In this document: in pieces, positions 1-64,000 of the stretch
Layout: each line of letters starts with the position of its first letter
How positions within the stretch are numbered: the first letter of the stretch is position 1
Source: Plectrocnemia conspersa
Taxonomy: Eukaryota; Arthropoda; Insecta; Trichoptera; Polycentropodidae
Reading direction: 5' to 3'
Length of the DNA: 64,000 nt
Assembly: GCA_009617715.1 (NCBI GenBank)
Contig: VTFK01000592.1
Span: 62,001 to 126,000 of the forward strand
The notes under the pieces: generated by a model
What the model saw: the letters and a program-made list of their open reading frames with translations, nothing else
Told to the model about the DNA's origin: nothing
Databases searched by the model: none
Position numbers and translations under genes: made by a program

Positions 1-1401
1 AACATAAAATATTTTATAAAAAAATATTCAGAGCCCCTGAATGAATATAAAAAAATCCACAAAAGCCGAATAATATATAAACAAATATGTAAAATTAATT
101 AACAAAATTTATCAATAGAAGTGTTAAAATAAATTATTAAAACACACTAATACAAAAAAATGTTAAATATATCAAAGCAATAAAACGCTTAGAATCAAGT
201 GTTTTTTTGTATAATTTACTATAAATGCAATATAAAATAATAATAAGTAAACAACAACATCAATTATTATGGATAAATATGGACAATTAAATCATTCGCG
301 GATATATATTAACTAACAAATTAAAAAATTCGGTATCGCGGAAAATCCAGTATAGAACAGCGAAAAGTGTAAGAATTTACCGGTTCGACTCCGAACATTG
401 CACTGTTACATACGGTCGGTATTGCTTTACATATGCGACTTAAAAAGCGTTATAATCATACTTGCCTAAATAATTCGGCGTATCTTTGTAAACTTATAAT
501 CGTCTTGTCAACCAAAAACAATCTGTCAGAATATGTTTGCTTATTGAAACCGATATACAGTCACTATCATAGATCAATATAAGGTATCGCTATCGCTCAG
601 TCGCATATACGCTAGAATGAGATTTTTCTCAAAATTTTATATATATATTTTCCTCTCGGATATTTCGGAAAATAGCGCATACAATCCTCGCGCATTCGAA
701 ATGGCAATTTAACTAAAGCGGCTTTATTTAGTGGTTTATGAAATTTTAAAAGGACCATTATAAATATGTAGACATAAAAAATACGTTACACAACTGAATG
801 AAAGATCGGAAGCAATGATTAAAAAGCTCCCTAAATAAAGAGTAACTTTTACGAATAAAGTTAAATGAATATTTTTACGCGATAAAACAACAACACGAAC
901 CTTCAGGCTTCGATTTAATTATTATTAGCCGAAACGAAAGCGAAACGCCGTTCGCGTAAATTAAAACCAGGAAAATTATCGGTTTTCGCGAGGCGAATGA
1001 TAAGGGCTGTGCTATATTATGTTATGAAATATGTATTGTAATATATCGGGAGGAGAAACGCGGCAGTGTGGAGATAATGGCGAAAATAACGATTAATAAT
1101 TAAATTTTCAATATTTACAACGGTACACATCCGCAAAGCTCGTATTTGCACGTAACGACGACCGTCGTAAATACAACGAAATTTACTAACGAGGGACGAT
1201 GTTCATAATTGTTTGGTGTCTTATTGCCAATTTGCAAATACTCAGTAAATGATAATTATTTTTTAACGCACTCAAACAAACTTAACGCTTTAACGCCTGA
1301 TATTGACAGGTAACTGAAATCCAATCACATTACACAGCTTTCAATACAATTTTAGTTACAATATCAGAAAGTTATAATTGATTCTAATTGAATATGGAAA
1401 G
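1..1401. other. AT-rich stretch without recognised gene
   Basis: No coding frame, RNA gene or terminal inverted repeat was recognised. A perfect tRNA B-box-like string (GGTTCGACTCC) lies near 379, but no matching A-box or cloverleaf is visible upstream. The stretch is read as intronic or intergenic DNA. Confidence 0.5.
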
Positions 1402-1403
1402 TA

Positions 1404-2454
1404 CAGGCGGCCCTCGACTTTCGCACAATTCACACATTTTTTTTAAATTTAATTTTTTTTTTTTAAAAAAATTATAAATATGATTGAGAAACGAAAAAAC
1501 TTCAGTGTTGATACGAACAAAAAGAAATCAAGGACTCGTAAACTTAACACGATTCGAGACAAAGATGGAAATTATTAGACGTTCTGATAGCGGTGAATCT
1601 TTTGCTTCAATCGGACGTTCTTATGATACAAACATGTCTACGATTTGTTCAATTTTGCAAAATAAAAATATAATTAAGGAATACGTTCAAAATTTTTGAA
1701 ATTAAAGATATTTGCACAATCTTTAAAGATATGTTTCCAAAAACACGGCAAAAAAAACATGAAATGGAAAAATCTTTGTCATCATGGATCGATGACCAAC
1801 ATCAAAAAAATGTCCCTCTCAGTATTTCAATTATTCAAGCAAAAGCTCTTAGTTTGCACAAAGATTGGAAGGATAGATTGAAAAAAAGGTTTTAACACGG
1901 TTTTTCAAGCAAGTAACGGTTGGTTTTACAGTTTTAAAATGAGGTATTCTTTTCATAATATTAAATTGACTGGAGAATCGGCTGATACGGATAAAGACGC
2001 TGCAAAAGAATTTATTTCATAATTATCCAAAATTATTGAAGATGAAGAATATTCCTCTAGCAAAATATTTAATGTAGATAAGACAGGTTTATTTTGGAAA
2101 ACTCTTCAACACTGAAAAATATGAATGAAGCCCTCACACATCTTGACAAATTTTTAAATATTATGGAAGATTGTAATCCCAATGGAGAACGCATATCTCA
2201 AGTGCGTAGGGCGATCAATAAAGACATAGCATGTTATAAAATACTATATGAAGAAAAGAAAAAGAATAGTGGAAAACATTTGGCTCTTGATAACTTTTCA
2301 AATAAAACACCCCCAAACCCCACTTAAACGTGTCTCTTAAACATATTATATTTACTTGATAAATAAATATTTTATACTTTTCTCTACTTTCGAACATTCA
2401 ACATTCGCACACATTTTCAGGAACCAATTATGTGCGAAAGTCGAGGGCCGCCTG
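1404..2454 (+). mobile_element. Tigger/pogo-type DNA transposon, internally deleted
   Basis: The element is bounded by perfect 24-bp terminal inverted repeats beginning CAGGCGGCCCTCGACTTTCG and is flanked on both sides by the dinucleotide TA (1402-1403 and 2455-2456), the target duplication expected of Tc1/mariner/pogo elements. Its length is 1051 bp, well short of an autonomous Tigger (usually 2-3 kb). The coding remnant inside supports the family. The perfect TIRs contrast with the broken reading frame, so the copy probably moved as a non-autonomous derivative. Confidence 0.9.
1484..2326 (+). pseudogene. Tigger transposase relic with the DDE core deleted
   Basis: The order of domains is visible across three frames. 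At 1484-1699 there is a CENP-B/psq-like helix-turn-helix (KMEIIRRSDSGESFASIGRS). A CENP-B second DNA-binding domain is readable around 1755-1990 (SLSSWIDDQHQKNVPLS, then NGWFYSFKMRYSFHN). At about 2065-2100 comes the start of the catalytic domain with its first acidic motif (IFNVDKTGLFWK). The frame then jumps straight to the C-terminal tail at 2094-2326 (DCNPNGERISQVRRAINKDI). The remaining catalytic acidic residues and roughly 200 residues of the DDE domain are missing. Frameshifts and stops (near 1697, 1880 and 2022) mean it cannot make transposase. The family is recognised from motif memory, not from a database search. Confidence 0.8.
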
Positions 2455-2456
2455 TA

Positions 2457-3195
2457 TCGGAATTGCATTGCACGCACGAACGAATCAGACGCCATTGTAT
2501 TGAATATTTAAAATTTCGTATCATCGAAACGATCGGCAGTTAGCCCTTTGCACTGGTTATAAAAACGTAATGTTATTAATGAACAGGTTAGATAGAGAAA
2601 ATGAAAAAGTAAATAAATCATATTTTCAGGTAGTTTTCATACAATAATGTGATAACCATGAAACTTTGTCTATAGGTAGATACGTATATTTTATTTTGGT
2701 TTAATATAAGTTATATAAATTTTCACTGCTCCGATAATTATATTTTACAATAATTTTGCATTCAATTTTTTTTTATTCTAGTAAAATATGTAATGTATAA
2801 TATAATAAGAGTTGTCGGGGCTACCCATAATCGTTGTATTTGTGTCCTTTGAACGTTCTAAGAACAGTATTTTTCATTCGTCTGTGTTATACAAACGATA
2901 TTTTATATTTTAAAAAGCTGGACTAACCGAACAAAGACGAAGGATCGATGCATAATGCGAAGGAATGCGTTGCATATCACCGCCGAACATGTTCCGGAGT
3001 CTATATTAGATAGTATCAAATAGTCTGTTTTCGCTCTGAATCATCTGTATTTCCCAGATGATGGAATTCAGAAAGGTATATAACCCACTATTAACCCAAT
3101 AAATCACCTCGATTAGGAATCTTGACACAGAACTAGCACTTCGCTTCCGACTTAAAACAAACTACGTCGAATCGACAAATATTTGGGTGCTCCTT
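2457..3195. other. AT-rich stretch without recognised gene
   Basis: No coding frame or element boundary was recognised. A TTAGCCCTTTGCACTGG string near 2541 resembles the ends of TTAA-target elements but lacks the TTAA. Confidence 0.4.
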
Positions 3196-3245
3196 ACTTT
3201 ATGCGTGAGCGAGCCAAAGGGAGGATATCTCACTACACCCACCTG
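3196..3245 (-). repeat. Fragment of the palindromic hAT-like MITE family
   Basis: Read on the minus strand this segment (CAGGTGGGTGTAGTGAGATA, then CTTTGG and TCGCTC) follows the terminal arm of the complete copy at 8377-8527. Only one arm is present, so it is a truncated or solo end. Confidence 0.5.
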
Positions 3246-3285
3246 ATTCGTACGTTCGTATTGCAAAAAAATTGTATGATTATTT

Positions 3286-3475
3286 TATTGTCCCCCAACT
3301 ACACGTCCCCAATTTACTAATGTACTACAAAGTAATCATTAACCCTTTGCATGGTATGGGCGTACATGTACGCCCATGCTATTGGGGGGGTCTGCTATAT
3401 TTTGCTTAAAGAAAAATAATTTAATTTTAGTGATAAATAAATTGTTATAGTGTTATTATATTATTTATATTTTAT
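3286..3475 (+). repeat. Dispersed repeat with TTAACCCTTTG and a hairpin
   Basis: The string GTCCCCCAACTACACG and the later GCTATTGGGGGGGTCT recur in the same order at 27673-27740. This copy carries an extra middle part that starts TTAACCCTTTGCATGG at 3341 and contains the perfect palindrome GGGCGTACATGTACGCCC (3358-3375). TTAA followed by CCCTTTG is the usual start of piggyBac-like (TTAA-target) elements. No clean right end was found. Confidence 0.5.
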
Positions 3476-3556
3476 ATTAAAAACATCTGGTAACACCGAA
3501 CCTTTTTAAAATAAAATTCCACACCGTATGATATTAAAAAAACATATAACATAAAT

Positions 3557-3800
3557 CAGGGGTGGCCAACCCAATTGATCTTGCGGGCCACTTTGGAAAT
3601 GCATCATAGCTCCGCGGGCCACATATAAAATTATATATCCCCATATTAGATTTAGATACACTATAGAAATTTTTTTGGAGTGAAAAATTGTCTATAGTGT
3701 ATTGGCCATTATAAAATAAATATATTTTGTATGATAAAATATAGTAGCAAAAAAAATATGCTGTCCGGAATTTTTGGATCAGCAATTTCCTTGTTCGCAA
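3557..3800 (+). mobile_element. hAT (Charlie-like) element, left end only
   Basis: The segment opens CAGGGGTGGCCAACCC and continues with GCGGGCCAC and CGCGGGCCACA, the layout of the terminal region of many hAT elements. No matching right terminus or transposase frame was found, so only the first few hundred bases at most are present and the far boundary is approximate. Confidence 0.6.
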
Positions 3801-5069
3801 TAATTCAGTCACCATAGTACGATGCTAGCATAATTAACAATCCTTCGTATCGTATAGTTAAATACAAATTTCCTATATATATAATTTATGTAAACAGGCG
3901 ATAATGCAGTTGAGACTGATAACACCGTTCAAGCTTTAATCAAATTAACAACCGACCATTGTTTAAAAAGCAACTTATAATTAACCATCGATAATGACAA
4001 TATTAATACAAGGACTTTTAAACGCCTAACCAATGCAAAAATATGTCTACTGTTGATCTTTCATTGTGCATGCGAACAGCCGGAGAAGTTATTTTGGCAC
4101 TAAAATAAATCAGACCAAACGATTGTCTGTGTTCTCAGTGAGATACAAAATTATACACAATCGTTACGGTCAAATTGAATGGACTCGGATAGCCCACAGA
4201 ACGGAGAACTTCTCTACGTTAAATAATTAACCTCAAAGGGTTCTGTGAAACAATTCCTTCTGCAAATTATGATGGCAGTTCGTTAGCTACAGAGAGGCAA
4301 TTTGAAACGAAACAAACATAGTCTTTTGTTTGTACGTTAGAACGGAGATCCTTCTACCTGTAACGCGAATTATTTGCTTAAAAAAGACATACAACAAAGA
4401 AAGGCCAACAATGAAAACGAATCGTCAATATTAAATTTTGTAAACGCGAACTCTTATTTACAACCGAGAGATTTTATTTGCCATGGCGAGCGTAAAACGT
4501 CGGCAAACAGTGGCGGAATCTCGTTTTTAAAAGAATAACACATATATATCAAAATATCCGATAAGATACATGGAGCATGAAAATCTGTTAAAGGGCGCCC
4601 TTCTAAATCCAATTTTGCAGAGTAGGGACACACACGCGTCCTTTTATTTCGCTTTATCGAGTTTCGAGAGACCGCAAAAAGACTTTATGTTTTAAGTGTT
4701 TTCGTTTGTGACTATATGACACAGAAATCTGATTTTATCCGAACTACGGACGTGATGACGTGGCTCTTCACAATGGTCGCGTAGTTATCAGTCGGGAGCT
4801 GTTATCTGTTAACGCTTTAATAATCTGCATTGTAGTTAATGAACCGTTAATAATCTGCAATTAGTGGAACGTGTCGTTTTTATTTAATTGTATTTTTATG
4901 TGTCGCTACGAGTCATGTGTAAAGAATAACAAGTGTCACGCGTGACGCCATATAAACTTACTAGAAATATATAAATAGACTTGACTAAATTTTTAGTAAA
5001 CCCAGAAACACCGCAAATTATTTAAATAAAAACCGCAGCAATAGACGAAGAGCTATGAGTGAATTTGCT
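3801..5069. other. AT-rich stretch without recognised gene
   Basis: Nothing coding was recognised. A 13-bp direct repeat (TTAATAATCTGCA) occurs twice between 4817 and 4862, which looks like a small local duplication. Confidence 0.4.
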
Positions 5070-5233
5070 TTAACCCTTTGGTGCCACTCAGCGATATTGT
5101 GATACTTAAAATTTTTGAAAATATTGTGAAGTCACTGTGGTCGCGAACGGGTATGACAGATATTTTGTTATGACGGGTGTTTTATTGTTTCCGACGTTCC
5201 TTTGAACATGTTGTGTGACGATCAAAGGGTTAA
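5070..5233. mobile_element. TTAA-target MITE (piggyBac-like), complete
   Basis: The element is flanked by TTAA on both sides (5070-5073 and 5230-5233), and both ends read CCCTTTG inward. At 164 bp including the duplicated TTAA it is far too short to code for anything. The TTAA target and CCCTTTG ends fit a non-autonomous piggyBac-like element. Confidence 0.7.
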
Positions 5234-6109
5234 GACAGAAACGAAAAACCCTTTCAGTTCTTATAGGAATACCTAGCTTATATTGATTTTCAGTCGCGTG
5301 ACGGATTTTTGGAGAAAAAATAACATAATATACATATGTCAATTAATGTCATATGTAGAAAAAATTAGACTTGTTTTTTTTTTTGCCCTATTCTATAAAG
5401 TAAGTTTACATATTATAATGGCTTCTATATATCTTTTAAGTTTTTTAATGTCTAAATATTACTAACATTACAATATTACTAACATTACAAATACAGCTTA
5501 AAAATTAAAAAGTTATATGCTGTGTATATAATTATGGTATTATATTAAGTTTCAATAAGTAAACTTGAATATAATATTAATATTTAGTCACAAAAAAAAA
5601 AAAACAAGTGCAACAGAAATATTTAATATTTGTATGAACACAATAAAATTTGTTAAAAAGTTCACGGATAAAGAAAAAAGTTATTTGAAGTAAGGAAGAT
5701 AACATTTTTTTTTTAAAATTTTTAATCACCATTTTACGAAACACTTCGTTTTTAGCATACAAGATTGACAGATCGTTTTGTCACAACACTAAAAAAAATG
5801 CTATATAAAAAAAGGTTGAGGGTCAGCGAAACACTTCGCACACGCCAAGTCAAGGACTGTGTCAAGTTGTAACGGCATTATTAAATTCAAATCAAAATAT
5901 TTCGTTTTACTGAGATCAATCTTCGTTACAATAAAAGCATTTTGTATGAAAGTTTTTCGGGGACAAATTTAAGATTCGTTATACTGAGAATTTCGCTACT
6001 TCTGTATTCGTTATAAAGAGATTTCATAATTTTGTCGACGTAAATAATATTTTATATTCATGTCGTTTATGCTCGTAGCAGTCTAGAAATTTACAGTATA
6101 TTATCTAAA

Positions 6110-6985
6110 AATTATTTAAAAAAACCGAACAGATCTGAACCAAAATCTGGAAACCGAAAAAAAAAAGTTTTTTAATTAAAAAAAAAATATTTTGCAGATG
6201 TTTTTTTATCATTAATTACCTAATAGGGTAACGTTATTACAAAGTGATCAAATTTTACTTTCGACGTCACAAAATGAATTTGAAAAATATTTAGAACAAA
6301 TATTTTTTTTTAATTATTAAAATTTATTGTACTAGCTTCATTTATCAGTAAACCAAGATACTGACCCGTAAATAGAAATAACAGATAATTAAAAAGTAAC
6401 TGGCGTTTAAAGGGTAAAGAATTTACAATAGACAAGTCGATTCCGTATTCTACAGATGTGGATATTGAATAACTTAAACCATGACAACAAAGATTAGATA
6501 GAAAAAACATTTTTTAGAATATTGGGAGGAAAACAAAAATACATATTGTCATTTATACAATATTTCAATGGTGGTTTTAAGCGCTCTATCAAAACAAGCT
6601 AGTGGTGAAATGGCCTTCTCTGGTTTAAAGTTTATTCTACGAGACAATATAAATAGTTTAAATGAAAGTACATTCAGAGATATTTTAATAATTAGAGGTA
6701 ACTAAGAATTTGTTTCGTATAATGAATTATATTATTATCATATATTATATACCTCCAGTTCCAACTATTATACATTTAATTATTTATATTATATTATTGT
6801 ATCAATTAATGTAGTATGCTAATTACGAAAGAAGGAATAAAATATTTTTTTAATACAAATTTATTAAATCGTTCGGAACTGAACCGAAAAAACCTAAAAA
6901 AAAACGTTATTTTCCGGAACAAAAACCGGAACTGAACTGATATATACATATATAGACTTTTATTTGAACCGGAACGAAAACCCTG
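6110..6985 (+). mobile_element. hAT element relic, right part
   Basis: The right end is marked by a terminus that reads CAGGGTTTTCGTTCCGGTTC on the minus strand, ending at 6985, and the segment carries the tail of a hAT transposase. GAACC/GAACT-rich subterminal strings occur near 6123-6160 and 6870-6965. No matching left TIR was found, so the left boundary is approximate and the element is probably 5'-truncated. Confidence 0.65.
6517..6705 (+). pseudogene. hAT transposase C-terminal dimerisation domain (fragment)
   Basis: This 62-codon open stretch ends in TAA and reads like the C-terminal dimerisation domain of hAT transposases. It starts EYWEENKNTYCHLY, then GEMAFSGLKFILRD (compare the family motif SERAFS followed by a conserved hydrophobic segment), and closes NESTFRDILIIRGN. 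The usual R of the motif is replaced by M. The rest of the transposase (BED finger and RNase-H fold) is absent or unrecognisable upstream, where stops are frequent. The family call rests on motif recognition. Confidence 0.75.
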
Positions 6986-7975
6986 CTAATTACTATCTTC
7001 ATTAAATATTCTTTATCGTTCTGCGCGTTTAATTATTTGTTCATTCATACAACTTTAAATAATTAACTAGATTTTCTTGAACTATTTACCTTTACATTGT
7101 ACCAGATAATCTAAACTATTTAACCGCAATTATTATTCAGCATACAATTCAAAACAAAGATAACGATTGTTTAGTTAAAATTGTTCATTCATAGAGTTTT
7201 TTCTTCATAAATATTTTACAATAGGTTCTTTAGGACCATATGTCATTTAAATTTAAACAATAATACTGATACGTAATTTGTGTAAGAAACATTCGGAATA
7301 TGCATCAGCGTTGTATGTTTTTCCCATCCCTAAACGGAATACATTTGAACCGCAATATTCTAGTTTTTCAACCATTTGTTAAATATTTCCTTGATATCTA
7401 GCTAATATTTTTTGTAATATATAAAGATATTTCAATGAATTGATCGGTTAAAAATTAAATTTGATTGGGGTCACTTTGTACCCCACATCGATTCCCGGTT
7501 CTATTTCAAAGATACGGTCAAATGCTGCATAGTCGTAATACATATTTATAAACGATTCTCATTTCTTAGTAGCACATTGTAAATAATGATTTTCAACGGA
7601 TCGCGGTTAAAACCATCGCCACTTTCGCTCGCAAAACCTTGACTCACAAAACCGAGGAATTTTATCGGTCACGAATGGTTTCCACGAGGATTGCGTAACT
7701 CCGTAGGTACAACGTAAAGCGGGAAGAAAACTTTAATAACCGACGGCGGCACGACACGTAAAAGTTGGCTGTTTTAAAAACGATACCCTCCCCCAGTAAT
7801 GGCTGTTTTTTTCACCCTCGTTTACTTCTCGGTTCTTTGCCGATGATAATAATAAAAAAATATTGTACGTATACTATATGTAAATAAAGAAGAAAAACGA
7901 AAATAACTTCGATTCGAATACGCAGTAGTATACTTAACGTTGGAGAATCATAAAATCGGTTGGCGAACTTTTTTA
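6986..7975. other. Non-coding stretch before ratchet site 2
   Basis: No coding frame was recognised. A string GATTGGGGTCACTTTGTACC at 7462-7481 resembles GATTGGGGTCAACGATATAC at 46234-46253 and may be the end of a shared repeat. A more CG-balanced part (7600-7800) has no recognisable content. Confidence 0.4.
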
Positions 7976-8012
7976 GCACACTTACCTGAAACAATAAAAA
8001 AAGCAAAAATAA
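7976..8012 (-). other. Candidate recursive splice site (ratchet point) 2
   Basis: On the minus strand a T-rich tract ends TTATTGTTTCAG and is followed at once by GTAAGTGTGC, so a 3' splice site and a near-consensus 5' splice site share one point (between 7986 and 7985). A zero-length exon of this form is the known signature of recursive splicing in long insect introns. A nearly identical 21-bp core recurs at 38.1 kb while the flanks differ. The strand agrees with the first-exon donor at 55042. No strong second donor was seen in the next 200 nt. Confidence 0.55.
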
Positions 8013-8376
8013 GTACATGTGCATAAATAGATACATAAAAAAATAATATAATTAAGAACATAAGTTAAAGTTAACCATAAAAAATCACTATAATTTTAAT
8101 CAGTTGCGGCTTATCTCGAAAGTAAAGTGCGTGTCAAAGTTGATAATTAACTCAAACCTTGTAATAATATATATTAACCATTATTTCATGTGCTATCGGC
8201 ATTATGAACCACTAGTGTTGTTTACTAAAAAAAAAAAAAAAAATTATTTAACCCTTCGAGAACAACACCACGACATATTATTGTCGGTTAAAGAAGTGAA
8301 AATTAATAAAATCTCTGAACCTTTAGAGTTTTTCACACATCATTCGATTTAGGCGGAATGAAATATACGTATGTAT

Positions 8377-8527
8377 TAGGCGCGTGCGGTGAGATACTTT
8401 TCCTTTTGTTCGCTCGTGTGTTGAGTGAGAGATAAGGGCATGCGGACCGCATGCTTCTTATCTCACTCACTCTAGTCACTTAGCACGCGAGCGAGCGAAA
8501 GGGAAAGCATCTCACCGCACGCGCCTG
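8377..8527. mobile_element. Palindromic hAT-like MITE, complete with 8-bp duplication
   Basis: This 151-bp element is one long imperfect hairpin. The left arm (AGGCGCGTGCGGTGAGATAC onward) is mirrored by the right arm, with the perfect palindrome GCATGCGGACCGCATGC at its centre. It is flanked by identical 8-mers GTATGTAT at 8369-8376 and 8528-8535, the duplication length typical of hAT elements, although the 8-mer is itself low complexity. Partial copies lie at 3196-3245 and 34995-35060. Confidence 0.75.
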
Positions 8528-8535
8528 GTATGTAT

Positions 8536-10369
8536 GTATATATTACAGCGAAATTATATTTTCCTTCGTATAAATATAATTTTACTGCAGCATATAAAAT
8601 CACTTGTACCTGAAATATTTTTTCACTAGTATAAATATATATCTACTGGTGAAAATGTATTTCGGTATGAGTTCACTGAAATTTAAATTTTTAAGATTCG
8701 GTTAGTAAGTTTTTATTAAATCTACATTGATTAATTCAGAGTAAACGTGACACCGGGAAACCACGATACCGCTTTGAAAGCTAACCTAATCGCATTATGG
8801 GCTACGGAACAATAAACAAAATCACACCGCGCAGACGAGCCGAAAGCGTGGAGACCCATGGCTGCCATTAGGCATTCGGAGACCTAGTGTAGGGTCAGGT
8901 GGGTGGTATGAAAGCCCTTCTCACTCAACCTTCACTAATGAATATGCATGAGGATCGATCATAAAAGAGCCGGCTTTCGCCAGAATCTCATTTGCATTCC
9001 GCGTAGCCCACGGGCCGGCGCGATTCCGGACAAATTGAGCCATACATCGACTGCAGCGTTGATTAAAATATATGTTTCTAGTTTAATACGGTGATCAATT
9101 TTTTTGTGGGTCTAAATAATATCATCGAAACGTAGACGGAAGAGGAAAAAAACGCATCATAGTTATTGGTATCGAACGGTAGATAATGAGAAAGCGGAAT
9201 GAGCGGCGGTCGATAAAGCGAACAGTTAAATTGTGGAAGCTGTTATAATATTGGGCGAGAATCAACGTAAAAAAAATATGATTAACAATTCAACGCATAA
9301 TACAATATGCAGTTGAATATTTATTATACTTAAGTGGACTACTATAAATCACCTTGTTTTCTACTAACTATTCAAATATTGAATGAAAAATTGAGTATTC
9401 GAATATTTTAATATATTCATAATTTTTTTTCGGTGTTTACCAATATTTATTTATTTAACCAATTGGTGTAAAAAATCAATTAATTGCTTGTAAAAAAATA
9501 TTTAATTAAAAAACAATTATTGGTTAATATTAATTTTTTTTTAATCGTTAATAGCTTTCATAATTGTAAAAACTTTTTGAATTTAATAAAATATGTACAA
9601 CACAATGCTGTGCCAATTACTGATCAAGGGAAATGTCAGTCAAAGGAAAATGCTTAATTTATTATTTAAGACACTTTTTGATCAGGGACATTGTTTCAGC
9701 TTTTTAAAATCACCAGAATTAAGATGAGCTGCAATTGAATTAATTCAGCAAAATAGATGGAACATTTCAAACACATTATATTATCGAATTTATTGTATAT
9801 TTATACAATAATGTTGGGAACGAATTTGATAAACACAAAGATTGGATCCGTATCGTAATTTATTTTGTGCGGATTTGCATATAAATAAAATAAATATCCG
9901 CGATCGAATTATTAAATGATATAAAATATCTGCGCTTGAAACAACAAATACAAAAATGCACTTCTATTTTTGAAATAAGCGTTAAACAATAATACAGGCT
10001 GAGCCTCACTAACATTTTGTTTCGTTCATCGTAGGAATTCTGCGAATTGCAGTCATAGTAGACACGGCCGATCAACATTGTTTTCATAATTTTTTTTTTG
10101 AAAGCGTAAAAGCATTTTTTTTTTGTTAAGAAGAAGCGTCTCATTGTCTCGCATTTGGAAGCAAAATAAAAGCGCGTAAAGTATCATGGATTTTAGAGCG
10201 TATATTGAGAGAAAAAACGACTACCCGTGTTGCTCAAATATACTAATTGTTTCATTCTACGGTTTTTAAAAATTTCATTCAAAATGATATAAACGAATTT
10301 TCGATTGAGAAACATAGACACGAGTCAGTCGCTCCACGTCAGTGCGCTCCAAACTATTATGTATGTTTT
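8536..10369. other. Non-coding stretch
   Basis: No gene was recognised. The part around 8740-9060 is more GC-balanced, but no open frame with splice signals was found. The part from 9280 to 9800 is very AT-rich. Confidence 0.4.
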
Positions 10370-10843
10370 TTATTCTAGTAGTACATTCTTAGAACAAGCA
10401 ACGTTATATAGAATATTCTTAGGACTTGCGTCGTGTTGCTCGATATATCTAAGTAGGTTAAATGTTTTGGAACAGAGAGCAATATAAACGAATAAATTTA
10501 ATATAAGGCGCCAAAACACACAGATTCGGAGATTTAGTCCGTCTATCAGATAACCAAATCCGCGCCGGAATCGAACACCATTTTCGCATTTGCGCAGAAT
10601 GTTTGCACTTTTGCTGTGTACACACAAAATTCTGGAAGGAGGGAATGGGCTGGCTGCTCGCCCGCCGCGTTGTGTACATTTTTTAAGAAGCCGCTTCCGA
10701 AATTGAATATCTTGGCGAGATAGATGAATTATGCATTCGGCAGGATTCCGCGATTCAATAGAAGAAAGAGGGTCTCTCGATAAAACAATATTTCTTGCGG
10801 AGTAGGAGGCATTTGAATAGTTAAACGCGCCCGCGGGAAGCAA
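10370..10843 (-). other. Unassigned 157-codon open frame
   Basis: This is the longest uninterrupted frame in the window and starts MLPAGAFNYSNASYS. It carries one hydrophobic stretch (FWRLILNLFVYIALC) and a basic middle part. It resembles no family I know, another frame is open over part of the same DNA (10458-10679), and no promoter or splice signal stands out. It may be chance in a locally GC-richer patch or an untranslated conserved region. Confidence 0.15.
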
Positions 10844-10879
10844 TTTGCAAACGCGTCGATTTTGGACTCTTCCCGCGGG
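10830..10879. repeat. Inverted repeat of CCCGCGGGAAG
   Basis: CCCGCGGGAAG at 10830-10840 is repeated inverted as CTTCCCGCGGG at 10869-10879, and each arm contains the self-complementary core CCCGCGGG. Such GC-rich symmetry is unusual in this AT-rich neighbourhood. Its function is unknown. Confidence 0.5.
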
Positions 10880-11315
10880 AAACGACCATGAAACCGGTCG
10901 GGGAAATTTAGAAAGAGAAAGGAAAAACCTTCGTAGGTAGATCGGGCAGATGAAGGAAAGAGGAAGAGAGAAACGTTTGATCCTTATTTTTTCAGGTATG
11001 TTCAGATTTTAACCCTGACCTTACGGATGGTACAAACTTCACTATAGGATTACATTCTTGAAAGTAAGAACAATTTTACGTATGTACATTGGTAGCCCTG
11101 GTTATTCTAACCAAACTAAATTTTAGAGGGATTTTATTAGCATATAGATCAATATACAAGAGAGAGTACGGGGTTCGAAGCACTTTTTCGGGTTGCTAAT
11201 GGTTGATACTGCGCACCGTTATTTTAATATTCAATGGTATAATTTATCATTTCGCGTGTATCTTTAATTATAATATGTATATTAAAGAGTCCGATGATGT
11301 ATTGTATTATATATA

Positions 11316-12560
11316 CAGTACTGTGCAAAAGTTTTGGGTCACCTTACACAACTATGCTTTAAAAACAATAAATAAAAAGATATATTTTATTAGTATTAAC
11401 TCATACATATATTTTACAACATAGAAAATTGAAAATAAATTTAAATAATAAATAAAATACATCTAAAAATAATATCGAGTATATCCACATTCTGCATGTA
11501 ATACGCACTTAATTCTTTCATGTATAGTTTCAAATAGATTTTATTGTTTCACTTCTAATTTTTTACCTTTCTGCTTTAAAAACGTTAAATAATTCATCTG
11601 GAGTGTTATAGCGCATTTTTTGACGTGCTAAGTGATCCCATAAATAGTTAATTATATTTAGATCAGGGTTTTGTGGGGACCAAAATAATGTTTTCGTTTG
11701 ATTTCTTGCTTCCAACTATTTTGGCAATATGTTTAGGGTCGTTTTCGTGCTAAAAATAGAAGTTCGCTGAAAAACAGCAAACGAAGTCCAGTTGGTTTTG
11801 CATGATTTTTAATAATTTGCGAATATCAGCATAACAATTTTTCTTAGATTTTAATTAAATCCTTGCTCCAAATGCCAAAAAACAACATCAAACTTGAACA
11901 GACCACCATATGTTAAAATGTTGGTTGTGAACAATAATCTGTTTGGCGTTATTCTGTCTTCTGTGGATCCCAAAAAGTTCGAATTTTGATTCATCGCACC
12001 ATAAAACACGCTGCCAATCTTCCAAAGTCCAATCTTAATATATACTTTTGCATAAATCAAACGCTATTGCATATTATTCTTCCGTAAAAGTGGCTTTCCA
12101 GCCGCCAAGTACCCTTTTAACCCCATTTTGAGCAATTGAATGAGCAAATGTAGTCCATTATACTGAGCGAAGATCTTCAGCCAGTTCTGAGAAAGATTTT
12201 TTCGATTTCTAAGGTTTGTTATTTTTAAATACATGGCTGCATTGGCAATGATATTTTTTGGCCTTATACAAATTAACTTGTTTCTGCAATTTTTTTGACA
12301 ATTTGATGCACTGCGTGTCCTGAAACTATGACACACTGGATGACTTATTCCTTCTTTATGGTGGGTTATAACATATGATTCATTTTTGGCAAAATGCTTT
12401 AATTTCGGCGATTAATAAATTATATTAAGCTCTCCACAGGTTGTTAAATAGACGAAGAACACAAATGAATTTTTATTTTTTAATAACAAGCAATTAAAAG
12501 TTTGGGGTCGGTCGGTCGTAAAATACATTTCCGAATAATTATAATTTAAATAACCTTACT
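11316..12560 (-). mobile_element. Tc1-like element, copy A (right side lost)
   Basis: TA followed by CAGTACTGTGCAAAAGTTTT at 11316 forms one end; the matching inverted end occurs twice at about 17 kb. Inside is a decayed Tc1 transposase on the minus strand. The string GCAATTAAAAGTTTGGGGTC at 12490-12509 recurs at 16660-16679, showing that copies A and B share the DNA preceding the transposase start. The right end of copy A is not beside it, so the boundary is approximate. Confidence 0.75.
11580..12420 (-). pseudogene. Tc1 transposase relic (DD34E type)
   Basis: All three catalytic motifs can still be read on the minus strand. VLWCDESKFELFG (about 11968-12006) contains the first aspartate. 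ENDPKHIAKIVGSKK (about 11705-11750) contains the second. Then WSPQNPDLNIINYLWDHLAR (about 11625-11685) carries the PDLN motif, but the usual glutamate of IEN(L/Y)W is replaced here (IINYLW). Frameshifts separate these pieces, and the N-terminal helix-turn-helix part (12064-12336) is degenerate. The gene is dead. Confidence 0.8.
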
Positions 12561-14413
12561 GGATATTAAAAAAAGCGAGACAATGTCAATAATAGATATA
12601 CATAAGTGATTTTAGAGACCAATAAAATGTCAATCATTATCAGTCAGTAGGTTATACAATGTGTTAAAACGATTGCTATTAATAATAAAGAAAGGCATTA
12701 AGGATGAATTTATAATACAATGATGGTATACTTCTATGTATGTATTATACATAAAATTGTTAACATGGTGTGCGATATTACATATGATTTCAATATTGAT
12801 TAAATTATATTTTTTTACTGACAATTATATAATCTCAAATTTCATTCACATGAAACATATTTATAATACAAAATAAAACACTGAACCATTCTGTATTGCA
12901 AATTCTATCAATAACATGATTCACCACCATCAGTGTTGCTTTAATACGACAAAAAAAGTATTCCGTGACCAAATTAATTTAGTTACACTGATACGTGCGA
13001 TAAGAAACAGAGCAATTTTAATTAAACAGCGGTTTTAACTCCGAACTACGAATTAACTTATATTGGATAGCCAAAAAACAGCACCATTCAAACTAAATTT
13101 CATCATAATAAAATACAGTTTTTATGAGCGTGATTTTGACAATTCAACTTTTAAAACATTGTTTATTGAAAGCTTTTTTTTGTATTGTAGTCACACTTGA
13201 TAAACTATTCGTTAGATCGTTATAGTAATGTGTGTCAACAAGAATATTAAATATTTGAAAATATAACAACACACTTTAACTGTGATGATTCACATACGAA
13301 GCAATCAAGTGGGCGTTTAACAGCACAACACAAAAATGCTCATTGTTCAAAATAAAAATTATTAGTTATCACATATGAATACATAATAACGATGAAATAA
13401 TACAGTACCGATGATGAGAGTCTAGAGAGAGAAAGAGCATCAATCAAAATCGCATCATTCTTCATTTTTCAGTTTATATGAATATAAGCGCAGTTAACGT
13501 AATGATTAGATACACGATATAGCATCGGCCGGCATTAATGCGAGATTAATTTGGCAGATGGAAAATAGAATTGTTCAGACAACCTTGACCCTTAAGTTTG
13601 GCTGAGATTTAGGGGTTAGAGATGCAATTAAAAGGTTTACGATAATCGGCCAGTGACAAAGCAGGATTAGAGCTAACGAATTCTGGTTTTAATTTATTTT
13701 GTGGGAGTTACATTGATTACTTTCAGTTTAATATATAAATTTAAATATAAATTAAAGCATTGGAAATATAATATACCAGGGCAATATGCGGTAATACCAC
13801 GATTTACCACCCCTTTTCACTGAACTATTTAATTATATCTTGCTACAACATAATAAACAAGATGGAGTAAAAGTTCCTAGTACAAATATAATTGTGTTCA
13901 TGATTTTGAAAACAGTGAATCAGTTTGTAAGGTGTTGTGACGGAGTGCCGTCAGATGTCGATACATCTAGTTTGAGCGTAATATTAATTTTAACTTATTT
14001 AACTTGACTTTATAATACATGTGATGATTTATTTGAGCAAAAATTAGATATATAAAATTGCCTCCACCCTACATTATTATTTTATTTTTACACGTATTAA
14101 TATAGTAACACCATCAGGATTTCCCTTCTGTCCACTAAGTTGAAAGCTCTAAAACTTGAATATCAAATCCTATACAGCAGACGGTAATGCCATCAAAGCA
14201 TCTCGCGTTAATAGCTTACAAAGGAGTTTCATACCATCACATATGCTATTATTACACACATACACATTGAAGTGTCATTGCCGTCAAACATCCAAAGTTT
14301 TGCCGCAGACTCCAAGATATTGCCAAGCCAAAAGACTTATCTCAAAACCCAAACCGCTCGAAGTGTCTCGATACGAACTTCCTGAGAGTCACGGATGACA
14401 ACCTCTCTAGAGC
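12561..14413. other. AT-rich stretch without recognised gene
   Basis: No coding frame or repeat boundary was recognised. This DNA separates the two Tc1 copies and may be part of a later insertion or ordinary unique sequence. Confidence 0.4.
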
Positions 14414-14417
14414 TTAA

Positions 14418-15137
14418 CCTGTTCAACGCCAAGCAAATTTCTATGAATTTGCTCTGTAGGCCACCATTTTCAACCCTTTAAATTATTATGAAAGAGAAAC
14501 ATTATTTACCTGGAAAATCTCTGTTTACTTTCCTTTTATTAATTTTAATTATAAAAGTGAAAAAAAGCACAGAAATAACAAGTTTTAAAAACCACTGTCA
14601 GGGCTGCCACACACAAATATTATATGTAATTTATATCGTATGTTATTTATATTATATGTTTTTGGTAGTTTTTAATATTTGTATGGGACACGATAATTTC
14701 CGTTGTTTTAATCAAAATCTTTTATCAAAATGGCAGCTACTTCATATATTTAAAAATTTTCAACTATGTCAAAAAAAATTTTTAAAAAATAGTAAATATG
14801 GCAATAATGTTATAATATAAAAAAAAAACAAAATTCAAATTCAAAAAAAATGTTATTTTTTTTACAAAACATTGTGTTTTTTTATCATTTAAAAAAAAAA
14901 TATTGTAGCAGCCCTAACAACGTCTGTATGCTCGATCGTAAATAATAAAAGAATGGTTCAAAATTGCACATTTTAACGATCACATTCCAATTAATAGATG
15001 TCTCTGTATTAAATTAACGAAAAAAAAATCGAATTTATTAATAAATGTGTCCGTAATAACATTTGCGTGCCTGCACGCGCTGGCACTTGACGGTCCGACC
15101 GCTTTGGCGTGCGGGCACGTCACTGGCGTCTAAAGGG
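14418..15137 (+). mobile_element. TTAA-target non-autonomous element, copy 1
   Basis: The 720-bp element is flanked by TTAA (14414-14417 and 15138-15141). Its imperfect ends read CCTGTTCAACGCCAAG at the left and CCCTTTAGACGCCAGTG inward from the right. Near the right end lies a hairpin whose arms are GTGCCTGCACGC-like strings. A 110-codon frame inside (14488-14820) is AT-rich, resembles no transposase and is best treated as chance. The nearly identical copy at 31065-31779 is inverted. TTAA duplication and the CCYTTT-type end suggest mobilisation by a piggyBac-like transposase. Confidence 0.8.
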
Positions 15138-15141
15138 TTAA

Positions 15142-15959
15142 CAATACAATGAAAAATTATCACGTGATTGTCTTTTTTTCATTAGTATTTTGACTACGGC
15201 GTAAACGCTTTTACGGGTCATAAAAAAAGGGCATGGTAGGTACCGAATTTAATCTGGATCGAAGGTTATTACATCAGTTATCGAGTGGGCGAAGATCGGG
15301 AAGTTTACGCGTGGGTTTTTACGCAGAATCTATGTATGTATGTATTAGCATAATTTAGAGAAGAGTTTTCCGACAGAAGCGCGATGAATTAAAAGCGGGT
15401 GAAGTGAAAATTGCTATTGCTTTCTGGCCTGTGCGAAAAATATGAATAATTCATTAAATCAAATTTAGTCCGCGTAGGCACTTCGCGAGTATACAATAAA
15501 TATTAACTCTTGCACTGCCATGTTGGCTTTAAAAATATTTCTAATTATTTTCAAATAAACTTGAATGGGCGAAATTAAACATGCACACTTAGAATATGAA
15601 CGATGCAAGTTACCGCAATCATTAAAAAATCGTAGGCTAAAATCACGATAAGAAATCAAACAACAATGTCCTTCTATCCCATAGTATAGTTTATACATAT
15701 ACTATTATTATCGAATTTATTAATTCAGTATATATCAAGCGACTATTTTGTTTCCGATAATTAAATACGTAAATATACAGCTATCCGTTAACCGGTTGAA
15801 TTCTTAATCTCTGAATAAAAATGGGTAGAGTTGGTAGACCTATTATAGTGCTAAGAAATTCTGATCCATCAAAAATGTACAATACAATGTGGTCTTGAAT
15901 GAAGGCAATACACATAAATGTGAGTAATACTGGGTTGATATTTTCACCTTATTTATATC
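15142..15959. other. Non-coding stretch
   Basis: No gene was recognised. The segment lies between the TTAA element and the mariner relic. Confidence 0.35.
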
Positions 15960-16160
15960 CTTAGAATATTTTTTTGCATTTGATGCGAAGTTGTCGAGGG
16001 ATGTTTTGATTCAAGAAATTGTGCATGGATCTGAATAGATAAAAATCAGACGATGCAAGGTATGGCGAATATTGTGTATACTTAATGACATCCCACTTTA
16101 ACTTCCTTAGTTTATGTTGGATCATCATAGACACACGTGGTTGCGAAATCTTGGTGAAAC
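15960..16160 (-). pseudogene. Mariner transposase C-terminal relic (DD34D type)
   Basis: On the minus strand one frame reads ISQPRVSMMIQHKLRKLKWD and then YSPYLASSDFYLFRSMHNFL. These match the mariner signatures N-A-R-P-H-V and YSPDLAPSDYHLF. The catalytic aspartate of SPDL is replaced by Y, and the HQDNARPH motif has lost its key residues. Only about 65 codons are recognisable, and no mariner termini were found beside them. Confidence 0.75.
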
Positions 16161-16289
16161 ACTAATCTTTTTCGGTTAGGCTCAATTTAGTTAGCTGTTA
16201 ATATATAATTCAGTTGTGATTGTTTTGATCAAATTTAGGTTTTAGTAGATAATAAATAAGTCCCATTATTTAAATAATAACTTGTGATT

Positions 16290-17031
16290 TTTTTCTAGAC
16301 ATTATTTTTATTACTTTCTGGATTGACAGTATTTTTTATTTTAAATTCAATTTTGACAATATGTTGCACTGCATGTCATGAAACTTTCGACTTTTTTTGC
16401 AATTTCTCGTTGACTTAATTATTTTTTATCATGGGTTATTATTTTGCATCTTTGAAATTTTGATATACTTCACATTTTTCTGCAAAAATGTACAAAAAAC
16501 ACACTAACAAATTTAACAAATTTAAAATACATACAAAAAAAACTTTTGTCAAAATATTTCGATTTTCTATAATTTGGATATAAATATAAGTGGTTTGGAA
16601 ACAGGACATATACACAACATAATTATTCTCAGGAAGAATTTTTATTTTTTAAAAACAAGCAATTAAAAGTTTGGGGTCGACCAGTTGTAAAACTTTCGAA
16701 GAAGTCTCACAACACAAAGAATTGCTGCTCTTATTTTTTAAACAGATATGTTGATTGTTCGACAACAAGAAAAAATCGTTCGGTAAGAAAAACCCGAGAT
16801 GCTATGATGTTATTATTTAAATAATGGGATTGGATCAGGTGGCACCAAAACTTTTGCACAGTACTGTATTTTTAAAAAATTAAAAAAAAACGTGTGCTCT
16901 GCTTGATTACTTCCATATTTTAAACGTATGTATTGATTGTTCGTCAACAAGAAAAAAATCGTTTCGAAATGATGCAATGTTATTAATGCTACTGGATCAT
17001 CAGGTGGCACCAAAACTTTTGCACAGTACTG
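16290..17031 (-). mobile_element. Tc1-like element, copy B, with duplicated terminus
   Basis: This piece carries the DNA upstream of a Tc1 transposase. It shares TTGCACTGCATGTCATGAAA-type sequence with about 12300-12330 of copy A, and the GCAATTAAAAGTTTGGGGTC string. The end that reads CAGTACTGTGCAAAAGTTTT on the minus strand occurs twice, at 16866 and 17031. The 165 bp before each are related (TTGATTGTTCG, CAACAAGAAAAAA, GGTGGCACCAAAAC), so the terminus was duplicated in tandem or a second copy landed beside the first. The transposase core is missing. Confidence 0.65.
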
Positions 17032-17095
17032 TATATACAAGTTTTTTTAATAGTAAACAATGATTTTTTCTATAAAAAACATTTAGGAATTTTCA

Positions 17096-17707
17096 CACAT
17101 ATAAAGCAAAATCATCTGGCATTCAACTATATCACTGGTCTTTAAAGGCAGCTGTAGTTGCAATTTCGTGGATCATATAATGATAAATCCCTATTTAAGA
17201 ATTTTAATAACCACATTTGGGAAATTCGAACTCAAGTTGCTTCACTGACGTACACAATAATTACGATTTTTAGTTGCTACGGTTGCATTATCCCTCAACC
17301 ATTTTCAGTAAAGTTTGGAACAAATTCTTTAAAATATATAGCTTTTAAAACATATAATGATTTACCAATATCAACCAGAAATAACTTTAAAGAAATAAGA
17401 AAATATTTTTTAAAAAATTCATCGAATTTAAAAAAAAAAAAAATGTGTGTATATGTTTATGTTTGTATATTTATATGTATATATGCATATGTATGAATGT
17501 ATGTATATGTGTATGTACATTCTTATAATTTGTTATACTTATTATTTTGATAAGAGTTTAAATATGTTTATTATACTTTCTAATGTATAAGTTTTTATTT
17601 TTCATATTTAACATAAAACTGTAATAAAATGTAACCGTAGAATGAGCAATTTTATACTCATGCGGAATTACGTTAATAAATAAATAAATAAAAATAAAAA
17701 AAAAATT
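17096..17707 (+). mobile_element. Non-LTR retrotransposon, 3' end
   Basis: The open frame at 17158-17445 has the look of the C-terminal tail that follows reverse transcriptase in Jockey/CR1-type LINEs: a segment on the pattern 'same sequence-Y-A-A-x-x-T-Y-N-D-L-P' (here YIAFKTYNDLPISTRNNFKE) and then IRKYFLKNS. It is followed by an AT-rich 3' UTR with TGTAACCGTAGAATGAGC and ends in a (TAAA)n/A-rich tail at about 17680-17707. The reverse transcriptase itself is absent, as expected of a strongly 5'-truncated copy. The clade is uncertain. Confidence 0.6.
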
Positions 17708-19333
17708 ATTCCCTTGGCGAAATTCAAAGAGAAAATAATGACGTAAATTAAAAGGGCTATTTACTGCCAGGCCAGGGCAAAACTAAATCTAAACTAAAGT
17801 ATTATTTATACAATAAAAATGGTAATTTTTTCTTTACATTAATAGAAAAATGTAGACTTTTGCATTAAGCCGATACACCGATCTTAATGACGTGTTTATT
17901 TCCAGAATTCAATTGATTTTCAGCGATGTTGCTTTCCGCTTTAAGGAGCTTTAATTTCAAATTAATTAATGAGACATTAATTGTCCTGTTATACGATCGT
18001 TTAACTAATTTCAAGTATATTATAATTTTATTTTTAGTGTCATAGACGAATGGGTGAAAATTCTTATTTAGATCAATGGGCGTCCTGGTCTTCCGAGTGA
18101 CTTTTTATAAATGAAACCATTGTGGTTCCAAAAATATATGTGTGGCAATCACTGAGCAAGACATGATACATGTCACAAGAAAAGTATTGTATTTTTTTTT
18201 TATTGTAAATACTACGATATTAGTAGTGAGCAAATCCCGAACGTTTATACAATTAATTATATCTCAATCAAGTCGATCCATCAATCAGTCCAAAGCTGAA
18301 TTAATTAAACCGCAAAATCGATTCGGAAACCATAAACATTCTAGCAACTCAATCTCGGTAATTATTATTACGCGTTAGTTTTCCGGCGGAAATGTTACAT
18401 TTTCTTCGGACAAGAGTTACTACCGTGATCAGCTGCCCAACTAACCGTTTAATTGAAACTCCTAATTCAGCCCTAGGGGGGTCAGCGTACACATTTTTTT
18501 TGATACGCCCGATTTACCGGCAATAACACGGCCGTCAGACGCTTTTCTTTCGCCAAATATTGCGTCACGTAAACGCGAGCGCAGTATATTCCCACGGGGC
18601 GAGGTAATGTGTCACGTACATGCGTCTCATAAATTCTACTTCTTTTGTAAATTAAATTCCGGTCGCGGTGAGGGGACGAAAGCTCACGAGGAATAGGACT
18701 TCTTTAATGGCGCAAAGGGTTGGATTAGAAGGGTAAATATATCCCTCGTGTCCGACGCATTGATATATTATAAAATAGTTTCGTTCATATACACTGCTTT
18801 GAAATGCACATGTATTTTTTTTTACATTTACATACATAGATCTGAAGGCGATTCATCAGAAAGTGTAGACTAATGTAATGTAACACTACTCGACGCCAAA
18901 GCGATCAAAACTGATATTAAAATAATATTGTTTGATTTTTATAAAATATAGGGAGTATGGGTTTGATTTATCCACGGAAGGGAAGATATATAATATACCC
19001 AATTCGACGGAATTGAACCGTCAATTCGTCGCGCATCACAGCCCGTTAAGTTTAACGGTGAGCTTTTTTCGACATTGATAAGATAATCCCCAGCGAACTG
19101 CTGCAGACAGATTATACGGTGCGATTAGCGGTCGAAGTTCTTCGGTCGTCGTTCGTTCAACCGAATGGTTTTCCACCCCTGAACCCGAATACACCTATAC
19201 ATAATACACGAACGCGGGTTCAAATCTGCAAGTATTATTTGCTCAATGGAGCGAAGCGATCGATGGGAAACGCGCCACGCGGTGTGCTCTTCAAATTTCC
19301 CGTCACATTGTGTCGAGGTTCAGAATGAAGACA

Positions 19334-19339
<6 letters not shown>
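17708..19339. other. Non-coding stretch
   Basis: The 18360-18660 and 19000-19330 parts are more GC-balanced, but no frame with splice signals or family resemblance was found. The 69-codon frame at 19119-19328 is considered chance. Confidence 0.4.

Positions 19340-19367
<28 letters not shown>
19340..19367. repeat. (ATT)n microsatellite
   Basis: About nine uninterrupted ATT units follow a T-run. It is simple sequence that is likely polymorphic in length. Confidence 0.9.
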
Positions 19368-20057
19368 ACGTATGACCCTATTTATAACGTGTACGTGAGG
19401 CATAAAGAGACGCTTAAGTATTTACTCGCGTAATCGCCTTGCAATGTTATTATGTTAAATATTACTTACATACATAAAGTTCAAATGTATACCGCGATAA
19501 CTAAGGGCTTATTTCAAAAGGGTGTGTATTATTTAGCGTCAATTATTCGAGATATACAAATACACGCAACGCTTGAAGAGCGGCATACGAATCACTAAGT
19601 TCCGATCAGATAAGCGTTCATAGATTTTACTACTCTCAAAAGATGGATAGCGAGATTGATTCGCTATGGTACACAATTTATGAAACAAAATACTTTAAGT
19701 ATAATATATGTAAGTATCAATAATTTAAAATCATAAAAACTATATTAGCACGCAATAAGTTCTTAATTATTATATAATTTCATACACTTTTGACAGTCGT
19801 GTCAAAGAATTTTATTACCACACATTAACCCATTTTCTGTGTGTATAATTTGAGGGGAAAAAAAATATTTTATACAGTTATTAAAAGTTAGCATAACCAT
19901 ATTCTTTTATCGATGGCGCGATGATGTCACTTTTAACACTCGACAAAATATTGTATAAATCGGATATATAATCAATAAATAATTATATTGTCAGTTAGAT
20001 TAGGTCACTGATAAGATATACGTAAAATGAAAACATATTAGTTAGTATCTTATTTTG

Positions 20058-20190
20058 CTGTTATGAACATATAATTTTTAAAACGAACTTCCAGGATCAT
20101 AACAGCATAACATAATACATATAGTATACAGCTTTTTAAATTATTCTCCCCCATGCTTGCAAAATAGGGGAATATGAATTTTAAAAAGCA
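20058..20190. repeat. Two adjacent hairpins
   Basis: GCTGTTATGA (20058-20067) pairs with TCATAACAGC (20098-20107). Just after it, GCTTTTTAAATTATTCTCCC (20131-20150) pairs over about 20 of 23 positions with the inverted segment at 20167-20189, with a loop of about 14 nt. They are probably remnants of small inverted-repeat elements. The second stem is rather short for a typical animal pre-miRNA. Confidence 0.5.
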
Positions 20191-23100
20191 ATTCTGCGCT
20201 ACCATACGATTGTATTTTTTTCTAAGGAACTGAAGGGTGACAATAATGTGACCATTTTTATCTTATCTTTTAGCATTGATTTGACCGGATTTTCATTCAA
20301 TTCAACAATCATTAAACATATAAATAAGCATATATCGTGAACAAACAACAGTTAATAGAAAGCCGCATTACGTGGGAATACATTCCACTCAAAATTGTAA
20401 GTCTTAAAAGATTGATTTATGATATTCTCTGCGTTAATACGATACTTTGTTGTCATATTTCAGTAGAAAAAACATGATATTTTAAGTTAAATAATTCATT
20501 ATTGTGTTATTGCTATTAAAATGCGTATCACTTATTTTATTCAATATGATAGTGTTACATACAGGGGTGTGACAAAATAATTGGACCACTGCAACATATA
20601 ACATATTTTGATTATAGGAAATAAATGTTGTGTGTGTAAAAGATTTGAAGCTTGTTAGTAGAAGATAATTTTTAACAAAAAAAAGAATGAATATGTATAT
20701 GTGTACCCAAAAGTTTAGGAATACGAATAAGTCTTTACCACCTGAGTAAGTCAATCATATATAATGAATACCTACAAGTAAGTATTAACCTCCATAACCG
20801 TAGAAAAAGCGAAAAATTTCATCCATTAATACAGGGCAAAATTACCTTGGCCAAATAGCTCACCTAATTCAAATCTAATATAAAAGTTTGAACAATTCTT
20901 AATTGTATACAAATGCTCAAATACTAAATAAGATATTTAAAAGTGAGACTAAATGAGCCAAAATAAATAAAAAATTAACTAGTAAAATGGTGTTACTATA
21001 TATTATTTTTTAAATTAAAAATGTCTGAAAATATTGTTTTTATTTTTTTAAATTACATAAAAGTGTGTAGAAACTACAAGAATAATTGTTAAATCCAATT
21101 ATTTAGTCACACCTCTTTATATATGGGCGTATACGTATAAGTCCATTGCTCAGCAACAAACGCTACATAGTAATTTTTAAAGAATAATGACTAAAATTAT
21201 ATTTCTACTAGTAAAAATATAATTTAAGCTAAAAATACATATTTACTATAAATTGGGACGCATAAAATTGTTAACACGAAACTGGTGCAGCAAGAATTGT
21301 CTTAAATCAGGGCAAAATCGACCGTATAATTATTCCCTAATGTATCCCTAACAAAAATAAATAGATTTACTGAACGTGTGAACTAAATAGTGAAAAAAGC
21401 ATTACTTCATTTACATAAAAAAAGCGTACTTGAACTATGTCAACAAATAAATCAACGATATTGGAATTGACGTGTTCAAAATATAAGTTAATGTGAATAT
21501 CACAAAAGATGAAAATGTAACCCATCACTCAAAACATATTTTTATTAAATATATCACGAGAAACGTCCCACGCACGTTACACCCACGTCACTGAAGGGAG
21601 TTATCGTGACGTTTTGAAAAATGACTCAAAGGTTAAGCGATTACGACTGGGTGGAAGGTAAATAGACTCACTGTGTGATTAAGAAAAGCTTCTACTTCGA
21701 GCATATTTTTGCCCCAAACACCACAGAGATGGACTGTTGTCCGCAGGCTCTAAAATCTGAAACTGAGCCCGCTGTAGCGGAGTGCTGATGCGGCAGTGAC
21801 GTGCAACGTGCCAAAACTGGGTTTCCACACAACCCGCAGAAACAATCATCCAATCAGGTCGAACCGGTTCCGTCGCCAGATTATTGCGGTAATTGGGTCG
21901 CGATCGGCCGGAACACATCAGAAGTGAACAGTACATTAACGGGTACAGTACAAAAGATAGCTTGCGGTGTCATTTTTGAACCAGTGGTGGTGTGTCGTGG
22001 CGGTTTACCAAATCGAATTAAACTCCGCAATCAAATCGCGACAGTCGACAAATTTTCATAATTGCGTCACGTGATAAAATTCGTGCAACGGATTCTCTAC
22101 TAATTACGTCAGATAATCTGATCACGTATTCAAATTTCAACGGAGCGACGAATCGGGTGCTTGTTATAGTCTTGTAAAATATACACTGCGACATCGTGAG
22201 CTTGGTATACGTATACGTAGGGCAGTAAAATTAATTTAATATTGTTTCGCAATTACGACTTCAGGAGCTATCAATATTATATCAATCGCTTCGAGCTTAT
22301 AAAGCCTCGAAAGCTCCCCCGCTTCATACTTAATTTATACTAAATCTTGAAAAAGCAATTTAGAAAATCTGCGCAAATTGAAATTTAGGCAATCAATGGT
22401 ATTGAAAATTTAAATCTAGATATAATACAATATGCGCAGATAATTATCTAGTTTTTTTACAAATGATAAGTGACAACAGTGAGAGCCTCAAATACACAAA
22501 AGGTAGTTTCGAGGCTATTGGAAAATAATAAGTCAATAAATCAAGCGGTGTTTGTAAGTTACGATCGTCGTTAAGAATGGAACCACGAGTTATATATTCT
22601 AAAAAAAAGGTAGCAAGTAAATTTCATTCTTAGCCATATATTATAAATAGATCAACTAAACAAATCATGAACAGATAATTTTATCAATATTAAAAAAATA
22701 TTTTAAATAATCCACACAAACTTTGAAAAAAAAACCATCTACAATACAAAACTGTGTAACTATATTAATTACTAAACAGATAAACATAGGAGTCGCTCAA
22801 TTTTTAGATAAATGAGCTGCAATGTAGTTAAACTTCCCTCAGGCAAAAAAGAGTATGTCAAATATTTTTTTTTTGTTGGTAATTTTACGTCATACTGTCA
22901 TTAACCGGAAAGAAAATTTTGAGATGCAATTACCAAGTAATCAACGAATATGTTATATTTTACTAATAATCAGAAAGAAATTTCAACTGTTTTTTTTTAT
23001 TATCTATAGAATTTAGTTTTTAGACATGTTAAAATCATTATAACAAGTTAATTATTAATAATTTAGTGCAAAAAACATGATTCCAAGAAAGCGAGCGTTT

Positions 23101-23288
23101 AGAGCAGTCAATGACTGAAAACTAATAATATTAAAATAAATATAAAAGGAATAAAGTATTTTCAGTTTCATATTTCTGAGATAATGTGTAACATATCTTA
23201 TGTATTATTGACATTTAGCCTATTTTAAAATGATATAAAAAGTTCTTACTTGAAAAAATTATGTACTTTATAAACAGATGCCATTAAT
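20191..23288. other. Mostly AT-rich stretch without recognised gene
   Basis: Nothing was recognised apart from a GC-richer island at about 21580-22080, where two short frames on opposite strands overlap (21679-21936 minus, 21801-22061 plus). Neither resembles a known family and no splice signal singles one out. Confidence 0.4.
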
Positions 23289-23654
23289 TTATCCAAAAAT
23301 GAAAACGCAGAAGTGCGGGAATGGTCGTAAACGTGGTATGAAAATATACGCAGATATGCAAGAATTATAGGATGTGACTATTTGCATGTTAGTGGTGCTT
23401 TTAAACTGATAGTTATTAACACAACTTGTTAAATCCTGTACGCCACAATAGTTGTAAGGCGACACACCAAATGTTAAGACTAAAGTGTACCGGATCATGC
23501 GCGCAGTGAATAACTACACACTGATTACCATAGTAGGGGATCTCTAAAATTATATAACGCTTCTCAAGTCTTAAAAATAAAGAGAAGCAATCATCATTAG
23601 ATATGTGGGGTCCAATGATTGAAAACCAGTCTTCCAAATATAGATGGTGATAAG
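23289..23654 (-). other. Unassigned pair of overlapping open frames
   Basis: Two minus-strand frames (23289-23498, and 23416-23673 in another phase) are open in succession and would join through a single frameshift near 23450-23490. They have a non-simple composition with several C, H, W and P residues (for example HHLYLEDWFSIIGPH). That can mean a decayed coding sequence, but I recognise no family and chance is possible. Confidence 0.2.
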
Positions 23655-23893
23655 CAGTGGAATTATAAATCAATTGTTTGACACAATTTAACTGGCCTAA
23701 TTAATAAAATTGTATTCATACTATTAAAAACATAACACTGTAACAGTCGCGAAACGATCATTTCCTGTTCAAACCAAAACCTAATTTAACGAAAGTTCTA
23801 AAACTAATTATAACTTTTGAACGTCCGTAAGATTAATTCGTTTAAGTTAGGTTTGGGTTTGAACACAAATAAACGTTTCGCAACTGTGAAATT
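23655..23893 (-). repeat. CAGTTGCGAAACG repeat, composite copy
   Basis: Between 23741 and 23893 inverted ends ACAGTCGCGAAACG and CGTTTCGCAACTGT enclose a symmetrical interior with CCTGTTCAAACCAAAACC and its mirror GGTTTGGGTTTGAAC. The adjacent part (23655-23740) matches, in inverted orientation, the sequence next to the same motif at 30144-30220 (AATAGTATGAATA, CAATTGATTTATAATTC). The short palindrome is therefore part of, or nested in, a longer repeat. Other copies lie at 30098-30225, 36848-36945, 48672-48733 and 49088-49212. Confidence 0.65.
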
Positions 23894-24064
23894 GATTTCA
23901 TATACATTAGAGAACAGATTTTTTTAAATACAATCAACTAATAAATAAGCGAGTTGTATATGGAATGGAATTTCTTATACCGAATAAACATAAGTGCAAA
24001 TAGCCAATAATTCGTATCTTTTATATATATTTATTATTAAACACAAAGGTCGATGAACGTCCCT

Positions 24065-24253
24065 TTAGGATTGTTTCAATTGTTCCATATGTAATACATT
24101 CGATTCGTCCACGAAATAAATGAAAGTAGCATCACAAACTTTATTAATTCCTTTCCATCTAATATATAGCTGGTTGGTAACATTTACACGGTAGTAGTCA
24201 ACACTGGCGATGAACCGATTATAATCTACAAACTGATCAGATACATTATTATT
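24065..24253 (-). other. Coding-like 62-codon open frame ending in TAA
   Basis: On the minus strand the frame starts after a TAG that could act as a weak acceptor (GTATAG|AATAAT). It reads NNNVSDQFVDYNRFIASVDY and continues with RWKGINKVCDATFIYFVDES before TAA. The composition is unusually protein-like for such AT-rich DNA, but I recognise no family. It could be a terminal exon or the tail of a decayed mobile or viral gene. No confident upstream exon was found. Confidence 0.3.
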
Positions 24254-24496
24254 CTATACAATTTAATTTAGCGTGTCAAATGTGGCGCTTCATTATATAC
24301 GAAATACTTTTTGTCTTGATAATTCTGATAATTTAAGACATTAAATAATACATTTTGTCATTTAAACATATCGATGAAACGTTTTGGCTAGAGAAACTTT
24401 CACTAAAGATCTAGGAATCATTTTTAAGAGCAGATGACTCATGGAACAACTAGATATAATTTGGAATCCACAAATAATCAAATACTTCCTCTTAAT

Positions 24497-24600
24497 TAGT
24501 GGCGAACCGCCCCAGGCGGCACTTGCTTGGAGGCGGCACTTTTGCGATGGAAGGACCTGAATGCGCTAATATATATAACCAAGAAATAACTAAGAGCTAA
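24497..24600 (+). repeat. CAGTGGCG-family hAT MITE, fragment
   Basis: TAGTGGCGAACCGCCCCAGG and GCGGCACTTGCTTGGAGGCG closely follow the left third of the complete copies at 59970 and 60700. The right end is missing. Confidence 0.7.
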
Positions 24601-24841
24601 ATTTAATACACCCATACCTCGATTTACGCGGTCAAAAAATGCTGTTAAAATCTTGCTAGATTTAAAAATAAATTATTTATTGAGATTATAAGATCTTAAT
24701 TTAATTTAAATAATAATAATACATTAATTCAAAATTATATTAAATTCAAAATTCATCTTGAAGTGTTATTTCTGACTTACAATGTCTTCGCCACCTCTGG
24801 TATATATCACTAAATTTAATCATAAAGTGAGAGACTGAATA

Positions 24842-25051
24842 TCAAATGGAAGTTAGCGTGAGAAATGCATCTGACTCTCCTTCATCGGACGTATAATATA
24901 CGTGCGAACCGAAGCGGAAAAATGAGTTACTCCAGAACATTTCTGCATAGCGAAGGCAATGTAAATAAGGTAAATCAATATGATAGCTCAGATGTCCTAA
25001 TTTATTAGTTATTTTTTTAAAATGACGCACGCTACGCCAATTCGCAGCCAT
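24842..25051 (-). other. Unassigned 69-codon open frame
   Basis: It begins MAANWRSVRHFKKITNKLGH and contains YLHCLRYAEMFWSNSFFRFG. No family was recognised. It sits on the same strand and about 0.6 kb upstream of the coding-like frame at 24065-24253, which is the only reason to note it. No good donor was seen at its end. Confidence 0.2.
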
Positions 25052-26415
25052 GCCTCAATCAGCGACGTGATTTGAAGCAGTACATCAAAACTCTTTGAAA
25101 ATAATCTTGCATCGGTCCACATTTTTCACTTTCTCCGCACGATTAGCAGAGCATCGGAATGCCACGCGTATGAATCTGCGCGTCGCCGCCATAACTTCGA
25201 CGTCTTCCTACACGTTCGACGCCGAAATCAAAAGTCTCCGCTATGTATAAATCAACCGTCGGGAGTTGTAAAATTTTTAATACGCGACGCCTTTTCCCCC
25301 GTCGGTCGGTCGCCGGAAAAACTTCCGAAGCGCAGGAGTTATTGGGTCGTAAAGTTATCCGTCTCGACGTTGAGGACCGCGATTAAGAGGCGGCACGCGG
25401 GCGAAACGACCCGTGTTCAATCGTCGCCAGGTGAATTAGTGGGAAAAGTCGAATAATTTCCAAAAGATCTAGCCGAGACGCTAAATTAATCCTGGCGACG
25501 AATCGGCTTCGAATATTTCAAAACGTTTCTGGAAATTCTATATTTTCTCTACTTTCGGTGATTCATTACATGTATAAATATCAAAGATAAACGCGATAAC
25601 CCTTCAAAAGAGTGTATTTATTAATAAACTAGCATCGAAAATAAATTGCGATCAAAATGATACGCGCAATCGATTCGCATTACTCTCTCTGCTGCGTTCT
25701 GAGTAATTTATTATTGCAATAATGAGTTTCAAAAGTTAATTGTAAAATATAAATACGTCCTTACAAAGCAATTCACTTGTATTATAATTTTAAAATTATC
25801 TATCACAAAACCGATAACTGTATTTTGACAGATTACAATCATTGTAATATAACATTTTATATTGACGTTTATTAATTTTATTGAAAGGTTTTCGGTGTAT
25901 GTTACATCAAGGAAAATTCTTTAGAATGAGCTTTTTATAGCATCAACGTTATTCAAATTTCGTCTGTTCCCACAAAAAAAATAGTAATAGAACACGCAAC
26001 ATTTTTTTGTGAAATTAATATATTAACTATATGTTATTTAAATAGCAATTATTTACAACAGATAAAAGCCGACACACAGAATTAAAAAAGATGCGGATGT
26101 GGTATTGAATGAACTCTTTCAAATAATCAATGTAAATGTCTGTGGCAAAACAAAGAATATTTTTAATCATATCGAATTGTAATTGCTGCAACACATTGCC
26201 GACAATAAAACGCATATCAACAGCAGCAAAATAAGTATTATCGGTTACATGAATAATTAAATTGTTCCTATTTAAAGTTATACACATTTATTGCTCTATT
26301 ATTTTTTTAATTAAAATTGGCAGTCTTGATACTTTTTAATGTTAGAATATAAATATGTATGTATGAACATATATTCATTATTAAAACTTGAGTTTTCGAG
26401 TCTTCTAGTAACTAG
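25052..26415. other. GC-balanced island then AT-rich stretch
   Basis: The part at 25080-25500 is rich in CG dinucleotides, and plus-strand CGCCAG|GTGAAT near 25430 could be a donor. No open frame or acceptor supports an exon. The 86-codon frame at 26027-26287 (minus) is AT-rich and is treated as chance. Confidence 0.35.
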
Positions 26416-26464
26416 TAACCCATTGGGCTAACGCGTCATGTTACAACGGAAGATTTACAATAAA
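26416..26464 (+). repeat. SINE 3' end fragment
   Basis: TTGGGCTAACGCGTCATGTT and then ACAACGGAAGATTTACAATA give the last part of the SINE family described at 55880-56245, here on the plus strand. This fragment preserves the downstream half of the 3' hairpin (GTTACAACGG). Confidence 0.6.
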
Positions 26465-26483
26465 ATAAAGCAATAAAAAATAG

Positions 26484-26525
26484 TGGAAAAGGGTCCTCTG
26501 GACAGATGAGTCCAAATTCGAAATT
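26484..26525 (+). pseudogene. Tc1 transposase fragment
   Basis: The frame reads WKRVLWTDESKFEI, the segment with the first catalytic aspartate of Tc1 transposases (compare VLWCDESKFELFG in the relic at about 12 kb). Only about 14 codons are recognisable before the similarity ends. The copy differs in sequence from copies A and B and has opposite orientation. Confidence 0.7.
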
Positions 26526-27503
26526 GATATATCAGAATTGATATTTCGTGAGACAACTGGCAATAACAGCTGTTGCTACTTTACAAAAACAATACAACAA
26601 AAAAACCTTTTTGGATTATCTAAAAAGAAAAATAGTTCTAAATCGTTTTGCATTCTGCTAATTTCCATGAGTAATTTCATCTTAACGGAGCGAGTTCTTA
26701 GATCACCAAAGCAAAGATAAAGCCGCCGGCCGGTTATTAAAATAATTTTGGAGAAGAAACAGTATACATATGTATTTATGTGTCGGCAATAAAAAGTATC
26801 TACATATTTAATTTAAAAGTGTTTAGTTTAGTTCAACAAAAAGTATTTTTTTTACATAGCCATTGAGAAAGTCCACAGATGCAAAATATCAACTTAGAAA
26901 TATGAGTGATTTATGGAATTTCGACAATTACAAAGTGTTTTTTCGTCATTATTTTTTTATTTATAATGACCATGGCTGTCATAAATAATATTAATATAAA
27001 ATTATAAATTTCGCAACAATAAAACAACTATCTGCTTTGTTGAACTGTGTTTTTATAGTTAGTGCCATATTCACATATATATTTTAAAATATTAAATTAC
27101 AAATATGAACGAATACGAATCGTTAAAATACAGGCAAATTTATTAAATATATCAAAGAAAAATTACCACTCGCGTTGTTGCAGTACATATATTTGAAAAA
27201 ATAATACACAATTGTGTATTTAAAGTTTACGCTTATGAAAAATTGAAAATTTCAAAATATCTCCCTACCCAAATCAAAGAATATTAAAATAACGGGCGAA
27301 TACTTTCAGTATTCGAATAATAGTATGAGGGGCAAATACAACACAACAACTGTTTGACATGGCTGGTATACAAGGAAGGATTATATAGTATTATGTATTA
27401 TGATAAAATTTAATTATCATCTTTAGGCGCTGACATCTGTCCTCGAATATTTAGCGAATTATTAGTATATGTATGTAACAGTAGCTTATACAAGGAGAGC
27501 TTA

Positions 27504-27760
27504 TTAACCCTTTGAGTAGTGAGTTAATTTATACACATTTGTTAATTTGATAGTATACACCTGGGAGTATACATATTTATTATTATTATTTTATACTACA
27601 TTTTATAGTAAATTATAGAAAAAAAATCGGTGATTCTCAACGTTTTATTAGATATTAAATATTTTCTAGTCCCCCAACTACACGCACCCAAATAGCACGC
27701 CCCTAATTTATCGTGCTATTGGGGGGGGGGTCTACTGTATTTTTACGTATTATTCGACTT
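27504..27760 (+). repeat. TTAACCCTTTG / GTCCCCCAACTACACG repeat
   Basis: TTAACCCTTTGAGTAGTGAG starts at 27504. GTCCCCCAACTACACG and GTGCTATTGGGGGGGGGGTC follow at 27671-27735, in the order seen at 3286-3400. It is probably a decayed TTAA-target element; no clean right TTAA end was identified. Confidence 0.5.
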
Positions 27761-28499
27761 TTGTAATTTTTTTTATATCAATTCAGAAGCTCTTAATATC
27801 ATTTACTGTAATCTTTAATAAATTGGTATTTTACTCTATCGAAAATAATTACATTAAATCAAATTTAAAAAAATATTATATAATGTTTTTTATTTTTATG
27901 TAAATATATTACTATCTGGGGTACCTTAAAAGAGCGAAAGATAATTTAATGGAGTTTGTTACAATGTTATTGACACGGCAAAAATGAGATGAACTTATTA
28001 TTGCAAATATTATTGCATTTTATTTAACAACGTATGGCACTAATACTATTCATATTATTTATATAGTTATTATTAAGATCGTTATTTCTCACAAGAAATG
28101 TTGCTCTTTTCAAATTAAAAAAAGCAGCACAACTTCACCAGAAGACAAACAACACTAGACTTAACAATATTCCGGTTTTTATTGTTTAGGAGTTATTATT
28201 AGACCCTTTTTATGAGTTCATTCACGTTTTGACTCATGTAAAAGTAATAAAAACGTCATAATTGTAAAAAACAGTGGCACGATTTTAGTGACCTACACAT
28301 AGGACAGTGGGCATATCTGAGTTTTAATGTCCAGATATAGAATCAAATTAAGGTAAAATTAGAATCTACTTTTATCAAATAATAATAAAAGCAAAAGTAA
28401 TCTTGAGCTCATTCTTCATTCACGCCGCTTTTTTCATCGAGAACGAACGAGTGCTTTCATCTTGCTTTACGACTCCATGCATCAACGTAAAAAACTAAT
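27761..28499. other. AT-rich stretch without recognised gene
   Basis: Nothing coding or repetitive was recognised. Confidence 0.35.
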
Positions 28500-29053
28500 T
28501 AGGTTTTGCGCTGTGTTTCGCGTTATTCGCAAACAATCGCAGAAAAATCGCACCGAGACCTGGAAGGCGTCCAAAACGTGACCGGTCAGAATGAAAACAA
28601 CTCCAGGAATGAGTCTGGGCATCATCGTATGAGCTTTCTCGAGATTTTCTCCCAAACGCCGAGGACTTACGCTCTGGCAAGTGTCGTTGTCCTCTCTGAC
28701 TGCTTTCTTTATGAGCGGCATTGCTATTATGCTTTTGGAGGTCGCCAATGTTTACATGTGCCAGCTCGCCAGACGGACGCGATCTTTATTAATCTCTCGC
28801 ATAGCTGCTACTGTTGCCACTATACTATGCACGATTTGTATTATTATTTTTTCAACCATCCGAACGAACTCATTGTCTGACGCCATTCTTGGCACGAGAA
28901 AGCGCCGGAGTATTACGACTGGAGAAACTTGGTGGCTTTTTTAATGACGCCACCGTCGAGCGAAACCGTCCAAGTTTTTATGAACGTGTAGCCCTTAGCA
29001 ACGAGATTCAAATGACTTTACCGGAAAAATTACGGAGGAGATACAACGAGTAG
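28500..29053 (+). other. GC-richer island with several overlapping open frames
   Basis: Three plus-strand frames (28506-28880, 28633-28944, 28814-29053) and one minus-strand frame (28482-28748) are open here. The most protein-like is the second. After a stop at 28630-28632 it runs 104 codons to TAA at 28944, with two hydrophobic segments (TAFFMSGIAIMLLEVANVYM and ATVATILCTICIIIFSTI) separated by RRTR. It could be a decayed two-helix membrane protein with frameshifts, but no family, start codon or splice site is convincing, and the overlapping frames may simply reflect low stop-codon density. Confidence 0.2.
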
Positions 29054-29721
29054 ATTCTAAAGAAAAATATTCACGTCACACACAATGCGCTTCGCAAATT
29101 ACGAGCGAGATACAAGTTTCGCAGATGCGAGAATAAATTTGAGTTATTTAGTTGATAACGCGATACCTAATGAGCAATGTAAGTTTACTTTTTGAGACGC
29201 ACTCTACAACAGCATCAAGAGCTTCTGTAACTGAACACATTTTAACGAGCTTTTCTACCAAGTAAGAAAATTCTAAAGAAATTACATATTTAAAATTGTA
29301 GAATGTACCGAGTACATTCAAAAGAGTATTCGGCGAGATATGCTTCAATTTTTTACAGCCTCTATCTAACCTTGTGAAAAAAATATTTTCTCATAATGTT
29401 TTAGCTATAGAATCAGATGTCTCAGCGATTTTTCATAAAAGTAGAGAATGTTGTTAAAATTTTTCTATAAATTGAAAAAATATATTCAGCGTTTCTATAT
29501 CCAACTATGAAATATAAATAATCAATAATTCATTATGTATAAATAACCAATGCTGATATAAACGCCTGTAGAATAAGTAATAATAATTCTTGTTAGTGGT
29601 AAATTTGAGGTGCAAAAATTTTTTTTGTTGGAATACATTTAAGATCATATTTAAAATCAAACCATCGTGACAGGTTTTCCCAATCATCAAGATTGCTATT
29701 CTACAAACAATAATAATAAAA

Positions 29722-29775
29722 TTAAAATAAACAGTTATGGTACACCCAAAATAAACAGATATGGTACACCCAAAA
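29722..29775 (+). repeat. Tandem duplication of a 24-bp unit
   Basis: AAAATAAACAGTTATGGTAC plus ACCC is followed directly by AAAATAAACAGATATGGTAC plus ACCC and a third degenerate start. It lies just outside the foldback element. Confidence 0.8.
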
Positions 29776-29787
29776 TAGAAGTCATGG

Positions 29788-30432
29788 AAAATTTATCGCC
29801 CGCAATTCACCGCCAGCAGTTAATCGCTTGCAGTTTACCGCCGCGTCAGTTGATCGTATAAATAATTTATAGGCTACAAATGATCGCTAGCATATTTTAC
29901 CGTCTAGAAGCAATGAGATGTTTTTATATAAACTCACTCGCTTATTCCTTGGTTGATTAATTGATTTTAAATCAAGATGTATTTAAAGAGGTTATGCTGT
30001 TCTAAAATGTATATTAAACTCAATTAAAACCCAAATCAAACATAAATGAATTAATAATTAATTCTAATGGAAGTTCAAAAACATTTTCAAACTTTTACTA
30101 GGTTAGGTTTGGGTTTGAACAGCAAATATACGTTTCGCAACTGTTACAATGAACTTATATTTTCAATAGTATGAATATAGTTTCACTAAATATGTATCAG
30201 ACAATTGATTTATAATTCTACTGATCAATGAAACTGAATTTATTCACTGCCCGGATAGTAAAAATAACTCCTTACTTTCAATTTCATTTGACTAATAAAT
30301 TATACGCATTGTCTGGCGATAAAATATGCTAGCAATCATTTGTAAGCTATATATTGTGTATGCGATCAATTGACGCGGCGGTAAATTGCTGGCGATTAAT
30401 TTCTGGCGGTGAATTGCGGGCGATAATTTTTT
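29788..30432. mobile_element. Foldback element with arms of about 112 bp
   Basis: The left arm (29795-29906) starts ATCGCCCGCAATTCACCGCC and is mirrored by the right arm (30312-30424) at roughly 85-90% identity by eye. Each arm is built from alternating ATCGC and ACCGCC motifs about 18 bp apart, which suggests repeated binding sites. The A/T runs outside the arms prevent a sure target duplication. The 400-bp interior holds a copy of the CAGTTGCGAAACG repeat and no coding frame. The superfamily is not recognised. Confidence 0.75.
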
Positions 30433-31060
30433 AGGATCCTCGTAGGTATTGCAGATAAATTAGCACCGTCACAAATATTTTTTCCAGCTCCTCGTAGCTA
30501 TTGTGTTTGGCAAGCTCGATGAGAAGTTGGATGACTCGCGCAAGAGGAGCGTTTTTAAACGCTGGCGTTCTGGCCATTATTAGAGAATTTTTAATACCTA
30601 TTATGTACGACTTAGCTCTATTTTAATTAATCATTACGACATTGATCCATGCATCTGAAAATCTAAGTAAAATGGATGGGAATTATAATTATATAATAAT
30701 TACTAATTCCGATGAAAACCATAATGAAAAAATAAAATTTATATGAGATTTGAATCTGGCACTATCAGGTTAAATATAAAATAGTTATCGTAATAAAGCT
30801 ACTAAAAGACAATGCTATACCTTCCCTTTACGCGCGCCCCGGTGATGAATACTAAGTGTACATGTAAAAATGTGTGATAATCAACGATTGATAATTGGAA
30901 AAACACGAATATTATTACATCAAATTTAAAACGATGCAATAAGTCGTAACAATTATTGTAATATATATGGGTCGAAAGAGTAAATGCACTGGACATCGCA
31001 ATTATTCTATATAAATACATAAATTGAAAGTACCACTTACTTATTCACTCAAAATGATAT
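30433..31060. other. Non-coding stretch
   Basis: No gene was recognised. A T-rich part carries a short minus-strand frame (30802-31020) that is considered chance. Confidence 0.35.
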
Positions 31061-31064
31061 TTAA

Positions 31065-31779
31065 CCCTTTAGACGCCAGTGACGTGCCTGCACGCCAAAG
31101 CTGTCGGACCGTCAAACGCCAGCGCGTGCAGGCACGCAAATGTTATTACGGACACATTTATTAATAAATTTGATTTTTTTTTCGTTAATTTAATACAGAG
31201 ACATCTATTAAATGGAATGTGATCGTTAAAATGTGCAATTTTTGAACCATTCTTTTATTATTTACGATCGAGCATACAGACGTTGTTAGGGCTGCTACAA
31301 TGTTTTTTAAAATGATAAAAAAACACAATTTTTTGTAAAAAAAAAACATTTGTTGAATTTGAATTTTGTTTTTGTTTATATTATAACATTATTGCCATAT
31401 TTACTTTTTTTTTAATTTTTTTTTGACAAAGTTGAAATTTTTTAAATATATGAAGTAGCCGCCATTTTGATAAAAGATTTTGATTAAAACAACGGAAATT
31501 ATCGTGTCCCATACAAATATTAAAAACAACCAAAAACATATAATATAAACCACATACAATATAAATTACATATAATATTTGTGTGTGGCAGCCCTGACAG
31601 TGGTTTTTAAAACTTGTTATTTCTGTGCTTTTTTTTTCACTTTTATGGTAAAATTAATAAAAAGAAAAGTAAACAGTGATTTTCCAGTTAAATAATGTTC
31701 CTCTTTCATAATAATTTAAGGGGTTGAAAATGATGGCCTACAGAGCAAATTCATAGAAATTTGCTTGGCGTTGAACTGG
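31065..31779 (-). mobile_element. TTAA-target non-autonomous element, copy 2
   Basis: Flanked by TTAA at 31061-31064 and 31780-31783, this 715-bp copy is the inverted counterpart of 14418-15137. It begins CCCTTTAGACGCCAGTGACG and ends with CTTGGCGTTGAACTGG. The hairpin with GTGCCTGCACGC and GCGTGCAGGCAC is well preserved. The two copies differ by scattered substitutions and small A/T-run length changes. Confidence 0.8.
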
Positions 31780-31899
31780 TTAAGTATCAAGTTAAAAAAC
31801 TCTCATTATCTAATGGCATTTGCAAGTGTATCTCGGAGAATTAGCTAAATTTATATATGACATGTACACTCGGTGTACATAACAATAATCTTCAGTACA

Positions 31900-32545
31900 A
31901 AAACAGGATCGATTAATAAAACTAATGTCTATGATTCTATATTATATTATATTCAGCATAAAAATAATAGCGGTGTACCACAGGGTTATTAATTAGGGCC
32001 ATTATTGTTTATAATAAATATTAATGATGTAATTATTAATATCGAAAAAATTTACACTTTTATTTGTTGCATAAGTAATAATTTAAAAATGTGTGTATAT
32101 TAATTATAAAAATATGTATGATAGATAAAAAATTAAGGAGCATTGAAATAAAATAATCATTAAATTTATTAGAAAAATATGTTTATATATATAAAAAAAA
32201 AATCTACAATAGTATTATATTACACCACTTCAATTATTGCGCAGAGATAGTATATATGCATAAAAAATTAGATAAGACGATGTTGCAAAAATACAAAATA
32301 GGGCAATGAGATCAATTTCAGATACAAATAGATTTACTAGTTGTAGAAGTATGAATATTGAAGATGAAAGTGTAAGTATTTATATACAAGTATGTAATAA
32401 TAAATAAAGATGTAGATAAATTTAGTAATAGAGATAGATAGGTATAAGAAAACGAGTTCAGCCAGTTGAATATTGTACGGGGGTGTGAATTTGTATAATA
32501 ATATTCCTAGCACAATCTGGATTCCTAAATAGAATAAAGTGCATT
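31900..32545 (+). pseudogene. Non-LTR retrotransposon reverse-transcriptase relic
   Basis: A frame at about 31969-32040 reads SGVPQGY*LGPLLFIININD, the conserved block (SGVPQGS-x-LGPLLF-x-x-x-IND) preceding the catalytic YADD box. The YADD box itself is lost. Further on, KIQNRAMRSISDTNRFTSCR at about 32290-32350 matches the LQNRA-R block typical of the same group, followed by remnants of the C-terminal tail. Several stops and frameshifts are present. The motifs suggest a Jockey/CR1-type LINE, and the upstream endonuclease part is missing. Confidence 0.75.
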
Positions 32546-34807
32546 AATTAAATAAATTATAGTATTAGTATTTATATATTCTATTTATGTACGTTTTGAT
32601 CATATTTGTTTAATATCTCTATCATATGTAGGACAGATACTTTTGGGCCTACAATGTGTTTGTGTGAATAAAATATTAATTAACACGTTTAGATTATTAC
32701 GCGAAACGTGAATGTTATACAAACACATGCATGAAATATTTTAATTAAAACTTTATGTTTAATTACGTAAACACAGTATATTTACCAGTTAAATATTTTT
32801 TTGCATGATCATAAATTAAACGCGAATTTCGATCGATGCATAAATACATCACACCTGAAACACAGGCGAAATGTGGCACTTAATGCGTCAGATTAAATAT
32901 ATTTTTATTACACGCATCAAATAAATTACATTTTTTTATAGATCTTTCGCGTAGAGAAGATACGGTCTATGAATCTGGACGACGTTTGTGCGTAGTAAAT
33001 AGGTCGGGGATAAGTTTTTAGATCCTATGGTGAATTGCAAAATTCCTACATAAATCAAAAATAAACGAGAGTGAAATTAATTCTCTTCTGAAGATATTTA
33101 TCTAGAGAAAAATTACTACGTATGGGGCGGCGCGTTAATGCCTACACGAAGGGTCGATTTTACGTGAAAATAATCACGGCACGAACGAGATTTTTGTGTA
33201 TGGACGTGAACGTGATTCGAAACCGTGAAACCGGCCAGTGGTTGTTCACCTTTTCGTACGAAAAACAATTTATACGCTCACGAGCGCAGAACACATCACT
33301 ACTACTATACAATATAGCCTTATCGAAAATACGACCACGTATCGAGCACGTAAAAACGTACGCACGAATTATAAACAACAAAATACAATTGGGTAGCTTC
33401 GGCAATAACAAGATTGGTTAGATTTAGTTAGACTCGGACCTATGGTAGAACTTCTAGTGATTGAACGAGTTATTTTGACATATGGTCAAATTGAATGAAG
33501 CCGAACAAACGAGAAAACATGACACAGATAATAATAAGAAAAAACATAGCAAATTATATGTCATACAAGTAATCAAAAACTAATGGTAAATTTGGAATAA
33601 GATGTATACAGATTATTATTAACAAATAACTAACATTGTACTCCTTCTACAAAAAACCAGAAGAATAAATAGAGTTAGTATACATATATTAACCCAAGTT
33701 TTTTATGTTTATTACTCATATGATTATTTGAATATCACAAGAACCCTTTCGCACGAAACGATGTTTGTTGTATACATATATATTCTACTAACCATCTTTC
33801 AATGAAGAATTATTGTATAAAAAATCTATACAATTCTCAAATAATATAAAAAAAAACTTCTATGAAACGCCAATACCGGTTTAGAGAATGGAGTCCACGT
33901 CCGCATGCGTCAAAAAAGTGACCTTTATTCATTCCACACGAGCTTGGTCGGATTCATTCAGAAATCGAGATAGTTTGCATCTGCCGAATGTGGGTCAAGA
34001 CACAAAGGTTGTGCATATCAGAGTGCACCACTCTACAACTCCTCTGTTCTATCCGTGGGAAAACGATTAAATTGCGATTTTGACGCCGGAAGGATGAGGT
34101 GGAGCAGTACCGCCCCCTCGCCCGGCAAACATTAGTTCGGATCGAAGGACCGTGCCCGAACCTAATTAGAAGAGCCGGCGACCCGAAACTCCGCAATACG
34201 GAAAAACCCTTTTGGACCCTCGGAAGAGTCTGAATTCTAAATTCCGAGAGAACGCAACACATAAAAAAATATCTTAGAAAGCGAAAGTAGGGAGACAAAC
34301 ACGGCAGCGACGCGTGTAATAGTTATCTTATTATCATTACTGAATTATCCAAACTCTTCCCTTTGTATGCGGAAATTAATTAGTCAACCCCATATGTTGC
34401 TTTAATAAAACCGCAAAGCTGCGGCACTGAAATTATTTCGCTTCGTTTTGATAACGACACACACGAACTACCCTTAAAAGCGGCGAAAAGTTTGTAGCTC
34501 GCAATTAATTGCTAATTAGGCGGATTAGGGAGATTCGCCTATGTGTGATGAGTTCTTTGAAATAATGTGCAAGCGAAATAATGAATGCGAAGCTACTATT
34601 ATATATACTGTATATATATGTACATATCCACAACTCGAATCTGATACCTCTGTCAAGAGCATGAATGTTGTTTCAAAAATAAATGTAAATATCGCAGAAT
34701 TATTTTTATTAAAAAATTTCCACTATACTAATGAAATTTTATCACGAGCTCAGTCATTGATTATGATTGAACATTAAATAATTAAAACAAGTAGTGATAC
34801 TCTTATG
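32546..34807. other. Non-coding stretch with short open frames
   Basis: The frame at 33122-33421 (plus) and its antisense (33160-33411) overlap in a GC-balanced patch; neither resembles a known protein. The island at 33880-34300 likewise has opposing frames only. No transposon boundary was recognised. Confidence 0.35.
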
Positions 34808-35851
34808 CCTGCACTACACTCTCTGAAAGTTGGCCAAGGTTGGCCAAGGACGGAGAATATAGTGGGTTGCTTCGGTCGAGTTCGGTTCTGCCCGCTCTAA
34901 AATCTCTCGAAAGTTGTCCGAGGTTGGGGGTAATTCAGTCGACTTGGCCAGCTTCGAGCGCTTCCGAACATTGTCGGCAAACGGACCGAAGTCCGAAGCG
35001 GTGAGATACTTCCCCTTTCGCTCTCTCGCGTGTTAAGTGACGAGAGTAAGAGAGATAATGATATGGTGTTTCGCAAACTGAGATAGAACGAGTAACTCGG
35101 TTCAATTTCAGTATGCGCGTAGGAGTCCTATGGTTAACACGCACGTCGAGCGCTGCATCGTGGTCACGTGGTCAAGTTATAATACCACATGCTTATCGGG
35201 GACTTCAACAGACTCTTACTGACATCTTTGAATATTTTAGAGCACCAAAAGGGATTAATTATATTTTTGATAGTATATTCGTCTAACAGATATCGTTATT
35301 ATATTTTTTTTCATATAAAATTAAATAATTAAAAAATAATTAGTGGTACTTGATTTTGTTAAAAAAAATCGTTTCGAATATCCTTATGTATTTTCCTAGA
35401 CCGGCTTAAATAAATGTCACACCATAACGAATTCTTATTTAGAATTGATGGCGACAAATTCTAGGATAGTCACAGATGTGGTGTTCGTATTCTGAAGTAT
35501 TATTTTTATGCCTTATGGCATTTTGCAAAAGCCGACAAAGATTTTGCGTAAATTGAATATTTACGACCGAAAAGATTTACTGATATTGTATTGGTGAGTG
35601 CCCGCACAAACTTTTATAATTATCAGTAGCATAATTTTAACAAAATGACAATTTAAAAATTGCGATTATTTGGCACATTTTCCGATCGCGCGCAAATATG
35701 CCAGCTGTACGCGACAGAAGCCGCCGTCCGGACGTCACTCAAGGTCGCCGTCCGGACGGCATATGAAATTTGTGGCAGTGTGGTCGCTTACTCGAAGTCG
35801 TAGGTCTCGGCCGACTTCGGTTTGGACAACTTTCAGAAAGTGTAGTGCAGG
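34808..35851. mobile_element. DNA element with inverted ends CCTGCACTACACT
   Basis: The inverted ends (CCTGCACTACACTCTCTGAA at 34808 and its mirror ending at 35851) match over about 28 bp and bound 1044 bp. Subterminal motifs TTGGCCAAGG, repeated in tandem at the left, and CCGTCCGGACG, repeated at 35724-35760, add internal structure. No transposase frame exists, and an unambiguous target duplication was not found, so the superfamily stays open. A fragment of the 8377-type MITE lies inside at 34995-35060. Confidence 0.65.
34995..35060 (+). repeat. Partial copy of the palindromic hAT-like MITE
   Basis: AGCGGTGAGATACTTCCCCT and then CGCTCTCTCGCGTGTTAAGT follow one arm of 8377-8527. Only this arm is present, inside the larger TIR element. 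Confidence 0.65.
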
Positions 35852-36424
35852 TATTAGTCTATTAATTTTCAACACAGTACAAAAAACACAGCATAATCCT
35901 GTTAGCAAAAGTCGTTTTGTATTAGAATAATTATTTATTTTCCTCGGACAATTTATGAGATACCCAAATTCTTCAAATTATCACCTCTCCTTGTAAAGCT
36001 TTTGTGCTAGCTTTTGTATCGTTAATCTCGAACCTGCTTTGAAAGCAGCCCTAATATCCTCACTAACAACCCACTAAATACTACCGCCCTTTTATATTTA
36101 TTGTCAAAATTCTGGAACGAAATTTTTAGAATCACATTTGACACTTTTTAAATTGAATAGCATCCCTGCCCATTGCATTACATATGTTTTTAACTGCTAT
36201 TGTCGCATTATGACAGGATAGCTTTACCGAGATTATTTTATCTTCACTGCCATTGTTGATTTAGGGTTGAAAATACCGAAACAAAATAAATTCCGTCTCT
36301 AAATAGCATCATTGATACGACCACTGTTAATAACTACCGAAAGAATAATGAAATTATAATTAATTTAAATGTAAGAAAGATAGCGCGGTGACTAATTGGA
36401 CCTGATACATAAAAAACAAAAATC

Positions 36425-36535
36425 AATACTGCCCTGTGTACATACACATACCGGTTCCGTCAGAGCGACCGACTGATCATAGGGCAGAAATTTAAAAGGA
36501 CGTGATTATTACAAATAAATAGATTAAGTAATTTT
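36425..36535 (+). repeat. Three-copy dispersed repeat, copy 1
   Basis: CACATACCGGTTCCGTCAG, GCGACCGACTGATCATAGGG and CAGAAATTTAAA occur in the same order at 37036-37165 and 60563-60680. The consensus (ACCGACTAATCACAGGGC, then AATTCAAATCACG) has a faint tRNA-like layout, so an old SINE is possible. No full cloverleaf was found. Confidence 0.5.
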
Positions 36536-36847
36536 TATTACAATCAATGTAAAAATCTAAGAAATAAATTCATGGATTCAAGAGATGGTGCCATTCGTTG
36601 CACGTTAATTTAACGCAATTGATAAATTATCAAGAATTAATACAGCACTAAAAATGCAAGGATTGTAATAAACAAAACATATGTAATTATAACAATAGTA
36701 ATAAAATAATCTAGACAATTGTATTAATAACAACTTTTATGATCTGTATTTTAACCTCAATGTCGGTTTTATGTAAAGATGGTCAGTTTAATAATACATT
36801 GTTTTAGGGCCAAATAATCAACAAAAATATATTCAGCATTTAATATA

Positions 36848-36945
36848 ACAGTTGCGAAACGTCTATTTACTGTTTAAATCTAAATGAAAGTTCTAAAACT
36901 AATTATAGTTTTTGCATTGACATTAGATTAATTAGTTTTGTCAAA
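36848..36945 (+). repeat. CAGTTGCGAAACG repeat, one-sided copy
   Basis: ACAGTTGCGAAACGTCTATT is followed by the interior seen at 23770-23830 (AAAGTTCTAAAACTAATTAT). The mirrored right end is missing. Confidence 0.6.
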
Positions 36946-37035
36946 ATTTAAAAGAAATATTGACCAAACATAATATTAAACCATTAAACTATTTAAATAA
37001 TGACCAATTAAATATAATTCATTGTACATTAAGGC

Positions 37036-37165
37036 AATGTTGCTCTGTGTACTAACACATATCGGTACCACCCCTCAGGGCAACCGACTAATCACAGGGC
37101 ATAAATTCAAATCACGTGTTGAACAATGTGCGCACTGGATGTTGAAAATAAACAGACTAAGTAGC
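37036..37165 (+). repeat. Three-copy dispersed repeat, copy 2
   Basis: This is the best-preserved member: ACACATATCGGTACCACCCC, then GGGCAACCGACTAATCACAG and AATTCAAATCACG. The 73-codon frame at 37022-37243 runs across it but is not shared by the other copies, so it is not considered a gene. Confidence 0.5.
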
Positions 37166-37959
37166 TACATCGAATGGTTTAAAAACGAGCATATTTTGTG
37201 CCAGTTTATGAAAAATCTTGATTTAAGAGAGTGTCAGTCGTAGCATAAACAAGTTGATTAAAAACAGAACAAACTAAGCCTGAATGTTTGTAGCCCTATT
37301 ACGGTGTAGCGATTAGTATTTTCGCTTCAAGCTGTTTCAATTCTAAATCGATAGTAAATCGATTGATAAATAGATGAATAGTTACTCATATATTATTTTC
37401 TTTTTATATTTTAAAATAGGCCAGGATGATTCAAGTCTTAAGTATTTGTGAGCTATTATTATAATTCGATTGTAAAATTAACCATAGGCACGATGTTGGC
37501 AAGTAATAAATTACTAAGCGAAGTACAAAGGAGAGCCATTGGCATTCTCAATTTAACTGTGACAGTAGAAATTAATACGTAACTGTCACTAAGTGCTAGT
37601 AATCAATTTAGATTATTTAAATACATATCAATTTGATGAACGCTAGTTTATTTACATCCGCTAATCCGGAGTGAAGTTTCTCGGAAATTCAACCACGGTT
37701 TATGCAAACTAGCACATATGCACATATGTAATAAACACAGTTATCATGCATGCGAGCAATCGGAGAGGTCGCAATTGTATGACAAACTCGCAAGACAAAC
37801 AATTTCGATCGACGATGACATCACACTTTTAAAATGGTGCAAGGTCGATAGCAGAGGGTGACGTTTGAAAATAAAACTCGCAAAAAGAGGGTGAATCGGG
37901 GAAGAAGCGTCTGACGCGACCTACCCCACGCCGAAGGTTTTAAACGATAGTGTACTTAC

Positions 37960-38101
37960 GGTGGAGGAAGTCTAGGAGCGACATTTCAGTGGAAGGGAGA
38001 AGGAATTCGGATCGCGTGTCGGATAAAAAAACTCAGCCTTGAGGCGATTTCTTCAGGAAAATGGAGAGCAGCGGCATAGTTTGTGGCGTAGAAACACTTA
38101 C
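37960..38101 (-). other. Possible exon beginning at ratchet site 1
   Basis: On the minus strand the segment starts at the acceptor half of the ratchet site (TTCAG|GTAAGTG) and ends at a second good donor, CTCCACC|GTAAGTAC (donor GT at 37958-37959), giving 142 nt. The DNA is clearly richer in GC than its surroundings. An ATG at 37984 in the context GAAATG opens MSLLDFLH before the donor, leaving phase 1. It could be a recursive-splicing exon, an alternative first or untranslated exon, or a chance pair of splice sites. Nothing in the peptide is recognisable. Confidence 0.35.
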
Positions 38102-38128
38102 CTGAAACAATAAAAGAAAAACATGCTA
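38094..38128 (-). other. Candidate recursive splice site (ratchet point) 1
   Basis: The minus strand reads TTATTGTTTCAG|GTAAGTG with a long pyrimidine-rich run upstream (TTTTTCTTTT). The juncture lies between 38102 and 38101, so removing the upstream intron part would regenerate a near-consensus 5' splice site. The core matches the site at 7986 over 21 bp, but the flanks are unrelated, which argues against a shared repeat. It lies 16.9 kb downstream of the first-exon donor at 55042. Confidence 0.6.
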
Positions 38129-38514
38129 TAGTTCAAGTGTTATATAAAGGTCCTGGCTATGTATGATTTGCATCCCGAGACCAATATGATCGCGAGATCG
38201 GGATATGAAAGAACGTTGGAACGCGACACAGTTAGTCCAAATTAGAAGTTAAAACCGCAAATGTGCCCCAATACGGCGCTTTCAGCGATACACCCCGCAT
38301 ACATAGGAATATGCATGTTTAAAGTTAGCAGTAAAAAACGAACCCATTTGGTTACGTCGCAAAGGAGCAATGTTCGTCGGTTATTGCTACAGTTTTGCAT
38401 TTCAGCTCGGCGAACAATTTAAACTTTGCGACATGGTGCGTGTAAAAATATGAATGTAGATATATAATATAGTATAACATGTAAAAAAAAAACCGCGAAT
38501 TTGTATGATAAATA

Positions 38515-39240
38515 TAGGTTGGTCTGAAAAGTTTATTATTAACCTATTTTTGAGTGACAATCATTTTGTAACAAAGTGACATATTTTCATTTTTTACTAA
38601 GCTATGTCGAGATATTTAGGAGGTATATTTTGATAAAGAAAAATTTACGTCGATCTAATCAATACAAATGTATTAAACGTTTACTGAAAAATCATTTGTA
38701 TGGCGAATGGACGACAAAATAAAATAAATTAATTGTGACAAGATAAACTATTTTTTTTAAATATTAGTTAGCAGTTTTTCATAACGTATTCTTTTTTGCA
38801 GGATTTTGTCTGCCACGTTATAATTTTTTTAGTTTTTTGAGTAACCATTTTGAAACGAAGTGACATATTTTCTATTTTTTACTAGTCTATGTCAAGATAT
38901 TTTGGTCTATTTTATAAAGAAAAGTACACGTCGGTCTGATCAAAACAAAGATTGGGAAAATTTGGAGATTAAAAAAAATTTGTGGGGGTTCTTCTTCAAA
39001 TTAGTGCACTTAATCACCGTAACCACGGTAATACTAAGGATGAACGTGACAAAAGACTAACTGAACGGACCATTACAATAGCCCTTGTTATGTTCAAGGG
39101 AAAAGGGGTAACAAATAAATATCACGTCGGGTCACCACTTGACAGGGCTGTGAGATATATTTTTTATACAAACATTACAATTGAATGTAAGCGGTTTCGC
39201 ATAGTGGCCACTAAATTTATAGTTACAAAATAAGCTAGTT
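38515..39240 (+). repeat. Repeat with mariner-like end and internal duplication
   Basis: TAGGTTGGTCTGAAAAGTTT at 38515 resembles the terminus of mariner elements of the TTAGGTTGGC type. Two related stretches follow 286 bp apart (38553-38670 and 38839-38950). They share AAGTGACATATTTTC, TTTTTTACTA and CTATGTC, and a trace reappears near 39296. The frames at 38860-39060 and 38982-39233 do not resemble transposase. The right terminus was not found. Confidence 0.45.
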
Positions 39241-39363
39241 TTTTCAATTTTATTATAATGGAGTTTATATTTTTAAACATTTTCCATTATTTTTCCAAAG
39301 TGACATATTCTTATATTGACAATGTGTTAATAACGATTTCAAAACAGATGATAATCCTCTATT

Positions 39364-39440
39364 CAGTGGCGTAGCTAGGAAGCGGACCGTCCCGAGCGGC
39401 AATTACTTGGGAGCGGCATTTTAGTGATGGAAGGACCGCT
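39364..39440 (+). repeat. CAGTGGCG-family hAT MITE, left end only
   Basis: CAGTGGCGTAGCTAGGAAGC, then GAGCGGCATTTTAGTGATGG, follows the start of the complete copies at 59970 and 60700. No right end follows. Confidence 0.7.
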
Positions 39441-39522
39441 CGTGTAATATGGTTCTTAAACTAAATGCGTAAAAGATGTGAAAACAATAAATGGTCTAAC
39501 ATATGTTGATTTGATAAGCGGA

Positions 39523-40175
39523 AGAAGAAGAAGTATAGAGAGACAGACGTCGCATCTCGCACATGCTCCATAGTTTATATGCACTTCGATATTACACTAG
39601 GTTTTAAGAATATTATAGCTATTATTACCGATATTACTACTGATTTCTAATATGAGAGTATTGTTTAAAGTGAATTAAAAATAAATTTTGGTCAATAAGA
39701 GGGCGCGAAAACAATTGTCGCTTCTCAGAAGTCAAAAATTCACGTCAAAAACAAGAACGCTCGGTAACGAGCGTTCCCACTCCGACGGCAGCAAAACGAT
39801 TTTATTGCTTTTGACGTGGATTTTTGACTTCTGAGAAGGGATAATTATTTTTTGCGCTCACCTATTGGGCAAAATTCGGTTTAGATATGCTTAATACGAT
39901 TCTCACATATTGTAAATCTCGCTCTGTTCTAACACGCAATAAAAAACGCATGGGAGAAGTCGTAACATACATGAACAAACAATAATATAATTTTATTTGC
40001 ATCAAAGGACAAACAAATCGGCACGATGTAGACTAAGCGCGGCTTATCAAATAGGCACTATTCCTATATTGTGTAGAATAAATTGGCGAAACAAAAACAA
40101 AGAAGATGTTTAAAAACGTAATTTAAAATCATAGCTTCGAGAAATATCATATGGTGGACAAATATAAACAAACTA
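39523..40175 (+). repeat. Dispersed repeat with large central palindrome, copy A
   Basis: The family is recognised from blocks shared in order with 50866-51715: GACAGACGTCGCAT, TTACCGATATTACTAC, TTTTGGTCAATA, CTTCTCAGAAGT, AAATCGGCACGATGT and AAAGA(A/G)GATGTTTAAAAACG. In this copy CTTCTCAGAAGTCAAAAATT (39721) is mirrored at about 39805-39838 to give arms of about 34 bp around an inner hairpin GAACGCTCG/CGAGCGTTC (39755-39776). No transposase frame or clean ends were identified. Confidence 0.6.
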
Positions 40176-43100
40176 ATTAATTGTAATGTATAACATACAT
40201 ACATAAAATATATGTAGTGTTTAGTTAGTGTAAAAAAATTCTGTGCGTTTATGATTTAAATTAAATTAAATTTTAATAAATATTTTTTCACTAAATAATA
40301 AATTTAGAAGTTAAAATATTTAAGATAGGTATAATTATTTAAACAAAACTTTGAAATGTAAATAAATTACATTATTTCTTGATTTAAATGAATTTAATTT
40401 ACAGAATACAGATAAATTTAGAATTTCATTTAGGAAACTAAAAAGCTGAGGTGCAATAAAAAATTTAAGTAAGAAGAAGAGGAAGGTTCCTAAATTTAAA
40501 CTGTCAAATTGAAATTTTGATTAAAATTAGTATTTCATAATTAATTACAATTTGTTACAAAACTATTGTGGTTGATAAATTTGTCAGTTTTAAAATATTC
40601 CTAGAATAACGGATAAACAATTCGATAACTTATATTACACCGCATATGAAATTAATGTAATTTTTATAAAGTTGTATCTAAAAAAAGATTTAATTTCGGT
40701 TGGTCATAATATATAAATTTTAAAGTCTACAGATAAGAGTAAATTTTCACATGAAACCAAAGTAAGATTGAAAAAACGGCAAAGAAACATTTCAGAACCA
40801 CCTTTTGTCCGTGAGTGTGAGATAATATTAATATATGAATTTGCTTATCGTAAAAACACGTGAAATGGCTCACCCATCCCAATATATTGTTGACAGCAAA
40901 AATGTGTTTCTATTGTGATTTATGGGATTAACAGAAACTTTATGACGTACCGACCATTGTCAACTCTCGCGGATTATAAACTTTCAAGCATCATAAAATT
41001 TTGAATGAAAATTTTATAATATTCTATTTATGAATCACCTAAAGGTACATGTAGAATTTGCTCTTTTCAGATTAGCAAAAGTGAAGAATCGATAATAAAT
41101 ATTAATTATTATCTAATTAAATAATTTATTCTGTGTAATTGGTATCAAAATTGCATTGGAGTATTAAAAAAAATCTGTTCACATCTCTTGCTAGAGAGCT
41201 AACCATCAACCGATGAATAACGAGCGATCATAAATAATAACAATAATAATTTAAATGCTATTTTTTTGTGTACGACCGTCCCCCGAGTATACCCCGTGTT
41301 TTTATAAATACAATTTTTTTTAACGAAACGTGTCATAAAATTTACATTGTGTGTTACCACTTAATTTCTAAATGAGTTTTGCGAAATTCAAGAAGAATCT
41401 TGAAAATTGTGTGAGATATATATTCCATATGGAGAAATCAAATATATTGAAATTAAAATAGCTGGGTATTTCTACTAGGTTATTTTAAAAACGTGCATGT
41501 GCTCGGGTACCTGGTTCCGATTCTACCAGGGTCGGAAGCTCAAGACAGATTTTTAATTAGATAATTGTATGGGGGGAGGAATGTTAAGGAGCAAATCCAA
41601 ACTATGTCACTGCCTCTATTGAACGCATATATAAATATTCCATAATCTACAAGCTTAAATTGTTTCAAATAAATATGATTTCAATCCTCGATTCCCACAA
41701 TCACAACTCCACAACCGATTCTAAAATCCCAATAGCACCACCACCGTCATCAATCTCGGATTAAGCCAAATTTGCATGTAAACACAGATCGTTCGCAGAA
41801 TACATTGCGTGACATTCATTCCCTAGTTTACATTGCGATTGTGTGAGGCTTTACTTACACACCGGACAACGAGACTCGAATATCAATGCATTTTATTTAT
41901 TCGCAATCAAAATTCAATCGATGATATAAGTTATTCTTTGTTCAGTTTAAATCATGAACGAGCGCTCGTTGAAGCGTCTGCTTGTTCCACATTGTTTCGT
42001 TATTCGAACGAATCACGGCCAATTGAAGACGCTGGCTGATCCGAGTCAATTGGATCGAGAAAGATCTAGATGCAGCAACCCATGTACATATATAGTATAT
42101 ATATTTTAACTTTGTCAAGAGCGAGCAAAATCTATTCAGGTATGAAGATCCATTCTAAATGAATGCGCACTAAGAAATTCGATACGTGGAATTGAAAATA
42201 TGCATGATACTGTTCCGAATCATATAGCTGTCATCAAACGCATAAGGGATAGAATGGAACACGACCCTCAGTGATCAGAATGTCTAATGTCTCATGTGTT
42301 TAATCGACTTAAAATACCGACAAGAATATTTAGATCATTTTCAATTGACTAGCGCCCACGCTAGACAAACGACGGCGGCCGTGAACCGTAAACCTGTCGT
42401 TGTGTGTTGCGAAAAGAACGTATTTTTCGAACGGGGTTCCAAACGATAATTGTCAGCGAAAGGTCAATCTTCAAAGTCTGGAGAGCGAGAGCGTAATCTA
42501 TTTGTCAATACCGTAACGCAGAATGAGTCAGTTGTTGTTCTTGAGATTAATGAGCAATGTGTTATATCAATTGACGAAATACGGAAGTGAATGAGATTTT
42601 TTTATTTACACGAGCGATTCTAAATATTTCAATATTTCATTGTATACAGAGATGCCTCTTCAGATGCACCCCACACAAAATTCCATCTCCAAACTACTCC
42701 GTTCTACCCTTGTGTGTGTAACGAGCGGAGTTTTCCTCCGCGCAACAATGGCATATGTGATTCAACAATGTATTCAAAAATGAAATCCCTCAGAGCTTCG
42801 CATATTTGAATGTATTATTTTCAGTACAACCAAATAGTGCTAGATATTTCCTTATTCATACATATCATATAATGATTGTTCGAATAAATATATTTTACAT
42901 AAACATCTGACGTATTTCGCGATTACGTTAACCTCAAACCGACCTGGGGTGCTTAGAAAAGCAGAATGTAATTTGATCAATATAATCAGTAACACGAATA
43001 TCTAATTGAAGCTAAAAACATAGCATTATAACTCTGAAACAATGATCTACGATTTTTTTTAAATTATATTTTAAATTATAATTTTTATTAACCTTTAGAA

Positions 43101-43584
43101 TATCGTATGCCATACTCAATATAATTTATATTTTCTTAAGCCTTTTTGAGTGTCTTGATGATGAAATTTCCAGTTCTATAATTCGTTAGATACTGCTAAT
43201 GATGACGAAAACTAATTCTTTTACAAATATGTAGCTGACAATGATTATTTGACAAAAAACATTTGCGTTATTGTGAAAATAATATATTTGTTAGTGACTA
43301 TAATTTAGAAACCAAGGAAAATATTTATTTGTTTATGAGTTTAAATCGTTAACATATATTTATTCACAATGACAGTTATGAAAAACGCTCATGGAGTATT
43401 TTAATGCAATTGGGTAAATGTGACATTCCAAGACAACGACCATTTTTCTTAAGCAATGAGTCAAACCAAAAAGTCAAAGTTTTTTTAGAAGCCTGTCGAC
43501 TTATTTCAATTATTTTTTACCGATAAATGGATTAAAAATGAATGTAGAAAATTAAAATAACTTACTTTTCCAAAAAAAGATATA
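40176..43584. other. AT-rich stretch without recognised gene
   Basis: No supported gene was found. A minus-strand GTAAGTAAAG near 41857 and a plus-strand CTATTCAG|GTATGA near 42136 are isolated splice-like strings with no open exon beside them. The 68-codon frame at 41833-42039 is unassigned. Confidence 0.35.
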
Positions 43585-43977
43585 TACTCCGTTTCTTTTA
43601 ACAGAGTCACTTTGAGGTCTATCCAATTCATAATTGAAAAAAACCTGATAACTTTGGGTGTTCGCCCTACCAATTTGCTCTAAAGTACAAGATGCGGATA
43701 TACGTTCTATATACTTATAATTACTCCTTTTTATATTTTAAACAAATTTAAAAAAATTAGATATTTTACTACATTTTTTATTTTGAAATAGTGAAAGTTA
43801 AATGTTATAAAAATCAATAATTAATCAAACGTTATCAATAGCGATAACAATTTGAAGACGTCCGTGCGCTGCGAGTGTCTGAATAATAATAAAGCAATTG
43901 AAACGTACATATATGACAACTTTGCTGTTGTGAGATACGAGATAAATCTCAGTGACTCTGTTAAATGAAACGAAGTA
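43585..43977. mobile_element. MITE with TA-flanked ends TACTCCGTTTC
   Basis: The left end TACTCCGTTTCTTTTAACAG and the mirrored right end (ending GAAGTATA at 43978) match over about 28 bp (common core TTTAACAGAGTCACT). The element is flanked by TA, consistent with a Tc1/mariner-type MITE. It is about 393 bp and non-coding. Its interior (TTCATAATTGA, GCTCTAAAG, ATACGGATATAC-type blocks) recurs at 56810-56915 without these ends. Confidence 0.6.
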
Positions 43978-44034
43978 TAGTACAATTATGTGTAACAGAA
44001 GGGATTTTCATAAGAGAGAAGTTGTATAGATGAA

Positions 44035-44165
44035 AGAACAATAATATTATAGTATTTGTATGGAAGGACACAAAAATTGTCACGATATGCACTACGCGTG
44101 GTTCATTTAATTGGTACTATTTCCTCTATTATGTGAAAAGTAAGTACCCAAAAAGCAGCAAAAAA
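44035..44165 (+). repeat. Partial third copy of the 39.5/50.9-kb repeat
   Basis: GAACAATAATATTATAG, TGTCACGATATGCACTACGC and TTGGTACTATTTCCTCTATT follow the right third of the copies at about 39980-40080 and 51510-51600 (CGGCACGATGT, CTATTCCTATATT). Confidence 0.5.
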
Positions 44166-44194
44166 AAAATTTTATAATTAAAAAAAAAACTAAG

Positions 44195-44275
44195 AACGGA
44201 CACCCGCGTCCAAGCGGCATTCATGTCGTCGTTCGTAAATGGACACCGGCGTCCTTACGGCATTTAAACGGTTAA
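44195..44275 (-). repeat. TTAA-target element end with duplicated motif
   Basis: Read on the minus strand from TTAA at 44272-44275 the sequence is CCGTTTAAATGCCGTAAGGA, then GGACGCCGGTGTCC and again GGACGCGGGTGTCC. TTAA plus a CCNTTT start fits a piggyBac-like terminus with duplicated subterminal palindromes. The other end was not found. Confidence 0.5.
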
Positions 44276-44779
44276 GTAAACATTGTTCAAATCTGGACTT
44301 CAAATTTGTGAAAACTCGCTGGGACATTGCGCGTGGAATAGTAACCATTTGTTCTCGAATATTATCTTTCAATTGAACTATCTTAGTTAAAACAGAGAAA
44401 AAAGTCAGGACTCATCGAAGGCCATGGAATATCACCACGATGCGAAATGAATTTTCACAAATTTGAGGTGCAGGTTTGAAAAATGTTGCAATGGTGCACA
44501 TCTGGATAATATTATTTTTAAAATATGCTTTTCCTGAATGTTTACTTTAATATGAATTCAATGTTTTTTGATAAGATTTATAGTTTAATTTATTCCAAAA
44601 AGTTTATCTTAATGGCCCAACCTGTATAAGCACACATTGGCAAATCTAAAGCAGAGCAGCCTTAAAGCTTTTATTGAAATTGACGCACTGATCGTAAGAA
44701 TCTGTGATTATTTATTATGATTTTTATTAAAATCACAATTGATATTCATTTTTTGCAAATAGCTTTAAGTGCAGAAACA

Positions 44780-44862
44780 AGTATCATTTCATATTTATAA
44801 TGTTACTTATATGAAAAAAGCATGGTAATAGTCCGCAAGGTTCGAAAGCTTGGCAACCGCTG
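44780..44862 (-). repeat. hAT (Charlie-like) element end
   Basis: On the minus strand from 44862 the DNA reads CAGCGGTTGCCAAGCTTTCG, then AACCTTGCGGAC, the usual layout of hAT termini. The far boundary is undefined. Confidence 0.55.
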
Positions 44863-46454
44863 CTCTAAGACTGTTAATTATAACAGGATACTAAGACAAT
44901 CAAAAATGAATCGAATTTGATCTGTATACTTCTAAATAGTACGACTTGTTTTAATCTTTGGCTGCGGCATTAGTATCTTGATACCACATTAACCGTAACC
45001 ATGATATATTTCGTACTACAGGGCCCCAATGCAAGCTATTTTTAAAATAAAAATGTGTCCGATTTGTCAAGGACTTTTATTACCCAAATGGAGCCTCCAG
45101 GTGCCGTTTCCGGGCAATTTGCAAATGTTAAAACCCTAAGTGCTAGGGTTGTCACAACAAAACAGTCATTATTTATAAAATATCTTTGACGAATGGGAGA
45201 TAAAGACGATGTAGGAGCAATAGTATTGACGTTTAACTCCATCTCTGGTAAATCCCTTGGTGAAAGCATAAATTCCAGGTGGTCATTTGCGGACGATCAT
45301 TCGATAATTACAGCAATATACACATATTGTTGCTAAACGCATTAATACAGTTTTAATGTGTGGTAATTGATGATAATCAAACAGTGTAAAAATAAAATGG
45401 ACAAATTGAGATTAGTCTCAATGCTATATTCGAGCACATAAAAACAAGATCCAAGCTTTCCAATCTACCGCAGCTGGCCGATTAACTGGCAAAAAAATTA
45501 ATACGTTTTTTTTTCCCGGGGAACAATCGAGTCGAACAGAGTGCAATTGGGAGCCTGATCGATGGACTGGGCGTGCTCAGGTAAATTGCATTCGTTTCCG
45601 CCCGGAGCGTGTGCGCTCTATTCCTCCTCGATGCAATCCGTTTCGCGAGAACGAGTATTGGCAAAAAATGCACCTGACAAAGCGCCTAGCCGGAGCAATT
45701 AATCACGGTATGAAATCGCATTCTGCGAAGTTCGCTCGCGAGGAATTCCCGCAGACGTGTCACACGGATGTGTGAAAGATTTGGCAGCGGCGGAGCAACG
45801 CGACTATAAATAGTATAGTTTTCCTCTACGGATCGTAAAGCTAAAAGTTGTCAAAGCTTATTTTCGTATATGTAGTATATTTTATTTTTGACTTTGGCTA
45901 GGGTTGACGGCGCTAAGCTTTCTCCGTTGTGTATTGTATTTTTTTTTAGTATTTTAATATCTGCAGTTTATCATTGTACGTCAAACGCAAGTCTTACATC
46001 TGCAATGTATTAAACATATTTACGAGTGAGTAGCGCGAGATTATGGGCGCGTTTAATGTACATTTCGATACATTTGACGTGCTATGTTGGGTGACACAGA
46101 TAGTCGAGACTTAAAAGTTTAAATACCCATATTTTATTATGAAAATTAAATAAATCAAAATAGTTTTACGATATTCTTATATTAAGCTTGTGAAGCATTC
46201 ATAATATAGTTCTGCAATAAAACACTAATAACCGATTGGGGTCAACGATATACCCCATTAAACAAAAATATATCATTTTAATGTATTAAGACGCCCCTAA
46301 ACTTGGAACAAAGACAAAAGCAACAAATTTCCATTGTTTGATAAGAGTGTCTGCTAGTTTATCCAACTAAAGATGATCTTTAAGACGCCCTGTTATCTAT
46401 TATTAGACGCATATTTACGCAAGTATATTACTAGTAGCCTAAGTTTATATCTGC
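44863..46454. other. Stretch with unassigned open frames, no supported gene
   Basis: At 45042-45300 both strands are open: minus 45042-45269, and a plus-strand frame reading MEPPGAVSGQFANVKTLSAR with one stop. The composition is protein-like, but neither frame matches a family I know. The GC-rich patch at 45480-45800 and the string at 46234-46262 (GATTGGGGTCAACGATATAC, then CCCCATTAA) have no clear role. Confidence 0.3.
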
Positions 46455-46560
46455 AATAAGTATTATTACTTTGCAATATGACGGGCGTTAGCCCTTGCGT
46501 TACAACGGGGTAAACACAATCAATGACTGAAATCAGTGATACATATTATATGAACTATTA
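46455..46560 (-). repeat. SINE 3' end fragment
   Basis: The minus strand reads TGATTTCAGTCATTGATTGT, GTTTACCCCGTTGTAACGCA and GGGCTAACGCCCGTCAT, the 3' part of the SINE family described at 55880-56245. The tRNA-like head is absent. Confidence 0.55.
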
Positions 46561-48671
46561 ATAAGATTTATACTACTAGTTTATCGTACTGGTTATCATG
46601 TTAAAAAAACTATACGAAAAAGGTACTTTGTCACGGGGCAAATATTTAAATGTTTCCTAAACGAAACAAAAATCATACGTATGTTTTTTTATGTAATTGA
46701 GTTAAATTATCCTGAATAAAAGACATTCGTCTGAATCTTGTTTGAAACTAAAGAAGAGAAAAAGTATAGTGAAACGATATTATGCTTTAAAATATCGATT
46801 TACAAATTGATCAGAATAGAAGATCACACATAACCCGCCGTTCAAAGAGATAGATTGGACGCATTTTCATTAGTTCAAATGTTTTCCTTTATACATAATC
46901 GATCAAGAAAATGGCCAAATAGCCTTAGTTCTCTCTAAAAAAAGTAAGAAAAACGGGAAGATCGATCACGCACGTCAAAGCATTCCACGCTTAGATTATC
47001 GCTTCCCCATCGCTCTAAATCCCCTGTCAAAACGGTTCAATTCTCGCCAAGAACTTCATCGGACGCCGGTTCAAATTAGGAATTCCGGACGTTCCGATCT
47101 CCAGTCGTGACAATGCTTCTATATTCGGATATAGATAGATGGATAGGAGCGCGAATCGAATACCAAATCCGAATGCAAATACAAGGCGAACGAAGCAAGC
47201 AGAGAATAAACAAAACGCCCGCGCTAAATGCCAACTTTTTATTTCGCCTCGGTGGAGGACGGAAGAACTCTGCCGGAAAGACGGAGAAGGGGGAAATTCA
47301 AAATTCTCGGAAGATAAAAGCTCTCCGGTGGAGCTAACGTAATAACAGAAGTGGATGAAAAGGTGAGCGAAGGGGTTAACGACGGTGTTTACGGCCCGCA
47401 CATTATTACATACGCATATGTGAAAATTGGCGTGGAGAAGAAGGCGAATGGCGGTGCAAAAGTACATAGAAAAAAATCGTAAAATGAACGATTTTCGACG
47501 GGAATTTAGCGTTGGTTAAGATACCAAAGTGTCGAGTGGCAGTTCTAGATATGCTAAGAGTTGATCTATTTTTTTTTTCGGTGTTTTTTTAGTACGAGTC
47601 TTCCCATGGCTCGTTAACACATGTGAAGCAGTAGATGTTTTTTTCTTATGGAATATTGTTGAACGTCTACAGTATAAAGAATATATCCTGATTTTTAAAC
47701 GCGCCACTTATAAACGAGGGATAACAAACTTGAGACATGTATTATATTCTATGAATATAAAAAACATGACATTTTTAGCAAAGATAAAACCAAAGAAACG
47801 CAGATGAAACATACTTGCGCGGCGGAAAAAAAGAGACTGGACTTTAAATTATATGATCTGGTAACCCTAGGCGAAATTGAGATGATTTAGGTATGAAAAT
47901 AAAAGCAAATCGTTAGAGAAATAATAAACAAGATTTATTAGAAACGAGAGAACGTAACATATGAAACATTAATACTGCAATGTAAGATAAAGGATAAGTG
48001 CACATTCTCAGTAAAATACTGTCACGTGTTTTAAACAGTAATATGCATGTATCTCGACCTAAAATTATGTCTTTAGATAAAGTAATTCAGTAGTGTTCAA
48101 ACTTTTGATTTTATAAATAAAATAGTGTCGTAGTAGCATACGACAGTATTTAATTAGAGCTTTCAAGTGAACTAGCTACAAGTAGCATTAAAAATGTACC
48201 TTATCACCTTTTTTTATTTTAAATGTCAATTATGTAATGCAATAATGAATGCACAAAGAGCAATAAATATGAAACATAAGAGTAAAAAGTTGTGTATGAA
48301 TATTTTAAAATGTAATATTGTATTGTACAGTTGCGTACAAAAACGAATCATATCTCGAAATCATAAATATTTGTTTCCACTCATTTAGAGATTCGTCTAC
48401 ATTGTTTTTAAGTGGTTACTTGGCAAATTATCCCGACAGCATTCGCGGTAATAATAATAAAAATAGTTTAATATATTACGATAATAACCAACATTTTTAG
48501 GTACAGGTCGGTTTTATACCGGCCACCAGCGCTTGGACGCGTATTACGAGCATACATATAATAAATCAATTTTGCACGTGCGAAAAGTCATCTTAAGATT
48601 CGACGACCGACAGGCCATTTATTCGTTGCGCGATGTCTGAAAACGGCTGCAACAAAACAATTAATTTGTTG
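46561..48671. other. Non-coding stretch with GC-balanced patch
   Basis: The part at 46980-47480 is GC-balanced, with opposing open frames (47027-47467 minus, 47107-47337 plus) and a plus-strand donor-like GAAAAG|GTGAGC at 47360. No acceptor-bounded exon or known domain was found. Confidence 0.35.
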
Positions 48672-49212
48672 AGGGTAGGTTAGGGTTTCAACAGCAAATG
48701 GACGTTTCGCAACTGTAAAATTTGAGCGTGGCAAATTAGTACCAATATATTACATTATAGTACTAATAAAATTAAATTAAAAGATTTATTCATATGGTGT
48801 TTTGCTACGTAAATACGTTTTAAAATTTAAACAGTTTAAATGCGAACGAGCGGCAGCGAGTGAGCGATGGTCAGAACAGTGAACACCCCATGAACACAAC
48901 AAATCAGGTTCTTGTAGGAATCATACGGCTTCTGTTTCAGTATGATAAGAGTTTGAACACGTTCATTTTCAATGAATATAAAATTATTTGTAAATAAATA
49001 AAATGTATAAATTTTTTTTTTAAATAAATTACACACTCAATATGAGAAAAGTGCTGAAAAATTTTGGCACTTGCTTATTATCACGGCGCCACGCTCAAAT
49101 TTTACAGTTGCGAAACGTCCATTTTCTGTTCAAACTCAAACTTAACCGAAATAAATGAACCATTATACTGTTACTATATTCGTTTAGGTGAGGTTTGGGT
49201 TTGAACAGCATA
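48672..49212. repeat. Inverted pair of CAGTTGCGAAACG repeats
   Basis: The segment 48680-48733 (ending GGACGTTTCGCAACTGTAAA, then ATTTGAGCGTGGC) is mirrored at 49088-49136 with about 94% identity by eye, around a 354-bp spacer. At 49185-49212 a further GGTTTGGGTTTGAACAGCAT marks the other side of the second copy. In this pair the repeat clearly extends beyond the CAACTGT end (AAAATTTGAGCGTGGC is shared), so that string is not the outer end of the unit here. Confidence 0.6.
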
Positions 49213-50558
49213 TCTATATTTTCATAGTATATGTTTTTTTATGTAGAATTTATTTAACTTTAGTTATATACAAAATATGACGATGAATATACTTTATGGT
49301 CTTATAATATGCGCATGCGCTCAACAGTGTAATTTCTTAGGTCCATTTCAAATTGATTTGCTACTAAACAAAAGCATTAATTATAATATTACTATCGTTT
49401 CAGATTTAAACATGCGAATGCGCTCATCTATATGTTTTCATCGGTCAGTATATCAACTATATTGAGACAAATCTGGTGAAATCGTCATTTTCGCCAAGCA
49501 AAATCACTCATCCGATTCTAAATCTGCCAACGTGCACAGTGCATATTCCCTGATGTACGACCGTTTGCGAAATTAGATGACAATTTCCGCTACAATTCCA
49601 ACTGGCGACATAAACTAGGGCGCAGTATCGATATTTGGTTATCACAAGGATTTCCGAATTGCATATATATATTTATATATAAAATAAGAATATCGGCCTG
49701 CAGTTTCATGTCTCTAAATTTAATGGATTTAAAGATGCCTAAAGCACAAAGCGATCGAACATCTGCGAATAATGTGCATATAAGGCACGCCCGCCGCAAT
49801 CAAGATCGAGTCGATTCTAGTCGGCATAGGGCCGCAATTGGTCCAGTCCTGGACGCCATGTGGGAGAGTCAGATAACAAAATTTAATAAGCAATTTATTA
49901 ATAAGCCACAACATGCCGGCGCTGTGCTGTACCAATTAAGCGCTCTCTGTACACGCACAAAATGGATGCGCAGAAGAAGACATGGGGGAACAGCGCCAAG
50001 GTTAGCCGGGCATTACTAGGAACGAGGGTGTTGAATTTTTCAAACGCATATGGCGGATCGGTTCTCAAACTATCGCTTTCGAGGGACAGATCCGATGGGG
50101 TTAAACAGGCAATGCCCAAAAGGATGGGGAGAGCCGAAAGAAACGGGGGACGAGGGTAGCTTCTGTATTTTTTAAATGAGAATATTTGTGCCTATAAGCA
50201 AATGGTGGGTTTTGTATCGAACGCGTTCCGAGAGATAAGAAGGGTATAGGTCTGAATCTGTTTATAGACATTCTGCAGATGACGACATATCGATTGTGGG
50301 TATTTAGACATTGTACTTGATATTTAGAGAGCGCTGACAGATAATGTCCTTTGCTTAATACAAGCTTTCAACACATTTGCCTCAGAAACCTTATCTACAT
50401 ATGGTAATGTATATCCAGAATGGCGTTACGGATAAATGCTGACATTCAACACCGGATGAGTCGATTATGTTTATTGTAAAAACATCTTGCTAATAGCTTA
50501 AATTAATAATAATAGATGAACCATTGTAAATGCTATGAATCTGAAACATATGGTAAGA
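49213..50558. other. Stretch with a GC-balanced patch, no supported gene
   Basis: An NRF-1-like palindrome TGCGCATGCGC lies at 49310-49320. The 103-codon plus frame at 49708-50019 (starting MSLNLMDLKMPKAQSDRTSA) overlaps minus-strand frames and resembles no family. It is left unassigned. Confidence 0.3.
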
Positions 50559-50640
50559 CAGTGGTCTCCACTTGGCGTGGTAGCTACTTTAAATTATATG
50601 GTAAAATAATTAAAGTATTTCGCATATAAAATAGGAGGAT
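50559..50640 (+). repeat. hAT (Charlie-like) element end, weak
   Basis: CAGTGGTCTCCACTTGGCGT is compatible with a hAT terminus (CAGTGGT-type). It lacks the GCGG(G/A)CC segment of the other copies, so it is the least certain of them. Confidence 0.35.
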
Positions 50641-50865
50641 CAGCAAAACTTAAGTATTAATTTAACAAGACTTTCTCAAAAATTAATAATATTATATATC
50701 AAAAGATTTGTGTAAAGCTACTAAAAAAAATAGTTGATTGCAAATTTCACAGTCAAAAAAACTATTACTTCAAGTTTATTATACGGCATAATTATGTGAT
50801 AGTTTTAGAACTATCGTTAGGTCAAGTACAAAATATTTTTCTCAAGGGAAAATAAGCTAAAAAAT

Positions 50866-51715
50866 AACAGACAGACGTCGCATTTCAAATATTGCTCCAT
50901 AGTGTATTTTAATAATATGATAGCTATTCTTACCGATATTACTACCGACGTCTGATATGAGAGTTTTGGTCAAAATGTATTCAAACCGAATTTTGGTCAA
51001 TAGGAGGGCGCAAAAACAATTATCACTTCTCAGAAGTAAAAAATTCACGTAAAAAGCAATAAAGTCGTGTCGGCGCCATCGCAGTGGGAACGCTCAGTAA
51101 CGAGCGTTCCCACTGCAAATTCGTCAAATTGGTCAAAATTCGATTTAGATGTGCTTCATTCGATTCTCACTAATATTGTTATACAATGTCTCGATATGAA
51201 CGCTAGATAAGAGAGGGACGACATGATTTTATTGATTTTAATGACGCTCCTTGAATTTTGCTAGAAAAATACCGCTGACTAACCAACTTAACCCTGGAAA
51301 AAGTTGAAATTACGTTCCTGCATTTGACACTTTGAACACGCGTGATTATTGACAGCTGTCTGATTTACAGTGCTGCCAACATAGGAAACTCGAATTGGAT
51401 TACTCTGTATAATGGCCAATTTACAAAAATTATGTTTAACTATAATAGTACAATTAGGTCTAATACAAGCATATAAAAATACAAAAAGGAAAAGTTGTAA
51501 CATATAAATAAACGAACAATAATATCTGCATGGAAAAACAAAAAAAAATCGGCACGATGTGACTATTTCCATATAGTAAATTCCTATATTATGTGTAAAA
51601 ATAATGGTGAAAGAAAAACAAAGGAGATGTTTAAAAACGTAATTCAAAATCATATCTTCATATGGAAGATTGCTTCGATAAATATCATAAGATGGACAAA
51701 TAATATAGTCATTGC
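50866..51715 (+). repeat. Dispersed repeat with palindrome, copy B
   Basis: It shares the ordered blocks listed for 39523-40175. Here the outer arms of the big palindrome are lost on one side, while the inner hairpin is longer: GCAGTGGGAACGCTC is mirrored as GAGCGTTCCCACTGC around 51083-51118. About 230 bp of different sequence (51190-51470) lies between the two halves. Confidence 0.6.
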
Positions 51716-52920
51716 ATTCTTGGGGGTTTTTTTACTTTCAGGTAATGTTCCCAACATCTGGATAGTGTACAGGGTATTTCCTAAATACATTATATATGAA
51801 TAATAGGTAAGAAGCCTAAGTTTTGTGATTAAATAAATTGAACCTCAGTGGATTCAATAAGAAAAAAGTTTTTGTCCGGTATAGGTTAAGCTTCTGTAAG
51901 TTGTTAATATCCTGTCGAGTGCTTAGGCTGATAATGACGATGTATAATGAATTATTTCAGATATAATGTCATCGCACAATAAACAATGCTTTGTCATCTA
52001 ATTCGTTAACAAGATAATTTACATTTAGCTTTAAAAGTACATTTGAAGTCCAGTGCTCCCTTCTCTTCTAGCTTTGAAAATGACAAGACTCCAAAGATAC
52101 CCTTTTTATTGTTTGAGCAAATTTCATTTATCGAATTGTTTGGGAACATCTAAGCATTAATTTTCGGTCATGACAATGCAATGTAAAATAATACAATAAC
52201 CACAATAATGTGGAACCATATTGTGATTCTTTCTTCCTGATAATAGACATTGATTTAAATACATAGATAGGTATTTAAATCAAATAATGGATTTGATAAA
52301 TTTGTGATGTAGTAATAAAAAAGCAACTTATGTGTATATAATAAGTGTACGAAAAAATAAGGCTAAAACATTATATAGATAAAAGCAAGACAAAGTTTTG
52401 GAGATTTCCATTTTTTATAAATAAACTGAACTGTATATAGTTCTTTTATTATGGTTTTTTTAATCTATAATTCAATAAGGATAATTCTTTCATTTAATAT
52501 TTTTGACGAAAATATATTTATATTTTATCTGAATTATCCATTCACTGTAATGAATATTTTTAAAAAGTAAAACATAATCTTGAATGCGAGATTACTTTGA
52601 TTTAATTAAATTATTATATATCTTTACAAAGTATTTTTCTTAACGTTCGCTCTGTTTATTTATTTATGTATAAATTTGGGAAAATTATTTATTTTCTTCC
52701 CTATAGATACAAATTAGTTGAATGTAATAATGCAAATTAATGCAATGTATTTAATAATCATATGATAAATATTATTTTATAACTCCACGCATTCTCAGGT
52801 ACAAAAGAGCAGATGATGCGAGGAATATATAACAGTTCTAAGGAATTCACGACATTTAAAAATCGAATTATGCATACATACAGTGCTTTAAATCAAATAA
52901 TAGTTTACAGAATTATTAAT
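51716..52920. other. AT-rich stretch without recognised gene
   Basis: A plus-strand TTTTTTTACTTTCAG|GTAATG near 51743 looks like a weak ratchet site but lies on the opposite strand from the supported ones. Nothing else was recognised. Confidence 0.35.
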
Positions 52921-52975
52921 TAAAAATTATGATGTTAAAAAAAATAAAGCGATTTTTTTAACATCATAATTTTTA
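52921..52975. repeat. AT-rich hairpin with arms of about 23 bp
   Basis: TAAAAATTATGATGTTAAAA is mirrored almost perfectly after a loop of about 8 nt (centre near 52948). It is probably the remnant of a small inverted-repeat element. It is too AT-rich and short-looped to be a convincing miRNA precursor. Confidence 0.55.
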
Positions 52976-53124
52976 AATAATTTTAATTTGTTTTATTTTT
53001 GAACTTGCTATTTGAAATTCTACATGAATATTTTAGTGAAAATTACTTTTAATTGAGATAGAAAGAGGTGAAATTCAAAGGTGGGGGATGAAACAATAAT
53101 ATTTTCACATACATCATATTATAT

Positions 53125-53310
53125 TTAATGTAAATTTCCCGTTGTAACTTGACAGGCCCAATGCGTTACAACGGGGTAAACACAATAAATACATTTTATT
53201 ATTTTTAAGCTATAATTATAGTTTACAATCAAAGTATGTCACTATGCACGATCCACTTAGCCCGATTTTATTTAATTATTCAGCTGTGATATTGGGAAAA
53301 TCTAGGAAAA
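53125..53310 (-). repeat. SINE copy lacking its head
   Basis: On the minus strand this segment carries AATAAAATCGGGCTAAGT and then GTTTACCCCGTTGTAACGCA and CAAGTTACAACGGGAAATTT. It preserves both arms of the 3' hairpin (CCCGTTGTAAC with GTTACAACGGG). The tRNA-like head is missing. Confidence 0.65.
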
Positions 53311-53999
53311 CTATTGATAAATAAATGTTAATTATGAACTAGCAGACACAATAGAATTTAAAAATATCGTGATTGTAAAAATAAATATGCATTATATGTT
53401 TTTAATCTAAAGCAAATATGATAAATTGAATGAAACAATTGATTAAGAGCAAATAACATGTAGTATTAAACAAAAAGCAAAGATATCTCGCATGATCTAG
53501 CATTCTAACGGTGAACGATTTACCGAAACTCATTTCCGCAATGAATCCAAAACCCCATGTAAATAGTCAGTAATCACTCCACTAATGTATTTAAATATTT
53601 TCAAGTCTCTAGAATATAATAAAAAGCTAGATTAAACAACTATTGTACACGTACATGTTATTTATGTACAGTAGTGGGCCAATATTTGATCATTGCAGCA
53701 CTCCAGAGCATGTTAATATGTTTAATATTTTGAGATTTGCATTTAACAGTTGTTGTTTATTACATTAGTTGAATCGCAAACTTACTCGTTCAATAATTTT
53801 GTGGCTTGATACAATATAGTTCGCATTCTACTGTACTCAATATTTTGGCATGTACAAAAAAGTGTAATTACTTCAAAATATATTTATTAATTACTGACCC
53901 AATTAACTAATTATTTTTATTAAATATATAATGTTACAGTGAAATGTTTTAACTATAACGGAGCAAACTTTCTCCACGAAATGAATACATTAAAATATA

Positions 54000-54245
54000 A
54001 AAATATAGCTCTTCATCATTATTTTACACACATGACATTTTCTATGAACTGAGAATTATTTATAAACAATATATACAACCTAGCTCGATTTGAATTAATA
54101 ATCACAATATTAATCTGTGAGATTAGAAAAATCTGCAAGTCAATCAAGATATATTCTGATCTGTCATATGGGATTCGAACCCAGGTTTTTTGGGTATTAG
54201 TCATCAAAAAATATCAATAGTCTATCGCATTGGTACAAATTATAA
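54000..54245 (-). repeat. SINE copy, head and body
   Basis: The minus strand contains GATGACTAATACCC, then CCTGGGTTCGAATCCCATAT. This is a perfect RNA polymerase III B-box (GGTTCGAATCC) in a tRNA-like T-arm, preceded by an anticodon-arm-like CTAATAC loop. The body (TTGACTTGCAGATTTT, TCACAGATTAATATTGTGAT, AATTCAAATCGAGCTAGG) aligns with the copy at 55880-56245. The 3' hairpin is missing. A tRNA gene is excluded because no acceptor stem or proper D-arm is present. Confidence 0.65.
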
Positions 54246-54574
54246 CGATTGAGCATGTTTCAAATATTGTAGTATAATATAATTTACTGATTAAATATAT
54301 TTGCTCGAGATTCGCAGATTGAGAAACACAAAAATGTAGAAAATCAAAATGACACTAAATAATGCTATGTTGAATTGAAAAATTTTCGGGTAAAAGGGTC
54401 AATAATTGATAATAAATTTTGCTTTTTGAGATTAAACATTAATTTGTCATCAACGTCATGACATTGGTTCGCAATTCTGGAATTTACTTTTTAGGTTTGA
54501 TTAATATTATTTTTAGTGATAAAAAAGCTTTTAGGTAAAACACATATTTGTAAATGCGCAGTCATACAAATGTT

Positions 54575-54640
54575 CCATATTGCACGAAAGGGTGGGGGGC
54601 TACGGTCCGCGTACCGCACTTTGAGAAGCGCCGCTCTAAG
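54575..54640 (-). repeat. hAT (Charlie-like) element end
   Basis: The minus strand reads GGCGCTTCTCAAAGTGCGGT, then ACGCGGACC, very close to the generic CAGCGGTTCTCAAA...GGTACGCGGACC terminus of Charlie-type hAT elements. The rest of the element is not recognisable. Confidence 0.6.
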
Positions 54641-55042
54641 CGGAGAGAAGCGCCTCGTGCGTTTTGTTTATTTTGGTTACGACTCGCGGGCATGCTCGAG
54701 ACGTTTGGGCCAAAAAAATAAAATAACAGCGAGCTTTCGAGCAAAAAGATGCGCACGCACAGCCAAAACGTCTCCTTGAACTTCTGCAATCGTTAATTTT
54801 GACCTTTTATCGTTATCGGCGACGTCGTCCGAGTTTATTTACTCCCACCGCCCCGGAGTTAAGGGGGGAGGGGGGTGGATGCTGGGCGAATCGTCGCGCG
54901 TTATGGCTAATATTTTGAGCGGACATGTGCGTGACGTTTAGCAAAAAACGCGTCGCGCCGCCATGACGATTATGATCGAAACGAAAACACATTCCTGCGG
55001 GACGCGTCCCGACACGCCCACGACGGGAGCCGAGATACTCAC

Positions 55043-55273
55043 AGGATAGTACATCCCCTGCGGCGGAAGGAAGAAGGCCCCCGAGCCCCACAGTTTGGTG
55101 GCCGTGTCCGGACTATTGGCGCATAAAAAGAGTCCGCCGCCCTGCAGCTGAGGGCTCGTCATCCGCGGCGCGTCGTCCGCCAGTTCGTCGGTCGCCGTTA
55201 CGGACCGAACTGAGCTCTGCCGCGAGTCGACGGCCCGACGCACACCGCCGCCGCCGCCGTCACCGCTGCGCAT
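55043..55273 (-). CDS. First coding exon of an unidentified gene
   Basis: The exon opens at the first ATG after an in-frame TGA 27 nt upstream and runs 77 codons to a strong donor, TATCCT|GTGAGTAT, ending in phase 0. The first 37 residues are G/R/S-rich and look disordered (MRSGDGGGGGVRRAVDSRQS). A second ATG, codon 38 at 55162, starts the more ordered part: MTSPQLQGGGLFLCANSPDT and then KLWGSGAFFLPPQGMYYP. Neither ATG has a purine at -3, and the NRF-1-like palindrome overlaps the first one. Transcription may therefore start close by, and codon 38 may be the real start. I do not recognise the protein. The Y/P/Q-rich end before a huge intron is reminiscent of the N-termini of RNA-binding or transcription regulators, which is only an impression. 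It lies in the most CpG-dense part of the window. Confidence 0.65.
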
Positions 55274-55278
55274 GCGCG
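55267..55278. promoter_or_regulatory. NRF-1/Ewg-type palindromic site
   Basis: TGCGCATGCGCG contains the full palindrome GCGCATGCGC bound by NRF-1 in vertebrates and by its fly homologue Erect wing. Such sites usually lie close to start sites of TATA-less promoters. Here it overlaps codon 1 of the exon at 55043-55273. Confidence 0.5.
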
Positions 55279-55560
55279 CTCTCGCACGCCCGCCGATTCA
55301 AACTCAGATTCGAATCTTCGCGCCTCCCGGACCGACCGCGCGACTCTCTCCGAATAAAATGAACGAAATCATCGAAAAGCCCTTCATTTTTTAGTTAACG
55401 TTGAAGGTCGCGTCTAAAACGTATTCAACAGAGCCGATGACGCCATTAAACGCGTGAGTGCGAGCGAGACGGATGCGGATCAATGAAACGGCAGCCTTTA
55501 CGAGATTCGCACGCCGTTTCGCCACCCCGCACTTTCCGTCAACACAGTAACACCCCTATT
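55274..55560 (-). promoter_or_regulatory. CpG-dense putative promoter / 5' UTR
   Basis: This block is strongly enriched in CG dinucleotides relative to the rest of the window and lies immediately upstream of the first coding exon. It holds the 12-bp palindrome AGATTCGAATCT (55309-55320) and no clear TATA box. The exact start site cannot be seen. Confidence 0.5.
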
Positions 55561-55879
55561 AAAAATATAATCTAAAACAAAATAAAAATGCAATATTTTT
55601 TATAAACTCAATTCTAGCTATAAACGTTTTTTATCATCAATTAAAAATGTCGAGCGACATCAGCGATATCTAGCGGCGCTGCACGCAATCACGGCGTCCT
55701 GTCGGTAAAGCAGGACACCGTTCTCGTAGTTAAGCTCTCAACGCCACTGGCCAATTATTTTTTATAAATTTCGTTACTGGCAATCAAGACACATTTATTT
55801 TATTACATTTTCGCGCTAAATGTTTTGCAAAATGGATAACCATGATCACGCATAGTAACTTCTATTAAATATATATATA

Positions 55880-56245
55880 AAATATTGTAAATCTTCCGTT
55901 ACAACCAGGTAAACATAAACCACAACTACTAAATAGTGAGACACCGGACTGTAAATCAGTAACATCTTTTTTATTAATTATAAAATAATTTTACAGCTTA
56001 CATTCAATAAATATCACCATTCATGACATAGTTCGATTTTATTTTATTTATTCAACACGAGATGAATAACATCTGCTAATATTTAATCTGTGATTATCAA
56101 TCGAAATCATAAATATTTAATGATCACTAATTCCGATCTCCCACTTGATAGAAATAGAAAAACATAAATATTCATATGGGATTAGAACTTAGATCTTTCA
56201 GGCATTAGTCACCGACTTCTTATACCAAAATCTATAGTTTTTTAT
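55880..56245 (-). mobile_element. tRNA-derived SINE, nearly complete copy
   Basis: On the minus strand the element starts with a tRNA-like head (GGTATAAGAAGTCGGTGACT, then AGTTCTAATCCCATATG, a decayed B-box). A body follows with AATCACAGATTAAATATT and AAAATCGAACTATGTC, and it ends GTTTACCTGGTTGTAACGGA with AGATTTACAATA. Comparison with the copies at 26.4, 46.5, 53.1 and 54.1 kb gives a family of about 350-400 bp whose 3' end is a hairpin (CCCGTTGTAAC/GTTACAACGGG). In this copy the hairpin interior is deleted. I know of no named family to assign it to. Confidence 0.65.
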
Positions 56246-56308
56246 AATATGATATATCGCTTTATTTTAAACGAAAATAATGTATGTATTACTGCTGTAA
56301 CTCTACAC

Positions 56309-56360
56309 CAGGGGTAGCCAAAGTGTATACCGCGGTCGACATATTATGAATTACATTTAT
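56309..56360 (+). repeat. hAT (Charlie-like) element end
   Basis: CAGGGGTAGCCAAAGTGTAT, then ACCGCGGTCGAC, has the layout of a hAT terminus and is related in pattern to the one at 3557. No right end was recognised. Confidence 0.5.
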
Positions 56361-56786
56361 GCACAAACACCTTACATTAATGCACAAACAACTCGTTTTA
56401 TGGAACAAGGTATTTATTTAAATGCATATATCTCTCAAAACTAATCCCTGTTAAATAGCACATTTTTTTGATAATGCTATCTTCGTTTAAATATAAATTT
56501 TAGGACCGTAATGGCAGCAAAACTATGTATTCCATTTAATGTAGTTTTCTTGTTTATATTTAAGAGATTAATGTCAGTTTGTTTAAGACAGCGAGAACTA
56601 GTTATGACGGCTATTATAAATATTTTTAAGATATGAATTTCATTAGTATATAGAATGAAAAATAGAATGATCGGAGAGAACTACCATGCGGATCCCAGGT
56701 GGAATTTTACTCGGTATTGAGGGTTTATTATTTAACTAAACAACATAACTTTGACCTTTTAGGTAAATATAAGGCCGTCAGTTCGA

Positions 56787-56930
56787 GAGCTATCAATTTC
56801 ATCGTTATTCATAATTGAGAAAGAGATGGCAAATTTGGGTATACCCCCCCCCCCCCCCTACTAATAGCTCTAAAGCATTCGATACGGATATATGTTCGAT
56901 ATACATCATTACTCCGATTAATTGATAAAT
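56787..56930 (+). repeat. Repeat shared with the interior of the 43.6-kb MITE
   Basis: TTCATAATTGAGAAAG, TAGCTCTAAAGCATTCGATA and CGGATATATGTTCGATATAC follow the order of 43628-43730. A homopolymer run of about 16 C (56845-56860) interrupts it where the other copy has GTTCGCCCTACC. Confidence 0.55.
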
Positions 56931-57834
56931 ATAAAAAAAAGATTATAATGATTTTAATTTCTATGAATTAGTTAAAAATATAAACAGGAGTAATGATAAG
57001 AATATCAAATTATTTTTCCTTCTTTACTTTGTTCTTCCCAATTAAATTGATAAAAAGTTTTTTGTTAAAAAACAAAAAGTATGTTTGTAAATTTAATTAT
57101 AACATTCAAATTAATGTGTATCATAATTACTATTTTACTATCATAATACTTAATCTATTTTGAAAATATACTTTTAGGAGGGATTCACTAATACAGCTAA
57201 ATTGAGCAGACAATTAGTCTTATTTTTAAGGCAGAAAAGGTGCGAGAATATTTTTTAGTAAAATACATATTTTTATTTTATTATATATCCATCACTTTAT
57301 AAGCATATTTATTAATCATAACAAAATTCCCTTTATCATAAACTAGTAAAGTGTTACTAACTTTTCCATAGATAAGGCAAAAATAAATAGTAAGCAATAT
57401 CTTTTGACATTTTTCATTGTGATAAAATATTATCTGCATTAAACAAGAACCACATCAAAATGTATTAAAAATAATATTTATTTATTTTTCTGGCATCTAT
57501 ATTTTATTTAGTATACATACATTATATAATACCCGTGTATACTAAAACATTGTGTGGTATTAACACCATGAATATAGCGAATCTTCTCAAATTACGACTC
57601 TCTAAATTGCAGCACCTTGCTCAATTAACATTATACATATAAAGATATTTGAGCTTCGGTGTGCCGAAACACTGCTTTTAAGCATATACAACGACAAACG
57701 TATTTGCACTGCACATCTGTGCTCCAAAAGGTATGGATAACATTAAAATAGCAATGGATTCCAATATAAACGCAACGATTGGTCAATTTGCCTTAAGAAA
57801 ATTGCTAGCCAGCTAGCAAAGATTCGAAGTAGTA
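56931..57834. other. AT-rich stretch without recognised gene
   Basis: Nothing coding or repetitive was recognised between the repeat and the MITE fragment. Confidence 0.35.
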
Positions 57835-57964
57835 TTTTAGCGCATTCAGGGATAAGTACCACACTATTCCATCGATTCCATCGCAAATATGCCGCCCCCA
57901 AGCAAGTGCCGCCAGTGGCCCTTGCTAGAGGGCACCTCGCCCCACCGCCACGCTCACGCCACTG
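57835..57964 (-). repeat. CAGTGGCG-family hAT MITE, fragment
   Basis: The minus strand from 57964 reads CAGTGGCGTGAGCGTGGCGG and later GGCGGCACTTGCTTGGGGGC, GGCATATTTGCGATGGAATC, as in 60700-60790. An inner duplication (GCCACTGGCGG) shows some rearrangement, and the other end is missing. Confidence 0.65.
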
Positions 57965-58325
57965 TGTGCCGAGTCATCTAAATTTCTTTGATTATCGATG
58001 TCGATCTGTAATCAACTATATTCTCTTTAAAGCGTTGAAACTATTTATAAACATCAATTTTTGATATTTTTCCAAGTTAGAAACGAAAAGCGCGCCGTTT
58101 ACAAAAATGGAACGGTCCATTTCAAGACCTATTATTTTTTAATAAATTTAATGACGATGCACATTTTGAATTTATAGCCATACATTTTGCCGTTACAAAA
58201 CAAAATGGGAATTATAACCTATTCGTCATATTAAAATAAAAAAGCTCTTCGCCACCGATCATGCAAAAATGGAACCGTCCAATTGCGTAAGTTCATAAAC
58301 GAAAATAATGTCACAATGTGTTTAC

Positions 58326-58451
58326 CTCGCTTTCGCTCAAAAAGAGGCTCAGTTCTTGACAGATCTCCTCATATTCGTAAACCATCTCGATAAGCATCTT
58401 CTTACGTCTCACTTCCCTTGCGATTATATTATTAACGTCTTCGAAAGACAT
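58326..58451 (-). CDS. First coding exon of an unidentified small helical protein
   Basis: The ATG at 58451 sits in the context GTCAAAATG, an excellent insect start context, with an in-frame TAA only 12 nt upstream. The exon has 42 codons and ends at the donor AGCGAG|GTAAAC in phase 0. It begins MSFEDVNNIIAREVRRKKML and continues with IEMVYEYEEICQELSLFLSE, a charged helix likely to form a coiled coil or bind a partner. Codon composition is more GC-balanced than the surroundings. I do not recognise the family. The next exon should lie at lower coordinates. Tandem, same-strand placement 3 kb before the exon at 55273 and equal phase allow both to be alternative first exons of one gene, or this to be a separate small gene. 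Confidence 0.75.
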
Positions 58452-58620
58452 TTTGACACTTTAAAACGCGCGCGACCCTACGCCGGCCGGATTGACACTC
58501 GCGCCGCCTAGCGTCGAACGGGTGAAACCACCCGAGGAAAATAAGTTTTCGTTCGCGCGCGCGACCCTAGATGGCAATAATTCGGCCATGACCGAGGGAT
58601 GTTTTTTTAATTATTTACAT
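58452..58620 (-). promoter_or_regulatory. CpG-rich putative promoter with a duplicated motif
   Basis: The block upstream of the exon is CG-rich. GCGCGCGACCCTA occurs at 58468-58480 and again at 58557-58569, the second running into CCCTAGATGGCA, which resembles a CTCF-type core. No TATA box is evident. The start site cannot be placed. Confidence 0.45.
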
Positions 58621-59961
58621 GCAAAATGTGCTAGATAGTTATTACAAAATATATTTAATGCATAAATAATCAATTCACTTCACTACATATATTTATTTCT
58701 GCGAAAAAATACGATAATTGCTGATAATAAAAACAATATTTTTAAATCCAAATTTTGGCCATAACGATTAATTTTTTTATATTAATGATTTTGCCGTATT
58801 ATTTCAATACGCTTTTAATAATTGAATTAATAAATGTTATGATGTCATTAGTTATTAAATAAATAAATCGTATTTTTTGCTGTACATATTAGGCTCAACA
58901 TAGTTGCATAAATTAAGGGGGAGGGGAAAGCTTTGACCTAATGCAGAAAATATTTAGTTATATTATTGATAATAATAAAAACTATAATAAAATACAATAC
59001 TTAATTATGAATTGATTTTATTAGCATGGAGGTGTTTTATTATTCCACTCAATCCGATTCATTTTTACTACTGCGGATTATCCTAGGATCATATTTATCC
59101 ACATCTTATCGCCATTACTAATATTATACCTATGGAATTATATTATTAAAATACCACGCAAAAGCATCTCATTGTTTTAATTTCGATTTTGTTAGGCGTG
59201 TGTACAATAAATTACATTTCTAATATAGTAGTGTTTATTTACATCTGCTATGTAATTAGAATTGATTATTAAATTATTTTTTTATTGTTATATCAATTCT
59301 ACTCAAGAAGAAGCAAAAGAGAATGGTACTGATTTTAGATTGGAAGTAGTAAAAAATAATGAATGAGCACTAATGAAATACCTATCGGTAAATTCAAGTG
59401 ATTCTTCAACTTCAAGCGATGAAGAGTGTATGGCGCAAAAAATCCAGTTCTTGACTAAAAATATGTTGGTCTACCGCCAAGTGAGATTAACGTTGACACG
59501 CGGATCTTACGATACGTCAAGGCGCGTCTGCGGTTCAACATCTAAAATCTAGATTCTAAATTTTTCTTAAATAATTTGTGAGGGTGTGTTAATTGAATAA
59601 CGAAACAGATAACTTAGCGATTGGCGAATAATTAAAATAATGATGAAATCGCCTTTTTTACAAATTATGAACTACAAAAATTTGTTTTTGTTACAAATTA
59701 TTGAGTTTTCATGCAAAAAGGCACAATAAGAAGATGTGCTGTGGCGCTCCGGGCGCCGGCCGCCGCGGTTCTTTCCTTCGAACATTTATTTAATGAAAGT
59801 TCATGGTGTAAGTATCAAAGTATTTTAATTTACGAACAAAATAACATTATTTTTTTAAAGCTAAAATTTTCTTACATTTTCAATTTTCGTTGTTCTGGAA
59901 ACTTCGGAACTAAATATGTAAGGAAGTAGGAAAAGGATTCAGGACAAGAATAATAACTAGC
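58621..59961. other. AT-rich stretch without supported gene
   Basis: A short plus-strand open part at about 59296-59366 and 59376-59480 (SSDSSTSSDEE-like acidic serine run) is coding-like but broken and unassigned. GCGCCGGCCGCCGCGG at 59754-59769 is an isolated GC-rich string. Confidence 0.3.
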
Positions 59962-59969
59962 GCCCCAGT

Positions 59970-60204
59970 CAGTGGCGTAGCTATGGGGGAGGAGCGGAGG
60001 GGGCGGGCCGCCCCGGGCGGCACTTGCTTGGAGGCGGCTAGTGTGGTTCTTAACCCTGAATAAACTAAAATTTATGTAAATCTACGAATAGCGAGAGCTT
60101 AACAATAATCAAGAAATGCTGATTTTATGACCCTGAAAAAAAATGTATGGGGGCGGCAATTTTAAGGATTGCCCCGGGCGGCACATATCCTAGCTACGCC
60201 ACTG
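59970..60204 (+). mobile_element. hAT MITE (CAGTGGCG family), complete copy 1
   Basis: The 235-bp element has inverted ends CAGTGGCGTAGCTA and its mirror TAGCTACGCCACTG, and is flanked by identical 8-mers GCCCCAGT (59962-59969 and 60205-60212). The 8-bp duplication is diagnostic of the hAT superfamily. The interior is GC-rich near both ends (GGGCGGCAC) and non-coding. Confidence 0.9.
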
Positions 60205-60562
60205 GCCCCAGTATAATTTAATTTAGCACTATGCCACTATAGACAACTAAGTGAACAAGTAGACGGAGATATTCAAGGTTGTTGGATAACACTATATTTC
60301 CAGTTATTGAGAATTTGGTGTTACGGCTTTACCGAAAATTTATGATAAAAATTGATGCTGAACCTGAGTTTTAATATCACATTTTGTTTTACTTATGAGC
60401 CAATGAAGAAAAACAAATATCCGCAGAATTCATGTCATGGCTAAAAACAGGGTTGAATTAGAACAAATAAATAGTAGCCAAGGATTACAATAATAAAACA
60501 TATTTAACAATAAAAATAGGGAAAGGGGCTACAAGATAATATTAGCGAAGACCGTACTACAG

Positions 60563-60690
60563 AAAATTCGTCCTTTGTATCTACATAAATCGGTTACACT
60601 CCTTAGGGCGACCGACCAATTACAGGGCAGAAAATTTTAGATCACGCGATAAAACAATGTTTTTTTGTAAATAAAGTAGAAAAAACAGAT
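60563..60690 (+). repeat. Three-copy dispersed repeat, copy 3
   Basis: ATAAATCGGTTACACTCCTT, AGGGCGACCGACCAATTACA, GGGCAGAAAA and ACAATGT follow the two copies at 36425 and 37036. The MITE at 60700 was inserted just beyond it. Confidence 0.5.
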
Positions 60691-60699
60691 TCCTTTTAA

Positions 60700-60967
60700 C
60701 AATGGCGTAGCTATGGCGGGGCGGAGGGGGTGGGCCGCCCCGGGCGGCACTTGCTTGGGGGCGGCATATTCGCGATGGAATCGTCTAGTGTGGTTCTTAA
60801 CCCTGAATAAACTAAAATTTATGTAAATCTACGAATACCAAGAGCTTAACAATAATCACTTTATTATTTTAAGAAATGCTGATTTTATGACCCTGCAAAA
60901 AAATGTAGGAGGGGGGCGGCAATTTTAAGGATTGCCCCGGGCGGCACATACCCTAGCTACGCCACTG
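60700..60967 (+). mobile_element. hAT MITE (CAGTGGCG family), complete copy 2
   Basis: The ends are CAATGGCGTAGCTATGGCGG and CTAGCTACGCCACTG. The flanks CCTTTTAA (60692-60699) and CTTTTTAA (60968-60975) are an 8-bp duplication with one change. The 268-bp copy is about 33 bp longer than the one at 59970 but otherwise very similar. Confidence 0.85.
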
Positions 60968-61702
60968 CTTTTTAACGATATTTAAAAACAAATGAGCCAA
61001 GTTTTACAATGCTATCATCAATGACAATAAAGTAAAGGTAGTGATTAAATATTACTTTTTAAAAACTAAATTGAATATATTCGAAAAAAAAGAACATAAT
61101 AAATTTAACCAATCCTTAAAGATTAGAAAGAATAATTATCTTTAGTAATAGTGTTTTAGATATATGCGAATGTAATTTATAACGCTTTTCAGTTTATGTA
61201 AAATGGAGAAACACTAAAAATATTTGTAAAATCTAAGTAAGAACACACGTTTACTTAAATTGTTTCTGGGAAAAGTGTTAGTAAGTGAATAACAACATAT
61301 TGAAGCTAAATTCGACTTTATATAGAATTTAAGTTGATTTTTTATATTAGTATCAATATAGTAAGTCTTTAGTTGGTTGAAAAGTATATATGTAGTATGT
61401 ACATATATAATATAAAAAATAGTTTTTATCGCATTAAAAATATATCATTATATAATACATTCTATATGAAAAAAAAAATATTTTAGCAAAAAAGTCAAAT
61501 CAGTCGTTTTTTAAGTCTCACAAATTTAATGAATTGATTTCGCAAATATTTCATTCTACAAATATTGTAAATGACCAAAGCGATTTTATTAAAATGTAAA
61601 TTTTTGTCATAACGATTTTTTTTATATAAAAAAGCCGATTAACCTCAAAAGATGCAAGTCGCGGATTAGTGGGATTTCCTAAAGAAATGAAAAGTGGTTT
61701 AC
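60968..61702. other. AT-rich stretch, no gene seen
   Basis: Nothing was recognised. It would be intronic if the exon at 61703-61757 is real. Confidence 0.35.
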
Positions 61703-61757
61703 CTTGGACAAGATGGTGGCTGCCGTTATTGGAAACGTCTCCGTGTTTGGGCTCGGA
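61703..61757 (-). CDS. Probable internal exon of an unidentified gene
   Basis: A 55-nt segment, much more GC-rich than its flanks, is bounded on the minus strand by a good acceptor (TATTTTTTCACTTTCAG|TCC) and a good donor (CCAAG|GTAAAC). Two frames are open: SEPKHGDVSNNGSHHLVQ (one base left over for the next exon), or PSPNTETFPITAATILSK, which ends in phase 0. The third frame has a stop. It may also be an untranslated exon. It is on the same strand as the exons at 58.4 and 55.2 kb and upstream of them, so it may belong to the same transcription unit or to a neighbour. Confidence 0.5.
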
Positions 61758-62950
61758 CTGAAAGTGAAAAAATACGATATGTTTACTATGATTTTTTTTA
61801 TTGAACAAAATGGCGAACGTGTTTGCCTAAATTTTATTATCACTCATAAATCTGCAGCTAATTATATTTTCCAAAAAAATGAACGGAACATTTCTTGACA
61901 AGGATTATTGTATTATTAGAAAGTTTGCGATAACTTTCTTCCGACAAAAGTTTTGATGCGTGTATTGCTGCTTTTGTAGGAATTGTAATAAATTGCAATA
62001 TAAAAATTACATCTTACTTTAAATTGTTCTTATTTATCTGCAGTATAATATTTGTTTATATTATTAAATTTGTTTGAATAATTAAAGTTGAAAAGTAATG
62101 TTAATAAGCTAGTAGCTAAACTAGTTTATATGTAAATAATAATTATGAAATGCATAGACAAATTGCGTTATTTATGTAAGTAAAAATAAAGAATTATACA
62201 AATATGCTAATGCAGTCTTAAGAGATGGATTATATGGATGGATTTTTTTTACAGCAAATAAAGTAATATTTTTTTTAAATTGTAAATAAGTTTCATGATC
62301 ACACATAAAAGCTACGAATTCTTATGATAATATGGTTGAGTTAAATGTTAATTGCAAGTTGAAGAACTTCATAGATACATTTTTATTAAAATTGTATATC
62401 AAAGAATAAATAGTGTCGAGTTAATATTATATATAGTGTACATTATTTTGATTTATTGTGTATAATTAAGCACGTTTACAAACAAAACACTATAACCTTT
62501 CTATAAGAACGACCTTTCGATATTTTAACATTAAAAAATCAATCACGAACCTGTTTTAAGTGAACGAACATTCACATAAAGAACGTCATGTGCAGATATG
62601 AAAAAATCAGAATAAAAATTGTAACTGCTTTATCATATGTGTGCAAGAATGACGATGAATAGAATTTTTGCAAAAAAAAAACAAGTAATGCATATGGTTT
62701 ATTTGCTATTGAATTTAAGTGCGTATTGAAATAAAAATCAATAATGTATTATATTGCCTCTTAAGTAAGTGTAAATTATTTACTTCTAAAATACAGTATT
62801 GTACAAAGAAAAATATCACTTTTATTTTATTATATTTAACAAAATAGGCAAGTGGCATATTGGTAAATATGTCAAAATAGTGCAGTTTATTCATTTAAAT
62901 AGATAATAATTAAATACAAAATGAACTATCAAGTAATTGTAAAAACATGA
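61758..62950. other. AT-rich stretch without recognised gene
   Basis: No exon or repeat boundary was recognised. Confidence 0.35.
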
Positions 62951-63194
62951 CATGTATTTTCAATTGCATTTCCGTAATAATATGTTTTTTTATCTAATAT
63001 TATATAATGAATATTGCAAGTATGTTTTGATCCTACTTGCTTTTATTTATTACATGATATTTAATTATGAACTTCCTTTACAAATTATTTGTAGTATTAT
63101 TTTTGTTTTAAAATATTTGGAAAATACTTTAAATGGTACATTAGTTTCAGATGCATCACTCTTGTTAATATATTTTCTGAAAGACAGGCTACTT

Positions 63195-64000
63195 TTAAAT
63201 GCGTCACTGTAAAATTGTCACAATAAATTTAAGTTTCTTTTTAGTTTTAATGTCCATAGCCATTTCCTTACAAAATCTTATTTAACTGTACCACTGTAAT
63301 TATTTTTAATAATATACTGCGATTTTTTCTAAATACAGTATTTCTCCCAAATGTATGTATTTATTTATTTTAGCTTAATAGCAAATAACGAACTTCCTTC
63401 AAATGTTCACATATTTTTTTACAAAATCTTTAGAACACAATTTTTCAAACTGCACTATTAATATTTTCTTCTAATATACAGCGATTTTTTTTTATTAAAT
63501 ACAATATTTCTGTTATATGTATTTATTTATTAATTTAAGCTTCAAAGATAATAATGAACTTTCTTAACAATCTTAAGTATCAACGTTAACATAATTTCTT
63601 TACAAAAGCTCTTTTTAACTGCATCACTGTAATATTTTTTTCTAAATACAGTATCGCTCATTACACTTTAATTTATTAATTCAAGCTTAATAGTTAATAA
63701 TAAACTTACCTTATAAGCAATTTATTGTGTTAATATTCATATAATTTTCTTAACAAAAATTTTAAAAACACACTTTTTTCTAACTGCACCACTGTAATAT
63801 TTTTTTCAAATATACTGCGATTTTTGATAAATACAATATTGATTTTAAATGTAGATATTTATTAATTTTATTATGAAAGATAATATCAAATTACTTTATA
63901 AGCAATTTAAGTTTCAAGGTTCGCATTTTATTTTTTACAAAAATTTTAACTGCACCACTAATATTTCTTTTTAGCGATTTTTGCTAAAAACCGCATTGCT
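63195..64000 (+). repeat. Satellite-like tandem array, period about 166 bp
   Basis: The landmark ACTG(T/C)ACCACT(G)TAAT occurs at 63285, 63449, 63618, 63783 and 63949, with spacings of 164, 169, 165 and 166 bp. Between landmarks each unit repeats in the same order TACTGCGATTTTT or a variant, ATACA(G/A)TATT, a TATTTATTAATTT-like block, AAGCTTAATAG and TTCTTTACAAAA. At least four and a half diverged units run off the window end. Traces may extend left to about 63070 (AACTTCCTT). Confidence 0.8.

What the first reader, a model, noticed from the sequence alone, without database searches (positions are those of the whole stretch)
7976..38128. Two near-identical zero-length-exon (recursive splicing) sites in a giant minus-strand intron
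At 7985/7986 and 38101/38102 the minus strand reads a pyrimidine tract, TTCAG, then GTAAGTG with no exon between. The core (TTATTGTTTCAG|GTAAGTG) is shared while the flanks differ. CTTACCTG, the plus-strand image of CAG|GTAAG, was seen only at these two places in the window. Both sit on the strand of the first-exon donor at 55042 and split the intron into parts of tens of kb, as ratchet points do in long Drosophila introns.
Basis: partly seen in the sequence, partly recalled or inferred. Interest (0 to 1): 0.75.

Follow-up and report, generated by a model that had tools for sequence, protein, structure and literature searches.

The report
Recursive splice sites in insect Rbfox1
A giant intron of the Rbfox1 RNA-binding-protein gene in a caddisfly-like insect carries what look like recursive splice sites, which would let the cell remove the intron in several steps, as fruit flies are known to do with many of their longest introns.

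Summary
On the minus strand, at 38102|38101 (RP2) and 7986|7985 (RP1), a pyrimidine tract ends in CAG and GTAAGTG follows at once; 22 nt are shared. The 19-mer core occurs only at these two places in the 393-Mb genome. The gene is Rbfox1: the exon ending at 55043 matches exon 1 of caddisfly "RNA-binding Fox protein 1". The next coding exon, a 48-nt microexon, lies outside the window at C620:35318-35271. Intron 1 is thus 81.7 kb, cut by the sites into 16.9, 30.1 and 34.7 kb. A motif scan of the whole 207-kb contig ranks them second and third; first is an unreported third site, same strand, at C620:30842. Random sequence would give about 0.01 such sites in 117 kb. RP1 and about 180 nt after it have a 77%-identical copy on contig C27, most alike at the splice motif. 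Best reading: ordinary Drosophila-type ratchet points in a new gene and lineage. No RNA and no other species' DNA was available, so use by the spliceosome is inferred. New member of a known kind.

The parts
55043..55162 (-). Rbfox1 first coding exon (from ATG at 55162; an in-frame ATG also lies at 55273): MTSPQLQGGGLFLCANSPDTATKLWGSGAFFLPPQGMYYP, ends in phase 0
   Evidence: 92% identical over 39 aa to Arctopsyche grandis RNA-binding Fox protein 1 isoforms P0021/P0022; one match in own genome
55037..55042 (-). 5' splice site of exon 1, CCT|GTGAGT
   Evidence: sequence; 8.4 bits with a recalled donor matrix; P0023, P0027 and P0029 join MYYP directly to HMVQTG, which places the junction here
1..55042 (-). 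part of Rbfox1 intron 1 lying in the window; the whole intron is C620:117042-35319 = 81,724 nt, ending 26.7 kb beyond the window's left edge at microexon 2 (C620:35318-35271)
   Evidence: local tblastn and splice-site reading
38096..38121 (-). recursive splice site RP2: tract TTTTTCTTTTATTGTTTCAG (38121-38102) then GTAAGT (38101-38096)
   Evidence: second of all sites on the 207-kb contig, 20.0 bits
37960..38101 (-). candidate cryptic RS-exon of RP2, 142 nt, donor acc|GTAAGT at 37959 (6.5 bits); alternative 177 nt with donor ggg|GTAGGT (9.6 bits). Both carry an in-frame stop if joined to exon 1
   Evidence: weaker than the RP donor (13.6 bits)
7980..8005 (-). recursive splice site RP1: tract TGCTTTTTTTATTGTTTCAG (8005-7986) then GTAAGT (7985-7980)
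   Evidence: third of all sites on the contig, 19.3 bits
7804..8040 (-). RP1 with flanks, duplicated at C27:569636-569858(+), 77% identical; 23/25 identical just before and 23/25 and 22/25 in the first 50 nt after the splice point
7816..7985 (-). weak candidate RS-exon of RP1, 170 nt, donor agg|GTGAAA (4.8 bits), frame-shifting; another weak donor, ttt|GTGAGT (5.1 bits), lies at +338

Best explanation
The two sites are ratchet points (recursive splice sites) of the Drosophila type in the 81.7-kb first coding intron of Rbfox1 in a caddisfly-like insect. Proposed order: exon 1 is spliced to RP2 soon after RP2 is transcribed, which recreates a strong donor (GTAAGTG) directly behind exon 1. That donor is spliced to RP1, and RP1's donor to the 48-nt microexon 2 or, if it is skipped, on to RP3 at C620:30842 and then exon 3. 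No nucleotide of the sites stays in the mRNA. Shown: the sites, their strand, strength and uniqueness, the gene and both ends of the intron, and the duplicated RP1. Inferred: that the spliceosome uses them, the order, and the transient RS-exon.
For: Exact juxtaposed acceptor and donor at both places; the 19-mer is found nowhere else in 393 Mb. Gene and intron ends identified. On both strands of C620 the three best AG|GT sites are all sense-strand sites in this gene (21.4, 20.0, 19.3 bits); the best other site is antisense with 16.8 bits. Expected number of sites this strong in 117 kb: 0.007-0.015, seen 3. In 110 kb of C27 and C411, both strands, the only site above 17 bits is the C27 copy of RP1; four others reach 15-16. 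RP1 is kept with an intact AG|GTAAGT in a 77%-identical copy on C27, identity peaking around the splice point. None of the three sites lies in a stretch of C620 that matched the held pieces of C27 and C411 at E 1e-4, save that copy (C620 was not compared with itself). The RP donor (13.6 bits) is stronger than any downstream donor within 400 nt (at most 9.6), as the competition model of PMC8605326 asks. Of 9 proteins returned, 7 run from exon 1 into the next coding segment, and none carries a peptide like those after the three sites.
Against: No RNA data. No DNA of another species could be compared, so conservation across species is untested. RP1 and RP3 have only weak downstream donors (best 5.1 and 4.8 bits), though fly RPs are said to need an RS-exon; at RP2 the +177 donor (9.6 bits) is stronger than exon 1's own (8.4). 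Two of the 7 related proteins (P0025, P0028) carry a 15-aa insert after MYYP that begins with VS, which is what an included exon starting GTAAGT would encode, though read-through of exon 1's own GTGAGT donor gives VS too. The splice matrices are recalled approximations, not trained on this insect. Two of the three sites were chosen before the statistics. The C27 copy lies in a locus that I could not identify. A genome-wide count of such motifs did not complete.
Confidence: 0.81

Rival explanations
1. Expressed RS-exons: the sites are 5' ends of alternatively included cassette exons that also carry a regenerating donor, like Ubx microexons, so they do add sequence to some mRNAs.
For: RP2 has donors 142 and 177 nt downstream, RP3 one at 51 nt in an open frame. 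After the AG, RP1 is open for 57 codons and its C27 copy for 24, with similar peptides over the first 18 (VSVLKKFANRFYDSPTLS and VSLLKKFAHRFYDSPTLS), and the C27 copy has a 66-nt in-frame exon with donor acc|GTGAGT. P0025 and P0028 of other insects have an insert VSNGNVIDTGTPTLL between exon 1 and HMVGTG that could be such an exon or an extended exon 1; P0007 (Chilo suppressalis) runs on past it, which favours an extended exon 1.
Against: RP2 exons carry an in-frame stop; the RP1 candidate of 170 nt shifts the frame. No homologue of the RP1 frame among 5.8 billion proteins, under a filter that wants three shared 5-residue words. The five other proteins that run on from exon 1 have no VS-insert.
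Confidence: 0.12
2. Chance: strong-looking AG|GT sites in a T-rich strand, without function.
For: The sense strand is T-rich (0.355); at 0.06-0.13 per Mb per strand a genome of 393 Mb must hold tens of such sites by chance. An antisense site reaches 16.8 bits.
Against: Three in one 117-kb stretch, all sense, none antisense above 16.8 bits, about 0.01 expected; RP1 kept in a diverged copy.
Confidence: 0.05
3. Relics of a dispersed repeat that happens to carry a splice-like motif.
For: RP1 has a 237-nt partner on C27 and a weaker 84-nt match on C411; five more places match the first 38 nt of the query, about 375 nt upstream of RP1. C620 shares 82 matching stretches with 40 kb of C27 and 96 with 70 kb of C411, so repeats are common.
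Against: The 19-mer exists only twice in the genome and the flanks of RP1 and RP2 are unrelated; of the 7 places besides itself that the RP1 query found, one overlaps RP1 over more than 100 nt. RP2 and RP3 could not be searched genome-wide (no answer, last tried).
Confidence: 0.05

Closest known systems
Intronic ratchet points of Drosophila long introns (Ubx, kuz, Bx, Ten-m and others; PMC8605326, PMC6110457)
   Same: Juxtaposed acceptor and donor around AG|GT with a strong tract and GTAAGT; sense strand of introns of tens of kb; several per intron.
   Different: Different insect lineage (caddisfly-like by its closest named exon-1 matches), gene Rbfox1; no RNA proof; weak RS-exon donors at RP1 and RP3.
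Predicted RP-sites in long introns of mosquito, bee and beetle (PMC2773006)
   Same: Computational prediction, enriched on the sense strand (ratio >>10 in mosquito, 4.0 in bee, 8.0 in beetle, 21.7 in fly, from the passages seen).
   Different: Here single sites with gene, intron ends, a genome-wide uniqueness test and a duplicated copy; the passages I saw give rates and do not name this gene.
Ubx microexons m1 and m2, re-spliced RS-exons (described in PMC8605326)
   Same: The donor is recreated at the exon's first nucleotides.
   Different: Ubx exons are included in some mRNAs; inclusion here is neither shown nor excluded, and RP2's candidate exons would bring a stop codon.

Membership tests
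Drosophila-type intronic ratchet point | 3' splice site immediately followed by a 5' splice site (AG|GTAAGT) with a strong pyrimidine tract | tested here: met
Drosophila-type intronic ratchet point | lies within a very long intron, on the sense strand | tested here: met
   81.7-kb intron of Rbfox1 with both ends located
Drosophila-type intronic ratchet point | stronger and commoner on the sense than on the complementary strand | tested here: met
   3 sense to 0 antisense at 17 bits or more over all 207 kb; 3 to 1 at 15 bits
Drosophila-type intronic ratchet point | cryptic RS-exon with its own downstream donor | tested here: inconclusive
   RP2 yes (6.5 and 9.6 bits); RP1 and RP3 at most 5.1 and 4.8 bits
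Drosophila-type intronic ratchet point | RP donor stronger than the RS-exon donor | tested here: met
   13.6 bits against at most 9.6 within 400 nt, recalled matrix
Drosophila-type intronic ratchet point | conserved splice motif between species | not testable with these tools
   no insect genomes held; only a duplicated copy of RP1 within the same genome
Drosophila-type intronic ratchet point | splicing intermediates, lariats or sawtooth in nascent RNA | not testable with these tools
   no RNA reads available
Rbfox1 (insect A2bp1) gene | conserved first coding exon ...KLWGSGAFFLPPQGMYYP | tested here: met
   the exact 18-mer is in 18 of the 20 proteins
Rbfox1 (insect A2bp1) gene | following segment homologous to caddisfly Rbfox1, RGLRVDEILKQQEFM | tested here: met
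   14 of 15 identical (E 0.002, P0022), clean splice sites on both sides, C620:35318-35271
Rbfox1 (insect A2bp1) gene | single RRM domain | tested here: inconclusive
   present in P0022; on C620 no RRM exon was found, so it would lie beyond the contig end, and the genome-wide search for it did not complete

The most novel reading that the evidence does not exclude
RP1 and its roughly 180-nt downstream stretch form a self-contained recursive-splicing cassette that exists in two places in the genome and is kept by selection in both (AG|GTAAGT intact, identity peaking around the splice point). RP2, sharing 22 nt with RP1, would be a further trace of such copying. Together with RP3 these sites hand exon 1 stepwise to a 48-nt microexon of a splicing regulator, so that recursion would set whether the microexon is included.
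Probability: 0.18. Interest if true: 0.6.

Novelty: new member of a known kind. Interest (0 to 1): 0.42.

Why it matters
The RNA proof of ratchet points in insects that I saw is from Drosophila; for other insects I saw only rate estimates for mosquito, bee and beetle (PMC2773006, passages). A well-bounded case in a caddisfly-like genome, in a gene that itself controls splicing, gives three exact sites to test for use and conservation, and a natural duplicate (RP1 and C27) to ask what part of a recursive site is under selection.

Tried and rejected
Coding ORFs near the sites: nine ORFs of 100 aa or more in the window; none of the nine gave a Pfam match above a curated cut-off, one had a sub-threshold FBD hit; no tRNA. 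An early by-eye pass for the next exon on C620 failed; tblastn with the caddisfly protein found it. The idea that the frame after RP1 is a known coding exon was dropped: no homologue, with the caveat that the filter needs three shared 5-residue words. RBFOX binding motif UGCAUG: 15 sense against 30 antisense in 117 kb, no enrichment; the nearest are 352 nt after RP2, 264 nt before microexon 2 and 143 nt before RP3. The C411 match to RP1 (TTTTTTTATTGTTTCAG|GTATGT; three such sites at 220196, 254366 and 283394) was set aside: two are a 95%-identical duplication and the third keeps about 100 nt; these may be plain acceptors of duplicated genes. C411 also has a CAG|GTAAGT on its minus strand at 276810 without a good tract. 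A first guess that the genome is hymenopteran was dropped once the exon matched caddisfly Rbfox1.

For the VS-insert I lowered the best explanation from 0.83 to 0.81 and raised the expressed-exon rival from 0.10 to 0.12.

Not done because the genome search did not complete (3 of 12 searches were answered): genome-wide count of YYYYYYYYYYNCAGGTAAGT, genome copies of RP2 and of RP3, place of exon 3 and the RRM exons. The identity of the C27 locus also stays open.
Full report
What is there. On the minus strand of the window a pyrimidine tract ending in CAG is followed directly by GTAAGTG at 38102|38101 (RP2) and 7986|7985 (RP1). The two sites share 22 nt, TTTTATTGTTTCAGGTAAGTGT; the flanks beyond are unrelated to the eye. 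CAGGTAAG is found at these two places only in the window.

Which gene. The window is bases 62001-126000 of a 207,259-base contig, C620. The exon whose donor is at 55042 encodes MTSPQLQGGGLFLCANSPDTATKLWGSGAFFLPPQGMYYP. Two searches returned 20 and 9 proteins at E up to 1. The best hits of the second are RNA-binding Fox protein 1 isoforms of the caddisfly Arctopsyche grandis, a trichopteran, identical at 92% over 39 aa. Of the 20 proteins, 18 hold the exact string KLWGSGAFFLPPQGMYYP; they are mostly unnamed contigs, with one Chilo suppressalis and one Sergentomyia squamirostris record. In its own genome the exon gave one match. The species is therefore probably a caddisfly or a near relative; its name is not known to me.

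Where the intron ends. tblastn of 8 related proteins on the whole contig gives, besides exon 1, one further match below E 0.1: ARGLRVDDILKQQEFM at C620:35318-35271, minus strand, E 0.002. It is a 48-nt microexon between tttttcccgtag and gtaagt, matching RGLRVDEILKQQEFM of P0022 at 14 of 15 residues. Intron 1 is then C620:117042-35319, 81,724 nt. RP2 and RP1 split it into 16.9, 30.1 and 34.7 kb. In three related proteins exon 1 runs straight to HMVQTG, skipping this microexon (P0023, P0027, P0029); in that form the intron is longer than 117 kb. No exon HMVQTG was found on C620.

Unbiased ranking and a third site. I scored every position of both strands of the 207-kb contig with an acceptor-plus-donor matrix (recalled insect frequencies, 26 positions). 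The top three sites are all on the sense strand of this gene: C620:30842 (21.4 bits, tttgtttcctctttacag|GTAAGTGG, outside the window), RP2 (20.0) and RP1 (19.3). The next is antisense with 16.8 bits (window 10995), and the next sense site in the gene has 13.4. As a control, 40 kb of C27 and 70 kb of C411 hold, on both strands together, one site above 17 bits (the C27 copy of RP1, 19.2) and four of 15.2 to 16.0. In 195 Mb each of Markov sequence of order 1, 3 and 5 trained on the sense strand, sites of 19.25 bits or more occur at 0.128, 0.062 and 0.128 per Mb. That is 0.015, 0.007 and 0.015 expected in 117 kb; three are seen, Poisson P 6e-7, 6e-8 and 6e-7. It lies 4.4 kb into the intron after the microexon.

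A duplicated copy of RP1. An 801-nt query around RP1 finds itself and 7 other places. One is substantial: C27:569636-569858(+), 77% identical over 237 nt. Five match only the query's first 38 nt, about 375 nt upstream of RP1, and one is the short C411 match. In 25-nt bins the C27 identity is 18/25 and 23/25 before the splice point; 23/25, 22/25, 18/25, 22/25, 13/25, 20/25 and 16/25 after it; and 8/25 to 20/25 in the bins further out. AG|GTAAGT is intact there. The 40 kb of C27 that I held show no Rbfox1 exon by tblastn. The host gene of that copy is unknown. The C411 match belongs to a duplicated locus and was set aside.

RS-exon test. PMC8605326 (I read the abstract, introduction and Figure 1 legend) states that fly RPs need a cryptic downstream exon, about 50 nt but variable, and proposes that its donor loses to the RP donor. 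All three sites have the same strong RP donor (13.6 bits). Downstream donors within 400 nt: RP2 at +142 (acc|GTAAGT, 6.5 bits) and +177 (ggg|GTAGGT, 9.6); RP1 at +170 (4.8) and +338 (5.1); RP3 at +51 (4.8); weaker ones are. For scale, exon 1's donor scores 8.4 and the microexon's 10.5. So the competition rule is met, but a good RS-exon donor exists only at RP2. RP2's candidate exons have an in-frame stop, the 170-nt RP1 candidate shifts the frame, and the 51-nt RP3 candidate is open and in frame.

What relatives' proteins say. Of the 9 proteins, 7 continue past exon 1 into the next coding segment; the other two (P0024, P0026) look like genomic read-through. None of the 7 has a peptide like those after RP1, RP2 or RP3. 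But two, P0025 and P0028, have VSNGNVIDTGTPTLL between exon 1 and HMVGTG. VS is what both GTAAGT and exon 1's GTGAGT encode in this phase, so the insert may be an extended exon 1 or an included RS-exon. P0007 of Chilo reads MYYPVSNGNVIDTGTPTLL and then runs on, which favours the former. These are other species, so all of this is only suggestive.

Known background. PMC6110457 (passages and part 1 of the Results) reports 539 candidate sites in 379 fly introns, 98 introns with several. PMC2773006 (passages) reports sense-strand enrichment of such sites in long introns of fly (21.7), mosquito (>>10), beetle (8.0) and bee (4.0). Duff 2015 is not held, so I could not see whether fly A2bp1/Rbfox1 is on its list; A2bp1 and Rbfox do not occur in the main text of PMC6110457, and its tables were not read. 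Searches for recursive splicing with Rbfox1 and with A2bp1 gave 7 and 2 papers; I opened two of them, passages only, and these passages do not speak of recursive sites in the Rbfox1 gene. Recursive splicing with Trichoptera gave 0 papers, with Lepidoptera 1, a piRNA review that I did not open. Broader listings were looked at as listings only, three of them capped. That is a statement about these searches of an open-access library only.

Verdict. It is a new member of a known kind. Use by the spliceosome remains inferred.

Noticed in passing
G000 C620:30842 (minus), about 31 kb left of the window: Third and strongest recursive-type site of the contig, acag|GTAAGTGG, 4.4 kb past microexon 2; TACTAAT, which resembles a branch point (recalled motif), lies upstream.
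   Followed up: partly
C27:569636-569858 (+): Diverged copy of RP1 with intact AG|GTAAGT and a possible 66-nt in-frame exon ending acc|GTGAGT; host gene unknown.
   Followed up: partly
C411:220196, 254366, 283394 (+): Three TTTTTATTGTTTCAG|GTATGTATTC sites 29-34 kb apart; two are a 95% duplicate, and the third keeps only about 100 nt around the splice point.
   Followed up: partly
P0025, P0028 and P0007 (relatives): In these records exon 1 is followed by VSNGNVIDTGTPTLL, and in P0025 and P0028 then by HMVGTG: either a second, downstream donor of Rbfox1 exon 1 in moths, or an included exon that begins like a recursive donor.
   Followed up: no
window 10995 (plus strand): Best antisense recursive-like site, ttattttttcag|GTATGT, 16.8 bits; probably chance.
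   Followed up: no
C620:17125-19055 (plus): Run of ORFs that look like a decayed hAT-type transposase (label recalled, not tested); fragments that look like reverse transcriptase (also recalled) on C27 and C411.
   Followed up: no
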